NCBI RefSeq assembly: GCF_013366925.1
Contig: NZ_JAALDK010000001.1
Coordinates: 2,363,089-2,427,088, forward strand
DNA length: 64,000 nucleotides
Direction of reading: 5' to 3'
From: Paraburkholderia youngii
Lineage (GTDB): Bacteria; Pseudomonadota; Gammaproteobacteria; Burkholderiales; Burkholderiaceae
A program made the position numbers and the translations under genes. Numbering within the stretch: the stretch's first letter is position 1; the number at the start of each line of letters is the position of its first letter. This document shows positions 1-64,000 of this stretch, piece after piece. Below the pieces are notes generated by a model. That model saw only the letters and a program-made list of their open reading frames with translations. It was not told the DNA's origin and did no database searches.

Positions 1-1008
1 CAGGAACAGCCCGGCGAGCAGACCGCCCCACGCCATCGACGCGCCGCCATGCGCGCTCAGCAACGCGCCAAGCGCAACGACGATGCCGACATACATGCCC
101 GCGACCGTGCGGCGCCGGCCCATCCGGTCCATCATGCCGGCGATCACGATCGCGCCGATGCCGCCGCCGATGTTGAACATCATCTGCACGACACCCGACT
201 GCACGCGCGTCAGACCGCGCGTCAACACGAGCGACGGCAGCCAGTTGATCAGGAAATACAGCACGATCAGCGTGCCGAGGTAGCTGATCCACAACGCGAT
301 CGTCGTGCCCGCACGCCCTTCCTGCCACAGCGCGCGCGTCACGCTGGCGGATGCATCGTGCCGCGCGCCCGTGGTTGCACGCGCCGCGACGAACTGCGCC
401 GACTCGCGCATGAACAGCGCAAGCAGCGGCAGCACCAGCAACGGCCCGAACCCGCCGACGTAGAAGATATGCCGCCAGCCCTCATCGCCCGGGCTGACGA
501 TGCCGACCACCGCCGCGAGCGCCGCGCCGAACGGCATGCCGCAATACATCGCGCCGACCGCGGTGTTGCGCTGATGCGGCGGCGCCGCTTCCGAGCACAG
601 CGCGATCAGATTCGGCATCGCCGCACCAAGACCGAGGCCGGTCAGAAAGCGCGCGGCAAGCAGGCTGTTCAGATCCCATACCTGCGCGGTCGCGAGCGAG
701 AAGAGGCCGAACAGCGCGACTGACCACATCAGCACGCGCTTGCGCCCGAGCCGGTCGGCGAGACGTCCGCCGATAGCGGCACCGGGCAGCAGCCCAAATG
801 CGCCGATGCTGAACGCCCAGCCCAGCTGCGCGACCGCGAGATGAAATTCGCGCGCCATGCGCGGTGCAGCGAGGCCGGTCGATTGCAGGTCGACGCCTTC
901 GAGCAGCGCGACGATCAGGCAGAGCCCGATCGTCAGCGCGCCGCTGGCAAAAGGTTTCGTCGACTGCGCTGTTTGCGCTGTTTGCGTTGCTTGTGTTGAC
1001 TGCCGCAT
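1..1008 (-). CDS. mhpT: MFS aromatic acid transporter MhpT-like (partial)
   Basis: Major facilitator superfamily carrier, probably a proton symporter taking up 3-(3-hydroxyphenyl)propionate or a related aromatic acid across the inner membrane. Reading the minus strand from ATG at 1008 gives 336 codons with no stop, so the C-terminus lies outside the window. The N-terminus is a short Gln/Thr-rich tail followed by hydrophobic helices, then the MFS signature loop GGRLADRLGRKR after the second helix, and further helices. It is the last visible gene of the mhpABDFE cluster, 101 bp downstream of mhpE, which matches the usual mhp order. The substrate is inferred from context only; other aromatic-acid symporters (PcaK, BenK type) share the fold. 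Confidence 0.85.
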   Translation of the reverse strand, partial: MRQSTQATQTAQTAQSTKPFASGALTIGLCLIVALLEGVDLQSTGLAAPRMAREFHLAVAQLGWAFSIGAFGLLPGAAIGGRLADRLGRKRVLMWSVALFGLFSLATAQVWDLNSLLAARFLTGLGLGAAMPNLIALCSEAAPPHQRNTAVGAMYCGMPFGAALAAVVGIVSPGDEGWRHIFYVGGFGPLLVLPLLALFMRESAQFVAARATTGARHDASASVTRALWQEGRAGTTIALWISYLGTLIVLYFLINWLPSLVLTRGLTRVQSGVVQMMFNIGGGIGAIVIAGMMDRMGRRRTVAGMYVGIVVALGALLSAHGGASMAWGGLLAGLFL

Positions 1009-1066
1009 GAATGTCTCCAATGTTGAATCAGCGTCGCTCTTGCGGCGACCTTGCTGGATGAAATGA

Positions 1067-1104
1067 ACGCTGCGCGCGCGGCATGCGGCGCCGCCGCGCA
1101 GCGT
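1067..1104. repeat. GC-rich hairpin between mhpE and mhpT
   Basis: A 10-bp perfect inverted repeat (1067-1076 with 1095-1104, ACGCTGCGCG/CGCGCAGCGT) lies in the 101-bp gap between mhpE and mhpT. No T-run follows on the minus strand, so it does not look like a full intrinsic terminator. It may stabilise the upstream message or lower transporter expression relative to the enzymes. Confidence 0.4.
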
Positions 1105-1109
1105 CTGGG

Positions 1110-2135
1110 TCATGAGGCCACTGCGTCGGATCCGCGCTTCAGATCCAGTGCGACATCGACGATCATGTCTTCCTGGCCGCCGACCATGCGGCGCTTGCCC
1201 AGCTCGACCAGAATGTCGACGGTCTTCAGACCGTACTTCTTCGCGGCCACTTCCGAATGACGCAGGAAGCTCGAATACACGCCCGCATAGCCGAGCGCGA
1301 GCGTTTCGCGGTCCACGCGCACCGGCCGGTCCTGCAGCGGACGCACGATGTCGTCGGCGGCGTCCATCAGCGTGTAGAGGTCGGTGCCGTGATTCCAGCC
1401 CATGCGCTCCGCTGCCGCGATGAACACTTCGAGCGGCGCATTGCCCGCGCCCGCGCCCATGCCCGCGAGCGATGCATCGATGCGGTCGCAGCCTTCTTCG
1501 ACCGCGACGATCGAATTCGCCACGCCGAGCGACAGGTTGTGGTGCGCGTGCATGCCCGTCTGCGTTTCGGGTTTCAGCACGGCCTTCACCGCGCGGAAGC
1601 GGTCGCGCACATCGTTCATCGTCAGTGCGCCGCCCGAATCGACTACGTAGATGCAGGTCGCGCCATAGCTCTCCATCTTCTTCGCTTCGATGGCGAGGTT
1701 CTCCGGCGTGGTCATGTGGCTCATCATCAGGAAGCCGACGGTGTCCATGCCCAGTTCGCGCGCGTATTCGATGTGCTGCTTCGAAATGTCCGCTTCCGTG
1801 CAGTGCGTCGCCACGCGCACCACGCGCGCGCCCGCGTTGTACGCAGCCTTCAGGTCGTGAATCGTGCCGATGCCGGGCAGCAGCAGCGTCGCGATCTGCG
1901 CGTGCTCGACGACATCCGCGACTGCTTCGATCCATTCGAGGTCGCTATGCGCGCCGAAGCCGTAGTTGAAGCTCGAACCTTGCAGGCCGTCGCCGTGCGC
2001 GACTTCGATGCTGTCCACCTTCGCGCGGTCCAACGCGCGTGCGATGTCCTGCACGTTCTGGATCGAGTACTGGTGACGAATCGCGTGGCTGCCGTCGCGC
2101 AGCGTCACGTCGGAGATATACAGTTTCTTGTCCAT
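1110..2135 (-). CDS. mhpE: 4-hydroxy-2-oxovalerate aldolase MhpE
   Basis: Class II pyruvate aldolase that splits 4-hydroxy-2-oxovalerate into pyruvate and acetaldehyde, the last carbon-carbon cleavage of the mhp meta pathway. The 341-residue product has the expected length and starts with the HMGL-like TIM-barrel signature [12 protein letters not shown], in which the Asp binds the divalent metal. [12 protein letters not shown] in the middle is the second conserved metal/active-site segment. The C-terminal third matches the communication domain of DmpG-type enzymes. It lies 13 bp downstream of mhpF; the two products normally form a complex that channels acetaldehyde to the dehydrogenase. ATG at 2135 is preceded by a GGAGA-type ribosome site. 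Confidence 0.95.
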
Positions 2136-2148
2136 GCGGGAAGTCTCC

Positions 2149-3099
2149 TTAAGCCTCTGATGCCTGCACGAGCGCCTGCGCCATACGCTCGGCGGTCGCG
2201 AGCGCGGCCGAAGTCATGATGTCGAGATTGCCGGCATAGGCGGGAAGGTAGTGCGCGGCGCCTTCGACCTCGATGAAGACCGACGTCTTCAGGCCGCTGA
2301 AGCGGCCGAGGCCCGGAATGTTGAGTGGCGCGTTAGCGGGAATTTCGTCGAACTGCACCTTCTGCTTCAGACGATAGCCGGGCACGTACGCCTGAACCGC
2401 GGCGGCCATCTGCTCGATCGAAGCCTCGACCTTCGCGCGATCGGCCATCTCCGACAGCGTATAGACGGTATCGCGCATCATCACCGGCGGCTCGGCCGGA
2501 TTGAGCACGATGATCGCCTTGCCCTTCACCGCGCCGCCGACCGCTTCGATCGCCTTCGACGTGGTCTCGGTGAATTCATCGATATTCGCGCGCGTGCCGG
2601 GACCGGCCGACTTGCTGCTGATCGATGCGACGATCTCCGCGTAATGCACCTTCGCCACGCGCGACACGGCCGCGACCATCGGAATGGTCGCTTGTCCGCC
2701 GCAGGTCACCATGTTCACGTTGGGCGCGCCGATATGCGCGTCGAGATTGACGACCGGCACGCAGTACGGCCCGATCGCGGCCGGCGTCAGATCGATCACG
2801 CGAATCGAAGGCTTCAGCTTTCGCAACAGCGCATCGTTCTTCACGTGCGCGCCGGCCGAGGTCGCGTCGAAAACGAAGTCGATGTCATTGAACACGGGCA
2901 GACGCGTCAGACCTTCGACGCCTTCATGCGTGGTCGCGACGCCAAGCCGCGCGGCGCGCGCGAGACCGTCCGAGTTCGGATCGATGCCGACCATTGCCGC
3001 GACTTCGAGATGCTTGCCGTGACGCAGGATCTTGATCATCAGATCGGTGCCGATATTGCCCGAGCCGATGATCGCGGCCTTGAGTTTTTCGCTTGCCAT
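2149..3099 (-). CDS. mhpF: acetaldehyde dehydrogenase (acylating) MhpF
   Basis: Converts acetaldehyde released by MhpE to acetyl-CoA using NAD+ and CoA. The 316-residue product begins [20 protein letters not shown], with the Rossmann GSGNIG near residue 12, and carries the conserved Cys motif [10 protein letters not shown] that provides the catalytic thiol. The open frame extends upstream to 3324, but the additional residues are low-complexity antisense-like sequence and ATG at 3099 gives the normal family N-terminus, so that start was chosen. The gene is 35 bp after mhpD and 13 bp before mhpE, consistent with co-transcription and with the MhpE-MhpF complex. Confidence 0.95.
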
Positions 3100-3134
3100 A
3101 TGAGTTCCCAATCGATTGCTTGCGAGTGCTTGCT

Positions 3135-3944
3135 TTATGCGGAGAAAGTCGCGCGGACGCTGCCGAGACCGTCGATCTGCGCGCTGAAGGTGCCCGGCTG
3201 CCTGACCGCGACCATCGGGCCCAATGCGCCCGTCATCAGCACGTCGCCGGCACGCAGCGGCGTGCCGAGCCGGACCATCCGATCCGCGAGCCAGGCAGCG
3301 GCATTCAGCGGATTGCCGAGACACGCAGCGCCATTGCCGCGCGACAGGACTTCGGCATCGTTCGACAGCGTCATCGCGCAGGCCGCGAGATCGACATCGC
3401 GCAGCAGCACCGGGCGGCTGCCGAGCACGAAGCGCGCGCTCGACGCGTTGTCCGCGACCGTATCGACGAAGCGGATGTTCCAGCCCTCGATGCGGCTGTC
3501 CACCACTTCGATCGCCGCGACCGCATACGCGGTTGCGCGCATCAGATCGGCATACGTGTGGCGCTCGTGCAGCAGATCGTGTTCGAGCACGAGCGCGATC
3601 TCCGCCTCGACCTTCGGCTGGATCAGCTCGCCGAGCGGAATCGGCTGGCTGTCGCCATACGCCATCGATGCGAACAGCGCGCCGAAGTCAGGTTGATCGA
3701 CACCGAGTTGGCGCTGCACGGCCGCCGACGTGAGTCCGATCTTGCGGCCGACGATGCGTTCGCCCGCCGCGACGCGCGCGGCCACGTTGGCCTGCTGCAC
3801 CGCGTACGCGAGCTGCTCGGCGTCGGCGAGGTTCGGCAGTTCGGTGAAACGCGCGTCGTCGCGCAGCGGCGCGATGGTCACGCGCGTACGTTCCGATTCG
3901 CGCAGGCGCAGGGCCAACGCGTCGATGTTGCTTTGAGTGTTCAT
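3135..3944 (-). CDS. mhpD: 2-keto-4-pentenoate hydratase MhpD
   Basis: Adds water to 2-hydroxypenta-2,4-dienoate to give 4-hydroxy-2-oxovalerate, the step before MhpE. The 269-residue product has the fumarylacetoacetate hydrolase-like fold, with the family segments GRKIGLTS, the EAEIALVLE metal-binding stretch and VLMTGALGP near the C-terminus. ATG at 3944 follows mhpB by only 18 bp. In enterobacterial clusters mhpC sits between these two genes; here there is no room for it. Confidence 0.93.
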
Positions 3945-3962
3945 AGGGGATTCCAGATTCGG

Positions 3963-4913
3963 TTAAACGTGGGCAGTCACGGGCCGCGCGTGCATCGCGC
4001 CGAAGCCCGCGATCCATTCGGGGATCGGACGGTAGTAATCGAGCGACGCGCGATACGGGCCGCTCGCGTTCAGCGCGCCGAACGCGGCGATCCACGTGCG
4101 GATTTCGTGCGCGGACTTGCCGCCATCGCGCGTGATTGCGTTGTTGGTCAGGCCGTCGAGCGCGGTGAGCTCGCCGTCTTCGAGCAGCTTCAGGAACGCG
4201 CGATCCCATTCGGGATTGAGCGGATGCAGATGGCTGTCGCCCGCGGTGAACGCGCGCGCAGCCGCAATCGTGCGTGCCTGCCGCGCCGCGCGCGACTCGG
4301 CCGACGGATTGCGGCCCGCGATCAGACGCTCGGCGACTTCCTCGCTCGCGCCCGCGAGTTCCGGCACCGGCGGCTCATGCGAGATGCCGCCCGAGCCGAT
4401 CACGAGCACGCGCTGATTCGAGCGTGCGAGCGCGCGGCCCAACGCATCGCCGAGCAGACGCGCGCGGCGGCATGAAGCCATCGGCGCGGCCACCGAATTG
4501 ATGAACACCGGCACGACCGGATATCGATCGAGTCCGCCGGTCAGAATCTCCAGCGCTTGCGCGCAACCGTGATCGACCTGCATGCGGTAGGAGACCGCGA
4601 CGTCGACGTCGCTCGCGAGCACCGCTTCGGCCAGTTCGAGCGCCGTATCGGCGGGCACGTTCAGCGGACCGGCGAGGCTTTTGAAGTCGCCGATCGCGCT
4701 CGCCGATGCGCCGATGCAGAACGGCGGCATCACGTCATAGAAGAAACCGTTGTAATGATCGGGCGCGAACACGACGACCAGTTGGGGATCGAACTCGACG
4801 ACGCGCGCACGCGCCGCCGCATGCACACGCTCGACTTCGGCGACGACTTCGGGCGCGGGATCGTAATAGCCGTGCAACGGCGTGTGCGATAGGCATTCGA
4901 GCAGCATCGGCAT
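3963..4913 (-). CDS. mhpB: 3-carboxyethylcatechol 2,3-dioxygenase MhpB
   Basis: Class III (LigB-type) extradiol dioxygenase that opens the ring of 2,3-dihydroxyphenylpropionate using non-haem Fe(II). Start at ATG 4913 gives 316 residues beginning MPMLLECLSHTPLHGYYDP, matching the usual N-terminus with the conserved SHTPL His. A longer reading to 5003 would only add sequence overlapping mhpA. The motif VFAPDHYNGFFYD and the segment SGGISHEPPVPE are family hallmarks. The mhpA stop is one base upstream of this start, so translation is probably coupled. Confidence 0.95.
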   Translation of the reverse strand: MPMLLECLSHTPLHGYYDPAPEVVAEVERVHAAARARVVEFDPQLVVVFAPDHYNGFFYDVMPPFCIGASASAIGDFKSLAGPLNVPADTALELAEAVLASDVDVAVSYRMQVDHGCAQALEILTGGLDRYPVVPVFINSVAAPMASCRRARLLGDALGRALARSNQRVLVIGSGGISHEPPVPELAGASEEVAERLIAGRNPSAESRAARQARTIAAARAFTAGDSHLHPLNPEWDRAFLKLLEDGELTALDGLTNNAITRDGGKSAHEIRTWIAAFGALNASGPYRASLDYYRPIPEWIAGFGAMHARPVTAHV

Positions 4914-4914
4914 A

Positions 4915-6777
4915 TCAGGCTCCGGCGCTTGCAGCGGTTGCGAGAGTGGCAACGGCGTCGCGCGCGAACGCCGCTTCGTTGCCGGCATTCGCCACATCCG
5001 CACGCGTTGCCGCGTCGAGTTGCAGCTTCCGCGCGAGTTCGACGACCAGTTGCGACACTTGCTGCGGCGAGCCCATGCCCGCGACGAAACGATCCGGACG
5101 CAACAGCACGACCGACTCCGGCACTCGCGTGAACCAGTCCTTCAGCCGCGTATTCACATCGCCGATAGCGATCACGCCGTCTGGCACGTCGTCATGAAAA
5201 GACAGTTGCGTGTCCGGCTTGGCGACCACGAAGCAGCCGCCGAGCCGCTGCCAGATCGCGCGCGCTTCCTCCGACAAACCGAAGGTCGGTTCCGCGCCCC
5301 AGCCGACGATCGCGAAGCGGTTGCCGAGCACATCGTCGAGTCGCACGATCTCGCCGCTCGCCGTACGCACGCGCGGCTGAATGAACATGCGGCCGACCGG
5401 CGAATGACAATGCGGGTCGCGTCCATACACGAGACGGCCGAGGCGCGACTCGCGCTTCTCGCTCATCAGACCGAGCAGGCGGCCTGGCGCCGAATGGCCC
5501 GAGCGTTCGAGCACGCGCGCGAGCCAGCCGCGCTTGCGCGGCGTGTGCGCGAGCAACACGACGCCGCTTTCATAGCGCGGCATCGGCTTGAAACGCATTT
5601 CGACGAAGTAGCGCTTGACCGCCGGAAACCAGTTGAACGTACGCACGAACGCGTCGCGGAACTTGATGCCGAAGCGGCTCGTCGGCGCGAAAATGTCGCC
5701 CGCCACTTCGGAGAGGTGGATCATCGAGCGCGCATGCGAACGGCGCTCGGCGGTATAGGTATCGAGCAGCGCATCGCCGGCGACTCCCTTGACCACCATC
5801 GCGAGTTTCCAGCCGAGGTTGCTAGCGTCGCGAATGCCGCTGTTGTAGCCCTGGCCCTGCCATACCGGCATGATGTGCGCGGCGTCGCCGGCGAGCAGCA
5901 CGCGGTTCACGCGAAAGCTGCTCGCAAGGCGCGCGTTGTGCGTATAGACGCGCTTGCGGATGTAGTCGACCTTGTCCGGCTCGGCGACGACCTTGCGGAT
6001 CAGCGCGGCCATGTTCTCCGGCTTCGACAGCTCTTCCTCGGTCTCACCGGGCATCACCATGAATTCGAAGCGACGAATGCCGTGCGGCAGCGCGGCCGAC
6101 ACATACGGGCGTCGTGGATCGCAGTGCATGTACACGTGCGGCGAGCCGATCGGGTCGTTGCGCACATCGACGACGATCCACTGATTCGGTTTCGTGCGGC
6201 CCTCGAACGGCACGTCGAGCGTGCGGCGCACGAAGCTGTTGCCGCCGTCCGCGCCGACCATGTACGACGCGCGGATCGTGCGGCGGCCGCTCTGCGCGTG
6301 TTCCGCTTCGATCGTCACGCCGCTGCCGTCCTGCGTGAACGAGTTGACGGTGTGGCCGAACAGCACCTCGACGTGCGGGAAGCGTTGCAGGCCGTCGTAC
6401 AGCACGCGATCGGCCAGCGGCTGAATGAACGCGTTGCGGCGCGACCAGCCGAATTCGTCGGTGCGCGGTTCGATCGATGCGAAGCAGTGACCGTTGCGGG
6501 TGACGAAGCGCATCCAGTGATCGGGAGTCGTGTGCGGCAGCAACGCATCGGCGAGGCCGACGGACTGGAACACGCGCAGTGCTTCGTCATCGAGGCCAAT
6601 CGCGCGCGGATAGTCAATGATCTTCTCGAGCTTTTCGATCAGCACGACGCGTACGCCCTGCAGGCCGAGATAGTTGGCGATCATCAAACCGACCGGGCCG
6701 GCGCCGATGATCGCGACGTCGGTGGTGACGGTTCCGCTGTGGCCTTGCGCGGCCACCGGGTCGAGCGGTTGGGGCAT
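4915..6777 (-). CDS. mhpA: 3-(3-hydroxyphenyl)propionate hydroxylase MhpA
   Basis: FAD-dependent aromatic hydroxylase that starts the pathway by ortho-hydroxylating 3-(3-hydroxyphenyl)propionate with NADH and oxygen. The 620-residue product has the dinucleotide fold [18 protein letters not shown] near the N-terminus, the DGGNSFVRR segment and the second FAD motif [17 protein letters not shown], followed by a C-terminal thioredoxin-like domain as in the PheA/MhpA group. ATG at 6777 has GGAGA five bases upstream; the frame runs to 6822 but the extra 15 residues look non-coding. It is the first gene of the minus-strand operon, divergent from mhpR, and its promoter must lie in the 220-bp gap up to 6997. 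Confidence 0.95.
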
Positions 6778-6954
6778 GTTGTCTCCGTATATCGACCGGA
6801 TTGACCGGGTCGAGCTATTCACGGAGCGCGGCGGCGGGAACCAGCGCTAGCCACGGCGAAAATCGCCTGCGGGCAACTGCTCGCGTCTCCATGAAATCGT
6901 TGATTTGTTGGCAGTCTAGGACCGGCCACCTGCCCGCTCAACAAAATCTGGAAA

Positions 6955-6973
6955 ATGTGCATAGAATGCACAT
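6955..6973. promoter_or_regulatory. probable MhpR operator palindrome
   Basis: A perfect inverted repeat, ATGTGCAT-AGA-ATGCACAT, lies in the mhpA/mhpR intergenic region, 25 bp before the mhpR start codon. IclR-family activators bind short palindromes of this size, and the core resembles the TGCAC-type 17-bp palindrome known for E. coli MhpR (recalled, not checked). It could activate mhpA and repress mhpR. Assignment is by position and symmetry only. Confidence 0.7.
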
Positions 6974-6997
6974 AGCTGATTTAATTGAGGTTTTTAA

Positions 6998-7837
6998 GTG
7001 ACCAAATACACGAATGTGCGAGGTCTGTCGCGCGGCTTGCAGGTGCTGCAAGCACTCAACTCGATGGACAGCGGCCGCGCGACGAGCCAGCAGATCAGCG
7101 AGCTGACCGGCCTGCATCGCACCACCGCGCGGCGGCTTCTGGAGACGTTGATGGAAGAAGGATTCGTGCGGCGCAGCGCGTCGGACGACAGCTTCCGGCT
7201 CACGCTGAAAGTGCGCGCGCTGAGCGAAGGCTTCACGGATGACGAACGCATCGCGACCATCGCGCCGCCGGTCATGGGGCGTCTGCTGCAACGTGTTGCG
7301 TGGCCGTCCGATCTGACCACGCCCGACGGCGACGCGATGATCATCCGCGAGACCACGCACCGCTTCAGTACGCTGTCGTTTCATCGCGCGATGGTCGGCC
7401 GCCGTTTGCCGATGCTGCTGACCGCGGCGGGCCGCGCGTACTTCGCGATGTGCCCCGATGAAGAGCGCGAGGACATTCTCGATCTGCTGCGCGCGGGCGC
7501 GGGCGGCGAGGAGCAGAAGGCGCTCGCGTCGAACGACGCGTTGATCCACAGTCTCGTGAGACGCGTGCGCGCGGATGGGTTCGGTTCGAATCACGGCGAC
7601 TGGGCGGACCAGGGGAAGATCGGCGCGGTCGCCGTCGCGATCGTGTTCGAGGAACGAGTGCTCGCGAGCTTGAACGTGGTGTTTCTGTCGCGCGCGGTGT
7701 CGCTTGCGGAAGCGAAGCGGCGCTATGTGCCCGAGTTGCAGACGGCTGCGCGTGAGATGGTCGAGGAACTCGCGGCGCAGAGCAGCGCTAACAGCGGAGC
7801 GGGTAAAACGCGTACGGGGCGCGAGCGCAACTCGTGA
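6998..7837 (+). CDS. mhpR: IclR-family transcriptional activator MhpR
   Basis: DNA-binding regulator of the divergent mhp operon. The 279-residue product starts with a winged-helix domain (residues about 8-70: LSRGLQVLQALN, TTARRLLETLMEEGFVRR) and continues with the IclR effector-binding domain (about 85-260), with the conserved GRRLPMLLTAAGRAYFA stretch. The start is GTG at 6998, preceded by an A/T-rich leader and a weak GAGG ribosome site; no better ATG lies nearby. The expected inducer is the hydroxyphenylpropionate substrate, inferred from neighbourhood. Confidence 0.9.
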   Translation: MTKYTNVRGLSRGLQVLQALNSMDSGRATSQQISELTGLHRTTARRLLETLMEEGFVRRSASDDSFRLTLKVRALSEGFTDDERIATIAPPVMGRLLQRVAWPSDLTTPDGDAMIIRETTHRFSTLSFHRAMVGRRLPMLLTAAGRAYFAMCPDEEREDILDLLRAGAGGEEQKALASNDALIHSLVRRVRADGFGSNHGDWADQGKIGAVAVAIVFEERVLASLNVVFLSRAVSLAEAKRRYVPELQTAAREMVEELAAQSSANSGAGKTRTGRERNS

Positions 7838-7918
7838 GGCCGCTTTCGAAACCTTATTAAAATCGTCCGCCTGGCACCTCGGAACCGCGTGCAAACGCGC
7901 TCCTATCGTGCGGTCATC

Positions 7919-8614
7919 TCAGGCAGACGCAAATGCCTCGTGCGGTTCTTCTTCGCGCAAGATATAGCCGAGTCCGCGCAAGGTCATGATCTTCGCGGTC
8001 GATGCCGCGAGATGCTTGCGCAGCCGGTGAATATAGATATCGATCGCGTCGGCGCTCGGCTCCTCGTCGAGCGTGAAGATCTTGTCCATCAGCGTGGCTT
8101 TGGAGACGGTCTTGCCCTGCTTCAGTATCAGCGCTTCGAGGATCGCGTGTTCGCGGCGGCGCAACGGCAGGCGTTCGTCCCGCAGCACGAATTCGCGGGA
8201 ATCGAACAGATAACGCAGATTGCCGCATTCGGTCGACTGCCCTCTGTCTCCCGCGGCCTGACGGCGAATCAGCGCCTTGATGCGCGCCACCAGTTCGCGC
8301 GCATCGAAGGGCTTGACCACATAGTCGTCCGCACCGGCCGAAAAGCAGGCCACCTTGTCGTCGGTCGAGCCATTCGCGGTCAGCATCAGCACCGGCACGT
8401 TGTCGCGCTTGCGGCGCAACCTCGCGAGCACCTCCTTGCCGCTCATGCCGGGCAGGCGCAGATCGAGCAGCACCGCGTCATAGCATTGCAGACCGAGCAG
8501 CGTCTCCGCGCATTCGCCGTTTTGCGCCCAGTCGATCGCGAATTGCTCGACTTGCATCAGGTTCATCACCCAGCGCGCAAGGTCCGCGTCGTCTTCCACG
8601 AGCAGCAGTTTCAT
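7919..8614 (-). CDS. OmpR-family response regulator (TctD/QseB-like), copy 1
   Basis: Transcriptional response regulator of 231 residues. The receiver has the acidic pair at residues 8-9, phospho-acceptor Asp51 in LLDLRLPG and the conserved KPF Lys near 100. The C-terminal winged helix (about 130-225) ends in the typical IYIHRLRKHL...LRGLGYIL. ATG at 8614 follows GAGAGGA. It is the last gene of a minus-strand operon of binding protein, histidine kinase and regulator, 31 bp after the kinase. Close in sequence to the second regulator at 12634. Target genes are unknown; the adjacent transporter operon is the obvious candidate. Confidence 0.9.
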   Translation of the reverse strand: MKLLLVEDDADLARWVMNLMQVEQFAIDWAQNGECAETLLGLQCYDAVLLDLRLPGMSGKEVLARLRRKRDNVPVLMLTANGSTDDKVACFSAGADDYVVKPFDARELVARIKALIRRQAAGDRGQSTECGNLRYLFDSREFVLRDERLPLRRREHAILEALILKQGKTVSKATLMDKIFTLDEEPSADAIDIYIHRLRKHLAASTAKIMTLRGLGYILREEEPHEAFASA

Positions 8615-8645
8615 CGTTGTCCTCTCATTGGTGAGTCGCGCGACG

Positions 8646-10028
8646 TCAAGTTGCGCCGAGCCATAAGCGCATCTCGACCGTCGCAACGAGGCCCGCGCCG
8701 CCTGCGTTCGATTCGAGCGTCACGCTGCCGCCCTGGCGATGCGCAATCTCGCGCACGATCGGCAAGCCGAGACCAGTCCCTTCCGCGTGACTCGACGCGC
8801 GATAGAAGCGCTCGAACACTCGCTCGCGCGCATCGGCCTTGATGCCGGGCCCGTTGTCGATTACACGCACGATCGCCATGCCCTCGCGCCGCTGCGTCTG
8901 CACCGTGACACGCCCGCCCGCCTGCGTATAGCGCAGCGCGTTGTCGACCAGATTGGTCACGAGGGCCGCGGTCAATGCTTCGTCACCGGTCACGTACAGG
9001 CCGTCTTCCAGCTCCGCGCCCAGATCGATCTCTCGCGACTGCGCAAACGCGATCAACTCCTCGAGCACGCCCGCGATCAACGCGCTCAGATCGATCCGCT
9101 CCGGCACGTTCAGCGGCGCGGCCGAGTCGGCCTGCGCCAGCAGCAACAGCTTGTTGGTCAACGTGGTCAGCTTGCGGCTGCTCTTGTGCATGCCCGCGAG
9201 CGCTTCGTCGAGCGGGGCGTCGCGGCTATCGCGTTGCCGCGCAAACTGGATCTGCGCGGCCAGCAGCGCGAGCGGCGTGCGCAACTGATGCGCTGCATCG
9301 GAGATGAATTGACGCTGCGTCGCGGCCTGCTGGCCCATTCGCGCGATGCACTGGTTGATCGCCTCGACGATCGGCCTTAGCTCGACGTGCAGACGCGCGA
9401 CGCGAATCGGTTCGAGTTGCGACGCATTGCGATCGGCAACGTCGTCCTTCACCTTCATCAGCGGCAGCAGTTCGAAGGTCAGGCCGAGGTAGACGAACAC
9501 CATCGCCAGCACCAGCGTCAGAACTTCGCCGGACAATTGCGGCCGCAGCAGACGCCACACCATCGCGTCGCGCGAGCCCTCCGTCTTCGCGACCGCGACG
9601 ATCACTTCCTCGGTGTGTCCCGAGTCGTAAAGCTGCCGCGCGTAGGCGACCGCGCGCGCCGCGCGGCCGTCGGCGAAATGGGTGGAATAAAGCGTTGGCT
9701 TGTCGCTCACATGCGGCGGCAGCGGCAACTCGGGGATGCCCGCGAGCAAACGATGGCCGCCCGCCTCGACGCGATAGAAAACCGTGTCCTGTTCCGGCGA
9801 TTCGAAGAGTTCCAGCGCGGCCGGCGGAATCTGGATCGACACCGAACCGTTGTCCCAGTCGATATCCTCGCCGATGATCCGCATCGACGACAGCAGCGCA
9901 TTGTCCTGCACCAGGTCCGCGGTGTTCTGCGCGAACCGGTATGAAATGACGACTGAAATGGAGACGAATGCCGCCAGCGGCAACAGCAGCCACCACAACA
10001 AGCGTCCGCGCAAACTGCCTGAAAACAC
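8646..10028 (-). CDS. TctE-like sensor histidine kinase, copy 1
   Basis: Inner-membrane sensor kinase of 460 residues. Transmembrane segments at about 9-30 and 167-187 flank a periplasmic domain of the TctE N-terminal (2CSK_N) type. The dimerisation/phosphoacceptor motif SDAAHQLRTPLALL has His247, followed by the ATPase domain with DNALRYT (N box), VIDNGPGI (G1) and GTGLGLPIV (G2). It sits 50 bp after a substrate-binding protein gene, so the binding protein may present ligand to the periplasmic domain, as proposed for other binding-protein-coupled kinases. Ligand unknown. Confidence 0.9.
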   Translation of the reverse strand: MFSGSLRGRLLWWLLLPLAAFVSISVVISYRFAQNTADLVQDNALLSSMRIIGEDIDWDNGSVSIQIPPAALELFESPEQDTVFYRVEAGGHRLLAGIPELPLPPHVSDKPTLYSTHFADGRAARAVAYARQLYDSGHTEEVIVAVAKTEGSRDAMVWRLLRPQLSGEVLTLVLAMVFVYLGLTFELLPLMKVKDDVADRNASQLEPIRVARLHVELRPIVEAINQCIARMGQQAATQRQFISDAAHQLRTPLALLAAQIQFARQRDSRDAPLDEALAGMHKSSRKLTTLTNKLLLLAQADSAAPLNVPERIDLSALIAGVLEELIAFAQSREIDLGAELEDGLYVTGDEALTAALVTNLVDNALRYTQAGGRVTVQTQRREGMAIVRVIDNGPGIKADARERVFERFYRASSHAEGTGLGLPIVREIAHRQGGSVTLESNAGGAGLVATVEMRLWLGAT

Positions 10029-10078
10029 GATGTGCCGATCCTCTTGTGCTCGATGCGACCCACGCGGTCAGCCCGCTT

Positions 10079-11119
10079 TCAAGGCTTCACGTCAGAGACG
10101 AACTGGTTGGTGAAGGTGCGCGACAGATCGATATACCGCCCCTTCACCGCCGGATTGAAACTCGACAGTACCTTCAGCACCGTCTGCGGACCGTCGGCGG
10201 GCATCTTGCCGTCGACGGTGTACATCGGCAGCGAAGCCTGCAACGCGCTGACATACAGTGCCTTGTCGTTGCCGATGTCTTCTTTTGGCATCCGCGCGGC
10301 GATCTGTTCCGCGCTGTGGGTATGCATATAGCGCAGTGTCCTGACGAATGCGCGCGCGAGTTTCGCGGCTTCGTCGTGATGCGCGTCGAGCCACGTGCTT
10401 TGCACGTAGAGGCTCGACGCCGGATACATGCCGCCGAGCGCGGCGCGCGTGCCGTCGACGTTGCGCATATCGACGAGTACTTTGGCGTCGCCTGCTTTCA
10501 AAAGTTGAGTGACGGTCGGCTCGGTCGTCATACCCGCGTGAATGCGTCCTTCCCGCATCGCCGCGATGAAACTGCTGTCCGCGCCGACCGGCAGCAGCGT
10601 GTATTGCGTGGACGGCACGCCCGCGCGCTGTGCGAGGTATTGCGTCAGAAAACTCGTCGAGGAACCGAGCCCGGTCACGCCCAGCGTCTTGCCGCGCACG
10701 TCGGCCATGCTGCGGATCGAAGCGGCCGACTTCGCCGCGACCAGTTGCACTTCGCCCGGCACCTGGCTGAACACGACGATCGTCTTCACTTCCTTGCCGC
10801 GTGTCTGCAGATCGATCGTGTGATCGTAAAAGCCGACCACGCCCTGCACCGCGCCGGCGAGCATCTCATTCTCGCCCTCTATTCCAGTCGGCTGCGACAG
10901 CAGTTCGACGTCGAGCCCTTCCCCCTTGAAATAGCCGAGCTGTTCGGCAAGACGCGCCGGCAGATAGATGAGCTTGTTGGTGCCGCCCACCATGATCGCG
11001 AGTTTCTCCGGCTCGGCCGCTTGCGCAGGTGTCGCCACCGTCGCGAGCGCGCACAATGCGAGCGACGCCGCCACGGCGGCATAGGCCGCGCGCGAAAAAC
11101 GCGTCGGGGAAAGCTTCAT
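10079..11119 (-). CDS. ABC substrate-binding protein (NMT1/SsuA-like), copy 1
   Basis: Periplasmic binding protein of 346 residues with a Sec signal ending in TPAQA-AEP. The mature part starts LAIMVGGTNKLIYLPARLAEQLGYF, typical of the nitrate/sulfonate/thiamine-precursor-type fold, and includes VTGLGSSTSFLTQYLAQR and a GMTTEPTVTQLL segment. It is clearly paralogous to the protein at 13599; most positions agree by eye. Unlike that copy it has no ATPase or permease beside it and instead leads the kinase and regulator genes. It may use the permease encoded at 14658-16332 or act purely as a sensor. Substrate not determinable. Confidence 0.88.
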   Translation of the reverse strand: MKLSPTRFSRAAYAAVAASLALCALATVATPAQAAEPEKLAIMVGGTNKLIYLPARLAEQLGYFKGEGLDVELLSQPTGIEGENEMLAGAVQGVVGFYDHTIDLQTRGKEVKTIVVFSQVPGEVQLVAAKSAASIRSMADVRGKTLGVTGLGSSTSFLTQYLAQRAGVPSTQYTLLPVGADSSFIAAMREGRIHAGMTTEPTVTQLLKAGDAKVLVDMRNVDGTRAALGGMYPASSLYVQSTWLDAHHDEAAKLARAFVRTLRYMHTHSAEQIAARMPKEDIGNDKALYVSALQASLPMYTVDGKMPADGPQTVLKVLSSFNPAVKGRYIDLSRTFTNQFVSDVKP

Positions 11120-11245
11120 TTGCGGGTGTCTCCGTTATCTTGCTCTGGGCGCCGCGCGGGTCGCGTGCCCGTGATTCTGAAGGGGCGAACCCTTCCCTAT
11201 GCTTTCAGCGCTGCATTTGTTGCGCGAACTTCGGGTTTGTCCCGA

Positions 11246-12631
11246 TCACTGCGGCATCGCGCGCGGAAACGTCACCGCGATATCCACGCCCTTGCCGCCC
11301 TCGCCCGCCTTCAGCACGATCTCGCCGTGATGCGCGTCCGCGATTTCGCGCACGATCGCCAGACCGAGGCCCGTGCCTTCCGTATCCGTCGACGCGCGAA
11401 AGAACGGCTCGAACACACGGCTGCGCGCCTCGGCCGGAATGCCGGGGCCGTTGTCGGTTACGCTGACCGTCACCGTATTGGCCTCGGTATCCGCGCTCAC
11501 GGCGACCGTCACGTGGCCACCGCTGCCCGTATAGCGAATCGCGTTCTCGGCGAGATTCGCGATCAGCGCCTGCAACATGCCGCGATGTCCGAGCACCGGC
11601 GCCGCGCCATGCAATTCCGCGCCCAGATCGATTTCACGCGCCTGCGCGAGCAGCCCGAGATCTTCGACGACTTCCATTGCGAGGGGTACCAGATCGACGC
11701 GTTCCATCGCGAGTTGCGAGTTGTCGGCGGCCTCGGCCTGCGCGAGCAGCAGCAGCTTGTTGGTGAGACCGACCATCGAACGATTGCTTCGATGCATCGC
11801 GGCAAGCGCTTCGTCGAGCGCGGGATTCAGGCCTTCCTGCTGCCGCGCGAACTGCAGTTGCGTGCCGAGCAGCGTGAGCGGCGTGCGCAACTGATGCGCG
11901 GCATCCGCGATGAAGCGCCGCTGCGCCGCCACCTGCACGCCGAGCCGCGCGATGCACTGATTGATCGCATCGACGATAGGCCGCAGTTCCGAGTGCAGAC
12001 GCTCGACGCGGATCGGTTCGAGCTGCATCGGATCGCGGTCGGCTACCTCGTCTTTCACCTTCATCAACGGGCGCAACTCGAACGTGAGCCCGATGCAAAC
12101 GAGTGCGACTGCCAGCGCGATCATTTCGAGCTGGCGCACGAGTTGCGGCCGCCACAGTTGTTGAGTCATCGCGTCGCGCGAGCGCACGGTCTTGCCGACC
12201 GTCACGCGCACGGGGCGCGTCGCGCCGTTGTCGTACATGAACCGCACGATGTCGACCGCGCGCACCTGCTGGCCGTGCAACTCGGTGTAGTACGAGTCCG
12301 GCACGTCGGGCGCGCGCAGCGGACGCGGCGGGAAATCAGGTGTACCCGCGAGCAGCCGCCCATCGTCGACACGCACGCTGTAGAACACCTGGTCGCGATA
12401 TGGCGACGCGAAAATCTCGAGGGCGGCGGGCGGCACATCGACACGCAGAAAACCGTCGCTCCATTCGACCTCGCCCGCGATCATCCGCGCCGACGCGACC
12501 AGCTGGTTGTCCTGCACCAGATTCGCGGTGTGCCGCGCGTTGTCGTACTCGGTCTTGCCGGTCACGAACACATAGAGCGCGAGCGGCACGAGCAGCCACC
12601 ACAGCAGACGGATGCGCAGGCTATTGGACAT
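11246..12631 (-). CDS. TctE-like sensor histidine kinase, copy 2
   Basis: Sensor kinase of 461 residues, paralogous to the kinase at 8646. Transmembrane segments at about 8-25 and 170-187 bracket a periplasmic 2CSK_N-type domain. The motif ADAAHQLRTPLTLL carries His246; N box ENAIRYT, G1 DNGPGIP and G2 GTGLGLAIV follow. ATG at 12631 lies 2 bp after the stop of the regulator gene, so the two are translationally coupled; a longer frame to 12928 only overlaps that gene. Gene order is regulator then kinase, the reverse of copy 1. Confidence 0.9.
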   Translation of the reverse strand: MSNSLRIRLLWWLLVPLALYVFVTGKTEYDNARHTANLVQDNQLVASARMIAGEVEWSDGFLRVDVPPAALEIFASPYRDQVFYSVRVDDGRLLAGTPDFPPRPLRAPDVPDSYYTELHGQQVRAVDIVRFMYDNGATRPVRVTVGKTVRSRDAMTQQLWRPQLVRQLEMIALAVALVCIGLTFELRPLMKVKDEVADRDPMQLEPIRVERLHSELRPIVDAINQCIARLGVQVAAQRRFIADAAHQLRTPLTLLGTQLQFARQQEGLNPALDEALAAMHRSNRSMVGLTNKLLLLAQAEAADNSQLAMERVDLVPLAMEVVEDLGLLAQAREIDLGAELHGAAPVLGHRGMLQALIANLAENAIRYTGSGGHVTVAVSADTEANTVTVSVTDNGPGIPAEARSRVFEPFFRASTDTEGTGLGLAIVREIADAHHGEIVLKAGEGGKGVDIAVTFPRAMPQ

Positions 12632-12633
12632 CG

Positions 12634-13311
12634 TTACTGGTCGTCTTCCCGCTTGCGCAGCAGATAGCCGAGCCCGCGCAGCGTGACGATCGCGGCCGAG
12701 CTGCCATCGAGCTTCTTGCGCAAACGCGAAATGTAGATCTCGACCGCGTCTTCGCTCGGCTCGTCCGCGAGCGTGAAGATCGCATCGACCAGCGCGGGCT
12801 TCGTCACCGTCTTGCCGAGGCGCAGGATCAGCGCTTCGAGCACAGAACGCTCGCGCGGCGTCACGTTCAGCGGCGCGCCTTTCAGCGTGAACTGGCGTGT
12901 GTCGATGTCGAACGACAGGTCGCCGCACACCACCTCGCTCGCTTTGGACGGCGACTGCCGCCGGATCGCCACCTTGATGCGCGCGATCAGCTCACGCACT
13001 TCGAACGGCTTCACCAGGTAGTCGTCGGCGCCGGCGCCGAGCAGTTCCACCTTCTCGTCGATCGAGCCGCTCGCGGTCAGGATCAGCACCGGCGTCGCGT
13101 CGCCGCGCTGACGCAGCCGGCGCAGCACGTTCTTGCCCGACAGCTTCGGCAGGTTCAGGTCGAGCAGGATCACGTCGTAGTGATTGGTGCGCAGCAGGCG
13201 GTCGGCTTCGTCGCCGTCCTGCACGGCGTCGAGCGCGAAGGCTTCCTGCTCCAGCATCTTCGCGAGCCAGTGCGCAAGCGTGGGGTTGTCTTCGATCAGC
13301 AGCAGCTTCAT
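12634..13311 (-). CDS. OmpR-family response regulator (TctD/QseB-like), copy 2
   Basis: Response regulator of 225 residues starting MKLLLIEDNPTLAHW, with phospho-acceptor Asp51 in ILLDLNLPKL and the KPF Lys near residue 100. The second acidic-pocket residue is Asn9 where copy 1 has Asp9, which could alter metal binding slightly. The winged helix ends IYISRLRKKL...LRGLGYLL. It is divergent from the binding protein-ATPase-permease operon starting at 13599, so it probably controls that promoter; three 11-bp direct repeats lie between them. Confidence 0.9.
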   Translation of the reverse strand: MKLLLIEDNPTLAHWLAKMLEQEAFALDAVQDGDEADRLLRTNHYDVILLDLNLPKLSGKNVLRRLRQRGDATPVLILTASGSIDEKVELLGAGADDYLVKPFEVRELIARIKVAIRRQSPSKASEVVCGDLSFDIDTRQFTLKGAPLNVTPRERSVLEALILRLGKTVTKPALVDAIFTLADEPSEDAVEIYISRLRKKLDGSSAAIVTLRGLGYLLRKREDDQ

Positions 13312-13439
13312 GGCGGGAACGGCAAAAGTCAGGTCGTCGATTGTGCCTTAAAACAAGGGCTCTGCGCGCGTGCAGTGTGGTTTACAGCATACGTCCTGTG
13401 GCTGCCGCGAGCGCAGCGGCGATTCCCGCGAAATTTCGG

Positions 13440-13472
13440 CGCGTCGTCGGCGCATCGTCGGCGCATCGTCGG
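13440..13472. repeat. three 11-bp direct repeats, candidate response-regulator site
   Basis: Three head-to-tail copies of CGC[GA]TCGTCGG at 13440-13450, 13451-13461 and 13462-13472 lie between the divergent response regulator (start 13311) and the ABC operon (start 13599). An 11-bp period places each copy on the same DNA face, as expected for tandem OmpR-family monomers. They could also be simple slippage in GC-rich DNA. Confidence 0.5.
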
Positions 13473-13598
13473 GTTAACACCCATGTTTTGCGCCAAACCC
13501 CGAAAGCTGGCAGAAGGTTTCGCGTTTCTATAATCGCTGCCATTCACCCAGAAAGCGCCGCGCCTCGATCGCGGCGACCCACCTAAGGAGACTGCTTC

Positions 13599-14618
13599 AT
13601 GCGTACCTTGCGCCAGATTGCCGTTGTGTCAGGAGTTGCTTTCGCCCTTGCCGCCGCTTCGGCCGCCGCTCACGCCGAGAAGATCACGATCATGGTCGGC
13701 GGCGCCACCAAGATCATCTATCTGCCGGCCAAGCTCACCGAGCAGCTCGGCTACTTCAAGGACGAAGGCCTCGACGTCGAAATCCTGTCGCAGCCGGCCG
13801 GTGTCGATGCGGAGAACGAACTGCTCGCGGGCGCGGTGCAAGGGGTGGTCGGCTTCTACGATCACACGATCGACCTGCAGAGCAAGGGCAAGGAAGTGCA
13901 GGCGCTCGTCGTCTTCGGCCAGGTGCCGGGCGAAGTCGAAATGGTCTCGACGAAGGCGGCCGATTCGCTGAAGAGCATGGCCGACGTCAAAGGCAAGACG
14001 CTCGGCGTGACCGGCCTCGGTTCGTCGACGAGCTTCCTCACGCAGTACCTCGCGCAGCGCGCCGGTGTGGCGTCGACGCAATACACGATGTTGCCGGTCG
14101 GCGCGGACAACAGCTTCATCGCCGCCATCAAGCAAAGCCGCATCGACGCCGGCATGACCACGGAGCCGACCGTCTCGCAACTGCTGAAGACCGGCGACGC
14201 GAAGGTGCTGGTCGATATGCGCACCGTGGAAGGCACGCGCGCCGCGCTCGGCGGCACCTACCCCGCGTCGAGCTTCTACGTGCAGCGCGCGTGGGCCGAA
14301 TCGCACAAGGACGACGCGGCGAAGCTGTCGCACGCGTTCGCGAAGACGCTGAACTTCATCGCGACGCATAGCGCCGAGGACATCGCCGCGCAGATGCCGA
14401 AGGACTACTACGGCAACAACAAGGACCTGTACGTGGGCGCACTGAAGGCGTCGCTGCCGATGTTCACGAAGGACGGCAAGATGCCCGCCGACGGCCCGGA
14501 CACGGTGCTGAAGGTGCTGTCCGCATTCAATCCGTCGGTGAAGGGCAAGCATATCGACCTCGCCAAGACCTACACCAACGACTTCCTGTCGGCGCCGGTC
14601 AAGACCGCGTCGAAGTAA
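13599..14618 (+). CDS. ABC substrate-binding protein (NMT1/SsuA-like), copy 2
   Basis: Periplasmic binding protein of 339 residues; Sec signal ends AAAHA-EKI. The mature protein starts ITIMVGGATKIIYLPAKL and shares the VTGLGSSTSFLTQYLAQR and GMTTEPTVSQLL segments with the copy at 10079. It is the first gene of the complete ABC operon (ATPase at 14658, permease at 15469) and follows a CTAAGGAG ribosome site. The family transports sulfonates, nitrate, pyrimidine precursors or aromatic acids; nothing here decides between them. Confidence 0.9.
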   Translation: MRTLRQIAVVSGVAFALAAASAAAHAEKITIMVGGATKIIYLPAKLTEQLGYFKDEGLDVEILSQPAGVDAENELLAGAVQGVVGFYDHTIDLQSKGKEVQALVVFGQVPGEVEMVSTKAADSLKSMADVKGKTLGVTGLGSSTSFLTQYLAQRAGVASTQYTMLPVGADNSFIAAIKQSRIDAGMTTEPTVSQLLKTGDAKVLVDMRTVEGTRAALGGTYPASSFYVQRAWAESHKDDAAKLSHAFAKTLNFIATHSAEDIAAQMPKDYYGNNKDLYVGALKASLPMFTKDGKMPADGPDTVLKVLSAFNPSVKGKHIDLAKTYTNDFLSAPVKTASK

Positions 14619-14657
14619 CGCTTCTTTCATATTCACAGAACTGCGAGGCACCCGCCG

Positions 14658-15452
14658 ATGAATCAACCTATGTCACGCGAGACGCCAGCGATCGAAATGC
14701 GCAACGTGTCGTGCCGTTTCATTTCCCCGGACGGCAAGGCCACGATCGCGCTGCGCGACTTCAGCATGTCGGTGGCACGCGGCGAATTCGTCGCGGTGGT
14801 CGGCCCGACCGGCTGCGGCAAGTCCACCACGCTCAGCATGATCACCGGCTTGCTGAAGCCGACCACCGGCGAAGTGCGCGTGATGGGCGCGCCGGTGGAC
14901 GGCATCGATCCGCGCATCGGCTTCGTGTTCCAGGCCGATGCGGTGTTTCCGTGGCGCTCGGTGCTCGACAATGTCGCGGCGGGTCCGCTCTATCGCGGCC
15001 GTTCGAAATCGGCCGCCTACGACGAAGCGAACGAATGGCTGCGCCGCGTGGGCCTCGACAAGTTCGGCAAGCACTATCCGCATCAACTGTCCGGCGGCAT
15101 GCGCAAGCGCGTCGCGCTTGCGCAGACCTTCATCAACAAGCCGGAAATCCTGCTGATGGACGAGCCGTTCTCGGCGCTCGACATGCAGACGCGCACGTTG
15201 ATGCAGGACGAGCTGCTGCAATTGTGGGGCGGCGTCGGCTCGGTCGTGTTCGTCACCCACGACCTCGAGGAAGCGATTGCGCTCGCCGACCGCGTGTTCG
15301 TGCTGACCGCGCGCCCCGCCACGCTGAAGAAAGTCTACGAAATCGATCTGCCGCGACCGCGTGTCACGTCGGAGATCCGCTACGACTCACGTTTCATCGA
15401 AATTTCGCGCGATATCTGGCATGACCTGCGCGAAGAAGTGCAGATCGGTTAA
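14658..15452 (+). CDS. ABC transporter ATP-binding protein (SsuB/TauB-like)
   Basis: ATPase subunit of 264 residues for the importer. Walker A GPTGCGKST, the Q loop FVFQADAVFPWRS, signature LSGGMRKRVALAQ, Walker B LLMDEPFSALD and the switch His in FVTHDLEEA are all present. It follows the binding protein gene by 39 bp and precedes the permease by 16 bp. The closest families are SsuB, TauB and NrtD ATPases. Confidence 0.93.
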   Translation: MNQPMSRETPAIEMRNVSCRFISPDGKATIALRDFSMSVARGEFVAVVGPTGCGKSTTLSMITGLLKPTTGEVRVMGAPVDGIDPRIGFVFQADAVFPWRSVLDNVAAGPLYRGRSKSAAYDEANEWLRRVGLDKFGKHYPHQLSGGMRKRVALAQTFINKPEILLMDEPFSALDMQTRTLMQDELLQLWGGVGSVVFVTHDLEEAIALADRVFVLTARPATLKKVYEIDLPRPRVTSEIRYDSRFIEISRDIWHDLREEVQIG

Positions 15453-15468
15453 TCAAGGAACGGCAAAC

Positions 15469-16332
15469 ATGTCTACACCCTCTCAACAGATGATGCCCTC
15501 GGGCATCGACGCCGCGTCGCTCGCTCACGTCGAGCGTATCGCGCAGAAGAAGATCCGCCAGCGCCAGGTTCTGGTGATTTCGCTGCGCATTCTGGTGCTC
15601 GTGGTCGTGCTCGGCGGCTGGGAACTGTCCGCGCGCCTGAAGTGGATCGACCCGTTCTTCTTCTCGATGCCGAGCGCGATCTTCGAACAGATCGTCGACT
15701 GGTTCGTGAACGGCACGTCGCAAGGTCCGCTGCTCACGCAGGTGTGGGTCACGCTCGAAGAGACAGGCCTCGGCTTCATCATCGGTTCCGTCGCGGGCAT
15801 CGTCTGCGGCATCGTGCTCGGCCGCAACAAGCTGCTCTCCGACGTGTTCAGCCTCTACATCAAGATCGCCAACTCGATTCCGCGCGTCGTGCTCGGCTCG
15901 GTGTTCGTGATCGCGCTCGGGCTCGGCATGGCATCGAAAGTCGCGCTCGCGGTCGTGATGGTGTTCTTCGTGGTGTTCGCCAACGCGTTCCAGGGCGTGC
16001 GCGAAGCGGACCGCTACATGATCGCGAATGCGCAGATCCTCGGCGCGTCGCGCCGCCAGGTGACGACCTCGGTCGTGATTCCGTCGGCGCTGAGCTGGAT
16101 TCTCGCGAGCCTGCACGTGAGCTTCGGCTTCGCGCTGGTCGGCGCGGTGGTCGGCGAATTTCTCGGCTCGAAGCAGGGTATCGGTTTGCTGATCTCCACC
16201 GCGCAGGGCGCGTTCAATGCGAGCGGCGTGTTCGCGGCGATGATCGTGCTGGCGGTGGTCGCGCTTGCCGCCGACTACCTGTTGACCGCGGTGGAGCATC
16301 GATTGTTGAAGTGGCGGCCGAGTTCGGTTTAA
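15469..16332 (+). CDS. ABC transporter permease (SsuC/TauC-like)
   Basis: Inner-membrane permease of 287 residues with the binding-protein-dependent transport domain (about 90-280). Several hydrophobic helices are visible, and the EAA loop region is in the segment READRYMIANAQILGASRRQ. ATG at 15469 follows AAGGAACGGC; an upstream in-frame reading to 15361 overlaps the ATPase gene and was rejected. A strong intrinsic terminator 43 bp downstream marks the end of the operon. Confidence 0.92.
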   Translation: MSTPSQQMMPSGIDAASLAHVERIAQKKIRQRQVLVISLRILVLVVVLGGWELSARLKWIDPFFFSMPSAIFEQIVDWFVNGTSQGPLLTQVWVTLEETGLGFIIGSVAGIVCGIVLGRNKLLSDVFSLYIKIANSIPRVVLGSVFVIALGLGMASKVALAVVMVFFVVFANAFQGVREADRYMIANAQILGASRRQVTTSVVIPSALSWILASLHVSFGFALVGAVVGEFLGSKQGIGLLISTAQGAFNASGVFAAMIVLAVVALAADYLLTAVEHRLLKWRPSSV

Positions 16333-16374
16333 GCCGCCGCAGCGCAAGTCCTCAAACAGTAGTTCGCTTCACCG

Positions 16375-16410
16375 ATGCCGCTCAGTCTTCTGGACTGAGC
16401 GGCATTTTTA
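16375..16410 (+). terminator. intrinsic terminator after the ABC operon
   Basis: A 13-bp perfect stem (16375-16387 with 16393-16405, ATGCCGCTCAGTC) with a 5-base loop is followed by a T-rich run. It ends the binding protein-ATPase-permease operon. Confidence 0.9.
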
Positions 16411-16617
16411 TTTGCCAACCCGCATCCTGTCTCCCGCCGGCAAACTGTTTTTCCCGAGACGTTGGCCAGCCTGCAACACTTCTTTCTTTCAATCCCCTCA
16501 CCGCAAGCCAACAGCGGCCCGCTAGCCCATTCCCTGCGGCATGGCACGTTCGATGCGTCCTCACCGCGCAAGTCGGGCGGTCGCCAACATCGGTCGCCGA
16601 TCGAAGCGAGGTGGGTC

Positions 16618-18093
16618 ATGTCGAGTGCACAGGGTCAACGTCGGTCGATGAACGGGTTCAGCGGTGCGGTCATACGCGCCAACGCCGTGAATCGCCGCCA
16701 TCGTCATCATTCCAGCGGATTCGTGCTGTTCGGCTTGCATACCGCCAGTGTGATCGGCCGCGGGCCGAAGCGGCTCTGGCCATATGTGTTGCCGTGGCTG
16801 GTCATCTTGCTGACGATCGGTTCGATCTGCCTCGTCGCGCGCGGCGTGCTCACGCGTCAATTGCTGGTGCCGCCGGTGGAGACGCCGCAAGCGTTGACCG
16901 AGCGCGGCTACACGTCGAACTTTGTCGCCGAGCGGATCATGTCGGCGATGAAGGAGATCGGGCGAGACGCCGAATCGATTCCGCACGACACGATGACCAG
17001 CAACGACGCGCAGCAGGACATCCAGATCCCGGGTCAGGAGATGTCGTATGCGACGACGGTGCGCTTCATCAAAGGCCTGCTCCAGCGCGAAGATGTCGCC
17101 GTGCACGTCGGCATCACGAAGACGAACAACAGCGCGGATTCGTATGTCGCGCATGTGCAGATAGAACACGGCCCGTTCAACGGCCGCGAAAGCACGGTGC
17201 CGTTCGAAGGGCGCGACCTCGAAAAGTTCGTGCACGACATCGCCACCACGGCGATGCGCCTCGCCGAACCCAACATCCTCGCCAGTCATCTGTTCACCCA
17301 GGTGCAGAAGACCAAATGTTCGCTCGCGCAATGCGACTATCGCGAGATCGTCGGAATCTACGACGAAGTCCTCGCGCTGCCCTCGTCCGAACAGGCCCAA
17401 TGGGCGGTCGCGGGCAAGGCGTGGTTGCTCGACAGTCAGCAGCGCTCGAAAGAAGCCGAGCAGCAGATCCGCGAAGCATTGATCCAGTACAAGGACTCGG
17501 CCGTGCTGCGCGCGAGTCTGGGCATCGCGCTCGAACAGCAGAACCGCATCGACGATGCGCTCGAGGAACTGCGGACCGGCGCGAACGAAACGTCGCGCAC
17601 CGCTGAAAACCTGCGGCTGCTCGGCGATGTGCTGTTGCATACGAACCGGCACAACCGCGAAGCGCTCGACGCATTCAGACGGGCCGCCGAGATGAACCCG
17701 GAATCCGTCGACACGCTGCACGACTGGGCCGAGGCGCTCGTCAAGACCGGCCACTACGACGAAGCAATCGAAAAGCTCTCGCGCGCCGTCGCGTTGCGGC
17801 CCGATCTCGCGCCGTCCTATGCGGAATGGGGCCGCGCGCTGGAACACAAAGGCGCTCTGCGCGAGGCCGCGCGCAAGTACGCACAGGCATTGCAGGTCGA
17901 CGCCGCCACGCTGTCGGCGCGCGAACGCGAGCTGGCGCTCTCGACGGACGCATCGCCCGACGAGGCCGACACCCAGACATCGAGGCCTGACCCGCGCGTC
18001 AAGCCCGTTTCGAATCCGATGACGTCGTATCCGCTGCGGGCCTCGCTCGACACGTTACGCGACGCCGTAGGACAGGCGATGCGAGCGGCCTGA
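16618..18093 (+). CDS. membrane-anchored TPR protein
   Basis: Protein of 491 residues of unknown function. After a basic N-terminal segment of about 50 residues comes one transmembrane helix (LWPYVLPWLVILLTIGSICL, about 55-75), then an uncharacterised domain (about 90-250) and a C-terminal set of TPR-like helical repeats (about 255-430), with pairs such as AVLRASLGIALEQQNRIDDA and APSYAEWGRALEHKGALREA. ATG at 16618 has GAGGTGGG upstream; the frame extends to 16462 but the additional part lacks a ribosome site. It is 53 bp before the muramidase gene and probably co-transcribed with the muramidase and holin. It could act as a scaffold for regulated lysis or secretion; that role is inference. 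Confidence 0.75.
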   Translation: MSSAQGQRRSMNGFSGAVIRANAVNRRHRHHSSGFVLFGLHTASVIGRGPKRLWPYVLPWLVILLTIGSICLVARGVLTRQLLVPPVETPQALTERGYTSNFVAERIMSAMKEIGRDAESIPHDTMTSNDAQQDIQIPGQEMSYATTVRFIKGLLQREDVAVHVGITKTNNSADSYVAHVQIEHGPFNGRESTVPFEGRDLEKFVHDIATTAMRLAEPNILASHLFTQVQKTKCSLAQCDYREIVGIYDEVLALPSSEQAQWAVAGKAWLLDSQQRSKEAEQQIREALIQYKDSAVLRASLGIALEQQNRIDDALEELRTGANETSRTAENLRLLGDVLLHTNRHNREALDAFRRAAEMNPESVDTLHDWAEALVKTGHYDEAIEKLSRAVALRPDLAPSYAEWGRALEHKGALREAARKYAQALQVDAATLSARERELALSTDASPDEADTQTSRPDPRVKPVSNPMTSYPLRASLDTLRDAVGQAMRAA

Positions 18094-18146
18094 GCCGCGC
18101 GCATCGCCATTTGAGTTGGCAACACAGCCGAACAGGAGACAGTTCG

Positions 18147-18629
18147 ATGGACAGTTTCGAAGATGCATTCAAAGCCTTGATCGGAAACGAAGGCGGGTAC
18201 AGCTTCAATCCGGCCGATCCGGGCGGCGAAACGATGTGGGGTGTGACGGCGCGCGTCGCGCGCAGCGAGGGCTACAACGGCGCGATGAAAGACCTGCCGC
18301 TCGAAACCGCCCATCAGATCGCCAAGCGCAGGTACTGGGACCCGTTGCATCTCGACGAACTCGATCCGCGCGTGGCCTTTCAGATTTTCGATGCGAACTA
18401 CAACGGCGGCCTCGTCGTGCTGTGGATACAGAAAGCGTCCGGCGCGAAGGAAGACGGCAAGTTCGGCCCTGACACGCTCGATGCGGTCAAGAACGCCGAC
18501 CCGATGAAGTTCGTGATGCGCTTCGCCGCGTATCGTCTGCGGTACCTGCGCAATCTGCATTCGTGGCCGAGTTTCAGCCGCGGCTGGACCGAACGGATGG
18601 CAGCCAATCTTCTCCTGGGAGCAGCATGA
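18147..18629 (+). CDS. glycosyl hydrolase 108 muramidase (endolysin-like)
   Basis: Predicted peptidoglycan muramidase of 160 residues. The N-terminus has the GH108 signature GNEGGYSFNPADPGGETMWG with catalytic Glu15; the C-terminal part (about 85-160) matches the peptidoglycan-binding domain that accompanies GH108 in phage endolysins. No signal peptide is present, so it would need a holin or another route to reach the wall. ATG at 18147 follows AGGAG. Its stop codon overlaps the start of the holin-like gene (ATGA), the arrangement of a lysis cassette. Confidence 0.87.
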   Translation: MDSFEDAFKALIGNEGGYSFNPADPGGETMWGVTARVARSEGYNGAMKDLPLETAHQIAKRRYWDPLHLDELDPRVAFQIFDANYNGGLVVLWIQKASGAKEDGKFGPDTLDAVKNADPMKFVMRFAAYRLRYLRNLHSWPSFSRGWTERMAANLLLGAA

Positions 18630-19321
18630 TGGACTGGTCTAAAGTAGCGACGAACATCAGCAGCACCGCCCCGCTTCTCGCCGGGCTCGTGGGTGGTCCG
18701 GTCGGCCTCGGCGTGACCGCCGCCGCCGCGATCATCTCGCACGCGCTCGGCACGCCGAGCGACCCCGCCTTCGTGGAACCCGCGTTGAACGACCCCGGCG
18801 CACTCGAAAAACTTCGCCAGGCCGAGAGCGCTAACTCGCTGCAACTGCAGCAGTTGATGGTGACGGCCGCGCAGTCGAGCCTCGCGCACGACGCCGACAT
18901 GGCCCGCATCGCCACGAGCGATACCGCGAATGCACGCGCGATGGGTGTCGCCAATCGCGACTGGGTTCCGAAGGTGCTCGCGATGGCCGTCACCACCGGC
19001 TTCTTCGGCATTCTGCTGCTGATGGCGTTTCAGCCTCTGCCGGGCACCAACAAGGATCTCGTCAACGTGATCGTCGGCGCGTTGGGAACCGCGTGGATCA
19101 GCATCATCGGCTATTACTTCGGCACGTCGGTCGGCTCGATGCGCAAGACCGAGCTGCTCGCGAAGCCGAGTGTACCGATCACGGCCGATAGCGCGTTGAC
19201 GTTGCGCGAACCGGCGTCGCAGCCGGGAGCGCATGCACCGGCGGCGGTCGCGCCGTCCGGCGACCCCTTCCCGTCGTTCGCGCCGGGCGGGCAAGGCCCG
19301 ATCTTCTCTGGCGGCAGTTGA
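18626..19321 (+). CDS. holin-like membrane protein (3TM GTA-holin type)
   Basis: Protein of 231 residues translationally coupled to the muramidase by an ATGA overlap. A hydrophobic N-terminal segment (about 12-40), then a helical soluble region, then two transmembrane helices (about 115-135 and 145-165; KVLAMAVTTGFFGILLLMAF and VNVIVGALGTAWISIIGYYF) match the 'holin of 3TMs' family found in gene-transfer agents and prophages. The Pro/Ala-rich tail after residue 185 is probably disordered. No other phage genes are nearby, so it is not part of an intact prophage. Confidence 0.78.
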   Translation: MMDWSKVATNISSTAPLLAGLVGGPVGLGVTAAAAIISHALGTPSDPAFVEPALNDPGALEKLRQAESANSLQLQQLMVTAAQSSLAHDADMARIATSDTANARAMGVANRDWVPKVLAMAVTTGFFGILLLMAFQPLPGTNKDLVNVIVGALGTAWISIIGYYFGTSVGSMRKTELLAKPSVPITADSALTLREPASQPGAHAPAAVAPSGDPFPSFAPGGQGPIFSGGS

Positions 19322-19472
19322 ATCCATGCCAGGCTGAGCGAATCATGCACGCGACGAGATACGCCGAGCGTCGCGTGCAGGTCCGTTTCAAAGCAGAGCT
19401 CTTTCGCCAGCACGCGTTTTGCGCTAAGTTGGCAAGCGCTAAGTCCATCCCGTCCCGAGTGGAGCGATCAAG

Positions 19473-21035
19473 ATGAGTGAGGTCAAGCCGAACGCGCAGA
19501 ACGATCCGATCGAACACGTCGTGCTGCTGCTGATGGAGAATCACTCGTTCGACCAGATGCTCGGCTGCCTCGACGCCGTGCACGACAAACTGGACGGGGT
19601 GCGCAACGCGGCCGGCAAATCGAACGCCGACGGTCAAGGCAATACCTTCTATCCGCGTGCGACGCGCGAGCGGCAGATGAAGCACGATCCGAATCACGAG
19701 CACAAGGCCGTGATGGATCAGATCGCCGCCGACAACAGCGGCTTCGTGCGTTCGTTCGTCAACGACTACCCGGAGAGCAGCCTCGTCGCGCGGCAAGACG
19801 TGATGGGCTATTACCCGCTCGGCTTTCTGCCCGCGCTGCACACGCTCGGTTCGCAATTCACCGTGTGTGACCGGTGGTTCTCTTCATTGCCGGGGCCGAC
19901 GTGGCCGAATCGCTTTTTCGCACTGACGGGTACGTCGAAAGGCGAGATCGACATGCCTTCGGGGCTCGACGGACTCAATCCACGCTGGTACACCGAGCAG
20001 GATCAGGACACGATTTTCGATCGCTTGAACGCCGCGCGCAAAACATGGAGCGTCTATTTCTATGACTTCCCCGCGTCACTGCTGCTGAAGAACCAGCGAC
20101 GCGCGGAAAACCTCGCGAATTACCGCTCTTTCGACAAGTTCTTCGAGGACGCAGCGGGACCCGCCAGCCAATTCCCGCAATTCGTGCTGATCGAGCCGAA
20201 GTACTTCGGCGAAGCGCAGAACGACGATCATCCGCCGCACAACATCATGAAGGCGGAGAAGCTGATCGCGGACACCTACAATGCGCTGCGCTCGAATCAG
20301 GCGCTGTGGGAGCGCACCTTATTGGTGGTCCTCTACGATGAACACGGCGGCTTCTACGACCACGTATCGCCGCCGGCCGACGCAGTCGCACCCGACGGCC
20401 ACACCACGAGCTTCGATTTCAAACGACTCGGCGTACGCGTTCCCGCGATCCTCGTGTCACCGTGGTGCGAAGCCGGCGTATGCAACGAACGATTCGATCA
20501 TTGCAGCCTGTTGAAATACCTGTGCGACAAGTGGCAAATGCCACCGCTCGGCGAGCGCACCGCGGCATCGGCGAACCTCGGCGTGGCGATTCGCCGTGAC
20601 GGCGGCGCGCGCGCCGATACGCCGGCGTTTATTCGCGTGCCCAATCAATCGCTGATTGCCGAGCACGTCGAGCTGGAGCGCAAATCGTCGAATGGCAATC
20701 AGCAAGGCCTGCATCACTTCGCCGACTTTCTGCACGCGGAACTGGACCGGCTCGCCGCCGAGGCGGTCGAGGGGGCCGCACAACTGGCGCGCACCGGCAA
20801 TGCGTGGGTGCGCTTCAAGAGCGCATTGGGCTCGCTGATGACGAGTCTCGGCCAGTGGCTCAGCAAGGACTTCTACGACGCACGCGACCAGCGTGATGCG
20901 CGCACGAGTCAGGCGTTCACACGCTTGCGGCAATCGGTGCGTGCCGCGACGCCGGGCATCGCGCGAAACGACGCGCCGGCACCGGCAACGGCAATGGCAA
21001 CACCCTCGGCCGTCAGTCCGGTCTCGGAGAAGTAG
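19473..21035 (+). CDS. phospholipase C/acid phosphatase-family phosphoesterase without signal peptide
   Basis: Phosphoesterase-family protein (PF04185 type) of 520 residues, predicted to hydrolyse phospholipid or other phosphate esters. The N-terminal metal motif HVVLLLMENHSFDQMLG and LLVVLYDEHGGFYDHVSPP with its metal-binding Asp and His are intact. It starts MSEVKPNAQNDP with no Sec or Tat signal, unlike classical PlcN/PlcH enzymes. The residues after about 400 are a helical extension not seen in the core family. ATG at 19473 follows GGAG. It lies 151 bp after the muramidase-holin pair on the same strand, which suggests export through that cassette. Confidence 0.88.
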   Translation: MSEVKPNAQNDPIEHVVLLLMENHSFDQMLGCLDAVHDKLDGVRNAAGKSNADGQGNTFYPRATRERQMKHDPNHEHKAVMDQIAADNSGFVRSFVNDYPESSLVARQDVMGYYPLGFLPALHTLGSQFTVCDRWFSSLPGPTWPNRFFALTGTSKGEIDMPSGLDGLNPRWYTEQDQDTIFDRLNAARKTWSVYFYDFPASLLLKNQRRAENLANYRSFDKFFEDAAGPASQFPQFVLIEPKYFGEAQNDDHPPHNIMKAEKLIADTYNALRSNQALWERTLLVVLYDEHGGFYDHVSPPADAVAPDGHTTSFDFKRLGVRVPAILVSPWCEAGVCNERFDHCSLLKYLCDKWQMPPLGERTAASANLGVAIRRDGGARADTPAFIRVPNQSLIAEHVELERKSSNGNQQGLHHFADFLHAELDRLAAEAVEGAAQLARTGNAWVRFKSALGSLMTSLGQWLSKDFYDARDQRDARTSQAFTRLRQSVRAATPGIARNDAPAPATAMATPSAVSPVSEK

Positions 21036-21231
21036 CACTCCGCATTGCCGGCCGCGCAAAGAACGTCTACGCGTTAACCCTGAAAGTTCCGCGCTTTTAT
21101 ATCAAGATTCGCAACAAACATTAGCCGCATCACGACCTACTCTGCCAAGTTCACCAAATTACAATGCAATCACTAACTACGAACAAGCACGTTCGCAGCA
21201 AGACAAAAATCCTGAACTGGAGGTAAGTATC

Positions 21232-21546
21232 ATGAAATCGCTGATTCAAGCTGTTGTCATCGCCGTCGCTGTCGCCGCTCCGGCCGCTGCTTTCGCACAA
21301 GCCAACCAGCCCGTGACCCGCGCTCAAGTGCGCGCCGATCTGGTGCAACTGGAAAAGGCCGGCTATCAACCTGGTCACGCCGACCCGCACTACCCGGCTG
21401 ACATCCAGGCTGCGCAAGCCCGCGTCGACGCGCAAAACGGCGGCGGCCAAGCCGCTACCGGCTTCGGTGGTGTGGTGAGCGGTACGGCCCAAACGAGCCG
21501 TGCGGCTCCGATGAGTGGCCCGAAGTCGGTCTACTTCGGTCAGTAA
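21232..21546 (+). CDS. DUF4148 small secreted protein
   Basis: Protein of 104 residues. A Sec signal (MKSLIQAVVIAVAVAAPAAAFA, cleavage near residue 22) is followed by the DUF4148 core VTRAQVRADLVQLEKAGYQP and a Gly/Ala/Gln-rich tail. The family is abundant in Burkholderia and has no established function. ATG at 21232 follows CTGGAGG; the longer open frame from 20893 overlaps the phosphoesterase gene. Two further paralogues are at 53711 and 54106. Confidence 0.9.
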   Translation: MKSLIQAVVIAVAVAAPAAAFAQANQPVTRAQVRADLVQLEKAGYQPGHADPHYPADIQAAQARVDAQNGGGQAATGFGGVVSGTAQTSRAAPMSGPKSVYFGQ

Positions 21547-21583
21547 GCGATGGCGCGTCCTTGCGACGCGCACCCCGAATCAA

Positions 21584-21630
21584 ATGAACTGGCCCGCTGC
21601 TCGGGTATCTCCGAGCGCGGGCCAGTTCAT
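21584..21630. terminator. long hairpin after DUF4148 gene
   Basis: A 14-bp stem (21584-21597 with 21617-21630, ATGAACTGGCCCGC) is extended by a 6-bp inner stem (21599-21604 with 21611-21616). No T-run follows, so it may be a Rho-assisted or bidirectional terminator separating this gene from the convergent gene at 21742. Confidence 0.6.
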
Positions 21631-21741
21631 ATGTGTTACCTCCGTCATCGGGTTCCCGATGACTTCGCCCGGGCCTTCACGGTCTGGGCGCTTTTTCGCG
21701 GCGCTATGCGTGCGCCGTGACGAATCCTCAACTGCCGGCGC

Positions 21742-21990
21742 TCACTCGCGCGCGATCAGATCCCCGACCTGGCCACGCCCGGTCACGAGGCAACTCGACA
21801 GGAAGCTCTCGCTCTGCGCGCTCGCGCCAGCGTCACCAAAGCCCTTTTTCAACGCGTCCGATTTAACGAGCGCCGCGCCCTGGTGACACGTAATCGTGCC
21901 GACCTCGCCCGCCTGCGCACGCATCAACGCCCGATCCGCCATCAAATAGCCAAGCAAAAGCACCAACGCAATATTGAACGCTTGTCGCAT
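21742..21990 (-). CDS. small exported or membrane-anchored hypothetical protein
   Basis: Protein of 82 residues that I do not recognise. The N-terminus (FNIALVLLLGYLMA) is a signal peptide or membrane anchor, followed by a short soluble part with two Cys (TCHQ and SSCL) that could pair. AAGGAG stands nine bases before ATG 21990, which supports a real gene. It is isolated, with the squalene synthase-like gene upstream on the same strand. Confidence 0.65.
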   Translation of the reverse strand: MRQAFNIALVLLLGYLMADRALMRAQAGEVGTITCHQGAALVKSDALKKGFGDAGASAQSESFLSSCLVTGRGQVGDLIARE

Positions 21991-22094
21991 GGGTTCGTCT
22001 CCTTTTCGAAAAGACTAACGCGAAGCGCGAATGCAGTGGCCTAGGGCTTTCCCGATTGTTGACGTTTCAATGATCCAGAATAAATCGTTTGCGC

Positions 22095-23141
22095 CTACAG
22101 CCGAGCCTCGATCCGCGCGATGCGGCTATTGATCGCATTGCGCACCAAAGCATTCGACGGCACCAGCAGCAGCGACGACGCGATGATCCGATAGACGTCA
22201 CCGCGCGTCACCTTCGACACTTTCGCCGGATCGAGCCACGCGTCGTTATCCGCGAGCAGCAGCAAAGTGTCGAGGCCGATCAGGATCGGCCACAGGCAGG
22301 CGAGCCGCAAGCGCACCGCGCTCGCCGGAATCGCAAGCGTATAGTCGAGCGCCGCGCGGAAATGATCGAGCGTCTTGCGCAGTAGTTCGACGAGCAGCGG
22401 CCGCGCGTGCATCGAATTGGCCGGTTGCAGCAGATCGCGCGCGCTTAGAGCGTGGCGCTCGAGCATGCTCTGCGGCAGATAGCAGCGGCCGATGCGCAAG
22501 TCCTTTCCGCAATCGCGCAGCACGTTGGTCATCTGCAATGCCTTGCCGAAACGCACGCCGCGCTGCTTCATCGTGTCGGGCTGCTGCTTCAGCGTGCCCG
22601 GCATGTGCGCATAAGTCATCGTGGTCCAGAACTCGCCGACGCAGCCCGCGACCAGATACGTATAGCGATCGAGTTCGCCGTATTCGCGCAGCGCCGCGAT
22701 CTGGCCGGAGCGTTCGTCGGGAAACGTGCGCAAATCGAATTCCATGCCTTCGGTCAGCGTCGTGACGATCGCGCGCACCGCGTGGCGGTCGGACTCGCTC
22801 AGTTGCGCCAGCACGTCGAGCGCGGGGTTCAACGATTCGAGCAGCAGCTTTTCATCCGACTGCGTCTGCTGACCCGCGACTTCGGCGGCGATGCGCTGGA
22901 ACGGCGCACTAGCGACGGCCACGCCATTGACCTGATCGCGCAACGCAAGCAGCAATTCGAGGCGTTGGCCCGGCGCGATCAGCGAGGTGTCGGCAATGGT
23001 ATCGGCGGCGCGCGCGAGCAAATATGCAAGGCCGATCGGATCGCGCATGCCGATGGGCAGCACGCGCAGCGTCAGATAGAAGGAGCGTGAAACGCCTTTC
23101 AGGAGCGGACCGAGAAGAAAGGCCCGGGTCGGATTCGGCAT
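22095..23141 (-). CDS. squalene/phytoene synthase family protein
   Basis: Head-to-head prenyltransferase of 348 residues, predicted to condense two farnesyl diphosphates to presqualene diphosphate or squalene. The first Asp-rich motif is DTIAD at residues 47-51 in LLARAADTIADTS; the second is in NVLRDCGKDLRIGRCYLP. SRSFYLTLRVLP near residue 20 is the conserved diphosphate-binding start. ATG at 23141 was preferred because the family homology starts just after it; ATG at 23222 would add 27 residues and cannot be excluded. No hopanoid genes lie next to it, so its pathway is unclear. Confidence 0.85.
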   Translation of the reverse strand: MPNPTRAFLLGPLLKGVSRSFYLTLRVLPIGMRDPIGLAYLLARAADTIADTSLIAPGQRLELLLALRDQVNGVAVASAPFQRIAAEVAGQQTQSDEKLLLESLNPALDVLAQLSESDRHAVRAIVTTLTEGMEFDLRTFPDERSGQIAALREYGELDRYTYLVAGCVGEFWTTMTYAHMPGTLKQQPDTMKQRGVRFGKALQMTNVLRDCGKDLRIGRCYLPQSMLERHALSARDLLQPANSMHARPLLVELLRKTLDHFRAALDYTLAIPASAVRLRLACLWPILIGLDTLLLLADNDAWLDPAKVSKVTRGDVYRIIASSLLLVPSNALVRNAINSRIARIEARL

Positions 23142-23356
23142 GAGTTGGACTGGTTGGCAAATAGGCGGGTGAAAGCCCGCGGGGATCAGGCGCTGCCGAA
23201 TTGTATACGCGCTCTCCGTCATGTCGCCTGCAACGGGCTCCCGCGCCGTGCGACATCGCTAATCGCGAGCGGGAACGGGGATTGCTGCCACGACGGGGTT
23301 AACCAGGGGACGGTCACGACCAGGCCGTCGCTTGCACTTTGAAAGACACATCGACA

Positions 23357-24862
23357 ATGACTACCGAAGCATCGAACCCCTCTCGTCTTTCTGACGCGGC
23401 TCGGCCTGACGCGGCGCGACGCAATATCGAAACCGGCGTGCCTGGTTTCGACGAAATCCTCGGTGGCGGTCTGGTGAGCGGCGGCGTCTATCTGCTGGAG
23501 GGCATGGCCGGCGCCGGCAAGACGATCCTGTCCAGCCAGATCGGCTTTCACCGGGTCCGGCAAGGCGAGAAAGTGCTGTATATGACGCTGATCGCCGAAT
23601 CGCACGACAAGCTGCTCGGTCACCTGAAAGGCCTGAGCTTCTTCGACGAAACCGCGGTCGCGCAGCAGATGCTGTTCGTGTCCGGCTATCACGAGCTGAT
23701 GCAGGACGGCCTCGACGGTTTCCTCAAGCTGATCGCGTCGAGCATCTACGACTACCGGCCGAGCCTGATGATCGTCGACGGCTTTCGCAGCGCGCGCGAA
23801 TTCAGCGAAACCGAGCTGTCGCTGTCGAAGTTCATCCACGAGCTGAACGCGCTGGTCGCCGCGATGGACTGCACGACGCTGCTGCTCGCGCCGCTGTCGG
23901 GCAACGAGCCGCATCCCGAGCACACGCTGGTGGATGGTCTGATCGAGCTGAACCGCTATCACGACGGCATGCGCCGCGCGCGCGAGATCGAAGTGCACAA
24001 GATGCGTGCGCGCGATCATCGGATGGGCAAGCACTTCTTCCGCATCGCCGGCAGCGGGCTGCTGATGTTCCCGCGACTCGAAGCGCAGTGCGCGCCGCAA
24101 CCGGGCCCCGTCGATCTGAAAGCACGGCTCGGCTTCGGCTTGCCGCATCTGGACAATCTGCTCGGCGGCGGCTTCGCGCAAGGCTCGACGACCACGCTGA
24201 TCGGCCCGTCGGGCGTCGGCAAGACGCTGCTGTGCCTGCAGTTCCTCGCGGCCGGCCTCGCACGCAGCGAACGCTGCGTGTATCTCGGCTTCTACGAGGG
24301 GCCGCAGCGCCTGATCGGCAAAGCCGAAGCGGTGTCGATTCCGCTTGCCGATGCGTGGCGGGACGGCCGTCTGATCGTGCTTTGGCAGCCGGCGATCGAA
24401 CTCGCCATCGACGAAATCGCGGCGAACGCGCTCGCCACCGTCAAGCAGACCGGCGCGACGCGCATCGTGATCGACGGCGTCGAGGGCTTTCGCGATTCGG
24501 CGTTGCGCACCGAGCGCTTCGGCCTGTTCCTCAATGCACTGCTGCATCAGTTGCGCGAAGCGGCCGTCACGACGCTCGTCACCGAAGAGCTGCCGCTGTA
24601 CAGCGAGCCGGGCCACGCAAAGGCCGTGCGCGTGTCGGCGCTGACCGAGAACCTCGTGCTGCTGCGCTACGCCGAGACCGAAGGAGGACTGCGGCGCATG
24701 ATTTCGGTGGTCAAGCAACGCGAAAGCGCGCACGACACGTCACTGCGCGAACTGTCGATTTCGTCGCAAGGACTCGACGTGATCGAGGGCTCGCCCGGCG
24801 CCGCCGGCATCCAACCGACGCCGGGCCTGTCGGCCACGCTGCAATCGCGGCGAAAAACCTAG
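23357..24862 (+). CDS. KaiC-like double RecA-domain ATPase
   Basis: KaiC/RadA-type protein of 501 residues with two tandem RecA domains. Domain 1 has Walker A GMAGAGKT at 49-56 and a Walker B-like SLMIVDGF; domain 2 has Walker A GPSGVGKT near 285 and a Walker B RIVIDGV. Each domain begins with the typical TGVPGFDEILGGG or FGLPHLDNLLGGG segment. These proteins are widespread outside cyanobacteria and are linked to signalling and stress rather than to a clock. ATG at 23357 was chosen over an in-frame TTG at 23339. A receiver-domain gene follows after 5 bp, so the two probably work together. Confidence 0.87.
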   Translation: MTTEASNPSRLSDAARPDAARRNIETGVPGFDEILGGGLVSGGVYLLEGMAGAGKTILSSQIGFHRVRQGEKVLYMTLIAESHDKLLGHLKGLSFFDETAVAQQMLFVSGYHELMQDGLDGFLKLIASSIYDYRPSLMIVDGFRSAREFSETELSLSKFIHELNALVAAMDCTTLLLAPLSGNEPHPEHTLVDGLIELNRYHDGMRRAREIEVHKMRARDHRMGKHFFRIAGSGLLMFPRLEAQCAPQPGPVDLKARLGFGLPHLDNLLGGGFAQGSTTTLIGPSGVGKTLLCLQFLAAGLARSERCVYLGFYEGPQRLIGKAEAVSIPLADAWRDGRLIVLWQPAIELAIDEIAANALATVKQTGATRIVIDGVEGFRDSALRTERFGLFLNALLHQLREAAVTTLVTEELPLYSEPGHAKAVRVSALTENLVLLRYAETEGGLRRMISVVKQRESAHDTSLRELSISSQGLDVIEGSPGAAGIQPTPGLSATLQSRRKT

Positions 24863-24867
24863 CCGCC

Positions 24868-25218
24868 ATGAAAACCATTCTGGTGGTGGACGACGAGTTC
24901 GACATCCTCACGGTGTGGCGGCTGCTGCTGGAACGACACGGCTATGCGGTGCGGACCGCGTCGAACGGCGCCGTCGCGCTCGAACTGGTCCGCTCGAGCC
25001 GGCCCGGCATCATCGTGTCGGATTGCATGATGCCGGTCATGTCGGGCCTCCAGCTGTGCGCGGCGCTGTACGAGGACCCCGAGCTGCGCGATATTCCGAT
25101 CATCCTGTGCAGTGCCGCATCGGACATTCCGGTGCAGCCCAATCCGCACATCGCGTACGCGCGCAAGCCGCTGTCGTTCGACCAGTTGCTGGCGATGCTG
25201 GTGCGCATGGGCGGTTGA
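24868..25218 (+). CDS. single-domain response regulator
   Basis: Stand-alone receiver of 116 residues with no output domain. Acidic pair Asp8-Asp9, phospho-acceptor Asp52 in IIVSDCMMPVMSG and the conserved Lys in ARKPLS are present. It starts 5 bp after the KaiC-like gene and is probably its signalling partner. No histidine kinase gene is adjacent. Confidence 0.9.
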   Translation: MKTILVVDDEFDILTVWRLLLERHGYAVRTASNGAVALELVRSSRPGIIVSDCMMPVMSGLQLCAALYEDPELRDIPIILCSAASDIPVQPNPHIAYARKPLSFDQLLAMLVRMGG

Positions 25219-25395
25219 CGCTGGGCTCCCTCCCTGCCTTCTCTGCCTCTTTTCCCGCTAAAAACACAGCTTGAGACGCTCGCGCGATTTGTCGAGCGTT
25301 TGCAGCGTTCTGCGATTCTCCGCGGCCTTTTACAGTACGCCATCGATCGCGCATCGACAGCAACCCGCAGCGCGACGCAACTTTCGGAGGTCGTC

Positions 25396-26421
25396 ATGAA
25401 CAGCAATCGTGGTGCGGTTCCCGCTGGCTTCTTCAGTATCGCGGTGGGCTCGTTGGCGCTGGCCAACCTGTGGCGCGTGGCAATCCGCCTGTGGCATTTG
25501 CCGGCCGTCGCGGGCAGCGTAGTGACGGTCGCGGCGCTCGCTGTCTGGGTCGTGATTCTGTTCGCGTACGCGCACAAGTGGTTCGCGCAGACCGCCGACG
25601 CGCGCGCCGAACTGGACCACCCGGTGCAGTCGTCGTTCGTCGCGCTCGCGCCGATCTCGACGCTGCTCGCCGCGCAACTGCTGCAGCCGTACGCGCACAC
25701 CATCGCGCTGACGCTATACGGCATCGCGGCGCTCGCGCAACTTGGGGTCGGGGTCTATCTACATGGCCGGCTGTGGCAAGGCGGCCGCAGGCCCGAACTG
25801 ACCACGCCGGCGATCTATCTGCCGACGGTCGGAGCGGGTTTCGTCGCCGCGGCGAGCTCGGCCGCATTCGGCTTCCATCAACTGGGCGAGCTGTTTTTCG
25901 GCGGCGGCGTGCTGGCGTGGCTCGCGCTCGAATCGATGATCCTGCATCGCGCCGCCGTGCATGAACCGCTGCCCGAAGCGCTGCGCCCGACCCTCGGCGT
26001 GCAGCTCGCGCCGCCGGTCGTCGGGGGTGTCGCGTATCTGAGCCTCACGAGCGGCACGCCCGATCTGTTCGCCTTCGCGCTGCTCGGCTACGGCCTGTTT
26101 CAAGCGCTGATGCTGCTGCGTTTGCTGCCGTGGATTCGCCAACAGGCATTCGTGCCCGGCTACTGGGCGTTCAGCTTCGGCGTAGCGGCATTGCCGACGA
26201 TGGCGCTGCGTCTCGTCGAACGCGGCGCAACGGGTCCGATCGAATTCGCGGCGCCGGTTCTATTCGTGGTGGCGAACGCGATCATCGCGATTCTGGTGGT
26301 GAAGACGCTTCAGCTGCTCGTGCAAGGCAAGCTGATCCCGCCGGTGGCGGCGGGTTCGACGGCGGCGACCGCGCCGGTCAAGCAAGTCGCGACGGCCGCG
26401 CGAATCGCCCGGGTTCAATAA
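25396..26421 (+). CDS. TDT/SLAC1-family transporter
   Basis: Integral membrane protein of 341 residues with about ten hydrophobic helices, starting NRGAVPAGFFSIAVGSLALANLWR. The P-A-G-F-F-x-I opening is characteristic of the tellurite-resistance/dicarboxylate transporter (TehA, SLAC1) family, which forms anion channels or exporters. ATG at 25396 follows CGGAGGT; the frame extending to 25300 has no ribosome site. The transported anion is unknown. Confidence 0.85.
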   Translation: MNSNRGAVPAGFFSIAVGSLALANLWRVAIRLWHLPAVAGSVVTVAALAVWVVILFAYAHKWFAQTADARAELDHPVQSSFVALAPISTLLAAQLLQPYAHTIALTLYGIAALAQLGVGVYLHGRLWQGGRRPELTTPAIYLPTVGAGFVAAASSAAFGFHQLGELFFGGGVLAWLALESMILHRAAVHEPLPEALRPTLGVQLAPPVVGGVAYLSLTSGTPDLFAFALLGYGLFQALMLLRLLPWIRQQAFVPGYWAFSFGVAALPTMALRLVERGATGPIEFAAPVLFVVANAIIAILVVKTLQLLVQGKLIPPVAAGSTAATAPVKQVATAARIARVQ

Positions 26422-26496
26422 GCGGCAGGCAGCGACCGAACGCGGCGGCGACGCGCAAAGCGTGCCGCCGCGTTCGCGTTTGTGTTTGCGTTCGTA

Positions 26497-26988
26497 TCAG
26501 AAGCCGTGCATCGACACGACGATCAACGCGGCCGCGACGATCGCCACCACGTCCTCGATCAGCGCCGCAGGCGCATCGCGCCCGAACATGCTCGCGAGCG
26601 AACTGCGCACTTTCGCGCCGCCGAGCGTGCCGATAACCGCGCCTACCGCACCGACCACCGCGCCCAGCACCCCGACGATCGCACCGCCCGCGAGGCCCCC
26701 ATGCACGCCGCTGATCGCAGCGCCGCTCAGCGCACCGAGCACGACGCGCGCGCCGAACTGCAGCGGCACCTTGCGGCTCGGCGTTTCGGGCAATTGATCC
26801 GTGATCAGTTCGATGACCGCCAGCACGGTGAAGATATACGGCGTGGCCGCGGCGCCGAGGAACGCGAGCGACGTGCCTTGCAGCGGCAGCCATCCCAGGC
26901 GCGTTGCCCAGCTGACGGCGGTGGGGGCGATCATCGCGCGAAGGCCGGCGACGACGCCGATGAGCAAGGCCAGAACATACACGGACAT
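26497..26988 (-). CDS. DUF4126 membrane protein
   Basis: Protein of 163 residues, hydrophobic throughout, matching DUF4126: N-terminal LLIGVVAGLRAMIAPTAVSW, then ELITDQLPETPSR and a Gly/Ala-rich helical region. ATG at 26988 follows GGAG; the frame running to 27129 adds non-homologous sequence. Function unknown; the family is usually annotated as a small inner-membrane protein. Confidence 0.85.
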   Translation of the reverse strand: MSVYVLALLIGVVAGLRAMIAPTAVSWATRLGWLPLQGTSLAFLGAAATPYIFTVLAVIELITDQLPETPSRKVPLQFGARVVLGALSGAAISGVHGGLAGGAIVGVLGAVVGAVGAVIGTLGGAKVRSSLASMFGRDAPAALIEDVVAIVAAALIVVSMHGF

Positions 26989-27326
26989 AGCGGACTCCGA
27001 TCGAGGGCACTGATGCAAGGTTGCACGAGCCGACGGTTTACCTGGACGAACGTCGGCAGAACATGTCGAGCATTCCATCTGGACAGTCAACTTCTCACTA
27101 CCTACATCGAGGCAATCCGCGGCGGCCATTCACCGTTGCTCACAATTGCCGGCCCTTGATTGCCGACTCGCCGCCGCGCGCTCGCGCGGCGCCGGGCCTG
27201 CGATTGCCCCCGTCGATATGGCCCTAGTGTCGCACAATTCGACTGGCGAATAACAGCCAGGGAGTCGGCGAAGCGGGCCGATGGTGATAAGTTAGCCCAC
27301 TCACAAGAAAATCTTGTATCTGCACC
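26989..27326. other. intergenic region between divergent DUF4126 and lysR genes
   Basis: A 338-bp stretch with no credible gene. It must contain the two divergent promoters; no clear operator or terminator was found by eye. Confidence 0.6.
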
Positions 27327-28205
27327 ATGAGACCGTATCTCCCGCTGAACGCACTGCGCGCGTTCGAATCGTCCGCGCGGCATCTGAGCTTCACGCGCGC
27401 CGCGCAAGAGCTGAACGTGACCCAGGCCGCGGTCAGCCAGCAGGTCCGCTCGCTGGAGGAGCGGCTCGGCACCGCGCTATTCAAGCGTTTGCCGCGCGGC
27501 CTCGCGATGACCGACGAAGGGCTCGCGCTGCGGCCGGTGCTGTCCGACGCGTTCGATCGTATCGAGGCGGTGCTCAAGCAGTTCGACGGCGGGCATTTCC
27601 ACGAGGTGCTGACGGTCGGTGTGGTCGGCACGTTCGCGGTCGGCTGGCTGATGCCGCGCCTGAAGTCGTTTCGCGACGCGCATCCGTTCGTCGAACTGCG
27701 GCTCCTGACCAATAACAACCTCGTCGATCTCGCGACCGAAGGCCTCGATTTCGCGATCCGTTTCGGCGACGGCACCTGGCCCGGCTCGCTCGCCACCAAG
27801 CTGCTCGACGCGCCGCTCGCGCTGCTCTGCACGCCCGAGATCGCCGCGCGCCTCACGCGGCCCGACGATCTCGCCAACGAAACGCTGCTGCGCTCGTACC
27901 GCATGGACGACTGGATGAACTGGTTCGCGGCCGCGGGCATCGCGCCGCGGCCGGTGCGCGGGCCGGTGTTCGATTCGTCGCGGCTGATGGTGGAGGCGGC
28001 GATACAAGGCGCGGGCATCGCGCTCGCGCCTGCGTTGATGTTCGAACGGGAGATCAATACCGGGCGTCTGGTGCGCCCGTTCGACGTCGAGGTGAAGGCG
28101 GGCAGCTACTGGCTGACCTGCCTGAAGGGCAAGCCCATGACGCCGGCGATGTTGCTGTTCAGTCAGTGGCTCGCCAAGGAAGCGGCCACCGCGGGTCACG
28201 CCTGA
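27327..28205 (+). CDS. LysR-family regulator (GcvA-like)
   Basis: LysR-type regulator of 292 residues. The N-terminal helix-turn-helix is in the stretch LPLNALRAFESSARHLSFTRAAQELNVTQAAVSQQVRSLE, the arrangement typical of the GcvA/AmpR subgroup. The effector domain follows from about residue 90. It is divergent from the DUF4126 gene, and its last 10 bases overlap the convergent 85-residue gene at 28196. Target unknown. Confidence 0.9.
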   Translation: MRPYLPLNALRAFESSARHLSFTRAAQELNVTQAAVSQQVRSLEERLGTALFKRLPRGLAMTDEGLALRPVLSDAFDRIEAVLKQFDGGHFHEVLTVGVVGTFAVGWLMPRLKSFRDAHPFVELRLLTNNNLVDLATEGLDFAIRFGDGTWPGSLATKLLDAPLALLCTPEIAARLTRPDDLANETLLRSYRMDDWMNWFAAAGIAPRPVRGPVFDSSRLMVEAAIQGAGIALAPALMFEREINTGRLVRPFDVEVKAGSYWLTCLKGKPMTPAMLLFSQWLAKEAATAGHA

Positions 28206-28453
28206 GTTGCTACGCGGCCGTACCCGTTCATCGCGGGCCGCTCGGCTTGCGGCGGGAACACGTTCCACGAACCGTCGCCGTGGCGGAAGAAGAAGATCGA
28301 CAGCAATCCTTCCGGCTTCAACGCTTGCACGCATACATAGCGTTGCTGTTGTGACGCGCGATGGCAGAACCGCACGACGCGCGCGGGCATCGACGGCGTG
28401 GGCGCGAGCCATTTGTCGACGGCCCAGTGCAAGCTCTTTTCCGCGGCAACCAT
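28196..28453 (-). CDS. 85-residue hypothetical protein downstream of LRAT-like gene
   Basis: Small protein not assigned to a family. It has no signal peptide; recognisable stretches are LHWAVDKWLAP and GLLSIFFFRHGDGSWNVFPP. ATG at 28453 follows GAGGAGA with good spacing. It is 40 bp after the LRAT-like gene on the same strand and is probably the second gene of that sigma-54-promoted unit. Its 3' end overlaps the convergent lysR gene by 10 bp. Confidence 0.65.
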   Translation of the reverse strand: MVAAEKSLHWAVDKWLAPTPSMPARVVRFCHRASQQQRYVCVQALKPEGLLSIFFFRHGDGSWNVFPPQAERPAMNGYGRVATQA

Positions 28454-28493
28454 GATGTTCTCCTCGAATCGCCCCGTTCCCAGCGCGCCGCGT

Positions 28494-29015
28494 TCACGCG
28501 AATTGCACGAGTTGCGCCGCGCGGTGATCGTTCCTCGCCCCGCTCTCGACAAACGCCTTCACGAGGCACAGCAGTGCGCGCACGCCCGTGCTCGGATGGC
28601 GCAGGCAGCAATCCACCTGATCGCTGCGGCTTTCGCCGAGCAGGCACCACGCGCAGAAGTGTTCGCAGTTGTTGGTCAGCAGGCGATAGCGGTTTTCGCC
28701 GAGGCGGGAGCGCGCGCGGCTCACTGCTTCGGCACCGACGTAGATCGCGCTCGGCGTCGCCCGAACCGACATCGAATGGCCAGCGGCGAAGCGCGCCAGT
28801 TCGACTTCCTCGACCGGGCCGCGATGCGCGGAACCCGCAAAGCCCGAGTAGTGCACGACGCGGCCGTTGCCGACATAGATGCCGTGATGTTCGTAGCCAT
28901 GGCGTTGCGTAACCAGATGCGCGCCGATCGGCAGATCGATCGTCGATGATGTGGTGTCGCAAGCGGCTGCGGATTGCGGTTCGTCGTCGCGGGTATCGAG
29001 CGTTTGGGTGTTCAT
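28494..29015 (-). CDS. LRAT-fold (NlpC/P60-like) acyltransferase or hydrolase
   Basis: Protein of 173 residues with the lecithin:retinol acyltransferase/H-REV107 fold. The three catalytic elements are in order: His43 in YEHHGIYVG, His55 in GRVVHYSG and Cys117 in NNCEHFCAWC. No signal peptide is seen. The family includes phospholipid acyltransferases and bacterial members of unknown substrate. ATG at 29015 follows GAGG; a longer start at 29042 is possible. A -24/-12 promoter lies upstream (29058-29073), divergent from the sigma-54 promoter of the GG-leader peptide gene at 29467, which places it in the same regulon. It could modify a peptide or a lipid, but the sequence does not show which. Confidence 0.8.
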   Translation of the reverse strand: MNTQTLDTRDDEPQSAAACDTTSSTIDLPIGAHLVTQRHGYEHHGIYVGNGRVVHYSGFAGSAHRGPVEEVELARFAAGHSMSVRATPSAIYVGAEAVSRARSRLGENRYRLLTNNCEHFCAWCLLGESRSDQVDCCLRHPSTGVRALLCLVKAFVESGARNDHRAAQLVQFA

Positions 29016-29057
29016 GGCTGGCCTCGTTCGCATTTCCAACACTGTTGCGACAGCTTT

Positions 29058-29073
29058 TGCATCATCCGGGCCA
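29058..29073 (-). promoter_or_regulatory. sigma-54 promoter of the LRAT-like gene
   Basis: On the minus strand the sequence is TGGCCCGGATGATGCA: GG and GC elements separated by exactly 10 bases, as required for sigma-54. It lies 42 bp before the LRAT-like start codon. Its central bases differ from the four peptide-gene promoters, so confidence is lower. Confidence 0.6.
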
Positions 29074-29082
29074 GTTGCCGGA

Positions 29083-29102
29083 AAGCCCGTATTTACGGGC
29101 TT
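29083..29102. repeat. perfect hairpin AAGCCCGTA/TACGGGCTT
   Basis: A 9-bp perfect inverted repeat with a 2-base centre, just upstream of the LRAT-like gene's sigma-54 promoter. No T-run follows. It could be a protein-binding site or an upstream terminator remnant. Confidence 0.45.
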
Positions 29103-29149
29103 GACGGCCGATCGAGCGGTTTTCTGAAGAGGTAGATGTCAGTACGAGA

Positions 29150-29176
29150 CCAACAGAAATCGCGCTGATCTGTTGG
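29150..29176. promoter_or_regulatory. candidate enhancer site (CCAACAG-N13-CTGTTGG)
   Basis: A 7-bp perfect inverted repeat in the divergent region. Related repeats lie upstream of the GG-leader genes at 42066 (minus) and 48260. It is 78 bp from the GG element of the LRAT promoter and about 215 bp from that of the peptide promoter, so one site could serve both. Proposed as a site for the sigma-54 activator at 30600-31955. Confidence 0.5.
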
Positions 29177-29389
29177 CGCGCGACGCTCATTTGCGAGCCG
29201 TGTCGCGCGCTGCTTCAGGTGAATGGAAAACGGAAGAGGACCCGCCTGAATGTGTTGGGTCCTACACCTGTTCGAAGGCGGGCTTGTTGGCCGGGAACCG
29301 ACCGATTGCGCCGACCGGATTCGTGGTAAAAGCCGCGAAACGCACGCCAGTCAAAGCGCTGCGGGTTTCGCGCCGAATCCGCCCCCGAT

Positions 29390-29405
29390 TGGCATGGCCT
29401 TTGCA
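29390..29405 (+). promoter_or_regulatory. sigma-54 promoter of GG-leader peptide A
   Basis: TGGCATGGCCTTTGCA: GG (29391-29392), 10 bases, GC (29403-29404), with TTGCA at -12. It is 62 bp before the start codon at 29467 and nearly identical to the promoters at 42143, 48170 and 49540. Confidence 0.85.
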
Positions 29406-29466
29406 CCATCGGGTGCAGGGTCCATTCAGCCGCGCACATTGCACACGCGGCCAACCGGAGAACGAT

Positions 29467-29754
29467 ATGTCCTGCATCAAATTGAACGACCTCTCGCTGA
29501 ACCTCGCGCTCGATCGCAAAGCGATGGCGGCGATTCGCGGTGGCGGCGGCGCGCCATGGATCTATGGCTGGATTCAGCCATACGTGCCGCAAACGCCTAG
29601 CATTGGGCCGGTGGTCAATCTGTACGAGGTCTCCAACAACTTCTATGCTAACCAGATGATCAACCAGTTCCAGTCGGTCGACGTACGCAACACCGGCGCG
29701 AACGCGACCCTCACCGTGTCTCCAGACGCACGCAACCGAAACCAGATGGTGTAG
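29467..29754 (+). CDS. double-glycine leader peptide A
   Basis: Peptide precursor of 95 residues. The leader has the shared pattern (KLNDLS, LDRKAM, AIRGG) with GG at 25-26, followed by two more Gly. The core of about 69 residues is rich in Asn, Pro, Tyr and Trp (APWIYGWIQPYVPQTP) and has no Cys, so it is not a lanthipeptide or disulfide-bonded type. GGAG precedes ATG 29467. The PP2C gene starts 5 bp after the stop. The leader should be removed by the C39 domain of the exporter at 31952. Bacteriocin, signal or surface peptide are all possible. Confidence 0.85.
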   Translation: MSCIKLNDLSLNLALDRKAMAAIRGGGGAPWIYGWIQPYVPQTPSIGPVVNLYEVSNNFYANQMINQFQSVDVRNTGANATLTVSPDARNRNQMV

Positions 29755-29759
29755 CCGTT

Positions 29760-30530
29760 GTGACCTGCGAGAGCCAATTTCGCTGGACATCGTCCGCGCG
29801 TTCCGACACGGGACGGGTCCGCGAAATCAACGAAGATGCCTGCCTCAACGAGCCCGAGGCGGGACGCTGGGCTGTCGCCGATGGGATGGGCGGTCACGCG
29901 GTCGGCGACGTTGCGAGCCGCACCGTGATCGACGCGTTGACTCAACTGGCAGCGCCGCACGGCCTCAGAATGCTGATCGCCGATGTACGCGCGCGTCTGC
30001 AATTCGCGAACCGTCAGTTGCGCGATGAAGCCGAGCGCCGCCAGGTGCAGCGCATCGGCAGCACCGTGGTCGTGCTGCTTGCCTGCGATCGCTTCTGCGG
30101 CTACGTGTGGGCCGGCGACAGCCGCATCTACCTGTACCGCGACGGACAGTTACGGCAACTGACGCGCGATCACAGCCAGGTCGAGGAACTGCGCTCGCTC
30201 GGCGTCATCACCGACGAAGAGGCACGCAATCATCCGGCGCAACACATGATCACGCGCGCGGTCGGCGCAACGGATCTGCTCGAACTCGACGACGACGCGA
30301 TCGAAGTCGCCGACGGCGATGTGTTCCTGTTGTGCAGCGACGGTCTGAGCAACGAACTGAGCGACGACGAAATCGCCGGCGTGCTGACCTCGGCGGAGCG
30401 TGAAAACGCATGCTGCGAACTGGTCGACCTCGCGCTCGCGCGCGGCGGACGCGACAACATCACGGCCGTGGTCGTCGAAGCGCAAGACCCGAATGCGGCG
30501 GACAAGACCTTGCTGAATCCGGCGCCTTGA
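29760..30530 (+). CDS. PP2C-family Ser/Thr protein phosphatase
   Basis: Mn/Mg-dependent protein phosphatase of 256 residues, cytoplasmic. Metal-binding motifs are complete: REINEDA near residue 24, VADGMGGHAVGD near 40, SDGLSNELSDDE near 195 and GGRDNITAVVVE near 230; the AGDSRIYLYRDG strand is typical of the Stp/PrpC type. It starts at GTG 29760, 5 bp after the stop of GG-leader gene A, so it is co-transcribed with it from a sigma-54 promoter. It is expected to oppose the kinase at 45676 and set phosphorylation of FHA ligands or of the activator. Confidence 0.92.
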   Translation: MTCESQFRWTSSARSDTGRVREINEDACLNEPEAGRWAVADGMGGHAVGDVASRTVIDALTQLAAPHGLRMLIADVRARLQFANRQLRDEAERRQVQRIGSTVVVLLACDRFCGYVWAGDSRIYLYRDGQLRQLTRDHSQVEELRSLGVITDEEARNHPAQHMITRAVGATDLLELDDDAIEVADGDVFLLCSDGLSNELSDDEIAGVLTSAERENACCELVDLALARGGRDNITAVVVEAQDPNAADKTLLNPAP

Positions 30531-30564
30531 TGGTCTTCAGGCACGCGTTTGAGCGAGCCTTCTG

Positions 30565-30600
30565 TGGTTCCTTCAGTGGTCCCTTCAGTGGTCCTTCCAT
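30565..30600. repeat. three 12-bp tandem repeats between convergent genes
   Basis: TGGTTCCTTCAG, TGGTCCCTTCAG and an imperfect third copy, TGGTCCTTCCAT, fill the end of the gap between the phosphatase and the convergent activator gene. No function is evident. Confidence 0.6.
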
Positions 30601-31955
30601 CAGCCTTCGTCGTCTTCCTCATCGCGCTCGTTCGTGCCGTTTTTCGTGGGCGGCGCATTGCGATTGCGGAAATCCTTCGAGTGCAGGCCATGCTTTTTCA
30701 GCAGCATCTGCAAGTGCGAGCGATTCATATCGATGCGCCGCGCCAGCTCGGCGACCGTTCCGCCGACTTCACGCAGTCCGCGTTCGAGAAACGCTTTCTC
30801 GGCGTCGTCGCTGGCCGCCCGCTTCGCGTCGCTCAACGACATCAGATTCGCGACACTGATCGGCTGCTCGCCGCTCGCCTGCCCGCCCTCCGCCTGCGCC
30901 GCCGCTGAACCGGGTGCGGCCGGTCGCATATCGAGCGGCAAGTGCTCGACGTCGGCCATATCAGCAGCCAGACATGAGATGCGATACATCACGTTGCGCA
31001 ATTCGCGGATATTGCCCGGATACGCGTAGCTCAACAGAAAGTCGCGCAAACGCGGCGTCAATCTGACCGGCCTGCGTTTCAGCGTGCCCGCCGCCTCGTC
31101 GCCGAACCACGCAATCAGCAACGGAATTTCGTCGCGCCGTTCGCGTAGCGGCGGCAGCGTCACGTGAATCACGCTGAGCCGGTAGAACAGATCCTCGCGA
31201 AACCGGCCTTCCTCGCTGAGCTTGCGCAGATTGCGATTGGTCGCCGCGACGATGCGCGTATCGACCGCGATCGTTTCGTCGGAACCGACGCGTTGAATCT
31301 CGTGCGCTTCGAGCACGCGCAGCAGCTTGACCTGGCCCGCGAGCGGCAACTCGCCGATTTCGTCGAGAAAGATCGTGCCCGTGTGCGCGCTTTCGAATTT
31401 GCCCTTGCGGTCGTTCGACGCGCCGGTAAATGCGCCCTTGCGATGCCCGAAAAGCTCCGATTCCAGCAGATTGTCCGGAATCGCGCCGCAGTTCACCGAA
31501 ATGAACGGCTTGTCCGCACGCGCGCCATTCGCGTGAATCACTTTCGCCATCAGCTCTTTGCCGGTGCCGCTCTCTCCATCGATCAACACCGGCAAATCGG
31601 TCGGCGCGGCTTTTTCCGCGATTTCGAGCGATTCGAGCAGCCGCGGATTGTCGCCGAACGTGCCCTCGAAAATAAAGCTCCGTTCGAGCAGCGCCTTGCG
31701 GCGCGCTCCACGCGATTGCTCCGCGCTCGTCTGCGGCTCGCCCGCGGTGGCTGCCTGCACGAAGCGCTCCTTGTGCGAAAGCTGCATCACTTCGTCGCGC
31801 AACGAGGTGGCCTGCCTGAGCAGCTTGTCGATATCGGCGCGTTCGAGCCGCGACGACCAGCGCAACGTGGAGCGCAGGATCTCGATCCGCTCGATCAGTC
31901 CCGCGTACGATATCGCGGGACTCGCCTCTTCAATCTGGTCGAGTATCTTCATCAT
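30600..31955 (-). CDS. sigma-54-dependent transcriptional activator
   Basis: Bacterial enhancer-binding protein of 451 residues. The central AAA+ domain (about 95-320) has Walker A GESGTGKE, the sigma-54 contact loop GAFTGA, Walker [13 protein letters not shown] and the R-finger region [11 protein letters not shown]-terminal Fis-type helix-turn-helix ([25 protein letters not shown]) is near 390-420, with a charged tail. The N-terminal 95 residues are helical and match no receiver, GAF or FHA domain I recognise. Its start overlaps the exporter stop (ATGA), so it is made with the export machinery and probably activates the -24/-12 promoters of the GG-leader genes, giving positive feedback. ATG at 31955 or 31952 can serve. 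Confidence 0.92.
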
Positions 31956-34900
31956 GATGCACTCAACTGTTTCTGCACGAGCTGATAGTACATGCCGCCG
32001 CGCTGGATCAGCTCCTCGTGACGGCCCTGTTCGACGATCGCGCCTTCATACAGCACGAGAATCTTGTCCGCGCGCATGATCGTGCTGAGCCGATGCGCGA
32101 TGATCACCGCCGTGCGGCCCTTCAGGATGTCGTGCATATTGCCGAGAATATTGCTTTCCGATTGCGAGTCGAGCGCCGATGTCGCCTCGTCGAATACGAG
32201 CAGACGCGGATCGTGATACAACGCGCGCGCAATGCACAGCCGCTGGATCTGACCACCCGACAAGCCGATGCCGCGCTCGCCGACGACCTGCTCATAACCG
32301 AGCGGCATCTTGCTGATGAAGCCATGCGCGTCGGCCATTTTCGCGACCTCCTCGATGCGCCGGCGGTCCGGCGCGTCGTCGCCGCTCGCGATGTTCTCGG
32401 CTATCGTGCCCGAGAACAGCAGGTTGCTCTGCATCACGTAGCCGATTTGCGCGCGGAAATAAGCCTTGTCGATCACGCCGGAGTCGTAACCGTCGATCGT
32501 CATTTTCCCTTCGCTCGGCTGATAGAACCCGACCAGCAGCTTCGCGAGCGTGGTTTTTCCCGAGCCGCTGCGCCCGACGATCGCGACCAGTTCACCGGGC
32601 TTGATATCGAAGCTGATGTTCTCGAGCACATAAGCGGAATCCTCTTCGCCATAGCGGAAATAGACGCCTTGCAGACTGATTTCGCCCTGCAGTTCCGGCA
32701 GCATGACGCGGGAAGGCAGATCCTGCGGCTTCTGTTCGGGCTCGATATCGAGCACATCGCCGAGCCGTTCCATTGCGACACCCGCATCGTTGAGCATGCT
32801 CCACAAGCCGACGAGACCCATCAGCGGACTCAATACGCTGCCCATGAATGCATTGAACGCGATCAACTGGCCGATCGTCAATTCGCGTGCGAGTACCAGA
32901 TTCGCGCCGACCCAAAGAATCGCAATCGTCGTGGCCGCATTCAGCAATTGGCTGCCAAAGCTGACCAGAATATTGAATGCGTGCGCGCGATACTGCAATT
33001 CGAGCGCCTTCGCGTATTTCTTTTCCCAGCGCAAGCGCACCGGCCTCTCGATGCCCATGCCCTTGACCGTCTCGACGCCGGAGAGCGCCTCCATCAGGAA
33101 CGACTTCGCCTCGGTCGATGCCGTAAACACCTCGCGCGCGTAGCCCTTGATCTTCGGTGTCGCGATCACCGTGAGTCCCATGATCGGAATCACGAATGCG
33201 ATCAACACCAGCGTCATCTTCACGTTGTACACGAACATGATCGTGAAGTAGATGAAGATCATCAGCAGATTCAGCGCGGTCGTCACGGTGGATTCGGTCA
33301 GGAACGCGCGGATCGTCTGGTTCTCCTGAAAGCGCGCGAAGATATCGCCGGTCTTGCGCTTTGCGAAGAATGAGAACGGCAGCGACAACGTATGCTTGAA
33401 GAACTGCGACATCATTGCGAAATCCATGTTGCGGACCATGAAGTTCGCAAGATACGCGCGTATCGTCGACATCAGCTGTGTAAAGACGCTGGAGATGATG
33501 AGCCCGCCGATCAGCATATGCAGCAGACTGACGTTCTGATGCACGATCACGCCGTCGAGAATGTTCTGAATGATCAGCGGTGGAATCACGCCGAGCACCT
33601 GGATCACGAAGGTCGCCAGGAATAGATAGCCGAGTATCTTGCGGTACGGCTTCAGGTATCCGACAAAACGAATCCACGGCGAGCGCTCGGCCGACATCTG
33701 CAACAGTTGCGATCCGCCGGTAAACAATAGGCAGGTGCCGCTCCAGCCGCGTTCGAAATCTTCGACGCTCAGCTTTCTGAAACCGAGTGCCGGGTCCGCC
33801 ACCCAGACATACTCTTTCGACAGCCCGTACACGATCACATAGTGGTAGCCCTCCCAATGCACGATGAACGGCAGATCGAAGCCGCGCAGCGAATCGAACG
33901 TGCATTGCACCCCGCGCGTCGTGAAGCCGAGCGACTCGCCCGCGCGCGCGAGGCTGTCGAGCGTCGCACCCTGCGTCGTCACGTTCGCGAGTTCGCGCAG
34001 TTTGCCGAGCGTCATCGGAATGCCGTAATGGCGGCAGATCATCGCGAGACACGCGGCGCCGCAATCCATTTCCTCGGCCTGCTCGACGAGCGCGAAACGC
34101 CGGATGATCTTCTCGCCGAGTTCCGGCCTGCTCTGCAGGTCGAGCATCAACGGCAGCTTGCGCCGCTGTTCGAGCCGCTTTTGGCGCTGCAATTCGCGGT
34201 CGCCGTAGCGGATGCGCTCGTCGAGTACTTCGCGCAGTTTCGGATTGCGTTCGAGAATGAAATGGACGGTACGCTCGGGGATCACCAGCAGCCGCGTGTC
34301 GGTGGTCGCAACCACCGATGCCATCTGTTCCTGGCGCATCAGGCACGCCTTCTCGCCGAAGATTTCGCCTTCGCCGAGCGTCGCGAGCGTGTAGTCGTGA
34401 CCCTCCTCGTGCCGCACGATGCGCACCTGGCCTTGCCGCACCACATAAAGCCGCCTGTCCTCGCGGCCGTCCTGTTTCAGAATCTCCTTGCCGGCAGCCA
34501 CCCTTTTTGCGCCGACGCTGCGCACGTACTCTTCGAGTTCCGCCTTGTTCAGCTTGCCGCGCAGGTCGAACAGTTGCGCGACGAAGCCGCCGGCCGAATT
34601 GATCGCGACATAGCTGGCGACGAACGCCAGCGCGGCGGCGTTGGCCGCCATCACCGGTTCGATCGCGCTGCGCGGAATGAACAGCACTTCGGTCTTGCCG
34701 GACGAACGTACCGACGCTTCGTGAACGTACGAGCGCAACATCGCAATGTCGGCAAAGATCTCCCCCGACTTGCGCACGCCCATGCTGGTTTCCTTGCCGT
34801 GCTCCTCGGTAAAGATACGCACCGTGCCCGAGCGGATCACAAAGAGACCATCGGCCACTTCGCCAGCCGAGCACACCGTTTCGCCGAACGAATAGAACTT

Positions 34901-35020
34901 TGCCTGCGCGTATTCGGCAAGCCGCTCCAATTCGTCGCGCGAGAATGGCGACAGGATCTCCACCGAAGCGAGAAATTCGGCGGTGGAGGGCGCGGATGGC
35001 GCGGTCTGAGGAGCGTCCAT
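31952..35020 (-). CDS. peptidase-containing ABC exporter with two cNMP-binding domains
   Basis: Bifunctional exporter of 1022 residues. Order: cyclic-nucleotide-binding-like domain 1 (about 18-140), domain 2 (about 165-285), C39 peptidase (about 305-435), six-helix ABC transmembrane domain (about 455-740) and nucleotide-binding domain (about 770-1010). The C39 triad is visible: Cys320 in EEMDCGAACLAMI, His393 in GYHYVIVYG and Asp409 in VADPALG. Walker A GRSGSGKT, signature LSGGQIQR and Walker B LLVFDEATSALD are intact. C39 domains cut leaders after Gly-Gly while the ABC part exports the core, matching the six GG-leader peptides here. The double regulatory N-terminus recalls HetC-like exporters of cyanobacteria. 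Ligands of the cNMP domains are unknown. Confidence 0.95.
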   Translation of the reverse strand: MDAPQTAPSAPSTAEFLASVEILSPFSRDELERLAEYAQAKFYSFGETVCSAGEVADGLFVIRSGTVRIFTEEHGKETSMGVRKSGEIFADIAMLRSYVHEASVRSSGKTEVLFIPRSAIEPVMAANAAALAFVASYVAINSAGGFVAQLFDLRGKLNKAELEEYVRSVGAKRVAAGKEILKQDGREDRRLYVVRQGQVRIVRHEEGHDYTLATLGEGEIFGEKACLMRQEQMASVVATTDTRLLVIPERTVHFILERNPKLREVLDERIRYGDRELQRQKRLEQRRKLPLMLDLQSRPELGEKIIRRFALVEQAEEMDCGAACLAMICRHYGIPMTLGKLRELANVTTQGATLDSLARAGESLGFTTRGVQCTFDSLRGFDLPFIVHWEGYHYVIVYGLSKEYVWVADPALGFRKLSVEDFERGWSGTCLLFTGGSQLLQMSAERSPWIRFVGYLKPYRKILGYLFLATFVIQVLGVIPPLIIQNILDGVIVHQNVSLLHMLIGGLIISSVFTQLMSTIRAYLANFMVRNMDFAMMSQFFKHTLSLPFSFFAKRKTGDIFARFQENQTIRAFLTESTVTTALNLLMIFIYFTIMFVYNVKMTLVLIAFVIPIMGLTVIATPKIKGYAREVFTASTEAKSFLMEALSGVETVKGMGIERPVRLRWEKKYAKALELQYRAHAFNILVSFGSQLLNAATTIAILWVGANLVLARELTIGQLIAFNAFMGSVLSPLMGLVGLWSMLNDAGVAMERLGDVLDIEPEQKPQDLPSRVMLPELQGEISLQGVYFRYGEEDSAYVLENISFDIKPGELVAIVGRSGSGKTTLAKLLVGFYQPSEGKMTIDGYDSGVIDKAYFRAQIGYVMQSNLLFSGTIAENIASGDDAPDRRRIEEVAKMADAHGFISKMPLGYEQVVGERGIGLSGGQIQRLCIARALYHDPRLLVFDEATSALDSQSESNILGNMHDILKGRTAVIIAHRLSTIMRADKILVLYEGAIVEQGRHEELIQRGGMYYQLVQKQLSAS

Positions 35021-35059
35021 GTATCGGTGAGCCTCGCTTTATCGGGCGCTAGTCGGGTA

Positions 35060-35812
35060 CTAGCGCGCTTCGATCACGTGTTCCTGGGCGCGGGCGATCA
35101 GCCAGCTTTCGCGCAGCAAACGGCGGATTTCGGTCGCCACGTCGGCATCGAGCGTGGCCGGATATTTGGCCGTCACCGCGAAGATCTCGAAACACGAACG
35201 GTCGGCCGACGGAAACGGACCAAGCAGATCGCCGACCGCCGCATTGAAGATCTTCGCCTCGATATCGGGCTTCAGCGAACCGCGCAGTACCTTGCCGATC
35301 ACGCCGCCGGACTCGCGCGTATCCGCAATCGAATGCTCGCGCGCCATCTCGGCGAAGGCGTCGGGGTCGTCGTGCAGGTACGAGATCATTTCCTTCGCCT
35401 TGCCTTCGCTATCGAGCACGATATGGCTGACTTCGATCGCGTCGAACTTCGGTGAATTCAACGCGAAGTAATCACGGATCGCCGCGTCGTTACCGATGTC
35501 GTCGAGCATCTTCTCCTGATAGAGCCCGTCGGTAATGAACGCCTCGAATTCGTCGAGGCTCACGTGCAGCGCGTCGAGATAATGATTCATGTCAGCCGCG
35601 CGATGCAGCCCGCGCACGCGGCGAAACTGGTCCGCGCGCTGCTGGATCTCATCGGCACTGACAGTGATGCCCTGCTTTTTCGCAGCATGGACGGTAAGCT
35701 TGTCGCGCACGATCTGCTCGATCAGGCTCTCGAACTGGCCGGTCAGTTTCAGAAGACGAATGAACTCGTCAACGTTCACGACTTCATCATCGATACGCAC
35801 TATCGCGGTCAT
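35060..35812 (-). CDS. parvulin-type peptidyl-prolyl isomerase, leaderless
   Basis: PpiC/SurA-like protein of 250 residues. An N-terminal helical chaperone region (about 1-115) is followed by a rotamase domain (about 120-220) with VSHIVLDSEGKAKE and ESGGVIGKVLRGSL. It lacks a signal peptide, so it should act in the cytoplasm, unlike SurA or PrsA. Position between the adaptor and exporter genes (gaps 37 and 39 bp) suggests it keeps precursor peptides unfolded or delivers them to the C39 domain. ATG at 35812 follows AAGGAG. Confidence 0.87.
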   Translation of the reverse strand: MTAIVRIDDEVVNVDEFIRLLKLTGQFESLIEQIVRDKLTVHAAKKQGITVSADEIQQRADQFRRVRGLHRAADMNHYLDALHVSLDEFEAFITDGLYQEKMLDDIGNDAAIRDYFALNSPKFDAIEVSHIVLDSEGKAKEMISYLHDDPDAFAEMAREHSIADTRESGGVIGKVLRGSLKPDIEAKIFNAAVGDLLGPFPSADRSCFEIFAVTAKYPATLDADVATEIRRLLRESWLIARAQEHVIEAR

Positions 35813-35849
35813 TTGTTCTGCTCCTTGCTGGGATGTTTGATTCGCGCGC

Positions 35850-37223
35850 TCAACCCGCCACCTCTCTGAACGGATCGAGACCGAGGTCGATCAGGCGCCG
35901 CTCCCGCACGACGATTTCCGCATTGGCGGTCATGCCGTAACGCAGTGGGTAACGCGTGCCGGCCACCTGGTAGTAATCCTTGTCGAGCGTGACGCGGCCC
36001 TCGTAGACCGGTTGCTTGTCCTGCGCGGACGGCTTCGTGGCCGGCGAGATATACGCGAGCGTGCCGCTGATCAATCCGTAGCGCTGGTAAGGAAACGCAT
36101 TGAACTTCAATTTGACCGGCAGGCCCACGTGCAGAAAGGCGCGGTCGTGTTCGGAGATTTCGATCTTCAGCACGGGCCGCGCGTCTTTTGGCGCAATGCC
36201 GCCGAGCGGTGCATTCGCCTGAATCTTGTCGCCGCGCTGCGTCGACGTGACGTCGGTAATCACGCCGGAAACCGGCGCCAGAATCAGCAGAAAATTGTCT
36301 TTATCGATGTTCTCGAAGCGCACGCGCGCGGCGGCTTCGGCTTCCAGACGCGCGCTTTGCAATTGCACGCGCAGTTTGTCTTCCGCATCGGTGACGTCGC
36401 GCACCGCCTGATCGTATTGCAGCTGCAGATCGGTGCTTTGCTGCCCGCTCGTCGCGAGTTGCGCATTCGCCTGCGCGTATTCATGGCTCAAGCGAAAGTC
36501 CAGCTCGGCCAGCTTCGACTGCGCGACACGGAAGGCGTTATCCGCTTCGAGCGCGGCCGTGCGTTTCTGCTCGACCTGCAATTCGGCGATGCCGCCGCCG
36601 CCCGGCTGCGCGAACAGCCGCGAATAGCGATCGAGTTCCTGGTTCGCCGCTTCGCGCGCGCGGCGCGCATTATCGAGCGAGCTGCGCGCTTCGTCGAGTT
36701 CGGCCTTCTGCCCTTCGGCAAGTTTGGTCGTGCCTTCCGAAACGCGATTCTCGTGCAGACGCTCCTCGACTTCGAGTTGCGCCTTCAACGACGCAGCCTT
36801 GCGTTCCATCAACGCCTTTTTCTCCGGAAACTGCTTCCATTCGCGTTCGGCGTCTTCGAGTTTCAGTTGCGCCTGTAACGCGTTGCTCGCAGCTTCGATC
36901 GCGCCGCGCGCATTGAGCCGCGCGAGCACGTCGCCTTTCGACACCGGCTGCCCCTCGGCGATATACAGATCCGCGAGCTCGCCGTCGATCGGCGTATAGA
37001 TGCGTCGCACCTCCGATTCCGGCGACAACGTGCCGGGCGCACTGACGATCACATCCGCGCGGCCGACGAACGACCACAGCAGGCCCGACACGACGAGCGC
37101 AACCATCGCCCAGATCAGCGCGCGCGCAATCCGCACCGGCTCGGACGTGAGGATCGCGATGCCTTCGACGCTATGATCTTCGAGCGCCTCCGACAACGGT
37201 CTAGGGTGAGGATCGCGTTTCAC
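35850..37223 (-). CDS. HlyD-family periplasmic adaptor of the exporter
   Basis: Membrane fusion protein of 457 residues. A cytoplasmic N-terminus is followed by one transmembrane helix (about 38-58), a biotinyl-lipoyl-like segment (IYTPIDGELADLYIAEGQPV), a long coiled coil (about 115-310) and a C-terminal beta-barrel domain. It links the ABC exporter to the outer-membrane factor. A TTG start at 37238 is possible, but GTG at 37223 has GGAGG eight bases upstream and was chosen; the gene then overlaps the FHA gene by 23 bp. Confidence 0.9.
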   Translation of the reverse strand: MKRDPHPRPLSEALEDHSVEGIAILTSEPVRIARALIWAMVALVVSGLLWSFVGRADVIVSAPGTLSPESEVRRIYTPIDGELADLYIAEGQPVSKGDVLARLNARGAIEAASNALQAQLKLEDAEREWKQFPEKKALMERKAASLKAQLEVEERLHENRVSEGTTKLAEGQKAELDEARSSLDNARRAREAANQELDRYSRLFAQPGGGGIAELQVEQKRTAALEADNAFRVAQSKLAELDFRLSHEYAQANAQLATSGQQSTDLQLQYDQAVRDVTDAEDKLRVQLQSARLEAEAAARVRFENIDKDNFLLILAPVSGVITDVTSTQRGDKIQANAPLGGIAPKDARPVLKIEISEHDRAFLHVGLPVKLKFNAFPYQRYGLISGTLAYISPATKPSAQDKQPVYEGRVTLDKDYYQVAGTRYPLRYGMTANAEIVVRERRLIDLGLDPFREVAG

Positions 37224-39813
37224 TCTGATCGCCTCCAATCAACGCGAGCTTCGCTTTCAGGAGCCCAGGGTCCAGCACCATGCGCAACTCGGTCAACGAG
37301 CGGCGCTGCAAACTCGCTTCGGCGTCGATATCCGCGAGCAGGCGATCGAAGTCGGCGGGATGATCGGCCTGCAGCTGCGTATAGATGCGTATGCCCTGCC
37401 GTGCCGCCGTCTGCGCATCGCTAAGCAGGCGCGCCTCGCTGCGAAAGCCCGGCGAGATGCCGGCTTCGAGCCGCTGCGTGCCGCCGATCGGGCCGTTCGC
37501 GCGGTACTCTTTCCACAGGCTTTGCGCGCGCAGCAACAGATCCTGCGCACGCGCGAGGGCATTGTCATGCAACGCGGCGACGTCTTTCTGGATCGCCTGC
37601 ACGAACCACGCGTCGGTTCGCGGATCGAGGCTCGCGTAGAACGACAGCAGACGCTGGTCGTAGTCTTTGCCGCCACGCGTTTTCTGCAGATCGTTGTATT
37701 GATCGGCTAGCGCCTTCTTGTGCGCCGCTTCGGCAGCGAGCACGTCGGACCATGGGCTCGCCGGCATCGACTGCAATTCGCTGAGCGCCTGCTGCGCGTC
37801 GCCGCGCTGCCACGCGGCATCAACCGCGTCCTGACGTTGAACGATGTCCGCCGACGGCAAACGCGTCGCCGCAAGCTGCTGGAATTGCGCCTGGAAAGGC
37901 GGCGTGCTGAAGCGCGCCGTTTTCATCATCGCGAGCAATGACGTCAATTGGCGGCTCAATGCGGCATTCAGCAACGCGGTGTATTGGCGCAAATCGTCGC
38001 GCACTCTGTCGAGCCCCGCGAGCCGTGGGTAGCGCTGTGCGTAATCGTCGAATACCGGCGGCAGCGCGTCGGGTTTGTCGCGCGAGAGTTCGGTTTGGAT
38101 CACGCCATTGAGCCGATCTATCGCGGCGACGTACACGGAATCGTCGCTTTCGAGCTTGCGCAGATGGCTCAGCGTGTGCGCGTAGGGCTCCGCGAAGGCC
38201 GGCACGTAGCTCGCAATCCGGTCGAGCGCGCGCTGATGACTCGTCGCGTCGTCGTCCCAGCGGTGCAGCAGACCGTTGATCGTCGCTTCGTCCGCATACA
38301 TGCGGATCGGCGCGTCCACGCCGCCGCGCGCCGCGACGAAGCGTTCGAGATCGCCGACCCACTGCAATTCGCCGACCAGCGACGCGGCATCGGAGTCCGT
38401 CGCGCTCAACGCCCTCATGTTCTTCAGCAGCGCGTCGGCCTGGTCGAACTGCGCTTTTTGCACGGCTTCGATCCAGCCCGGCAAGTTCGCTTTCAGCAAC
38501 GCCTCGCTGGCGAGCGCGCTGATCCTGGTATCCGCCGGGTGCGTGGCCAGATAGCCGCGCGCCATCGTCAGGGCGTTCGAGTAATCACCGTTCGCGAGCA
38601 GGCTCTTCAACTCGCGTTCCGATGAACCGTGCAGATAGAGGCCCACGCCAAGCGCGATCACGAGCGCAACACCCGCGCCGCCCCATGCCGCCGCGCGCCG
38701 CGCATTGGTGCGCTCGCCGTCCGCTAACGCCTTGTGGAGTTCGCCGGCGACCATCTTCCAGCGACGCGGCTTACTTCGTCCCGCGGGTTTGCCTTTGCCG
38801 CTTCTTTCATTCGCGCCGTCTTTCGTGTCGGCAGGGTGCACTGCCTGCGCACCCTTTGCGGCTTGCGCGCCGCTTGCCGCCCCCGCTCCATCGCGCTTCG
38901 CGCGCGCGGAGCCCGATTGCGCCGCCTCGTTCACTTCGTCTTCGCGTTGCAGTGCCGGATCGACGCAAAAGATGTCGAGAAACGAATGCGCCGCGGCGAC
39001 GAAGGTCGTCTTGTCGGCATCGGCGGCACTGTCGGCAGCGGGGCGAAGAGAGAACTGGGTCACGGTGGGTTCGGTGTCGGCGGAGTTCTGTAGCGACACC
39101 CTGTAGACGAAGTGGTCGCCGCCAAATGCAACGACATCTCCGTCCACCAGCGCAAGCGCCGATTCGCCGATCCGCTGGCCATTCACGAACGTGCCGTTGG
39201 TGCTGCCGAGGTCCTCGACATAGAGCTGGCCGCCCTTCAGAAACAGGTGCGCATGGCGCCGCGAAATGTAATTGACCTGGTGCGGATAACGGTCTTTGTA
39301 GCGCGAGAAGATCTCATCCGTTTTGCTGACCAGGAACGGAAAAGCCAGCACGTCGACCGGTTGCAGACCCAGATCGTCGCGCTGCGGCACCAGCAATAGA
39401 TGAGTGAGGGGAGAAGCGCTTGCGCCCGTGACGACGCGCGCGCGCGGCTCGATGCCGACGCGATAGCACAGTTCACCGCCAAAGCAGAGTTCATCGCCGC
39501 CGCGCACGCGCGCGGGAGTTTGCCGCACCGCGATGCCGTTGACCGTCGTGCCGTTCTTGCTGCCGAGATCGGCGACGTAAATCGCGCCATGCTCGATGAA
39601 AAGACGCGCATGCCGGCGCGACAGACCGGCGGTCCATTGCGCGGGATAGTCGTTGAACGGCGCTTCGCTGCGGCCGACCGCGAACAGGTTGTCGACGATG
39701 CGAATGGCGTCGAGCGCGGGGCGCTGCGCGCACGCAACCGGCGACAACACCACGTCGAAAGCAGCGTCCGCTGTCGTGCGCATTTCAGCAATCGGAGCTT
39801 CGCCGGTGGCCAT
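37201..39813 (-). CDS. two-FHA-domain membrane protein with periplasmic helical domain
   Basis: Protein of 870 residues. FHA domain 1 (about 36-115; VGRSE, LSRRHA, LGSKNGTTVNG) and FHA domain 2 (about 155-240; ISRRHAHLFL, LGSTNGTFVNG) keep the residues that bind phosphothreonine. A disordered Ala/Gly/Lys linker leads to one transmembrane helix (about 374-396) and a helical, TPR-like C-terminal region of about 475 residues outside the inner membrane. It probably couples Ser/Thr phosphorylation in the cytoplasm to assembly or gating of the export channel. ATG at 39813 was preferred to an in-frame TTG at 39888. Confidence 0.88.
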   Translation of the reverse strand: MATGEAPIAEMRTTADAAFDVVLSPVACAQRPALDAIRIVDNLFAVGRSEAPFNDYPAQWTAGLSRRHARLFIEHGAIYVADLGSKNGTTVNGIAVRQTPARVRGGDELCFGGELCYRVGIEPRARVVTGASASPLTHLLLVPQRDDLGLQPVDVLAFPFLVSKTDEIFSRYKDRYPHQVNYISRRHAHLFLKGGQLYVEDLGSTNGTFVNGQRIGESALALVDGDVVAFGGDHFVYRVSLQNSADTEPTVTQFSLRPAADSAADADKTTFVAAAHSFLDIFCVDPALQREDEVNEAAQSGSARAKRDGAGAASGAQAAKGAQAVHPADTKDGANERSGKGKPAGRSKPRRWKMVAGELHKALADGERTNARRAAAWGGAGVALVIALGVGLYLHGSSERELKSLLANGDYSNALTMARGYLATHPADTRISALASEALLKANLPGWIEAVQKAQFDQADALLKNMRALSATDSDAASLVGELQWVGDLERFVAARGGVDAPIRMYADEATINGLLHRWDDDATSHQRALDRIASYVPAFAEPYAHTLSHLRKLESDDSVYVAAIDRLNGVIQTELSRDKPDALPPVFDDYAQRYPRLAGLDRVRDDLRQYTALLNAALSRQLTSLLAMMKTARFSTPPFQAQFQQLAATRLPSADIVQRQDAVDAAWQRGDAQQALSELQSMPASPWSDVLAAEAAHKKALADQYNDLQKTRGGKDYDQRLLSFYASLDPRTDAWFVQAIQKDVAALHDNALARAQDLLLRAQSLWKEYRANGPIGGTQRLEAGISPGFRSEARLLSDAQTAARQGIRIYTQLQADHPADFDRLLADIDAEASLQRRSLTELRMVLDPGLLKAKLALIGGDQSETRSSP

Positions 39814-40053
39814 TTTCTCTGGATCGCTTAAGCGTTTACCTGCCGCGGCAGGAACGCGGGGCGAACTGGACAAAGAACGACGGCCCAACGATATTGTCGC
39901 GAAGAGCCACGCAAACGCTGACCCCTAAAGGATTTTAAGTCACGCATCGAGAGTGTCAATTTGGATATCGCCGGATGAGAAGACAGCGGATCAGTCGTCA
40001 ACCGACGAAATACCCGCGTGGTACGCCAACTCGTGGATTAGCTCAATGCTTCG

Positions 40054-41556
40054 TTACTTTTCTTTGGCCTGCGCCTGCACGTCGACACCCGGCCATCCAC
40101 CGCCGAGCGCCTTATAAAGCGTTACCGTATCGGACAGAATCAATTGGTGGTTTTCCAGCAACGCCTGTTGCGCCTGCAGCAGGGTCCGCTCGTCTTCGAA
40201 CACCTCGAGTTGCGACACGACGCCAAGGTGCAGTTGCGACTGGATCTGATCCGCCACGATCTGCAAGCGCGCCACCTGCTGCTGCAATTCCTCATGCTGC
40301 GCCTTATGCGCACTCAGATTGACGAGCGCGTTCTCCACTTCCTCGAACGCTCCCATCACGGCCACCCGATATTGCTGTTCGGCGACTTTCGATTGCGCCT
40401 CGGTCACCTTCACATGAGCGCGCACGCCCGGATCGAACAGCGGAAAGTTGATGCTCGGCATCAGGCCGAACGTGAACGACTTCAGCAGCTGGTTGAGCGC
40501 ATAGCTTGCCGTGCCGCCCTGAGCGGTCAGGCCGATGCTCGGCAATTGCGCGAGCTTCGACTGACCGACGAGGTCATAGGCTTCGAGCACCCTGAATTCG
40601 GCTGCCACCACGTCGGGGCGGCGCGACAGCAATTGCGCGGGCAAACCATCGGGCACGCCCGGCAATTTCACGCGCTCCTGCAAATGGCCCTGCGGCACAT
40701 GGAATTCGCCGGCCGGCACGCCGAGCAACGTGCACAGTGCGTTGTCTGAGACTGCCCGCGAGCGGCGCAGATCGTAAAGATCGTTGGTCAGGCGGTTGAT
40801 CTCCGCCTGCTGGCGCAACACCTGCGTTTGCGGCACGATCCCGTTGCGCGCCTGGCCTTCGTAGATCGTCAGGATTTGCTTGTTGGTGGCGATGGTCTTT
40901 TGCTGCTGGGCGATCTGGTCGTCGAATTGCAGGATCTGGAAATAGGTACTGGCCACGTTCGCGACGAGTTCGAGATACCCCGCGCGCCAATCCGCTTCGG
41001 TCGCGTGGAATTCGGCCTTTTGCGCCTGCACGCCTTTTTCGACCTTGCCCCAGATGTCGATGTCCCAGTTCACCTGCAGCGCGAGGTTGTAGGTCCTCGT
41101 CAATGGCTGGCCGGTCGTCTTCGAATAGTCGGCGCCCGCACCGAGGTCCGCCGTCGGTAATGCGGCCGCGCCCGTCTCGCTGATCTGCGTGTGCGCGACT
41201 TCGATACGCGCGGCTAGCACCCGGATATCGAAGTTGCCGTCGATAGCCTTGTCGATCAGCGTATCCAGATACGGGTCCTGGAAGCCCTTCCACCAGTCGC
41301 GCTCGATCGTCTCCGCGGCCGATACCGGCGCGCCCTGGCGATCCGACCATGATGTCTTGGCCGGCGTGTCCGGGCGTTGATAAGCCGGCATCCTGACGTC
41401 GACGCAGGCACTCAACGCCAATGCGCACATCGTCGCGGCGCCGAGGCCGCGCAGCACGCGGCCGATGCGGCGCGGCGCCGTGGCTGCGGCGCAAACCCGC
41501 TGAAGGTCCGGCGAATCACACGACGAACCGAACGATGAATTCGGCGATGCTGACAC
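40054..41556 (-). CDS. NodT-family outer-membrane efflux lipoprotein
   Basis: TolC-like outer-membrane factor of 500 residues, forming the outer channel of the export path. A lipobox (ALALSAC) follows an unusually long, Cys-containing N-terminus; two outer-membrane efflux repeats (about 100-270 and 300-485) follow. GTG at 41556 has GGAG six bases upstream; a GTG six codons earlier is the alternative. The N-terminal 40 residues are odd for a lipoprotein signal, so the true start could be further in, although no well-placed ATG was found except Met43. It follows peptide gene B and leads the export genes. Confidence 0.88.
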   Translation of the reverse strand: MSASPNSSFGSSCDSPDLQRVCAAATAPRRIGRVLRGLGAATMCALALSACVDVRMPAYQRPDTPAKTSWSDRQGAPVSAAETIERDWWKGFQDPYLDTLIDKAIDGNFDIRVLAARIEVAHTQISETGAAALPTADLGAGADYSKTTGQPLTRTYNLALQVNWDIDIWGKVEKGVQAQKAEFHATEADWRAGYLELVANVASTYFQILQFDDQIAQQQKTIATNKQILTIYEGQARNGIVPQTQVLRQQAEINRLTNDLYDLRRSRAVSDNALCTLLGVPAGEFHVPQGHLQERVKLPGVPDGLPAQLLSRRPDVVAAEFRVLEAYDLVGQSKLAQLPSIGLTAQGGTASYALNQLLKSFTFGLMPSINFPLFDPGVRAHVKVTEAQSKVAEQQYRVAVMGAFEEVENALVNLSAHKAQHEELQQQVARLQIVADQIQSQLHLGVVSQLEVFEDERTLLQAQQALLENHQLILSDTVTLYKALGGGWPGVDVQAQAKEK

Positions 41557-41748
41557 GGTTGTCTCCAGTTGCACCCGCCTGTTTCGCGCGAGACGGCCGG
41601 TTTTTTGAGGCCGAGCCGCGTCCGCGCGGCTTCAGCGATGAAGCGGCGGAAATCTCGATGCGGGGAGCGGCGGATACGCGAAGGATGCGTGGAAAGGACG
41701 ATTGAATGAATGGTCTTTTTGAGCGACGCGGCTACGCGGGCGCGCCCA

Positions 41749-41767
41749 CGCGGCCGCTCGGGCCGCG
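41749..41767. repeat. hairpin between peptide gene B and the outer-membrane factor gene
   Basis: A 7-bp GC-rich inverted repeat (CGCGGCC/GGCCGCG) starts 15 bases after the stop of peptide gene B on the minus strand. It has no T-run. It could protect a short peptide mRNA or reduce read-through into the export genes. Confidence 0.45.
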
Positions 41768-41781
41768 CGTGCGAGCGCCGC

Positions 41782-42066
41782 TCACTTCACGTTGTTGACG
41801 TTGCTCGAGTACACGGTCGGTTCGATGTAGGTCGTCGTACCGCTGACCAGCGCCGAGTTGTTGCCATTCGCGCTCTGGATGTTCATTTCCGTGTTGATCG
41901 ACTGCGTCGTGCAGATGTTCTTGATGCTGGTCGGCGCATAGACGGGCGCATAGCTGAGGTATGACGGCATCGGGCAGTAGTAGCTGTTGCCGCCGCGCAC
42001 GGCGCTCATCGCCTTGCTGTCGAGTTGTTCGGTGTTGGACAGGTCCTTGATCATCAGCGTGTTCAT
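41782..42066 (-). CDS. double-glycine leader peptide B
   Basis: Precursor of 94 residues. The leader has LMIKDLS, LDSKAM and AVRGG with GG at 25-26, almost identical to peptide C. The core (about 68 residues) is rich in Ser, Thr, Asn and Tyr and shares APVYAPTSIKN and ANGNN with peptide C; two Cys are present (SYYCPMP and NICTT), which C lacks. AGGAG precedes ATG 42066. It has its own sigma-54 promoter and heads the minus-strand operon that encodes the exporter. Confidence 0.9.
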   Translation of the reverse strand: MNTLMIKDLSNTEQLDSKAMSAVRGGNSYYCPMPSYLSYAPVYAPTSIKNICTTQSINTEMNIQSANGNNSALVSGTTTYIEPTVYSSNVNNVK

Positions 42067-42142
42067 GGCAAAACTCCTGGGAAAGGGAAAGCGCATCGTG
42101 GTGCGTCGGGTTCGAGCAACTTGTCTGCTCGGGCGCTACTGA

Positions 42143-42158
42143 TGCATGGGCTATGCCA
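42143..42158 (-). promoter_or_regulatory. sigma-54 promoter of peptide B and the export operon
   Basis: On the minus strand TGGCATAGCCCATGCA: GG, 10 bases, GC. It lies 76 bp before the start codon at 42066 and probably drives peptide B plus the six downstream genes to 30600. Confidence 0.85.
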
Positions 42159-42278
42159 GGAGTGCTGCGCTTTCGTTATCCGGGTGATGACGGCCTTGCA
42201 GTAAAGGCCTGGAAGAACGCACCCGCCGTGGCGTCGCTACCAACCGGCGGAGCGGGGCTCGCGAATGGTGGATCGCAG

Positions 42279-42303
42279 CCAACAGCGCACGCGGCATTGT
42301 TGG
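42279..42303. promoter_or_regulatory. candidate enhancer site (CCAACA-N13-TGTTGG)
   Basis: An inverted repeat with 6-bp arms, extending to GCAGCCAACA/TGTTGGTTGC with one mismatch. It is 122 bp upstream of the GG element of promoter B; the equivalent repeat before peptide C has the same 13-bp spacing and is 126 bp away. Confidence 0.55.
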
Positions 42304-42317
42304 TTGCATGATGACAG

Positions 42318-42755
42318 TCAGCGCGCGATCACCGTGATCTTCTTCGAATACACCGGCGGGTTATGCGGCATATGCATGTCGTCGCCCATCAACAGCTGCA
42401 ACGTATGCCTGCCCGGCGGCAATGAAATCATCGTTTCCGTTTCGCCCGCGCCGAAATGCAGATGGTGGCGATCCGAGGGTATCTCCTGATCCAGCGGCGG
42501 CAGCTCGCTATCGATCAGAAGATGGTGGTGGCCGGTGTTCGGGTACTTCACGCCTTTCGGTGCGACGCCCATGAAGCGCAGGCCGAACCACACGCGAAAC
42601 GGCTTATTGGCGGGCACCACCTGGCCATCGTTCGGATAGCCGATATACGCGTAGGCGCTGGGCGGCGACGGCGTTGCTGCCCACCCACCCTGCGGCGCTG
42701 TCGATGCCGTCAGCGCCGCCGCGACGAATGCCGCGGCCGCAATGATCTTGTTCAT
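42318..42755 (-). CDS. DUF4399 exported protein 1
   Basis: Exported protein of 145 residues: Sec signal (ends near GGWAA), then a DUF4399 domain with the His-rich motifs YPNTGHHHLLID, SDRHHLHFGAGET and HMPHNPPVYSKKI. The His clusters suggest metal binding, which is inference. ATG at 42755 follows GGAGAG. It lies 46 bp downstream of a paralogue. The role of these proteins beside the peptide system is unknown. Confidence 0.85.
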   Translation of the reverse strand: MNKIIAAAAFVAAALTASTAPQGGWAATPSPPSAYAYIGYPNDGQVVPANKPFRVWFGLRFMGVAPKGVKYPNTGHHHLLIDSELPPLDQEIPSDRHHLHFGAGETETMISLPPGRHTLQLLMGDDMHMPHNPPVYSKKITVIAR

Positions 42756-42801
42756 CAGGACTCTCCGTTCCGGCTTGACCAGTTCGAACCAACGGATCGC
42801 G

Positions 42802-43305
42802 TTAGTCTTTTAGCACAGTGATGGTGATCTTCTTCGAATACACCGGCGGGTTGTGCGGCACGTGATGATGGTCGCCAAGAATCAGCTGAAGCGTGTGCTT
42901 GCCGGGAGGCAACTCGATGCGCGCGTCGGTTTCGCCCGCGCCGAAATGCAGGTGCTGGCGGTCCGATGGAATCTCCTGGTCGAGCGCGGGCAAATCCGTG
43001 TCGATCAGCAGATGATGGTGGCCGGTATTCGGAAACGCGATGCCCTTCGGACACACGCCCATATTGCGCAGCCCCATGCGCACCCACAGCTTGCCGCCGT
43101 GAATCACCGCGCCATCCGACGGCCAGATGATGTACTCCTCGGCCCCCGGTGGTGACGCCGTCTGCTCGGCGCGCGCGACGCCGCCCGTTCCTATGCCGAT
43201 GCACACCGCGACGAGCGTCGCGCACACCGCCGCGCGCAATCCGCCGCAATGCGCTTGTGCCGGATCACGTCTGCCGAAAAGAGAGGAAACACGGGTTCTT
43301 CGCAT
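42802..43305 (-). CDS. DUF4399 exported protein 2
   Basis: Protein of 167 residues, paralogous to the one at 42318. A longer N-terminus with a hydrophobic segment (about 22-46) probably acts as a signal peptide; the domain has FPNTGHHHLLID, SDRQHLHFGAGET and GDHHHVPHNPPVYSKKI. ATG at 43305 follows GGGAGAG. It is the first gene of the tandem pair and is divergent from the caspase-like gene. Confidence 0.85.
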   Translation of the reverse strand: MRRTRVSSLFGRRDPAQAHCGGLRAAVCATLVAVCIGIGTGGVARAEQTASPPGAEEYIIWPSDGAVIHGGKLWVRMGLRNMGVCPKGIAFPNTGHHHLLIDTDLPALDQEIPSDRQHLHFGAGETDARIELPPGKHTLQLILGDHHHVPHNPPVYSKKITITVLKD

Positions 43306-43616
43306 AGCGCACTCTCCCGAACAGGAGTCATGGCTGGGCCCGGCTATCGATGGGCATCCGGGTGTTCGAGCGGCTTGTCGCGGATTGAAACCGGTAGACA
43401 GCCACCTAGTTAAAACGGCCGTGTGAGGTGACTTTGTGAATCAGCTTAGAACTTAACTTGCTAAAAAGATACGCAATGCTCGTTAACCGTATGACGCGTT
43501 CAGGACTCCCGGACAGTTATGACGCGAAGCGCGTGCTATCGTTAATAATGAGCGCGGACAGCGCGATCGTGGTGCGCGAATGCCTGAATTCTGTCCGGTA
43601 CAAACAGGATAAAACG
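43306..43616. other. divergent promoter region upstream of caspase-like gene
   Basis: A 311-bp region with no supported gene. An open frame continuous with the caspase-like gene extends back to 43458 but lacks a ribosome site. No convincing -24/-12 promoter was seen on either strand. Confidence 0.55.
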
Positions 43617-45647
43617 ATGTGGCGACGATTCCTGCTGGTGTGCGTGGTTGGGGCAATCCAGGCGCAGTGGGATAGCGCCGGTGCCGCGACGCAACGCGAA
43701 TTCATCGAGCCGAGTGCGGCTTCGGTGACGAGTGAACCGGGGCGGCCGGCGGATACCGCTCTGCTCCTTTCACCCTTTGCTTCGTCACGCGGCGACACCC
43801 ATTCGCGGCGTATCGCGCTCGTGATAGGAAATGGCGAATACGGCGACGCCACTAACCCGATCCGCGCCAACGCGCCGCGCGACGCCGAATCGATCGGCGC
43901 TGCACTCCGGGCGCGTGGCTTCGAAGTCATCACGCGCACGAATGCGACGCCGCCGCAAATGCGCGCGGCGATCGACGAATTTCAACGACGTTTGAAGACA
44001 GGCGATATCGGGCTGTTCTATTTCGCCGGACACGGCATGCAGGTAGCCGGACAAACGCTGCTGTTGCCGGCGGGACTCGATGCTCGAGCCGATAACCGCG
44101 CACCGGTGTCGCTGCTGAATAACGGCGTCGAACTGAATACCGTCTTGCATGCGATGCAATCCGCTCGCGCCGGCCGGCTCAATCTGCTGATTCTCGATAC
44201 CTGCCTCGACGATCCATTTAGGCCCGCCGAGATTGCGATCGACCAACCGAAGCTCGCTGCCAACACCGTGATTGCCTACGCAACCGCGCCGGGTGGTTTC
44301 GCGGCGGACGGTCCGCGGCATGGCGTCTACACCGGTGCGTTGCTGCAAGCGCTCGATGATGCCGACGCATCGTCCCGATCGCTCGCCGCGCTGTTCCGCC
44401 AAGTCGCCACCGAGGTGCGCGCCGCCACTCGCGGAGCGCAGCAGCCGTGGCTCTCCGTAGCGCGTACTTCCATTCCCACCAGTGGCGAACGCACTATTGC
44501 GTCGTCGATAACGTCGGACGATCGCGCCGTAATAGCGCGCAGTCGCGGCATCATGCCGAAGGAAAGCGGCGAACAATACGAAATCACGTTCTGGGAGTCG
44601 ATCAAGGACAGCAACTACCCAGCCGATTACGAGGCTTATCTGAAGGCCTATCCGAATGGGCGCTTCGCCACACTCGCGCATGCGCGTATCGATCGATTGC
44701 GCGCGGCGGCATCGACTCCGGCGGTGAGTGGTGCGCAACCAGCCGCGCCCGCGGCGCAGAGCGGGCATGTCGCGCCACCCGCACCGCCTGCTCAGCTCGC
44801 GCATCCCGCGGCGCAAGCGAGCGCGGCCGCGCCGCCACCACCGCGCCCCGCTGCCGCGCCAGCGCCGACGCCGCCCGCCACGGCCGCCGCTGCGCCCTTC
44901 GCCGAAAAGACCGTCGCCCATCCGCCGACCGCCGGTGAAATCCGCGACTGCGCCGCCTGTCCGATCATGGTCGCCGTACCCGCCGGCTCGTTCGCAATGG
45001 GCAGCAATACCGACGACCCTTCGGAAAAGCCCGTGCATCGCGTGAGCATCGGCGCACCCTTCGCGATCGGCAAATTCCCGGTGACGGTCGAGCAATGGAA
45101 TGCGTGCGTCGCCGCCGGCGCATGCCAGAAGCTGACCCCGGAGAGCAATAGCATCAAGACCGCACCCGCGCGCGATCTGAGTTGGGACGACGCGCAGCAG
45201 TACGTCAAATGGCTCGCCAAAACGACCGGCAAACCGTACCGTCTGCCGACCGAAGCCGAATGGGAATACGCGGATCGCGCCGGCACCACGACCGCGTACT
45301 GGTGGGGCGATCAGATGCGCAAGGGCAACGCCAATTGCAAGGACTGCGGCGACCCGTGGCACAAGGAAGGACCGGAAAACGTCGGCACGTTCGCCGCGAA
45401 TCCGCTGGGTCTGTACGACATGAACGGCGGCGTCTGGGAGTGGACCGCCGACTGCTGGCACAACTCCTATCAGGGCGCACCCGCCGACGGCCACGCATGG
45501 GACACGCCCGGCTGCGAGATGCGCGCGATTCGCGGCGGCTCATGGCGCGAAGGCGGCGACTACATGCTCAGCGCGACGCGCTTCAAATACAGCGCGGGCG
45601 TGCGTCAATCGCAGAACGGTTTTCGCGTCGTCAAGGATTTGCGCTGA
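43617..45647 (+). CDS. exported caspase-like peptidase fused to SUMF1/FGE-type domain
   Basis: Protein of 676 residues. A Sec signal ([16 protein letters not shown] and following, cleavage near 24) is followed by a C14 caspase-like domain (about 63-300) with catalytic His139 in FYFAGHGMQ and Cys196 in [11 protein letters not shown]. Then come a short helical segment (about 320-365), a Pro/Ala linker (about 365-440) and a formylglycine-generating-enzyme-like domain (about 445-676) with [35 protein letters not shown] and [11 protein letters not shown] at 43617 gives the signal peptide; longer frames do not. It converges on the kinase gene with a 28-bp gap. It may process or sense exported peptides. 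Confidence 0.88.
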
Positions 45648-45675
45648 GGGCCGTTTCGATTGGCTCTCTGACGGA

Positions 45676-47826
45676 TCATGGCTTGGCGGGTTTGGTCGTA
45701 ATCGGCGCGAAGTCCGCCAATAGACGATCCTGCCCGTATTGGCCGCCGATCTGCTTCAACCGCGTCTCGAGCGCGCGCAGATAATCGGCGCGCGCTTCGC
45801 TTTCCGGGCGCAGCTTGTCGAACAGCGGCACCGGGGTCACCACCAGCACCACCATCTCCGAGCCGAACGGCTTCGATACGGTCCAATCGCCCGCATTGCT
45901 GCCGATCGTGTACGGACCGCCGTTGGCCTGCATCTGGTTGTCCGGCCACAGACGGCTCGGCACCATGTGCACGACGTGGCCGTCTAACTGGTAGTAGTCG
46001 ACGGTCGCGAAGGAATCGAACGGAGGCGCTTTCAGGTCGACCACCAGCGAGTCGTTCTCGGTCAGCAAACCGCTTGGCGGTCGCATATGCAGCGACGCTG
46101 CCCGTCCCGCCTGCCAGTTGCGCACCAGAAACGGCGCAAGCGTTTTGACGAAGTCGCATTTGTCGTCGGCGAGCGGCCGCACGTCGAGCGAAACCGTATC
46201 GACGCCAGGCAGCGCCGCCAAGGTCTCCTTCAGACGCGCGGCGCCGTACCGCTGCGACAGGAAACCGCGCACCGTCAGTGCGTGGTCCTGCACTGCGCCC
46301 GATAAAGCCGAACACGGTACCCGGGCAAGCGTGGGCGTGATCGCCGCAAGCGTCAACGCGGGCTTGGGCGCGGGCGCCGGCGTCGCGGTTGCGGCCGCAC
46401 CACCCGTTGTAGTACTGCCTTCATTCGCGCCAGCCGAAGGCGCTGTCTGTGCGGCATTCGTTGCAGGCGCGACAGCGGACGCCGCAGCCGCGCGATCGAC
46501 CTGATCGCCCAGCGGTCCCGCCGCCTCGGAACGCGCGGCCTGCTGCCGGTTGGACCCCGAGCGAACAGCGAACACGCCCACCGTAACCGCGCACACGACG
46601 GCCAGCGTAGCGAGCCCGGCCCATGCGAGCGACCCGGACTTCTCCGCGCGCGCTTCATTGTCGAACTCGGCGATAAAGCGCACGACGCTCGGCATCCGCG
46701 TATTGCGGTCGAACGACAACGCGGCACGCAACGCGCGCCATTGGCGCGCATCGAGATTCGGCGGACGCTGCGGCTTGAACTCGGCATTGCGCGCCTGGGT
46801 AGCCGACAGGCGATCGAACGGATGATGTCCGGTCAGCAGCTCGTAGGTGATGCAGCCAAGCGCGTAGATGTCGTCGCGCGGGTCAGGCTCGCGATGCTCG
46901 ATCATCTCCGGGCTCGCATAGGCCGGCGTCAACGCGCCGAGACTGCCGGGATCGAACACGGTCGCGTCGCTCTCCTCTTCCGGCCGTTGGAATACGCGCG
47001 CGATGCCGAAGTCGATCACTTTCACTTCGGCATTGGTGGTCAGAAACACGTTCGCGGGTTTGAAATCGCAATGGACGAAGCCGCGCTCGTGCGCGTACGC
47101 GAGCGCCGCGCACATGCCGCGCACGATCGGCAGCGCGGCCCGCACCGGCATCCCCTGATATCCAGGCGTGCGCAGCAGCTGGCTGAGCGGCTTACCGCTC
47201 AGATACTCCATCGTCAGATAGACGATCGGCCCGTCGCGGTCGAAGTCGTACACGGTGATGATGTTGCGATGCGCGAGCACCTGCGCCTTGCGTGCTTCGC
47301 GCTGCAACGCGACCAGCGAATTCGGATTGCCGCGAAACTGGACGTTCAGAACCTTGATCGCGAGATAGGGCTTGCGGTCCGACGCTTCGAGCTTGCGCAG
47401 ATCGAGCGCCTTGTACACGGTGCCCATGCCGCCCACGCCGAGGCACTCTTCGAGCACGAAGCGGTTGTTCAGGGTATCGCCGATGCCTTTGATGGTTTCG
47501 TGCGCGGTGCTTCCAGTGGTACTCGCGCTGCCCGCGCCGCCCGCGCTCGACGAACGCAGCGGCAGTAGATCGACCGTGGTCTGTATGCCGGTTTCCTCGC
47601 CGCCCGCCGCGACGTTCGACACGCGCAGCAGCTCGATGCGCCGCCGCACTTCCAGATAGAGATCGTCGGGCAACGGTGACTTGTGATGCGCGGCGTACAG
47701 CGTCTCCAGCAGCCGCGTCGGACCGAGTTGCTCGGTCGCCAACGCGCTGTCGAGCTGCGCGACGAACTCGTCGCGCGACAGCTCGCCGCTCTGGAAGTCG
47801 AGAATCACACGCGCAAGGCTAGCCAT
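45676..47826 (-). CDS. membrane Ser/Thr protein kinase (Hanks type, non-RD)
   Basis: Kinase of 716 residues. An N-terminal helical extension (about 1-110) precedes the kinase domain (about 120-385): Gly loop LGVGGMGTVYK, Lys158 in LAIKVLN, catalytic loop HCDFKPAN with Asp254, and DFG at 272-274. The usual Arg before the catalytic Asp is Cys253, so it is a non-RD kinase and may not need activation-loop phosphorylation. One transmembrane helix (about 401-421), a Pro/Ala-rich linker and a periplasmic DUF4384-like domain (about 590-690) follow. It is the natural writer for the FHA protein at 37201 and the opponent of the phosphatase at 29760. ATG at 47826 was chosen over GTG at 47880. Confidence 0.9.
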   Translation of the reverse strand: MASLARVILDFQSGELSRDEFVAQLDSALATEQLGPTRLLETLYAAHHKSPLPDDLYLEVRRRIELLRVSNVAAGGEETGIQTTVDLLPLRSSSAGGAGSASTTGSTAHETIKGIGDTLNNRFVLEECLGVGGMGTVYKALDLRKLEASDRKPYLAIKVLNVQFRGNPNSLVALQREARKAQVLAHRNIITVYDFDRDGPIVYLTMEYLSGKPLSQLLRTPGYQGMPVRAALPIVRGMCAALAYAHERGFVHCDFKPANVFLTTNAEVKVIDFGIARVFQRPEEESDATVFDPGSLGALTPAYASPEMIEHREPDPRDDIYALGCITYELLTGHHPFDRLSATQARNAEFKPQRPPNLDARQWRALRAALSFDRNTRMPSVVRFIAEFDNEARAEKSGSLAWAGLATLAVVCAVTVGVFAVRSGSNRQQAARSEAAGPLGDQVDRAAAASAVAPATNAAQTAPSAGANEGSTTTGGAAATATPAPAPKPALTLAAITPTLARVPCSALSGAVQDHALTVRGFLSQRYGAARLKETLAALPGVDTVSLDVRPLADDKCDFVKTLAPFLVRNWQAGRAASLHMRPPSGLLTENDSLVVDLKAPPFDSFATVDYYQLDGHVVHMVPSRLWPDNQMQANGGPYTIGSNAGDWTVSKPFGSEMVVLVVTPVPLFDKLRPESEARADYLRALETRLKQIGGQYGQDRLLADFAPITTKPAKP

Positions 47827-48020
47827 TTTTGCGAAGCACCGCCGTTGCCGCTGGACCGTGTCGCATGCGACCGACGCCACGCGGGTCGATAGAGAAGCTG
47901 TCGTATCCAGTTACATGTGCCGTTTCGATACTAGCTCCCGGTCCGCGCTTTCGCAAACCAGGCAAACCAGGCATGAGCCGCGCGCCGCGCCGCATGGTGT
48001 CGCGCGCAATGTCGTGTGCG

Positions 48021-48045
48021 AGCCAACAGGGTCCGCCGCGATGTC
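48021..48045. promoter_or_regulatory. candidate enhancer site (CCAACA-N13-TGTCGG)
   Basis: An inverted repeat with one mismatch (TGTCGG for TGTTGG), 13-bp spacing, 126 bp upstream of the GG element of promoter C. Geometry matches the site before peptide B. Confidence 0.45.
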
Positions 48046-48169
48046 GGACTGCCACCACCGCCGCTAGCGCGTCAACGCGTTTCGAGCGGACCGGCGCGGC
48101 GGCCGAACCTCGCACAAAACCCTTATACGACAAGGCTTCGTCGATTTCCTCAGGATACGTGGCCACCAC

Positions 48170-48185
48170 TGGCACAGCCTGTGCA
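48170..48185 (+). promoter_or_regulatory. sigma-54 promoter of peptides C and D
   Basis: TGGCACAGCCTGTGCA: GG (48171-48172), 10 bases, GC (48183-48184). The TGGCAC box is a perfect match to the sigma-54 -24 consensus. It is 75 bp before the start of peptide C, nearly the same distance as for peptide B. Confidence 0.85.
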
Positions 48186-48259
48186 TTAGTGATGCCCGAG
48201 CAAACGAATTGCTCGAAACCACTCGCGACACTGCGAAAACTTCCTTCAGGAGACTCACC

Positions 48260-48529
48260 ATGAAAACGCTGATGATCAAAGACCTGTCCGTTACCGAACA
48301 ACTCGACAGCAAGGCCATGAAAGCCGTACGCGGTGGCTACGGCCCCAGCCAGTACTACAGCTTCGCCCCGGTCTATGCGCCGACGAGCATCAAGAACAGC
48401 ACCACCTCGCAATTCATCAACAACGACCTGAACTTCCAGAACGCCAACGGCAACAACGTTGCGTTCTCCGAGGGCATCGACTCGACGCTCAGCCCGTATG
48501 TCGTGTCGAGCAACTCTAACGGCCACTAA
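48260..48529 (+). CDS. double-glycine leader peptide C
   Basis: Precursor of 89 residues. Leader with LMIKDLS, LDSKAM and AVRGG, GG at 25-26. The core has about 63 residues, no Cys, and is rich in Ser, Asn and Tyr. FAPVYAPTSIKN and NANGNNVAF align with peptide B (94 residues, at 41782), so B and C are paralogues about 6 kb apart on opposite strands. CAGGAG precedes ATG 48260. It is followed by peptide D after 88 bp. Confidence 0.9.
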   Translation: MKTLMIKDLSVTEQLDSKAMKAVRGGYGPSQYYSFAPVYAPTSIKNSTTSQFINNDLNFQNANGNNVAFSEGIDSTLSPYVVSSNSNGH

Positions 48530-48585
48530 TGCATGGCGCGGCGAGGCGCCCGCTGTCGCGGGCCGCTTCGCCGCAAGCCATGCAT
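48529..48585 (+). repeat. strong RNA hairpin between peptides C and D
   Basis: An outer 9-bp stem ATGCATGGC/GCCATGCAT (48529-48537 with 48577-48585) continues into GCGGCGA/TCGCCGC (48538-48544 with 48568-48574). It begins at the last base of the peptide C stop codon and ends 32 bp before peptide D. It may be a processing or partial termination site that sets the C:D ratio. Confidence 0.6.
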
Positions 48586-48617
48586 GTCCGCCTTCCATAC
48601 GTTTTAGGAGAAACGCC

Positions 48618-48917
48618 ATGTCATCCCTCATGATTCGCGATCTGCCCGGCGCGCGCGAACTCGATCGCCGGACCATGTCCGGGATCGCCGGCGGCACCGG
48701 CAGCAACGTGCCCATGCCCTCGGGCCCTGGTGGTCTCGGCAGCCTTGCCGGCATCGCCAACGTCAACGTCAATGTCAACGTCACTCAGAATCTGGCTCAA
48801 CAGCAAATCGTCAATGTCGCAGCGCTCAATGACATCGGCTTTATCGGCTCGGACGTCGTGCTGCCGAAGCTGAAAGTCGATCCGATCCTGGCGGGCGCGA
48901 ACCTCTCCGCCGTGTAG
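48618..48917 (+). CDS. double-glycine leader peptide D
   Basis: Precursor of 99 residues. Leader with LMIRDLP, LDRRTM and GIAGG, GG at 25-26. The core of about 73 residues starts TGSNVPMPSGPGGLG and contains an Asn-Val alternation (NVNVNVNVT) that suggests beta structure or assembly; it has no Cys. AGGAG precedes ATG 48618. It has no -24/-12 element of its own and is probably read from promoter C. Confidence 0.87.
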   Translation: MSSLMIRDLPGARELDRRTMSGIAGGTGSNVPMPSGPGGLGSLAGIANVNVNVNVTQNLAQQQIVNVAALNDIGFIGSDVVLPKLKVDPILAGANLSAV

Positions 48918-49057
48918 GCCGAGGCACCAGCGGGGGACCGGGGGTTCCTTCACTGCCGCGACAGCACCACGACCGCGCACGCCGCGAACGGATTTCCTAT
49001 ACTGATAGTGCGTTGAGACCGCAGTAAAACGAATAGCACACTGAACACATTCCGAGC

Positions 49058-49101
49058 CCGGCGGCCGGAACCCGAACGGGTCTGGCCGCCGGCGCGTTTT
49101 T
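49058..49101 (+). terminator. intrinsic terminator directly before peptide E
   Basis: A 9-bp stem CCGGCGGCC/GGCCGCCGG (49058-49066 with 49084-49092) with an inner ACCCG/CGGGT stem, followed by GCGCG and TTTTT. It ends 11 bp before the peptide E start codon, in its leader, so it either ends the C-D unit or attenuates E. Confidence 0.7.
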
Positions 49102-49112
49102 CTGGAGCCGTC

Positions 49113-49331
49113 ATGGCCAAGCTGAGCATCAAGGATCTGACCGAAAGCGTCGAACTCGACCGCGAGGCGATGGCCGCGATCGTCGGCGGCGCTCGTGTCG
49201 GCGCGCGGTCGAGTCTCGCCGCGCCGCTGGTGCCGGCCGCGACGCGCGTCGTCGAATACCCGCCGGGCTTTCCGGACGCGCATCTGCGTATCGCGGAAGC
49301 CGCTGCGCCGCGCAAAGGGCGACGCCGCTAG
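49113..49331 (+). CDS. double-glycine leader peptide E
   Basis: Precursor of 72 residues. Leader with LSIKDLT, LDREAM and AIVGG, GG at 25-26. The core of 46 residues is basic and Ala/Arg/Pro-rich (starts ARVGARSSLAAPLVP, ends RKGRRR), with no Cys; short cationic cores are typical of antimicrobial peptides. CTGGAG precedes ATG 49113. No -24/-12 promoter was seen upstream, only a terminator hairpin, so its expression control differs from its neighbours. Confidence 0.82.
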   Translation: MAKLSIKDLTESVELDREAMAAIVGGARVGARSSLAAPLVPAATRVVEYPPGFPDAHLRIAEAAAPRKGRRR

Positions 49332-49539
49332 CATTGCTCGCGGGGGCGTTTCAGCATCACGGCACGCGCGACGCTGCGCCGCGCCCCAACCTTTCGCACG
49401 CGACCCGTGCGACGCGCGCAAACACTTCGACTCGAGATCGCGGTCGTATCCGGTGTGATTCAATGCGGCTATCGCGCGGATCCTTGCCAGGTTTCGCATC
49501 GCGGCCCCCGCTCCATTTTGCGGCTCACTTCCCCTACGT

Positions 49540-49555
49540 TGGCATAGCCCTTGCA
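49540..49555 (+). promoter_or_regulatory. sigma-54 promoter of peptide F
   Basis: TGGCATAGCCCTTGCA: GG (49541-49542), 10 bases, GC (49553-49554), matching promoters A, B and C. It is 55 bp before the peptide F start codon. Only a CCAACC half-site was seen about 150 bp upstream. Confidence 0.85.
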
Positions 49556-49610
49556 GAAATCGAGGCGGGCGCCGCACTGTGCTCGCCTTTTCACGTCAAG
49601 GAGAAATGCC

Positions 49611-49820
49611 ATGAAAGCCACTGTGATCATCAAAGACCTGCCACCCGGCGCGCGCGAGCCATCCGACGACAAAACGCTGAGCGCCGAAAAGATGAAGACG
49701 TTGCGCGGCGGCCGATCGGTAGTCGTCAAGGTGGACGGTGGCGGCACGGGCACCGTCGACGATTGGGACATCAACACCGCGATCTTCGAAGGCCGCATCA
49801 ACGGACCCTACCTTCTATAG
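49611..49820 (+). CDS. double-glycine leader peptide F (divergent leader)
   Basis: Precursor of 69 residues. The leader is longer than in A-E (VIIKDLPPG, then SAEKMKTLRGG) with GG at 33-34; it keeps IKDL and the hydrophobic-x-x-x-RGG end but lacks the central LD. The core has about 35 residues (starts RSVVVKVDGGGTGTVDDW), is acidic and Gly-rich and has no Cys. AAGGAG precedes ATG 49611. Its sigma-54 promoter supports membership of the same set. Confidence 0.8.
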   Translation: MKATVIIKDLPPGAREPSDDKTLSAEKMKTLRGGRSVVVKVDGGGTGTVDDWDINTAIFEGRINGPYLL

Positions 49821-49844
49821 GACGCGCGACGTGTCCACAATTGG

Positions 49845-49892
49845 AAAAACGGCACCCGGCTCATGTTCTGAGCGCAATGGGTGCCGTTTTAA
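49845..49892. terminator. intrinsic terminator after peptide F
   Basis: A 12-bp stem AAAACGGCACCC/GGGTGCCGTTTT (49846-49857 with 49879-49890) with an inner GCTCA/TGAGC stem. T-runs on both strands make it bidirectional. It closes the peptide cluster on the right. Confidence 0.85.
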
Positions 49893-50046
49893 TTGACTCG
49901 CGAATCTCCGCACCGGCGTGCGCTGCCACTGTGATCCTCTTAAAGGATCGGCCCTGGGTACGCGGTTTGCTCTCTAGGGATGACCCTGCGGCCCTGTGGG
50001 CAACCTGGGTACAGCAGGTCCCCTTCAACCAGGCGGAGGTCATAAC

Positions 50047-50202
50047 ATGCTAGGAACCATTCTTCTCATCGTGCTGATTCTGCTGCTGATCGGCGCTTTT
50101 CCGGCGTGGCCGCACAGCCGGGCGTGGGGCTATGGTCCGACCGGCGGACTCGGCATCGTATTGATCGTGGTGATCGTTCTGCTGGTTGCCGGCGTGATAT
50201 AG
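50047..50202 (+). CDS. DUF3309 small membrane protein
   Basis: Peptide of 51 residues with two hydrophobic helices (LGTILLIVLILLLIGAF and GLGIVLIVVIVLLVAGV) joined by WPHSRAWGYGPTGG, the DUF3309 signature. GGAGG precedes ATG 50047. The family is common in proteobacteria and has no known function. Confidence 0.85.
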   Translation: MLGTILLIVLILLLIGAFPAWPHSRAWGYGPTGGLGIVLIVVIVLLVAGVI

Positions 50203-50307
50203 GCCACGCGTCGTGGACTGCAACACCAGGCGGGCCGCCGTCTATCCGCGCGATGTCGCGCGCCGGTAGGTGGCGGCTTCGCCTTTCGTCGTTGCCGGAG
50301 CACTCAA

Positions 50308-51108
50308 ATGGAAAAGTTACTGGCCAATCAGGTCGCGCTGATTACCGGCGCGAGTTCGGGAATCGGCTATGGCGTCGCCAAAGCACTCGCGGATGCTGGC
50401 GCGGCGGTCGTGCTCAATTATCATTCGCACGCGCAACCTGATGAAAAGCTCGCCGACGAAATAGAAGAATCCGGTGGATCGGCAATCGCGATCCAGGCAG
50501 ACGTATCCAATCCCGCTCAGGTAGCGAACCTCTTCGAGGCGAGTCGCGCGCGCTTTGGCGGCATCGATATCGTGGTCGCGAATGCCGGACTGCAGAAGGA
50601 CAGCCCATTCGCCGACATGACGCTCGACGATTGGCAACTCGTGCTGTCGACGAATCTGACCGGCCAGTTTCTGACCTGCCAGGCCGCAGTAAAAGAATTC
50701 CGCCGCCGCGGCCCGACGACCGTATCGAAAGCGCTCGGCAAGATCATTTGCATGAGTTCCGTTCACGAGGTCATTCCGTGGGCGGGGCGCGTCAATTACG
50801 CCGCGTCGAAAGGCGGCGTTCAGATGTTCATGAAATCGTTGGCGCAGGAAGTGGCTCCCGAGCGCATTCGCGTCAATTCGATTGCGCCGGGCGCGATCCG
50901 TACGCGGATCAATCAGGACGCGTGGGATTCGCAAGCGGCACTCGACAAACTATTGCAGTTGATTCCCTATGGACGCGTCGGCACCGTGGAAGATATCGGC
51001 AAGGCGGCGGTGTGGCTTGCTTCCGATGAAAGCGATTACGTCGTCGGCACGACGCTGTTCGTCGATGGCGGGATGACGCTGTATCCGGGCTTCTCGAATA
51101 ACGGCTAA
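50308..51108 (+). CDS. SDR-family oxidoreductase (glucose 1-dehydrogenase-like)
   Basis: Classical short-chain dehydrogenase/reductase of 266 residues. Cofactor motif TGASSGIG near residue 14, NAG motif (VVANAGLQ), catalytic Ser in CMSSVHEV and YAASK (Tyr-x3-Lys) are all present. The segment VVGTTLFVDGGMTLYPGF near the C-terminus is typical of the glucose 1-dehydrogenase subgroup. Substrate not certain. No linked operon partner. Confidence 0.88.
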   Translation: MEKLLANQVALITGASSGIGYGVAKALADAGAAVVLNYHSHAQPDEKLADEIEESGGSAIAIQADVSNPAQVANLFEASRARFGGIDIVVANAGLQKDSPFADMTLDDWQLVLSTNLTGQFLTCQAAVKEFRRRGPTTVSKALGKIICMSSVHEVIPWAGRVNYAASKGGVQMFMKSLAQEVAPERIRVNSIAPGAIRTRINQDAWDSQAALDKLLQLIPYGRVGTVEDIGKAAVWLASDESDYVVGTTLFVDGGMTLYPGFSNNG

Positions 51109-51231
51109 AGAACGATACGGGCACGACATACGACACCCCTATGCATCGCAGCCTGGTGCCGTTTCGACTCAGGCACGCGGCCTGCTGACACTCCTGCGTA
51201 TCCGAACTTAAATACGAAAGGAGATGACATC

Positions 51232-51306
51232 ATGCCTTACCTGATTGGCTGGCTACTCGGCGTTCCGTTGATCGTTCTGATCATCCTGTACCTCATTTTC
51301 CATTGA
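51232..51306 (+). CDS. 24-residue membrane microprotein
   Basis: A 24-codon gene, too short for most gene finders. It starts at ATG 51232 after a strong AAAGGAGATGACATC ribosome site and ends at TGA 51304-51306. The product begins MPYLIGWLLGVP and ends LYLIFH; it is one transmembrane helix with almost no soluble part. It sits alone between the SDR gene and the lysE-type gene. Function unknown. Confidence 0.65.
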   Translation: MPYLIGWLLGVPLIVLIILYLIFH

Positions 51307-51373
51307 TATCGCGCGGTACAGACGATAAGGGTGACGTTGTCCCCGCGGCGGCGGTATGCGGCTCGTTTCGCAG

Positions 51374-52003
51374 TCAGCGTACCGCCGCCATCAGCGCGCC
51401 CATTCCAACCAGCAAGCTACCCATCAGGCGGTTCACGACGCGCAGCCGCGCGGGCCGCTGCAGAACCGTGCGCAGACGGTGTGAGAAGATTGCCGTCGAT
51501 GCGACGCCCAACGCGAACATCAGCGCAAAAGTACTGGCCAGCAAAAAGTACTGATGATTGGCCGACCAATGCGCTTCATTCGACGAAGTACTGATGAACT
51601 GCGGAAAGAAAGACGGAAAGAACAATAGCGTTTTCGGATTCAGGCCCGACGTCGCGAAGCCGCGCCAAAACAAACCGCGTTGTCCGGCTCTCTGGGCCAG
51701 AAGCGGCGAAGCCGCGCATGCGCCGCTTCGCCATTGTTTGAAACCAAGATAAACCAGATAAATCGCGCCGGCCCAGCGCAACACGATTAGCGCGCGCTCA
51801 TCGATCAGCAATAGCGAGTTCAGACACAACGCGGTAAATGCGAGTTGCAGCAATACCGCGCAGGTGCCACCCCATACACAGGGCAATGCCGCGCGCCATC
51901 CAGCGCTTAGCGCCTGACTCATCGTAAGAACATTGACCGGACCGGGCGAATAAACGAGTACGGCGGACGCGAGAAGAAACGAAAGATACAACTGGATCGG
52001 CAT
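51374..52003 (-). CDS. LysE/RhtB-family amino acid exporter
   Basis: Inner-membrane exporter of 209 residues with about six helices. The N-terminal YSPGPVNVLTMSQALSAGWRAAL is the LysE/RhtB signature, and GLNPKTLLFFPSFFPQF is the second conserved segment. ATG at 52003 was chosen over an in-frame TTG at 52021. It is divergent from an Lrp-family regulator, the usual pairing for exporters induced by their amino acid. Confidence 0.88.
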   Translation of the reverse strand: MPIQLYLSFLLASAVLVYSPGPVNVLTMSQALSAGWRAALPCVWGGTCAVLLQLAFTALCLNSLLLIDERALIVLRWAGAIYLVYLGFKQWRSGACAASPLLAQRAGQRGLFWRGFATSGLNPKTLLFFPSFFPQFISTSSNEAHWSANHQYFLLASTFALMFALGVASTAIFSHRLRTVLQRPARLRVVNRLMGSLLVGMGALMAAVR

Positions 52004-52339
52004 TGGCGAATCAGCAGGCAAAAGAGAGTTGCGATAGACACATGCGGCGACATGCGTCCATGCCCGGCGAGCGCGCCTTCCTGCGTGGGTAACGCCGGAA
52101 TTCGCCCGCGTGCCGCCTTACCGTGAAGGCGGCGAGACACCGAAAAAGCGGCTTTTGGCCACGGAGGATCGCCGGCGCGAGGCCTGCGGTCCGGGTGGAT
52201 GTCCCGGGCATGAATGCACGTTGAAAATATACCGGGAGCCCGGCTGGATAGGCTTCTTAAACGCATCCGCTGATGCCGCCTATTCGGAACGATCTTCACC
52301 TATAATGTTGTTTCGCAAAATATTCTTCCATCGCCGTTG

Positions 52340-52813
52340 ATGAACACCCGAAACCGCCCGCTCGACGCCCTCGATCGCAAGATCATGCGCGAGCTTCAGA
52401 AGAACGCCCGGCTCAGCAATGCGGATCTTGCCGAACTGGTCGGCATGTCGACCACCGCGTGCTGGAATCGCACGCGGCAGCTCGAAAACGAAGGGTATAT
52501 CCGCGGCTATGTTGCCTTGCTCGATCAGCAGAAGCTCGGTTTCGCGGACGTCGTGCTGCTCGAGGTCACGCTGGACCGCCACGACGAAGATGCACTCGCG
52601 CGCTTCGGCGCCGAGCTCGCCACGCTCAGCGAAGTACTGGAAGCGTACCTGGTGTCCGGCGATTACGACTACCTGGTCAAGGTCGCGGTAGACGGTACCG
52701 CCGGCTACGAACGCTTCCTGCGCGAAAAGCTCTACAAGATCGCAGGCATTCGCCATAGCCGCTCGATGTTCGCGCTGCGCTGCATGAAGAGCATTCCATC
52801 GATCGCAATCTGA
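52340..52813 (+). CDS. Lrp/AsnC-family regulator
   Basis: Feast/famine regulator of 157 residues. An N-terminal helix-turn-helix (about 8-60; LDRKIMRELQKNARLSNADL and STTACWNRTRQLE) is followed by a RAM/AsnC ligand-binding domain (about 68-145) with YLVSGDYDYLVKV. ATG at 52340 is preceded in frame by TTG. Divergent from the LysE-type exporter, which it probably controls in response to an amino acid. Confidence 0.9.
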   Translation: MNTRNRPLDALDRKIMRELQKNARLSNADLAELVGMSTTACWNRTRQLENEGYIRGYVALLDQQKLGFADVVLLEVTLDRHDEDALARFGAELATLSEVLEAYLVSGDYDYLVKVAVDGTAGYERFLREKLYKIAGIRHSRSMFALRCMKSIPSIAI

Positions 52814-52834
52814 TTGGTGATCAGACTGCGCGGT

Positions 52835-53623
52835 TCAATGCGCGGCACGCGAGGCGGCGATGATCGCGTCGGCCACCGCTTGCGGCTGACTCAGCATCGC
52901 GACATGGCTCGTGTCGACGCGCGTGATCTTCGCGTCGATGTGCTTCGCCATCTCCAGTTGCAAGGCCGGATCGATCATGCGGTCGCGGCCCGACACCACG
53001 AAATACGACGGCTTGTCATGCCAGGCGGCGTTCGTCACCTTGTCGTCGATACAGCCAGCGGCCCACGGCTGCTGCGTCGCCGCGATCAGGCGTTTCTGCG
53101 GCAGCGGCAGATCCTGCGCGAAGTCGTCGAGCACCGCGTGGGTCGATAGCGTCAGATAGCCGGCCGAGTCCTTGCGCAACTCGCTAGCCCAGACCGGAGC
53201 GGGTTTGTCTTTCGTGATGTCGGCGATGGACTGGCGGTTGTCCGGCGCAAATGCCGCGATGTATACGAGGCTCTTCACCTTGTCGTCGTTGCCCGCTTCG
53301 CTAACCACCACGCCGCCCCATGAATGGCCGACCAGAATCACAGGTCCGTTCTGCTGCGCGATCACGCGCCGGGTTGCCGCCACGTCGTCGGCGAGCGAAC
53401 TCAGTGGATTCTGCACGGCCACGACATGCAGGCCGCGCGCTTCGAGCAACGGGATCACTTTGTCCCAGCTCGACCCGTCAGCGAAGGCGCCATGAACGAG
53501 CACGACGTTCTTGCCATTCAGGTCGTCGGGCGGCGCAGCCTGCGCGAACTCCGGGGCCTGCAATGCGAACAGTCCGCCCAGCAACAGAACGGAACCGAGA
53601 ATTTTTTTCAGCAACGTGGTCAT
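52835..53623 (-). CDS. exported alpha/beta hydrolase
   Basis: Alpha/beta-hydrolase of 262 residues with a Sec signal (residues 1 to about 29, ends FAQA-APP). The oxyanion-hole segment LVHGAFADGSSW, nucleophile Ser101 in VGHSWGG, an acid in VVSGRDRMIDP and His in DTSHVAMLS make a complete triad. It resembles esterase EstC/salicylate-esterase-type small hydrolases. ATG at 53623; the open frame beyond it is non-homologous. Substrate unknown. Confidence 0.87.
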   Translation of the reverse strand: MTTLLKKILGSVLLLGGLFALQAPEFAQAAPPDDLNGKNVVLVHGAFADGSSWDKVIPLLEARGLHVVAVQNPLSSLADDVAATRRVIAQQNGPVILVGHSWGGVVVSEAGNDDKVKSLVYIAAFAPDNRQSIADITKDKPAPVWASELRKDSAGYLTLSTHAVLDDFAQDLPLPQKRLIAATQQPWAAGCIDDKVTNAAWHDKPSYFVVSGRDRMIDPALQLEMAKHIDAKITRVDTSHVAMLSQPQAVADAIIAASRAAH

Positions 53624-53710
53624 CGTTTTTATCTCGTCAGGTGGGTTAAACAAGGCGTCCGCGCGTCGACATGAATCGATGCGCGCGGACGGCTTGCTCA
53701 TTTGTGTCGA

Positions 53711-54064
53711 TCACGAATGCGCGTAGATGGAACCGAGGCCGACGACGTTGGAGCCGTCATATACGCGATCCGCCGCCGCATGCTTCATCGGCACGTGCGA
53801 GCCCGAAGCCGAACTGCCGTTCGCGACGCCGCCGTAGGCGGTAGCGTCCTTGCCCGCGCTGACACGCGCTTCTGCTGCCTCGATGTTCCGCGGGTATTGC
53901 GCGTTGTCACTAGCCGGGTTGTAGCCGGCCTTTTCCAATTGAACCAGCTCCGCACGAACTTCAGCACGAGTGAGCGCCTGTTGCGGTTGCGATTGCGATT
54001 GCGCGAACGAAACAACGGGAGCAGCGACGAGTGCAGCGACGATCAGCGATTGGACGAGTTTCAT
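53711..54064 (-). CDS. DUF4148 small secreted protein
   Basis: Protein of 117 residues: Sec signal (MKLVQSLIVAALVAAPVVSFA), a short Gln/Ser stretch with a QSQSQPQQ repeat, then the DUF4148 core LTRAEVRAELVQLEKAGYNP. GGAGA precedes ATG 54064. It is a tandem duplicate of the gene at 54106, 41 bp away, with nearly the same sequence. Confidence 0.9.
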   Translation of the reverse strand: MKLVQSLIVAALVAAPVVSFAQSQSQPQQALTRAEVRAELVQLEKAGYNPASDNAQYPRNIEAAEARVSAGKDATAYGGVANGSSASGSHVPMKHAAADRVYDGSNVVGLGSIYAHS

Positions 54065-54105
54065 GAGTCTTCTCCGGGGTATCAGAACATTCAGCGATCA
54101 ACGAA

Positions 54106-54453
54106 TCAGGAGTGCGCGTAGATCGAGCCAAGGCCGACAACGTTCGAGCCGTCGTTGGCTCCATGCGCAGCCGCATGCTTCATCGGCAGATGCGAGCTGG
54201 AAGCCGAGCTTCCATTCTCGACACCGCCGTAAGCGGTAGCGTCCTTGCTGGCGCTGACCCGCGCTTCTGCTGCCTCGATGTTCTGCGGGTATTGCGCGTT
54301 GTCACTAGCCGGGCTATAGCCGGCCTTCTGCAACTGGACCACCTGCGCGCGAACTTCAGCGCGAGTGAGCGCCTGTTGCGGTTGCGATTGCGCGAACGAA
54401 ACAGCAGGAGCGGCGACGAGTGCGGCGACGAGCAGCGATTGAACGAGTTTCAT
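54106..54453 (-). CDS. DUF4148 small secreted protein (tandem copy)
   Basis: Protein of 115 residues, nearly identical to the product at 53711 but with a shorter Gln stretch. Sec signal MKLVQSLLVAALVAAPAVSFA; core LTRAEVRAQVVQLQKAGYSP; tail GLGSIYAHS. GGAGA precedes ATG 54453. It lies upstream of its copy on the same strand and probably forms one transcript with it. Confidence 0.9.
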   Translation of the reverse strand: MKLVQSLLVAALVAAPAVSFAQSQPQQALTRAEVRAQVVQLQKAGYSPASDNAQYPQNIEAAEARVSASKDATAYGGVENGSSASSSHLPMKHAAAHGANDGSNVVGLGSIYAHS

Positions 54454-54833
54454 GAGTCTTCTCCGGGTATCAAACCATCAGGGATAAGGATTGAGCGGAA
54501 CACAAAGCCATCAATGCAGATACACTGTCATGCCCCGCCTGATTCACACGCAACGTTGTGAATCAACCTTGCGTGAAGACATTAGAACGCTCCAACGTAT
54601 CTGCAATGTTTTCGTCACCCCCCATTTCTGCAAGCGTGTTTGTCTGCGTACGCCGTTGATACATTGCGATACAAAACCCCGCTTCCGAACATGCGGCGCA
54701 GTGCCAGCGTCGCATGCGTCTTGCGAGTTGCGCGCGTGCTGTAAATGGCCCGCCCATGAAAAAACCCCGGCAGCCGTGCGTTCAGCTGCCGGGGTTCTGT
54801 TTAGCAGAGAAAAGCCGGCGAGCGCCGGCTCGA
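54454..54833. other. intergenic region with terminator
   Basis: A 380-bp stretch between the DUF4148 pair and the Tat-exported hydrolase. It contains a strong minus-strand terminator near its right end (54759-54796) and the promoter of the DUF4148 pair; no gene is supported. Confidence 0.6.
54759..54796 (-). terminator. intrinsic terminator of the Tat-exported hydrolase gene
   Basis: A 12-bp perfect stem (54763-54774 with 54785-54796, AACCCCGGCAGC) with a 10-base loop; on the minus strand it runs into six T. It lies 38 bp after the hydrolase stop codon. Confidence 0.9.
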
Positions 54834-55877
54834 TCAAAGGCGCGTGACGTCGAGAATCGCATCCGCGAAAGCTTTCGGCGCTTCCTGCGGCAGGTTGTGG
54901 CCGATGCCGCCGCTGATGTTGCGGTGCTGATACCTGCCGGTAAACTTCTTCGCGTATGCAGCGGGCTCCGGATGCGCGGCGCCGTTCGCATCCCCTTCGA
55001 GCGTGATGGTCGGCACCGCGATCGTCGGTCCGGTGGCGAGGCGCTTTTCGAGTTCGTCGTATTGCGGCTCGCCCTGCGCGAGTCCAAGACGCCAGCGGTA
55101 GTTGTGAATCACCACGGCAACATGGTCCGGGTTATTGAACGATTCTGCGGAGCGCTCGAACGTGGCATCGTCGAAATTCCATTTCGGTGAGGCCGTATGC
55201 CAGATCAGCTTGTTAAAGTCATGACGGTTCGCTTCATAACCCGCGCGGCCACGCTCGGTGGCGAAATAGAACTGATACCACCACGCGAGCTCGGCCTTCG
55301 GCGGCAACGGCGCGCGGTTAGCCTCCTGGCTCCCTATCAGATATCCACTCACCGACACCATCGCCTTCACGCGTTGCGGCCACAGCGCGGCGACGATGTT
55401 CACGGTGCGCGCGCCCCAGTCGAAGCCGCCGAGCACGGCCTTGTCGATTTTCAGCGCGTCCATCAGGTTGATGATGTCGACCGCGACCACCGCCTGTTGA
55501 CCGTTGCGCGGCGTATCGGCCGACAGAAAACGCGTGCCGCCGTAGCCGCGCAGGTAAGGCACGATCACGCGGTAACCGGCCGCCGTCAGCAACGGCGTTA
55601 CTTCGGCAAAGCTGTAGATGTCGTAAGGCCAGCCGTGCAGCAGAATGACCACCGGTCCGTTCTGCGGACCTGCTTCCGCATAGCTGATGCTCAAGGTGCC
55701 TGCATTTATCGAGCGAATGTTCTCGAACGACGCCACGTGCGCGCCTGCTTTCGCATTGCCGGCCGTGTCGGCCGATTGCGCATGCGCGAGCCCGCTCAGC
55801 CCCAATTCGAGCAGGCTGATACCCGCAACCGCCGTTCCGAGAAAGCGGCGGCGACGGCTATTGATCTGATCCGACAT
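54834..55877 (-). CDS. Tat-exported alpha/beta hydrolase (epoxide hydrolase/dehalogenase-like)
   Basis: Protein of 347 residues. The N-terminus has a twin-arginine signal (NSRRRRFLGTAVAGISLL, cleavage near AHA-QSA). The hydrolase domain has the HGWP oxyanion motif at 81-84 and Asp153 in GGFDWGA, an Asp nucleophile as in epoxide hydrolases and haloalkane dehalogenases, and a His in GGIGHNLPQE. ATG at 55877 follows GGAG. Epoxide hydrolase is the likelier class because of the HGWP motif, but the substrate cannot be read from sequence. Confidence 0.87.
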   Translation of the reverse strand: MSDQINSRRRRFLGTAVAGISLLELGLSGLAHAQSADTAGNAKAGAHVASFENIRSINAGTLSISYAEAGPQNGPVVILLHGWPYDIYSFAEVTPLLTAAGYRVIVPYLRGYGGTRFLSADTPRNGQQAVVAVDIINLMDALKIDKAVLGGFDWGARTVNIVAALWPQRVKAMVSVSGYLIGSQEANRAPLPPKAELAWWYQFYFATERGRAGYEANRHDFNKLIWHTASPKWNFDDATFERSAESFNNPDHVAVVIHNYRWRLGLAQGEPQYDELEKRLATGPTIAVPTITLEGDANGAAHPEPAAYAKKFTGRYQHRNISGGIGHNLPQEAPKAFADAILDVTRL

Positions 55878-56251
55878 GGTTGTTCTCCTTCAAGCAAGGC
55901 TTGGATACGGAATTGATCGGGTCCGCTCGCGTGCGATATCGCGCAGCCCCCCGCTTGAGATGAATGGTGACAGCGCAGGCCGCCGTCACCAAGAGCAACT
56001 AAGTTCACGCATCGTTGCTTTACGGGCAACGCATCAATCGTAGTCGACTAATCACATGCAGGACGCGCTGATCACGCATTCCACCAGCGCTGCAGCCACC
56101 GCAGCGCGCATCGACTCGTCAGCCGGTTTGTGTCGCAATGTATCTGCGCCGTGCGCGGACACACAACATTGCAACCGCGCCCGATCGCCGACATAAACCA
56201 GATACGCGTGGGCGTTCCAATACGGTCATCCCAGCCAACGGAACGCCCATC
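55878..56251. other. intergenic region between hydrolase and ccdA-like genes
   Basis: A 374-bp gap between divergent genes. An open frame runs back from the ccdA-like start to 56138 but lacks a ribosome site and homology. No repeats or terminators of note. Confidence 0.55.
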
Positions 56252-56968
56252 ATGCACAGTACCCTCGAAACTCCGCTCGCCCTGCTCGCCGGGTTGCTGA
56301 CGATTGCCTCTCCCTGCGTGCTGCCGGTGATGCCGATCCTGCTCGGCACTTCCGTCGAACAACCGAGCCGTACGCGGCCACTCTTCATCGTTGCCGGCTT
56401 CATTCTGACCTTCGCGTCTTTCGCGCTGCTATTGGGCGCTGTGTCGAGCACCGTGCACGTCGCGCAACAGGTACTGCGCAATACCGGCATCGCGTTGCTC
56501 GCACTGTCCGGACTTCTGCGTATCTGGCCGCGCCCCTACGACTGGCTCGTCGCGCAACTGCAAGGACCGCTCGACCGGATCGGCGCGGCCATTGCGCCGG
56601 GCACTCAGCCGGGCAGCGGCAACGCGGGTGGATTCGTGCTCGGCATGTCCCTCGGCGCGGTATGGACGCCCTGCGCCGGCCCCGTGCTCGCGTCGATTCT
56701 CGTGCTCGTCGTTAAGGCTCAGGACCTCGGTTGGTCGGCCCTGCTGCTCACGCTGTATGCGATCGGCGCAGCGATTCCAATGCTCGCGATCATCTATGGC
56801 GGACATTACGTGACGCGTCATGTACGTGTCGTCTCGCGTCACGCAGCGCGTCTGCAACAGGTATTCGGCGTACTGGTGATGCTGACCGCACTCGCCATCT
56901 ATTTGCAGTACGACGTGCTGCTGTACGCGCGGCTCGCCGGCCTTTTTCCCTCACTCAAAGGACTTTGA
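56252..56968 (+). CDS. CcdA/DsbD-like thiol-disulfide transporter
   Basis: Inner-membrane protein of 238 residues with about six helices, moving reducing equivalents from cytoplasmic thioredoxin to the periplasm. The redox Cys pair is Cys22 in SPCVLPVMP and Cys141 in WTPCAGPV, each in the first helix of a repeat as in CcdA. It ends one base before the thioredoxin-like gene, its probable periplasmic partner. ATG at 56252 was chosen because the family N-terminus starts there. Confidence 0.88.
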   Translation: MHSTLETPLALLAGLLTIASPCVLPVMPILLGTSVEQPSRTRPLFIVAGFILTFASFALLLGAVSSTVHVAQQVLRNTGIALLALSGLLRIWPRPYDWLVAQLQGPLDRIGAAIAPGTQPGSGNAGGFVLGMSLGAVWTPCAGPVLASILVLVVKAQDLGWSALLLTLYAIGAAIPMLAIIYGGHYVTRHVRVVSRHAARLQQVFGVLVMLTALAIYLQYDVLLYARLAGLFPSLKGL

Positions 56969-56969
56969 C

Positions 56970-57509
56970 ATGACTACCCGATTGAAAAGCTTCGCACTGT
57001 CCACCGCGTTTGCCGCCTGCGCGTTGATCACGGCGAGTACGGCCGCGATCGCCGCGCCGCAGGAAAGCGGGCCGCCCGCACCCGAGCTCACAGGCATCAC
57101 GCAATGGCTCAATAGCGAGCCGCTCAAATTGCAGCAGTTGCGCGGCAAAGTAGTACTCGTCGACTTCTGGACCTATAGCTGCATCAATTGCGCCAACACG
57201 CTGCCTTACGTGAAAAGCTGGAACCAGAAGTACAAGGATCAGGGGCTCACGGTGATCGGCGTGCATACGCCCGAATATCCGTTCGAACGCGACACCGGCA
57301 ATGTGAAGACCGCGCTCAAGCGGCTCGGCATCACCTATCCGGTTGCGCAGGACAACCAGTACGCGACCTGGAATGCGTATAACAACCAGTACTGGCCCGC
57401 CTTCTATTTGATCGACAAGCAAGGTCATATCGTCTACTCGCACTTTGGAGAAGGCGACTATGCGCAGACCGAAGCCAGGATTCAGGCGCTGCTCGCGCAG
57501 AAGACCTGA
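56970..57509 (+). CDS. periplasmic TlpA-like thioredoxin
   Basis: Thioredoxin-fold protein of 179 residues with a Sec signal (ends AAIAA-PQE). The active site is Cys71-Ile-Asn-Cys74 in VDFWTYSCINCANTLPYV, the variant typical of DipZ-type redoxins. It follows the CcdA-like gene by one base and should be reduced by it. Terminated by a strong hairpin 66 bp downstream. Confidence 0.9.
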   Translation: MTTRLKSFALSTAFAACALITASTAAIAAPQESGPPAPELTGITQWLNSEPLKLQQLRGKVVLVDFWTYSCINCANTLPYVKSWNQKYKDQGLTVIGVHTPEYPFERDTGNVKTALKRLGITYPVAQDNQYATWNAYNNQYWPAFYLIDKQGHIVYSHFGEGDYAQTEARIQALLAQKT

Positions 57510-57574
57510 CGAAGCGATCCGTCGGGATGACGCTGATCCCCGACGATCAGACTATATCGAGCTGTGATCGCACG

Positions 57575-57612
57575 AGCCCGCCTGACCCGAACCGTGCGGG
57601 TCAGGCGGGCTT
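57575..57612 (+). terminator. intrinsic terminator after CcdA-thioredoxin operon
   Basis: A 14-bp perfect stem (57575-57588 with 57598-57611, AGCCCGCCTGACCC) with a 9-base loop and a T-rich 3' end (TTCTCTTC). Confidence 0.85.
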
Positions 57613-57742
57613 CTCTTCGTCCACGAAACCCTGCACGAGCGTACTCGTCGAGACTTTTCCAATGGTACTATCGGCTGTCATTGCCTTCATTGTCCTTCTG
57701 GCCATCGATCTGCGCATGACCTCTTCTCAGGAGAACCAACCC

Positions 57743-58132
57743 ATGTCAGTACCGTCGCGGCTGTACAAAGTGGTTATTGGTAGCTTGCTCGTGCTGGGAA
57801 CAATGGGCGCTCACGCGGCCATCAACCTTGGATTCCTGAGCGATACGCCGATCAGTCTGATGCGGCAAGCGGACATCGCGTCGATCCAGTCCGCAGTGAA
57901 TCAGGCGCTCGATACCAAGCAGGATGGCGAATCACTCGACTGGACGAACGACGCTACGCGCAACAGGCCTCGTGTCCACGCGACCATCACACCCTCACAC
58001 ACGGTCAAGGAAGAGGCGCGAACATGCCGGGTCGCGGCAATCGACCTCAGTGCAAGAGGACAAACGATGCATCTCACTCCGCGATTCTGTCGGTCCGGTT
58101 CGGACAATTGGGAATTTCAGCGCCGGCACTGA
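57743..58132 (+). CDS. small exported protein, surface-antigen-like
   Basis: Protein of 129 residues with a Sec signal (ends near AHA-AIN). The C-terminal half (ALDTKQDGESLDWTND, TITPSHTVKEEARTCRVAAI, FCRSGSDNWEF) resembles the C-terminal domain of 17-kDa/RT0821-type surface antigens, with the two conserved Cys and the Trp near the end. AGGAG precedes ATG 57743. Assignment is tentative. Confidence 0.65.
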   Translation: MSVPSRLYKVVIGSLLVLGTMGAHAAINLGFLSDTPISLMRQADIASIQSAVNQALDTKQDGESLDWTNDATRNRPRVHATITPSHTVKEEARTCRVAAIDLSARGQTMHLTPRFCRSGSDNWEFQRRH

Positions 58133-58356
58133 ATACTCGAAGATTGCGCATCGACCCGTTAGGCGGCCCTGCCGCGCTACGCCAGCTCGTCGCATCGCGG
58201 CCTTAGTTCGACCGATCATTTCCGCACTCGGCTCCCGCATTTGCCATCATCGTTCGCAGCAGATACTTTGTGCTGGCTTGACTCTCACGTCGCCAATTGT
58301 GAACTGTAGTCAGACGGCGGGTTTGATGCACCGTGGTCCACGTAATGGGGTGAGCT

Positions 58357-59823
58357 ATGCCTTCAGGAAAGTATCTTGGCAATAAAATAGTCAGTCCATC
58401 TTCCTCATGTCTTTGTGACAAGTCACAAGTGCAATATGCAAACCGCCGTATTAGCGCCGACCTGTCGCGCCGCGGTTTTGTCACTGGTCTCGCCGCCTCG
58501 ATGCTGAGTCTCGTAATGCCCGGGCTCAGCAATGCCCAAACCACCGTGCCGCCAGCACCGCCCGCGAAGCCGGTGCTGTTCACGAACTTCCGTTTGTTCG
58601 ATGGCAAATCGTCGACGTTGCGTGACGGCCTCTATATGGTTGTCGAGGGTGACAGCATCAGCCAGTTGGGTCGAGGTCAACCGGCTTCGAGCGACGGCAA
58701 AACGCTGGTCGATTGCGGTGGCAAGGTGATGATGCCCGGCATGATCGACATGCACTGGCATGCGCTGCTCGCGGCGGTGCCGGTTCAGGTCATCCTTCAA
58801 TCGGACATTTCACTCGTTCATATCGCGGCAAGCGCTGAAGCGGAACGCACGCTACTGCGCGGCTTCACGACGATCCGCGACGCGGGCGGCCCGTCATTCG
58901 CGCTGAAGCAGGCAATCGATAGCGGCATGATTTCCGGACCGCGCATCTATCCGTCCGGCGCGATGATCACGACCACCGGCGGTCACGGCGATTTCCGCGC
59001 ACTGACCGATCTGCCGCGCACCAGCAGCCAGGTCACCCAATTGGAGCGGGACGGTGGCTTCGCAATCGCCGACACCGAAGACGAAGTCCGCTTGCGCGTG
59101 CGCGAGCAGTTCATCCAGGGCGCGACGCAGATCAAACTGGTCGGCTCCGGTGGCGTATCGACGCCGCGCAGTCCGCTCGACATGCTCACCTTTACCGAAA
59201 AGCAGTTGCGCGCGGCCGTCGAAACAGCGGCCGACTGGGGCACCTATGTCCTCACGCATGCGTACATGCCAGAAGCGGTTCAGCGCTCCGTTGCGGCGGG
59301 CGTGCAGTGCGTCGAGCACGGTCATCTGATGGACGACAAGACTGCGGCGTTGATGGCGAAGAACGGCACGTGGTTGAGCACGCAGCCGTTCGTCAACGAA
59401 GACGACGTGGGCCCGCTCGCCCCACAGAGCCGCGAGAAATTTCTCGAAGTGATTGCGGGCACCGATCGCGCTTTCAAACTCGCGCGCAAGCATGGCATCA
59501 AGGTCGCATTCGGCACGGACCTGATCTTTTCGCAGACCGTGGCCGCAGGGCAAGGCAGGATGCTCACGCATATGAAGCGGTGGTACAACGGAGCCGAGGC
59601 ATTGACCATCGCAACGGGCACCAATGGACAACTACTCGCGCTGTCCGGGCACCGCAATCCGTATCCGCGCAAGCTCGGCGTACTCGAAGAAGGTGCATAC
59701 GCCGATCTGCTTCTCGTCGATGGCAATCCGCTCGAGAATCTCGACCTGATGGCTAACCCGGAGCAGAACCTGCGGATCGTGATGAAGGATGGAAAGTTCT
59801 ACAAGAACACGCTGAAAGCGTAA
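58357..59823 (+). CDS. Tat-exported amidohydrolase (imidazolonepropionase/prolidase-like)
   Basis: Metal-dependent amidohydrolase of 488 residues. A Tat-like signal (LSRRGFVTGLAASMLSLV) ends near SNA-QTT. Metal ligands are visible: HxH in IDMHWHALL, the Lys likely to be carboxylated in ATQIKLVGSGG, His in VLTHAYMP, His in VEHGHLM and Asp in AFGTDLIF. The closest relatives act on Xaa-Pro dipeptides, imidazolonepropionate or cyclic amides; the substrate cannot be fixed. ATG at 58357 gives the Tat signal preceded by a 36-residue n-region, long for a Tat peptide, so a later start is possible. Confidence 0.85.
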   Translation: MPSGKYLGNKIVSPSSSCLCDKSQVQYANRRISADLSRRGFVTGLAASMLSLVMPGLSNAQTTVPPAPPAKPVLFTNFRLFDGKSSTLRDGLYMVVEGDSISQLGRGQPASSDGKTLVDCGGKVMMPGMIDMHWHALLAAVPVQVILQSDISLVHIAASAEAERTLLRGFTTIRDAGGPSFALKQAIDSGMISGPRIYPSGAMITTTGGHGDFRALTDLPRTSSQVTQLERDGGFAIADTEDEVRLRVREQFIQGATQIKLVGSGGVSTPRSPLDMLTFTEKQLRAAVETAADWGTYVLTHAYMPEAVQRSVAAGVQCVEHGHLMDDKTAALMAKNGTWLSTQPFVNEDDVGPLAPQSREKFLEVIAGTDRAFKLARKHGIKVAFGTDLIFSQTVAAGQGRMLTHMKRWYNGAEALTIATGTNGQLLALSGHRNPYPRKLGVLEEGAYADLLLVDGNPLENLDLMANPEQNLRIVMKDGKFYKNTLKA

Positions 59824-59835
59824 TCGGCAATACAA

Positions 59836-59861
59836 GCGGGCGCGCAACTTCGCGCGCCCGC
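59836..59861. terminator. convergent hairpin between amidohydrolase and beta-glucosidase genes
   Basis: A 10-bp perfect GC stem GCGGGCGCGC/GCGCGCCCGC with a 6-base loop in the 60-bp gap between convergent genes. No T-run; probably a bidirectional terminator aided by Rho. Confidence 0.5.
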
Positions 59862-59883
59862 GATCGCTACGACGTCACACTAT

Positions 59884-62100
59884 TTAGCCGTGCCCCTGCA
59901 GACGGATGTCGCGCGACGATGCGCCGACGTACACCGTGCTGCCCGGCACATAGAGCCAACGGTTGTTCGTGGTATCCCACACGCTCTGCATGCGCTGCGT
60001 CACGACCACGTGCACGCGACGCGATTCGCCCGGGTTCAGACCAACCTTGTCCCAGCCGACGAGACGCCGCGGCGGCTCACCCTGATACGGCACGCCGAGG
60101 TACACCTGCGGCACTTCGGCACCGGCGACGCGCCCATCGTTACGCACGTTGAACGACACATCGATCAGACCGCCCGGCAGATGCTGAACCGATAGACCCG
60201 AGTACGCGAAGTGCGTGTACGACAGGCCGTAGCCGAACTCGAACATCGGCGTGATGTTCTGCGAGTCGTACCAGCGATAGCCCATATCGAGCTTCTCGGA
60301 GTACACCGGGTTCGCCGCAAACGCGCCATTCGTGCCCCACGTCGGCGTGTCCTGGTCGTGCACCGGGAACGTGACGGGCAGCTTGCCGGAAGGATTGACC
60401 TTGCCGAACAGCACGTTCGCAATCGCGTTGCCGCCACCTTCGCCCGGATACCATGCTTCGACGATCGCCGACACGCTGTCCTTCCACGGCATCAGCACAG
60501 GGTTGCCGCTTTCGACGACGACGATCGTATGCGGATTGGCCGCCGCAACCGCTTCGACGAGTGCATCCTGGTTGGTCGGATTCGCGAGGCCCAGGCTCGG
60601 CAGATCGCCGATATCCTCGCCGGCCGGCTGCGCGACCACGACGATCGCGACGTCGGAGTTCGCGGCCAGCGTTGCTGCCTGGGTGATCTGCTGCTGCGTA
60701 TAGGCGGCAAACGGCGACTGCTGATCGCTGTTGCCGGCGAAGGTCACCGTGGCCTGCGGCGCGAGCGCCTTGATCGCCGACACGATCGGGGTGTTCAGCT
60801 TCAGCCACGGGTTGGTCCACCAGCTGCAGCCCGTCTCGGTGCCGAACGTCAAGCCGCCGCAACCGGCGAACGCGCCCGTCACCGGATCGCGGGTGTTGCC
60901 CGAACCGCCGCCCGTCAACACCGCCGCGTCAGCGTGCCCGCCGATCACCGCGATACGCGACAGCGAACCGGCGGACAGCGGCAACTGATTGCCAGCGTTC
61001 TTCAGCAGTACCATCGACTGCTCTTCGACCGACTGCGTGAAGGCTCTCGCGGCCGAGAAGTCGATGGTCGCGCCACCCTTCGGCGGATCGTCCATCACGC
61101 CCGTGCGGATCATCACGTACAGCTTGCGCTCGACCATGTCGTCGAGGCGCGCGGTCGACACCGAGCCGTTCGCGATTGCCTGCTTGACCAGCGTGGGCGT
61201 CAGATAGACGGTCGAACCGACGTCCTCTTCTTCGTCGAGACCGGCATTGATCGCGGAGGCAGTGCTATGCGTCGCGCCCCAGTCCGACTGCACCTGACCT
61301 TCGAAGTGCCAGTCGTTCTTCAGTACGTCGTTGAGGATGTGCGAGTTCTCGCAGGCATAGGTGCCGTTGACCTCGTTGTAGCTGCACATCACGCTGCCCG
61401 GCTGCGCGCGGCGCGCGGCGATTTCGAACGGCAGCAGATAGAGCTCGCGCATCGTGCGCTCGTCGATCTGGCTGTTGCCGCCGCCGCGGTTGTGTTCCTG
61501 CTCGTTGCCCATGTAGTGCTTGATCGTCGCGATGACCTTCTGGCTTTGCGTGCCGTCGGTGCGTTCGGCGAGCATCTCACCGGCGAGCACCGGATCTTCG
61601 CCGAGATACTCGAAGAGCCGGCCACCGCGCGGCTCACGCGCGAGGTTGGTGCCACCGCCGAGGCCCATGCCGAAGCCCTGCTGACGCAACTGAATCGCGA
61701 TCTGCTTGCCGAAGTTCCACGACAGCGCGCGGTCCCAGCTCGCCGCCACCGCGAGCGTCGCCGGGAAGGTCGTCGATGGCTGGTTGGTGCTGCCCGAACC
61801 GGTGGCTGAGTCGACCATGTTCAGGTCGGGAATGCCGAGACGCGGCACGCCCTGAATGTAGCCCGCGCCGCCGCCCGGCACGGCGGACATCGCGTACTCC
61901 GAATGAATGAACTGCAGTTTTTCGTCGATCGTCATCTTGTTGACGAGCGTTTCCGCGCGCCGATGCGCGGCCGCCGACGCGAACGCGTTCAGCACCGTCG
62001 ACATGGGTGCGAAGTCGAGACCAGGAGTGGGCATTTCCGCGTGCGCAGCAGCGCTCACGGCCGCCGCTATCGCGACGGCCGGCCATAGTTTCTTCTGCAT
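59884..62100 (-). CDS. exported GH3 beta-glucosidase
   Basis: Glycoside hydrolase family 3 enzyme of 738 residues with a Sec signal (ends AAHA-EMP). The N-terminal TIM barrel has the KH motif at 194-195 in IATIKHYMGNEQE and nucleophile Asp273 in QSDWGATHS; the C-terminal alpha/beta sandwich (about 370-600) has KNAGNQLPL and VVESGNPVLMPW; a fibronectin type III-like domain closes the protein (about 650-725). ATG at 62100 follows GGAGAG. A LacI-type operator (GCAAACGTTTGC) 93 bp upstream suggests sugar-controlled repression. Confidence 0.93.
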   Translation of the reverse strand: MQKKLWPAVAIAAAVSAAAHAEMPTPGLDFAPMSTVLNAFASAAAHRRAETLVNKMTIDEKLQFIHSEYAMSAVPGGGAGYIQGVPRLGIPDLNMVDSATGSGSTNQPSTTFPATLAVAASWDRALSWNFGKQIAIQLRQQGFGMGLGGGTNLAREPRGGRLFEYLGEDPVLAGEMLAERTDGTQSQKVIATIKHYMGNEQEHNRGGGNSQIDERTMRELYLLPFEIAARRAQPGSVMCSYNEVNGTYACENSHILNDVLKNDWHFEGQVQSDWGATHSTASAINAGLDEEEDVGSTVYLTPTLVKQAIANGSVSTARLDDMVERKLYVMIRTGVMDDPPKGGATIDFSAARAFTQSVEEQSMVLLKNAGNQLPLSAGSLSRIAVIGGHADAAVLTGGGSGNTRDPVTGAFAGCGGLTFGTETGCSWWTNPWLKLNTPIVSAIKALAPQATVTFAGNSDQQSPFAAYTQQQITQAATLAANSDVAIVVVAQPAGEDIGDLPSLGLANPTNQDALVEAVAAANPHTIVVVESGNPVLMPWKDSVSAIVEAWYPGEGGGNAIANVLFGKVNPSGKLPVTFPVHDQDTPTWGTNGAFAANPVYSEKLDMGYRWYDSQNITPMFEFGYGLSYTHFAYSGLSVQHLPGGLIDVSFNVRNDGRVAGAEVPQVYLGVPYQGEPPRRLVGWDKVGLNPGESRRVHVVVTQRMQSVWDTTNNRWLYVPGSTVYVGASSRDIRLQGHG

Positions 62101-62192
62101 AGGTGTCTCTCCGAAATTGTGCTCTTCTTGGGACAACGGAGCGCGTCGAGTGGGTGGAAAGCGGACGCGAAAACAGGCATGCAGCGATGACT

Positions 62193-62204
62193 GCAAACGT
62201 TTGC
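62193..62204. promoter_or_regulatory. LacI/GalR-type operator
   Basis: GCAAACGTTTGC, a perfect 12-bp palindrome with the central CG typical of LacI/GalR-family operators, 93 bp upstream of the GH3 start. No LacI-family gene is in the window. Confidence 0.65.
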
Positions 62205-62271
62205 CTGTTGGAAGAAGAATCGGGGCAACTGGATGGGCTGTAGCGACTCTCCGTGGTGGGTAATGTAAGAA

Positions 62272-62286
62272 TGTAGTCTGACTACA
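62272..62286. promoter_or_regulatory. palindrome TGTAGTC-T-GACTACA
   Basis: A perfect 7-1-7 inverted repeat about 170 bp upstream of the beta-glucosidase start. It may be an operator for a dimeric regulator; identity unknown. Confidence 0.45.
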
Positions 62287-62580
62287 GCATCGGTAGTTCT
62301 ACTAATGCCCGCAATTTTATGCGTAATGGGGCGTAAAGCCTTTTCTTACATAATTCAATTGAAAGTTAATGAATCAAGTTGAATAGCGCGCCAGCAATTT
62401 CTTTCCGGTCTTTTATTGGAAATTCGGCCGGAGAAAATATTCCTGATGTTGGCCGCCCAATTTCGCCGGGCGGAATCCGCATGCTTGCAAATGCCTCGGC
62501 TTCGAATTGCTCGAGCGGACTCGTATCGATTACATAACGACGCACCACGTAATCATTGAAATCCCGTTGAGAAGCCCCCC

Positions 62581-62616
62581 AAAAAAAACGGGCAGGATGT
62601 TCGCACATCCCGCCCG
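62581..62616 (-). terminator. intrinsic terminator of the adhesin gene
   Basis: On the minus strand a 12-bp stem (one G-U pair) with a 4-base GCGA loop is followed by eight T. It lies 43 bp after the stop codon of the YadA-type gene. Confidence 0.92.
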
Positions 62617-62659
62617 GTTCCGCTTCTTTCGTTAGTCTATCCGTGTGCCGTTCTCCAGT

Positions 62660-64000
62660 TTAGAAGACGAAGCCGGCGCCGGCGCCGACGGCGAACGAAC
62701 CCGCGGTGGTGGTCGAGCCCGAAGCCTTGATGATCCATTTGCCGTTACGCGTGAACGTCGACAAACCGACGGCAACTGCGGATTGGCCTGCATACGTTCC
62801 GCCTGCGACGGCTACGATGCTCTTGCCCGCGGCAGGAGCCTGGGGCAGATTGGCCGTGGCGATCGCCGCTGCCGAGCCGGAATATGACTTCTTCGCGATA
62901 CTGTCGATCGTGCTGTTCAAGTCGTTGAACCGCATGTCGGTGTAGTTGTTGGCCTGCTGCACGCCCTGCGCAACCGAGCTGTTCATCTGACCGACATTGA
63001 CCGCGTCCGTGTCCGCCGTACCCGCTGCAACGTTGGTGATCTGACGCTGCTGCGTGGCCGAACCCACCGACACCGAGTTGTCGCGATCCGTCACCGAACC
63101 CTGACCCAACGCCACCGAGTTCGCATTGGCAGCCTGCGAGCCCGTGCCGATCGCCGTCGAGTTGACGCCGCTTGCCGCTGCGTTGGCGCCGACTGCCGTC
63201 GCGTTGTCGCCCGAGGCTGCCGCGCCCGCTCCGGCCACCGTGCTGGCCGCACCGCTACCCGGCGCTGCTGCGTTGACCACCGCGTCGTTGCCGCCGCCCG
63301 AAGACGAACCATTCGAGGCATCAGAATTCGAGCTGCCCGGCTGGACGTTGGACAGCTGGCTGCCCAGATTCCACACCTGCCCGTTAAGATCCGTCACCTG
63401 ATCCTGCAACGCCGACAACTGGCCGAAGTTCACCGCGTCATACTGGCTCGAGCCGTTGGCCACGTTGGTCAGGATCACCGGACCCGTGCTCTGGCCTCCA
63501 CCCAGCGTCACGGCACCGAAGTTCACCGAGCCGTCAGCGCGACGGTCGTACTGCACCGCGGCCGACAATTGCGTGCCGACATCGCCCACCTGGGTCTGCA
63601 GCTTCGTGATGTCCTCCGTGTTCTGCGTCGTGCGACCGTCGAGGTTCGTGACGGCATCGCCCACGCTGTGCACCGTCGCGCCGCCTACGCTGTAGCTCGG
63701 TGCGCTGAGCGTACCGTCTGCGTTCACGGTCGAACCGCCGCCCAGTGCCTCGGCCGTGCTCGATGCCGCGCCGTACAGCTGGCCGCCATTGATCGCATCC
63801 ACGCTCGATGCGTTCACTGCGCCATTCGCCACGCCCGTCACCGTGCGGTTACCCGCCGCGCCCGCCACGTTCACCACCGTGCCGTCCATGTCCTTCGCTA
63901 CCGTGATGTCGCGCGTGTTCGCGTCCTGCTGTACCAGACCCACCGTACCTTCGGACAACTGATTCTGCACGCTCGCGATGTTGGTCGCGTTCTGCGCAAT
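62660..64000 (-). CDS. trimeric autotransporter adhesin, YadA-type (partial, C-terminal part)
   Basis: Surface adhesin whose reading frame runs off the right edge; 446 codons are visible. The passenger has stalk and neck segments (YDAVNFGQLSALQDQV; NVAAGTADTDAVNVGQMN) and YadA head repeats of the type NSVALGQGSVTDRDNSVSVGS, with alternating Ala/Val/Gly. The last 75-80 residues are the YadA anchor (KKSYSGSAAAIATANLPQ, then TYAGQSAVAVGLSTF) ending in an aromatic residue (GAGFVF), as required for outer-membrane insertion. It should form a trimeric surface fibre for attachment. The signal peptide and most of the head are outside the window. Confidence 0.92.
   Translation of the reverse strand: MAQNATNIASVQNQLSEGTVGLVQQDANTRDITVAKDMDGTVVNVAGAAGNRTVTGVANGAVNASSVDAINGGQLYGAASSTAEALGGGSTVNADGTLSAPSYSVGGATVHSVGDAVTNLDGRTTQNTEDITKLQTQVGDVGTQLSAAVQYDRRADGSVNFGAVTLGGGQSTGPVILTNVANGSSQYDAVNFGQLSALQDQVTDLNGQVWNLGSQLSNVQPGSSNSDASNGSSSGGGNDAVVNAAAPGSGAASTVAGAGAAASGDNATAVGANAAASGVNSTAIGTGSQAANANSVALGQGSVTDRDNSVSVGSATQQRQITNVAAGTADTDAVNVGQMNSSVAQGVQQANNYTDMRFNDLNSTIDSIAKKSYSGSAAAIATANLPQAPAAGKSIVAVAGGTYAGQSAVAVGLSTFTRNGKWIIKASGSTTTAGSFAVGAGAGFVF

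What the first reader, a model, noticed from the sequence alone, without database searches (positions are those of the whole stretch)
28196..49892. A sigma-54-controlled, phospho-regulated export system for double-glycine-leader peptides
About 21 kb contain everything needed for a regulated peptide export system: six GG-leader peptide genes, a C39-peptidase ABC exporter with two cNMP-like domains, HlyD adaptor, NodT outer-membrane channel, cytoplasmic parvulin, sigma-54 activator, two-FHA membrane protein, PP2C phosphatase, Ser/Thr kinase, caspase-like/SUMF1 protein and an LRAT-fold protein. The exporter parts resemble HetC/PCAT-type systems known from cyanobacteria, but I know of no described Burkholderia system with this combination of phospho-signalling and sigma-54 control. 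The peptide cores mostly lack Cys and look unmodified, so the products could be contact-dependent signals, structural surface peptides or bacteriocins. Function is inference; the gene set and shared promoters are read from the sequence.
Basis: partly seen in the sequence, partly recalled or inferred. Interest (0 to 1): 0.95.

Follow-up and report, generated by a model that had tools for sequence, protein, structure and literature searches.

The report
Switch-controlled peptide secretion system in Paraburkholderia
A 21-kb gene cluster, found with the same main genes in many Paraburkholderia, Caballeronia and Cupriavidus genomes, encodes six small peptides with a shared leader, an ABC exporter predicted to trim and secrete them, and sigma-54-type promoter sequences in front of four of the peptide genes, so these bacteria likely release a dedicated set of peptides on command, for a purpose not yet tested.

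Summary
All named genes and six GG-leader peptide genes lie at 28.2-49.8 kb of a 9.49-Mb Paraburkholderia-like genome. The exporter joins two cNMP domains, an apparently intact C39 peptidase and an ABC part. The locus is widely conserved: of 80 named relatives (Paraburkholderia, Caballeronia, Cupriavidus) 80 have HlyD and the two-FHA protein, 79 each the sigma-54 activator, exporter and NodT, 77 PP2C. In 398 family genomes parvulin and PepA-like peptides co-occur in 154; one genome has only the first, three only the second. Sigma-54 control gains real support: the four best -24/-12 sites of the window precede peptide genes, and a dyad found here, CCAACA-N13-TGTTGG, sits about 147 bp before the -24 element of the PepB-type gene in 57 of 73 loci. 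Strong purifying selection on the PepA core and the lack of a recognised immunity gene speak against a bacteriocin. The transport core resembles cyanobacterial HetC-type and bacteriocin-cluster exporters; activator, FHA protein, kinase and phosphatase are the added layer. Cleavage, export and phospho-gating are inferred; the peptides' role is unknown. New variant of a known kind.

The parts
28196..28453 (-). small protein of about 85 aa, no family, beside LRAT
   Evidence: No Pfam hit; found in 19 of 22 same-genus loci
28494..29015 (-). LRAT-fold protein (His and NCEHF motifs seen by eye)
   Evidence: Pfam LRAT 6.4e-23; 70 of 80 named loci
29150..29176 (+). dyad CCAACA-N15-TGTTGG upstream of PepA (candidate activator site, wider spacing)
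   Evidence: Read from sequence; N15 form at up to 1 mismatch in 44 of 66 PepA promoters against 9 of 417 random stretches
29390..29405 (+). sigma-54 -24/-12 element of PepA, TGGCATGGCCTTTGCA
   Evidence: 23.6 bits, third best in window; a -24/-12 element in 66 of 68 named loci with PepA
29467..29754 (+). PepA, 95 aa GG-leader peptide
   Evidence: core under strong purifying selection
29760..30530 (+). PP2C phosphatase, 5 bases behind PepA, so probably in its operon
   Evidence: Pfam PP2C_2 1e-14; 77 of 80 loci
30600..31955 (-). sigma-54 activator (AAA+ with lid; HTH-like C-terminus by eye; no sensor domain found), overlapping the exporter gene by 4 bases
   Evidence: Pfam Sigma54_activat 1.6e-70; 79 of 80 loci
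31952..35020 (-). exporter: cNMP-cNMP-C39 peptidase-ABC, 1022 aa
   Evidence: Pfam; C320, H393, D409 kept in alignment A2 (8 rows) except C320 and H393 in L105; only ABC-joined one of two C39 proteins found in the genome
35060..35812 (-). parvulin, 250 aa, no signal peptide seen by eye
   Evidence: Pfam Rotamase 1.5e-10; TIGR04500 97.7 bits, under its cut-off of 180
35850..37238 (-). HlyD adaptor (start uncertain)
   Evidence: Pfam HlyD_3 3.8e-18; TIGR01843 176.2 bits, cut-off 208.65
37201..39888 (-). protein with two FHA domains, one hydrophobic stretch by eye, then a long C-terminal part (start uncertain)
   Evidence: Pfam FHA 2.2e-30, two stretches; 80 of 80 loci
40054..41574 (-). NodT-type outer-membrane channel (start uncertain)
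   Evidence: TIGR01845 311.4 bits, cut-off 210.05
41782..42066 (-). PepB, 94 aa GG-leader peptide
   Evidence: PepB-type gene in 73 of 80 loci
42143..42158 (-). sigma-54 element of PepB, TGGCATAGCCCATGCA
   Evidence: 25.3 bits; an element in 73 of 73 named loci with a PepB-type gene
42279..42303 (-). perfect dyad CCAACA-N13-TGTTGG, 145 bp before the -24 element
42318..42755 (-). DUF4399 protein
   Evidence: Pfam 2e-35
42802..43305 (-). DUF4399 protein
   Evidence: Pfam 1.1e-37
43458..45647 (+). caspase-like plus SUMF1/FGE protein (start uncertain)
   Evidence: Pfam Peptidase_C14 1.4e-31, FGE-sulfatase 2.2e-55; 75 of 80 loci
45676..47826 (-). Ser/Thr kinase with DUF4384-like C-terminus (likely start at 47826)
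   Evidence: Pfam Pkinase 1.7e-40; a match in 20 of 22 same-genus loci, partial in some
48023..48047 (+). dyad with one mismatch, 147 bp before the PepC -24 element
48170..48185 (+). sigma-54 element of PepC, TGGCACAGCCTGTGCA
   Evidence: 21.3 bits
48260..48529 (+). PepC, 89 aa, paralogue of PepB
   Evidence: 63% identical to PepB
48618..48917 (+). PepD, 99 aa, probably co-transcribed with PepC
   Evidence: no promoter of its own
49113..49331 (+). PepE, 72 aa
   Evidence: no promoter of its own
49540..49555 (+). sigma-54 element of PepF, TGGCATAGCCCTTGCA
   Evidence: 26.0 bits, best of the window
49611..49820 (+). PepF, 69 aa

Best explanation
This is a conserved gene cluster for six GG-leader peptides whose genes are likely switched on by the linked sigma-54 activator and whose products are predicted to be cut after the GG and exported by the linked cNMP-C39-ABC exporter through HlyD and NodT. 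The activator (30600-31955) would bind the CCAACA-N13-TGTTGG dyads and open the -24/-12 promoters of PepA, PepB, PepC(-D-E) and PepF. Because no terminator-like or sigma-70-like site was found between PepB and NodT on their strand, the PepB promoter may also feed the NodT-FHA-HlyD-parvulin-exporter-activator genes, giving positive feedback (inferred). PP2C lies 5 bases behind PepA and would be induced with it. The kinase, the two-FHA protein and PP2C would gate the exporter after translation by Ser/Thr phosphorylation, and the cNMP domains would add a ligand check (inferred). The mature peptides are probably unmodified secreted surface or signalling peptides rather than bacteriocins (inferred). 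Shown: gene content, synteny, co-occurrence, promoter and dyad conservation, selection on the cores. Inferred: every biochemical step.
For: Gene set: 22 of 22 fetched same-genus loci have activator, exporter, parvulin, HlyD, FHA and NodT; PP2C 20, kinase 20, LRAT 20, caspase 21 of 22. In 80 named loci (the best 80 of 212 found): parvulin 80 (the query), FHA 80, HlyD 80, activator 79, exporter 79, NodT 79, PP2C 77. Co-occurrence in 398 family genomes: parvulin 155, PepA family 157, both 154, neither 240 (overlap counted by me from the two lists). Promoters in the named loci: PepA 66 of 68, PepB-type 73 of 73. Dyad: 57 of 73 PepB-type promoters at up to 1 mismatch; the 61 at up to 2 mismatches all lie 145-148 bp before the -24 element, against about 0.5% of random 260-bp stretches with a copy at up to 1 mismatch. 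Genera not used to find the dyad have it too: perfect N13 in 3 of 5 Cupriavidus loci with a PepB-type promoter (L188, L189, L193), perfect N15 before 5 of 8 Caballeronia PepA genes (L180, L181, L184, L190, L191). The six distant class loci fetched keep activator, exporter and an FHA protein together. PepA core dN/dS 0.12, close to the leader's 0.10.
Against: No experiment is held. No convincing GG-leader gene was found by pattern in the six distant class loci (the one pattern hit, in L103, overlaps the FHA gene), and one of their exporters (L105) has lost the C39 Cys and His, so GG peptides are not fixed partners of this module. The N13 dyad is absent from all 66 PepA promoters tested (44 have an N15 form), is not seen at up to 2 mismatches before PepF in the window, and is missing at up to 1 mismatch in 16 of 73 PepB-type loci: all seven Caballeronia, two Cupriavidus and seven Paraburkholderia. 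A perfect dyad also lies between two sigma-54-like sites at an unrelated gene cluster. Two Paraburkholderia PepA genes (L175, L177) lack a recognised -24/-12 element. The plain consensus scan is at chance. Structure prediction gave no fold for PepA or PepB.
Confidence: 0.75

Rival explanations
1. The peptides are class II bacteriocins (microcin-like) that kill relatives, and the regulation times their release.
For: C39-ABC, HlyD and outer-membrane channel are the usual microcin exporter set (recalled); cyanobacterial clusters with a similar transport core are called bacteriocin clusters; PepB-type cores vary (dN/dS 0.42) and PepB-type genes are tandemly repeated in some Caballeronia and Cupriavidus loci.
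Against: PepA core is under strong purifying selection and the family spans genera; no gene is recognised as immunity by Pfam, though the small ORF and the DUF4399 proteins are of unknown function; several different cores per locus; the main genes keep their arrangement across genera.
Confidence: 0.15
2. The cluster is a signalling circuit: secreted peptides are sensed (for example by the kinase's C-terminal domain or the caspase-like protein) and feed back on the activator through FHA and PP2C.
For: Kinase, FHA protein, phosphatase and activator are kept together; PP2C follows PepA directly; HetC, a studied exporter of this type, is needed for cell differentiation.
Against: No receptor identified; cores of 35-73 residues after the GG are long for a pheromone; the activator has no recognised sensor domain.
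Confidence: 0.3
3. The mature peptides are structural: they assemble on the surface or in the matrix (amyloid-like or adhesive).
For: N/Q-rich cores with a shared Q-x-(I/L)-x-Q-like pattern in PepA, B, C and D by eye; strong conservation of PepA.
Against: No Pfam match to curlin or other fibre repeats in 25 PepA and 31 PepB/PepC members; predictions without a fold do not show assembly.
Confidence: 0.35
4. The sigma-54 signal is coincidental and the peptide genes are read from ordinary promoters.
For: A plain consensus scan of the window is at chance level.
Against: Conserved element in 66 of 68 and 73 of 73 relatives plus the dyad and the linked activator.
Confidence: 0.03

Closest known systems
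Cyanobacterial bacteriocin gene clusters (PMC3140520, passages read): C39-ABC exporter, HlyD and, in groups I, II and VI, a SurA-like rotamase
   Same: The paper describes a long-type exporter with about 300 extra N-terminal residues, HlyD, rotamase and GG precursors (the passages do not say which groups have the long type). The Nostoc HK-01 plasmid exporter is 43% identical over 721 residues and lies beside HlyD, a parvulin match and a PpiC gene.
   Different: One cNMP stretch found instead of two in both cyanobacterial exporters scanned; HopA1 and APH-like genes beside it in Tolypothrix PCC 7910, none here. Here a sigma-54 activator, FHA protein, PP2C, kinase and NodT; none of these is among the annotated names there, but the hypothetical genes there were not scanned.
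HetC of Nostoc PCC 7120 (PMC10986499, passages read)
   Same: cNMP domain, C39 peptidase, ABC exporter in one chain. In that paper the cNMP part is needed for function and binds ppGpp in vitro.
   Different: One cNMP domain; no adaptor gene near hetC; substrate unknown.
Solved relatives: HlyB (7sgr), bacteriocin transporter PCAT (4ry2), ComA (8hf4)
   Same: C39-like plus ABC parts aligned from about residue 307-315 to 1016; HlyB is the best match (E 1.2e-140).
   Different: The chains are 707-730 residues and have nothing aligned to the cNMP part.
Threonine phosphorylation pathway of type VI secretion (PpkA, PppA, Fha; recalled)
   Same: Kinase, PP2C phosphatase and FHA protein in one secretion locus; sigma-54 activators are known there too (recalled).
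   Different: The machine is a type I exporter; no type VI component was named by Pfam among the cluster genes scanned.
Rv1747 of Mycobacterium (FHA-bearing ABC exporter under a Ser/Thr kinase, recalled)
   Same: FHA tied to an ABC exporter; its FHA domain is among the matches of our FHA protein (6cah, E 2.6e-4).
   Different: There FHA and ABC are one chain; no C39 and no GG peptides (recalled).

Membership tests
Peptidase-containing ABC transporter (PCAT) | C39 peptidase, ABC membrane and ATPase domains in one chain | tested here: met
   Pfam, all above cut-off
Peptidase-containing ABC transporter (PCAT) | Catalytic Cys, His, Asp of C39 | tested here: met
   C320, H393, D409 by motif in alignment A2; which residues are catalytic is recalled
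Peptidase-containing ABC transporter (PCAT) | Cuts GG leaders and exports the core | not testable with these tools
   Needs biochemistry; GG precursors are in the same cluster
HetC-type exporter | N-terminal cNMP domain before C39 | tested here: met
   Two cNMP stretches; HetC has one
HetC-type exporter | Role in cell differentiation, ppGpp binding | not testable with these tools
   No call bears on it
NHLP bacteriocin export system (TIGR03796, TIGR03794, TIGR03797) | Scores over curated cut-offs | tested here: not met
   563.7 of 853.3; 69.5 of 156.2; 402.9 of 709.4 bits
TIGR04500 peptide maturation PpiC-like | Score over cut-off 180 | tested here: not met
   97.7 bits
Sigma-54 activator | Sigma54_activat AAA+ domain | tested here: met
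   236.6 bits, cut-off 20.2
Sigma-54 regulated genes | -24/-12 element at the promoter | tested here: met
   PepA, B, C, F; D and E have none of their own
Sigma-54 regulated genes | RpoN-dependent transcription | not testable with these tools
   Needs an rpoN deletion
Modified RiPP (lanthipeptide and the like) | Maturation enzyme in the cluster | tested here: not met
   No such Pfam hit among the 13 non-peptide cluster genes scanned; the FGE domain is the only enzyme that could be considered
Class II bacteriocin or microcin | Killing activity and immunity gene | tested here: inconclusive
   No immunity gene recognised by Pfam, but genes of unknown function exist; activity not testable; core conservation speaks against
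Curlin or other fibre repeat | Pfam repeat match | tested here: not met
   None reported at E up to 1 for 25 PepA and 31 PepB/PepC members; the filters drop most matches above about 0.1

The most novel reading that the evidence does not exclude
A phospho-gated type I secretion system: the kinase-phosphatase-FHA switch known from type VI secretion works here on a HetC-like peptide exporter, and a sigma-54 activator co-transcribed with that exporter couples export capacity to expression of a fixed kit of unmodified, conserved secreted peptides that serve as surface or signalling factors across Burkholderiaceae.
Probability: 0.4. Interest if true: 0.82.

Novelty: new variant of a known kind. Interest (0 to 1): 0.68.

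Why it matters
About two in five of the family genomes sampled carry the parvulin marker of this locus (155 of 398), yet the PepA proteins that carry a name in the list seen are called hypothetical (120 of 768 listed), and no paper describing the system was found in the eight searches made. It would add a regulated peptide-release route to this family, gives a concrete activator-dyad-promoter set to test, and offers a second machine type for FHA/kinase/phosphatase control of secretion.

Tried and rejected
Plain sigma-54 consensus in the window: at chance level; replaced by a matrix from relatives. That matrix was made from 58 distinct sites already filtered for GGC and TGC, so those positions are fixed by construction, and they come from PepA and PepB-type genes of the named loci; PepC and PepF sites of the window were not in its training set.

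Curlin-like reading of the N/Q-rich cores: no Pfam support and no fold predicted (PepB mean pLDDT 56.6, PepA 34.3); kept only as a possibility. No fold search was run.

LRAT as a further sigma-54 target, a site I considered: it is not among the sites above 9 bits.

FGE-like modification of the cores: five of six cores lack Cys; not pursued.

Anti-phage reading: PADLOC matches are to general kinase, AAA+ and cNMP parts; rejected.

5' UTR hairpins: the PepC leader folds better than shuffles (z -2.75), the other three do not clearly (z -1.42, -0.91, -1.42); not pursued.

Literature: eight searches of an open-access library gave no description of this system; most subscription papers are not held. 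PMC10986499, PMC3140520 and PMC8305402 were seen as passages (the searched terms for this locus gave nothing specific in the last); other papers only as search listings.

Cupriavidus and Caballeronia are: by matching coordinates they bear other genus labels (g297, g304) than the 22 loci used.

The printed table was cut in the middle; its counts are from the tally at its end.

Full report
What is there. The window lies in a 9.49-Mb genome of four contigs. Named genomes with the closest parvulin are Paraburkholderia (98% in P. atlantica and P. translucens). The exporter has two cNMP stretches, C39, ABC membrane and ATPase parts; C320, H393 and D409 are in place. The Pfam C39 model finds two proteins in the genome; this is the only one joined to an ABC transporter, the other being a 237-aa protein with what looks like a signal peptide.

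The peptides. Six genes encode precursors of 69-99 aa with a leader of the type M..L.IKDL....LD..AM.A(I/V)RGG, looser in PepD, E and F. PepB and PepC are paralogues (63% identity). The PepA family has 768 proteins at E up to 0.01 in a large protein collection; of the 120 listed, none has a Pfam domain and those that carry a name are called hypothetical. Structure prediction gave no fold. In 39 distinct PepA sequences from L115-L163 leader and core have about the same identity (0.88, 0.89) and low dN/dS (0.10, 0.12); in 49 PepB-type sequences the core is freer (identity 0.62, dN/dS 0.42) than the leader (0.89, 0.25).

Conservation. Among 34 same-genus relatives, 23 have a match to this exporter at 76% identity or more including the cNMP part (one of them, G008, split in pieces); in 24 same-order genomes outside the family the listed matches are at most 43% identical and start at residue 286 or later. 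22 of the 23 were fetched: activator, exporter, parvulin, HlyD, FHA and NodT matches in 22; caspase and at least one DUF4399 in 21; PP2C, LRAT and kinase in 20. In G021 the missing PP2C and LRAT lie beyond the stretch I fetched; its named counterpart L174 has both. A scan of named genomes found 212 relatives; the best 80 were kept: parvulin (the query), HlyD and FHA 80, activator, exporter and NodT 79 each, PP2C 77, DUF4399 76, caspase 75, LRAT 70, kinase 35 (the kinase lies at or beyond the edge of the fetched DNA; some contigs are short). In L183 the PP2C-LRAT end is turned round, and in G018 the kinase and several peptide genes lie on the other side. Parvulin is in 155 of 398 family genomes, 8 of 25 genera; PepA-like peptides in 157 of the same 398. 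By my count of the two lists, 154 have both, one (G708) parvulin only, three (G599, G633, G780) peptide only, 240 neither; some PepA matches are weak and may rest on the leader. In 300 genomes of the order no hit fell outside the family. In 369 genomes of the class a related rotamase model matched 40, none over its cut-off; the contexts of the six best apart from our own were fetched (the 33 weaker ones were not), and in all six the activator, a cNMP-C39-ABC exporter of over 1000 aa and an FHA match lie together, in two (G221, G254) the run to NodT at 31-72% identity. No convincing GG-leader gene was found by pattern in these six, and the L105 exporter has lost the C39 Cys and His.

Regulation. 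Elements of the form (T/C)GGC-N8-TGC lie 50-130 bp before the ATG of PepA in 66 of 68 named loci and of the PepB-type gene in 73 of 73. A matrix from 58 distinct such sites puts the four window sites at 21-26 bits, the next at 14.1. Looking for shared dyads upstream gave CCAACA-N13-TGTTGG: perfect before PepB, one mismatch before PepC. In the named loci 57 of 73 PepB-type promoters have it at up to one mismatch; all 61 copies at up to two mismatches lie 145-148 bp before the -24 element, while about 0.5% of random stretches of the same loci have a copy at up to one mismatch. PepA promoters have an N15 version in 44 of 66 (9 of 417 random) and the N13 version in none. Cupriavidus L188, L189 and L193 have the perfect N13 form (L182 and L187 do not), and five of eight Caballeronia PepA promoters the perfect N15 form, though these genera were not used to find it; the seven Caballeronia loci with a PepB-type gene lack N13. 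The two-base difference of spacing is not explained. The whole genome has 11 sites at up to one mismatch against 5 for the reversed control pattern.

Operons. PP2C starts 5 bases behind PepA. Exporter and activator genes overlap by 4 bases. Between PepB and NodT neither a terminator-like site on their strand nor a sigma-70-like promoter was seen, so PepB's promoter may serve the export operon; this is inference.

How it probably works. Activator plus sigma-54 turn on the peptide genes; the exporter takes the precursors by their leader, C39 cuts after GG, and the core passes HlyD and NodT. The parvulin, without a visible signal peptide, may keep precursors unfolded in the cytoplasm. Kinase, FHA protein and PP2C may gate exporter assembly, as recalled for type VI secretion and for Rv1747. 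None of this was tested. Bacteriocin is disfavoured by the constant PepA core and the lack of a recognised immunity gene; structural and signalling roles stay open.

Against known systems. Cyanobacterial loci share the transport core: Nostoc HK-01 (exporter 43% identical, HlyD, PpiC, four small tandem genes of which the one read has a GG motif) and Tolypothrix PCC 7910 (with HopA1 and APH-like genes). PMC3140520 describes such clusters with HlyD and SurA (passages), and PMC10986499 reports that HetC needs its cNMP part and that this binds ppGpp in vitro (passages). Activator, FHA, PP2C and kinase are not among the annotated names of the two cyanobacterial loci; their hypothetical genes were not scanned. 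NHLP and TIGR04500 cut-offs are not met. Eight literature searches found no account of the system. I therefore call it a new variant of a known kind.

Noticed in passing
G000:C1:1186417-1186527(-), locus L228: A seventh GG-leader gene far from the cluster, with a Pro/Cys-rich core and a sigma-54-like element (TGGCATGTTGCGTGCA) 82 bp before its ATG; no N13 or N15 dyad at up to two mismatches in 400 bp. A further leader-like match at C1:5147145 (E 3.7e-5, L227) was not resolved into a gene by my pattern.
   Followed up: partly
G000:C2:1536772-1536796, loci L207 and L217: A perfect CCAACA-N13-TGTTGG dyad between two diverging sigma-54-like sites at an unrelated cluster whose genes look by eye like Coq4, acyl-carrier, radical SAM, tryptophanase-like and hydroxyphenylpyruvate-dioxygenase-like proteins. 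It may be a second target of the same activator.
   Followed up: partly
   Followed up: partly
G008 contig C6, locus L102: In a 5.2-Mb same-genus genome the exporter match is split into several pieces while its neighbours persist, which suggests decay of the system.
   Followed up: no
G000:C1:563975-564376, loci L002 and L232: A C39 protein with a likely signal peptide beside a protein with repeated GN-rich motifs, recalling Fap amyloid loci (recalled).
   Followed up: no
window 42064-42146(-) and 48182-48262(+): PepB and PepC transcripts would begin with a CGAGCA...TGCTCG hairpin just after the promoter; only the PepC leader folds clearly better than shuffles.
   Followed up: partly
loci of G001, G007, G031: Three further tandem GG-leader genes with FASP-type cores beyond the cluster in each; the first of each set has a sigma-54-like element 83-86 bp before its ATG.
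   Followed up: no
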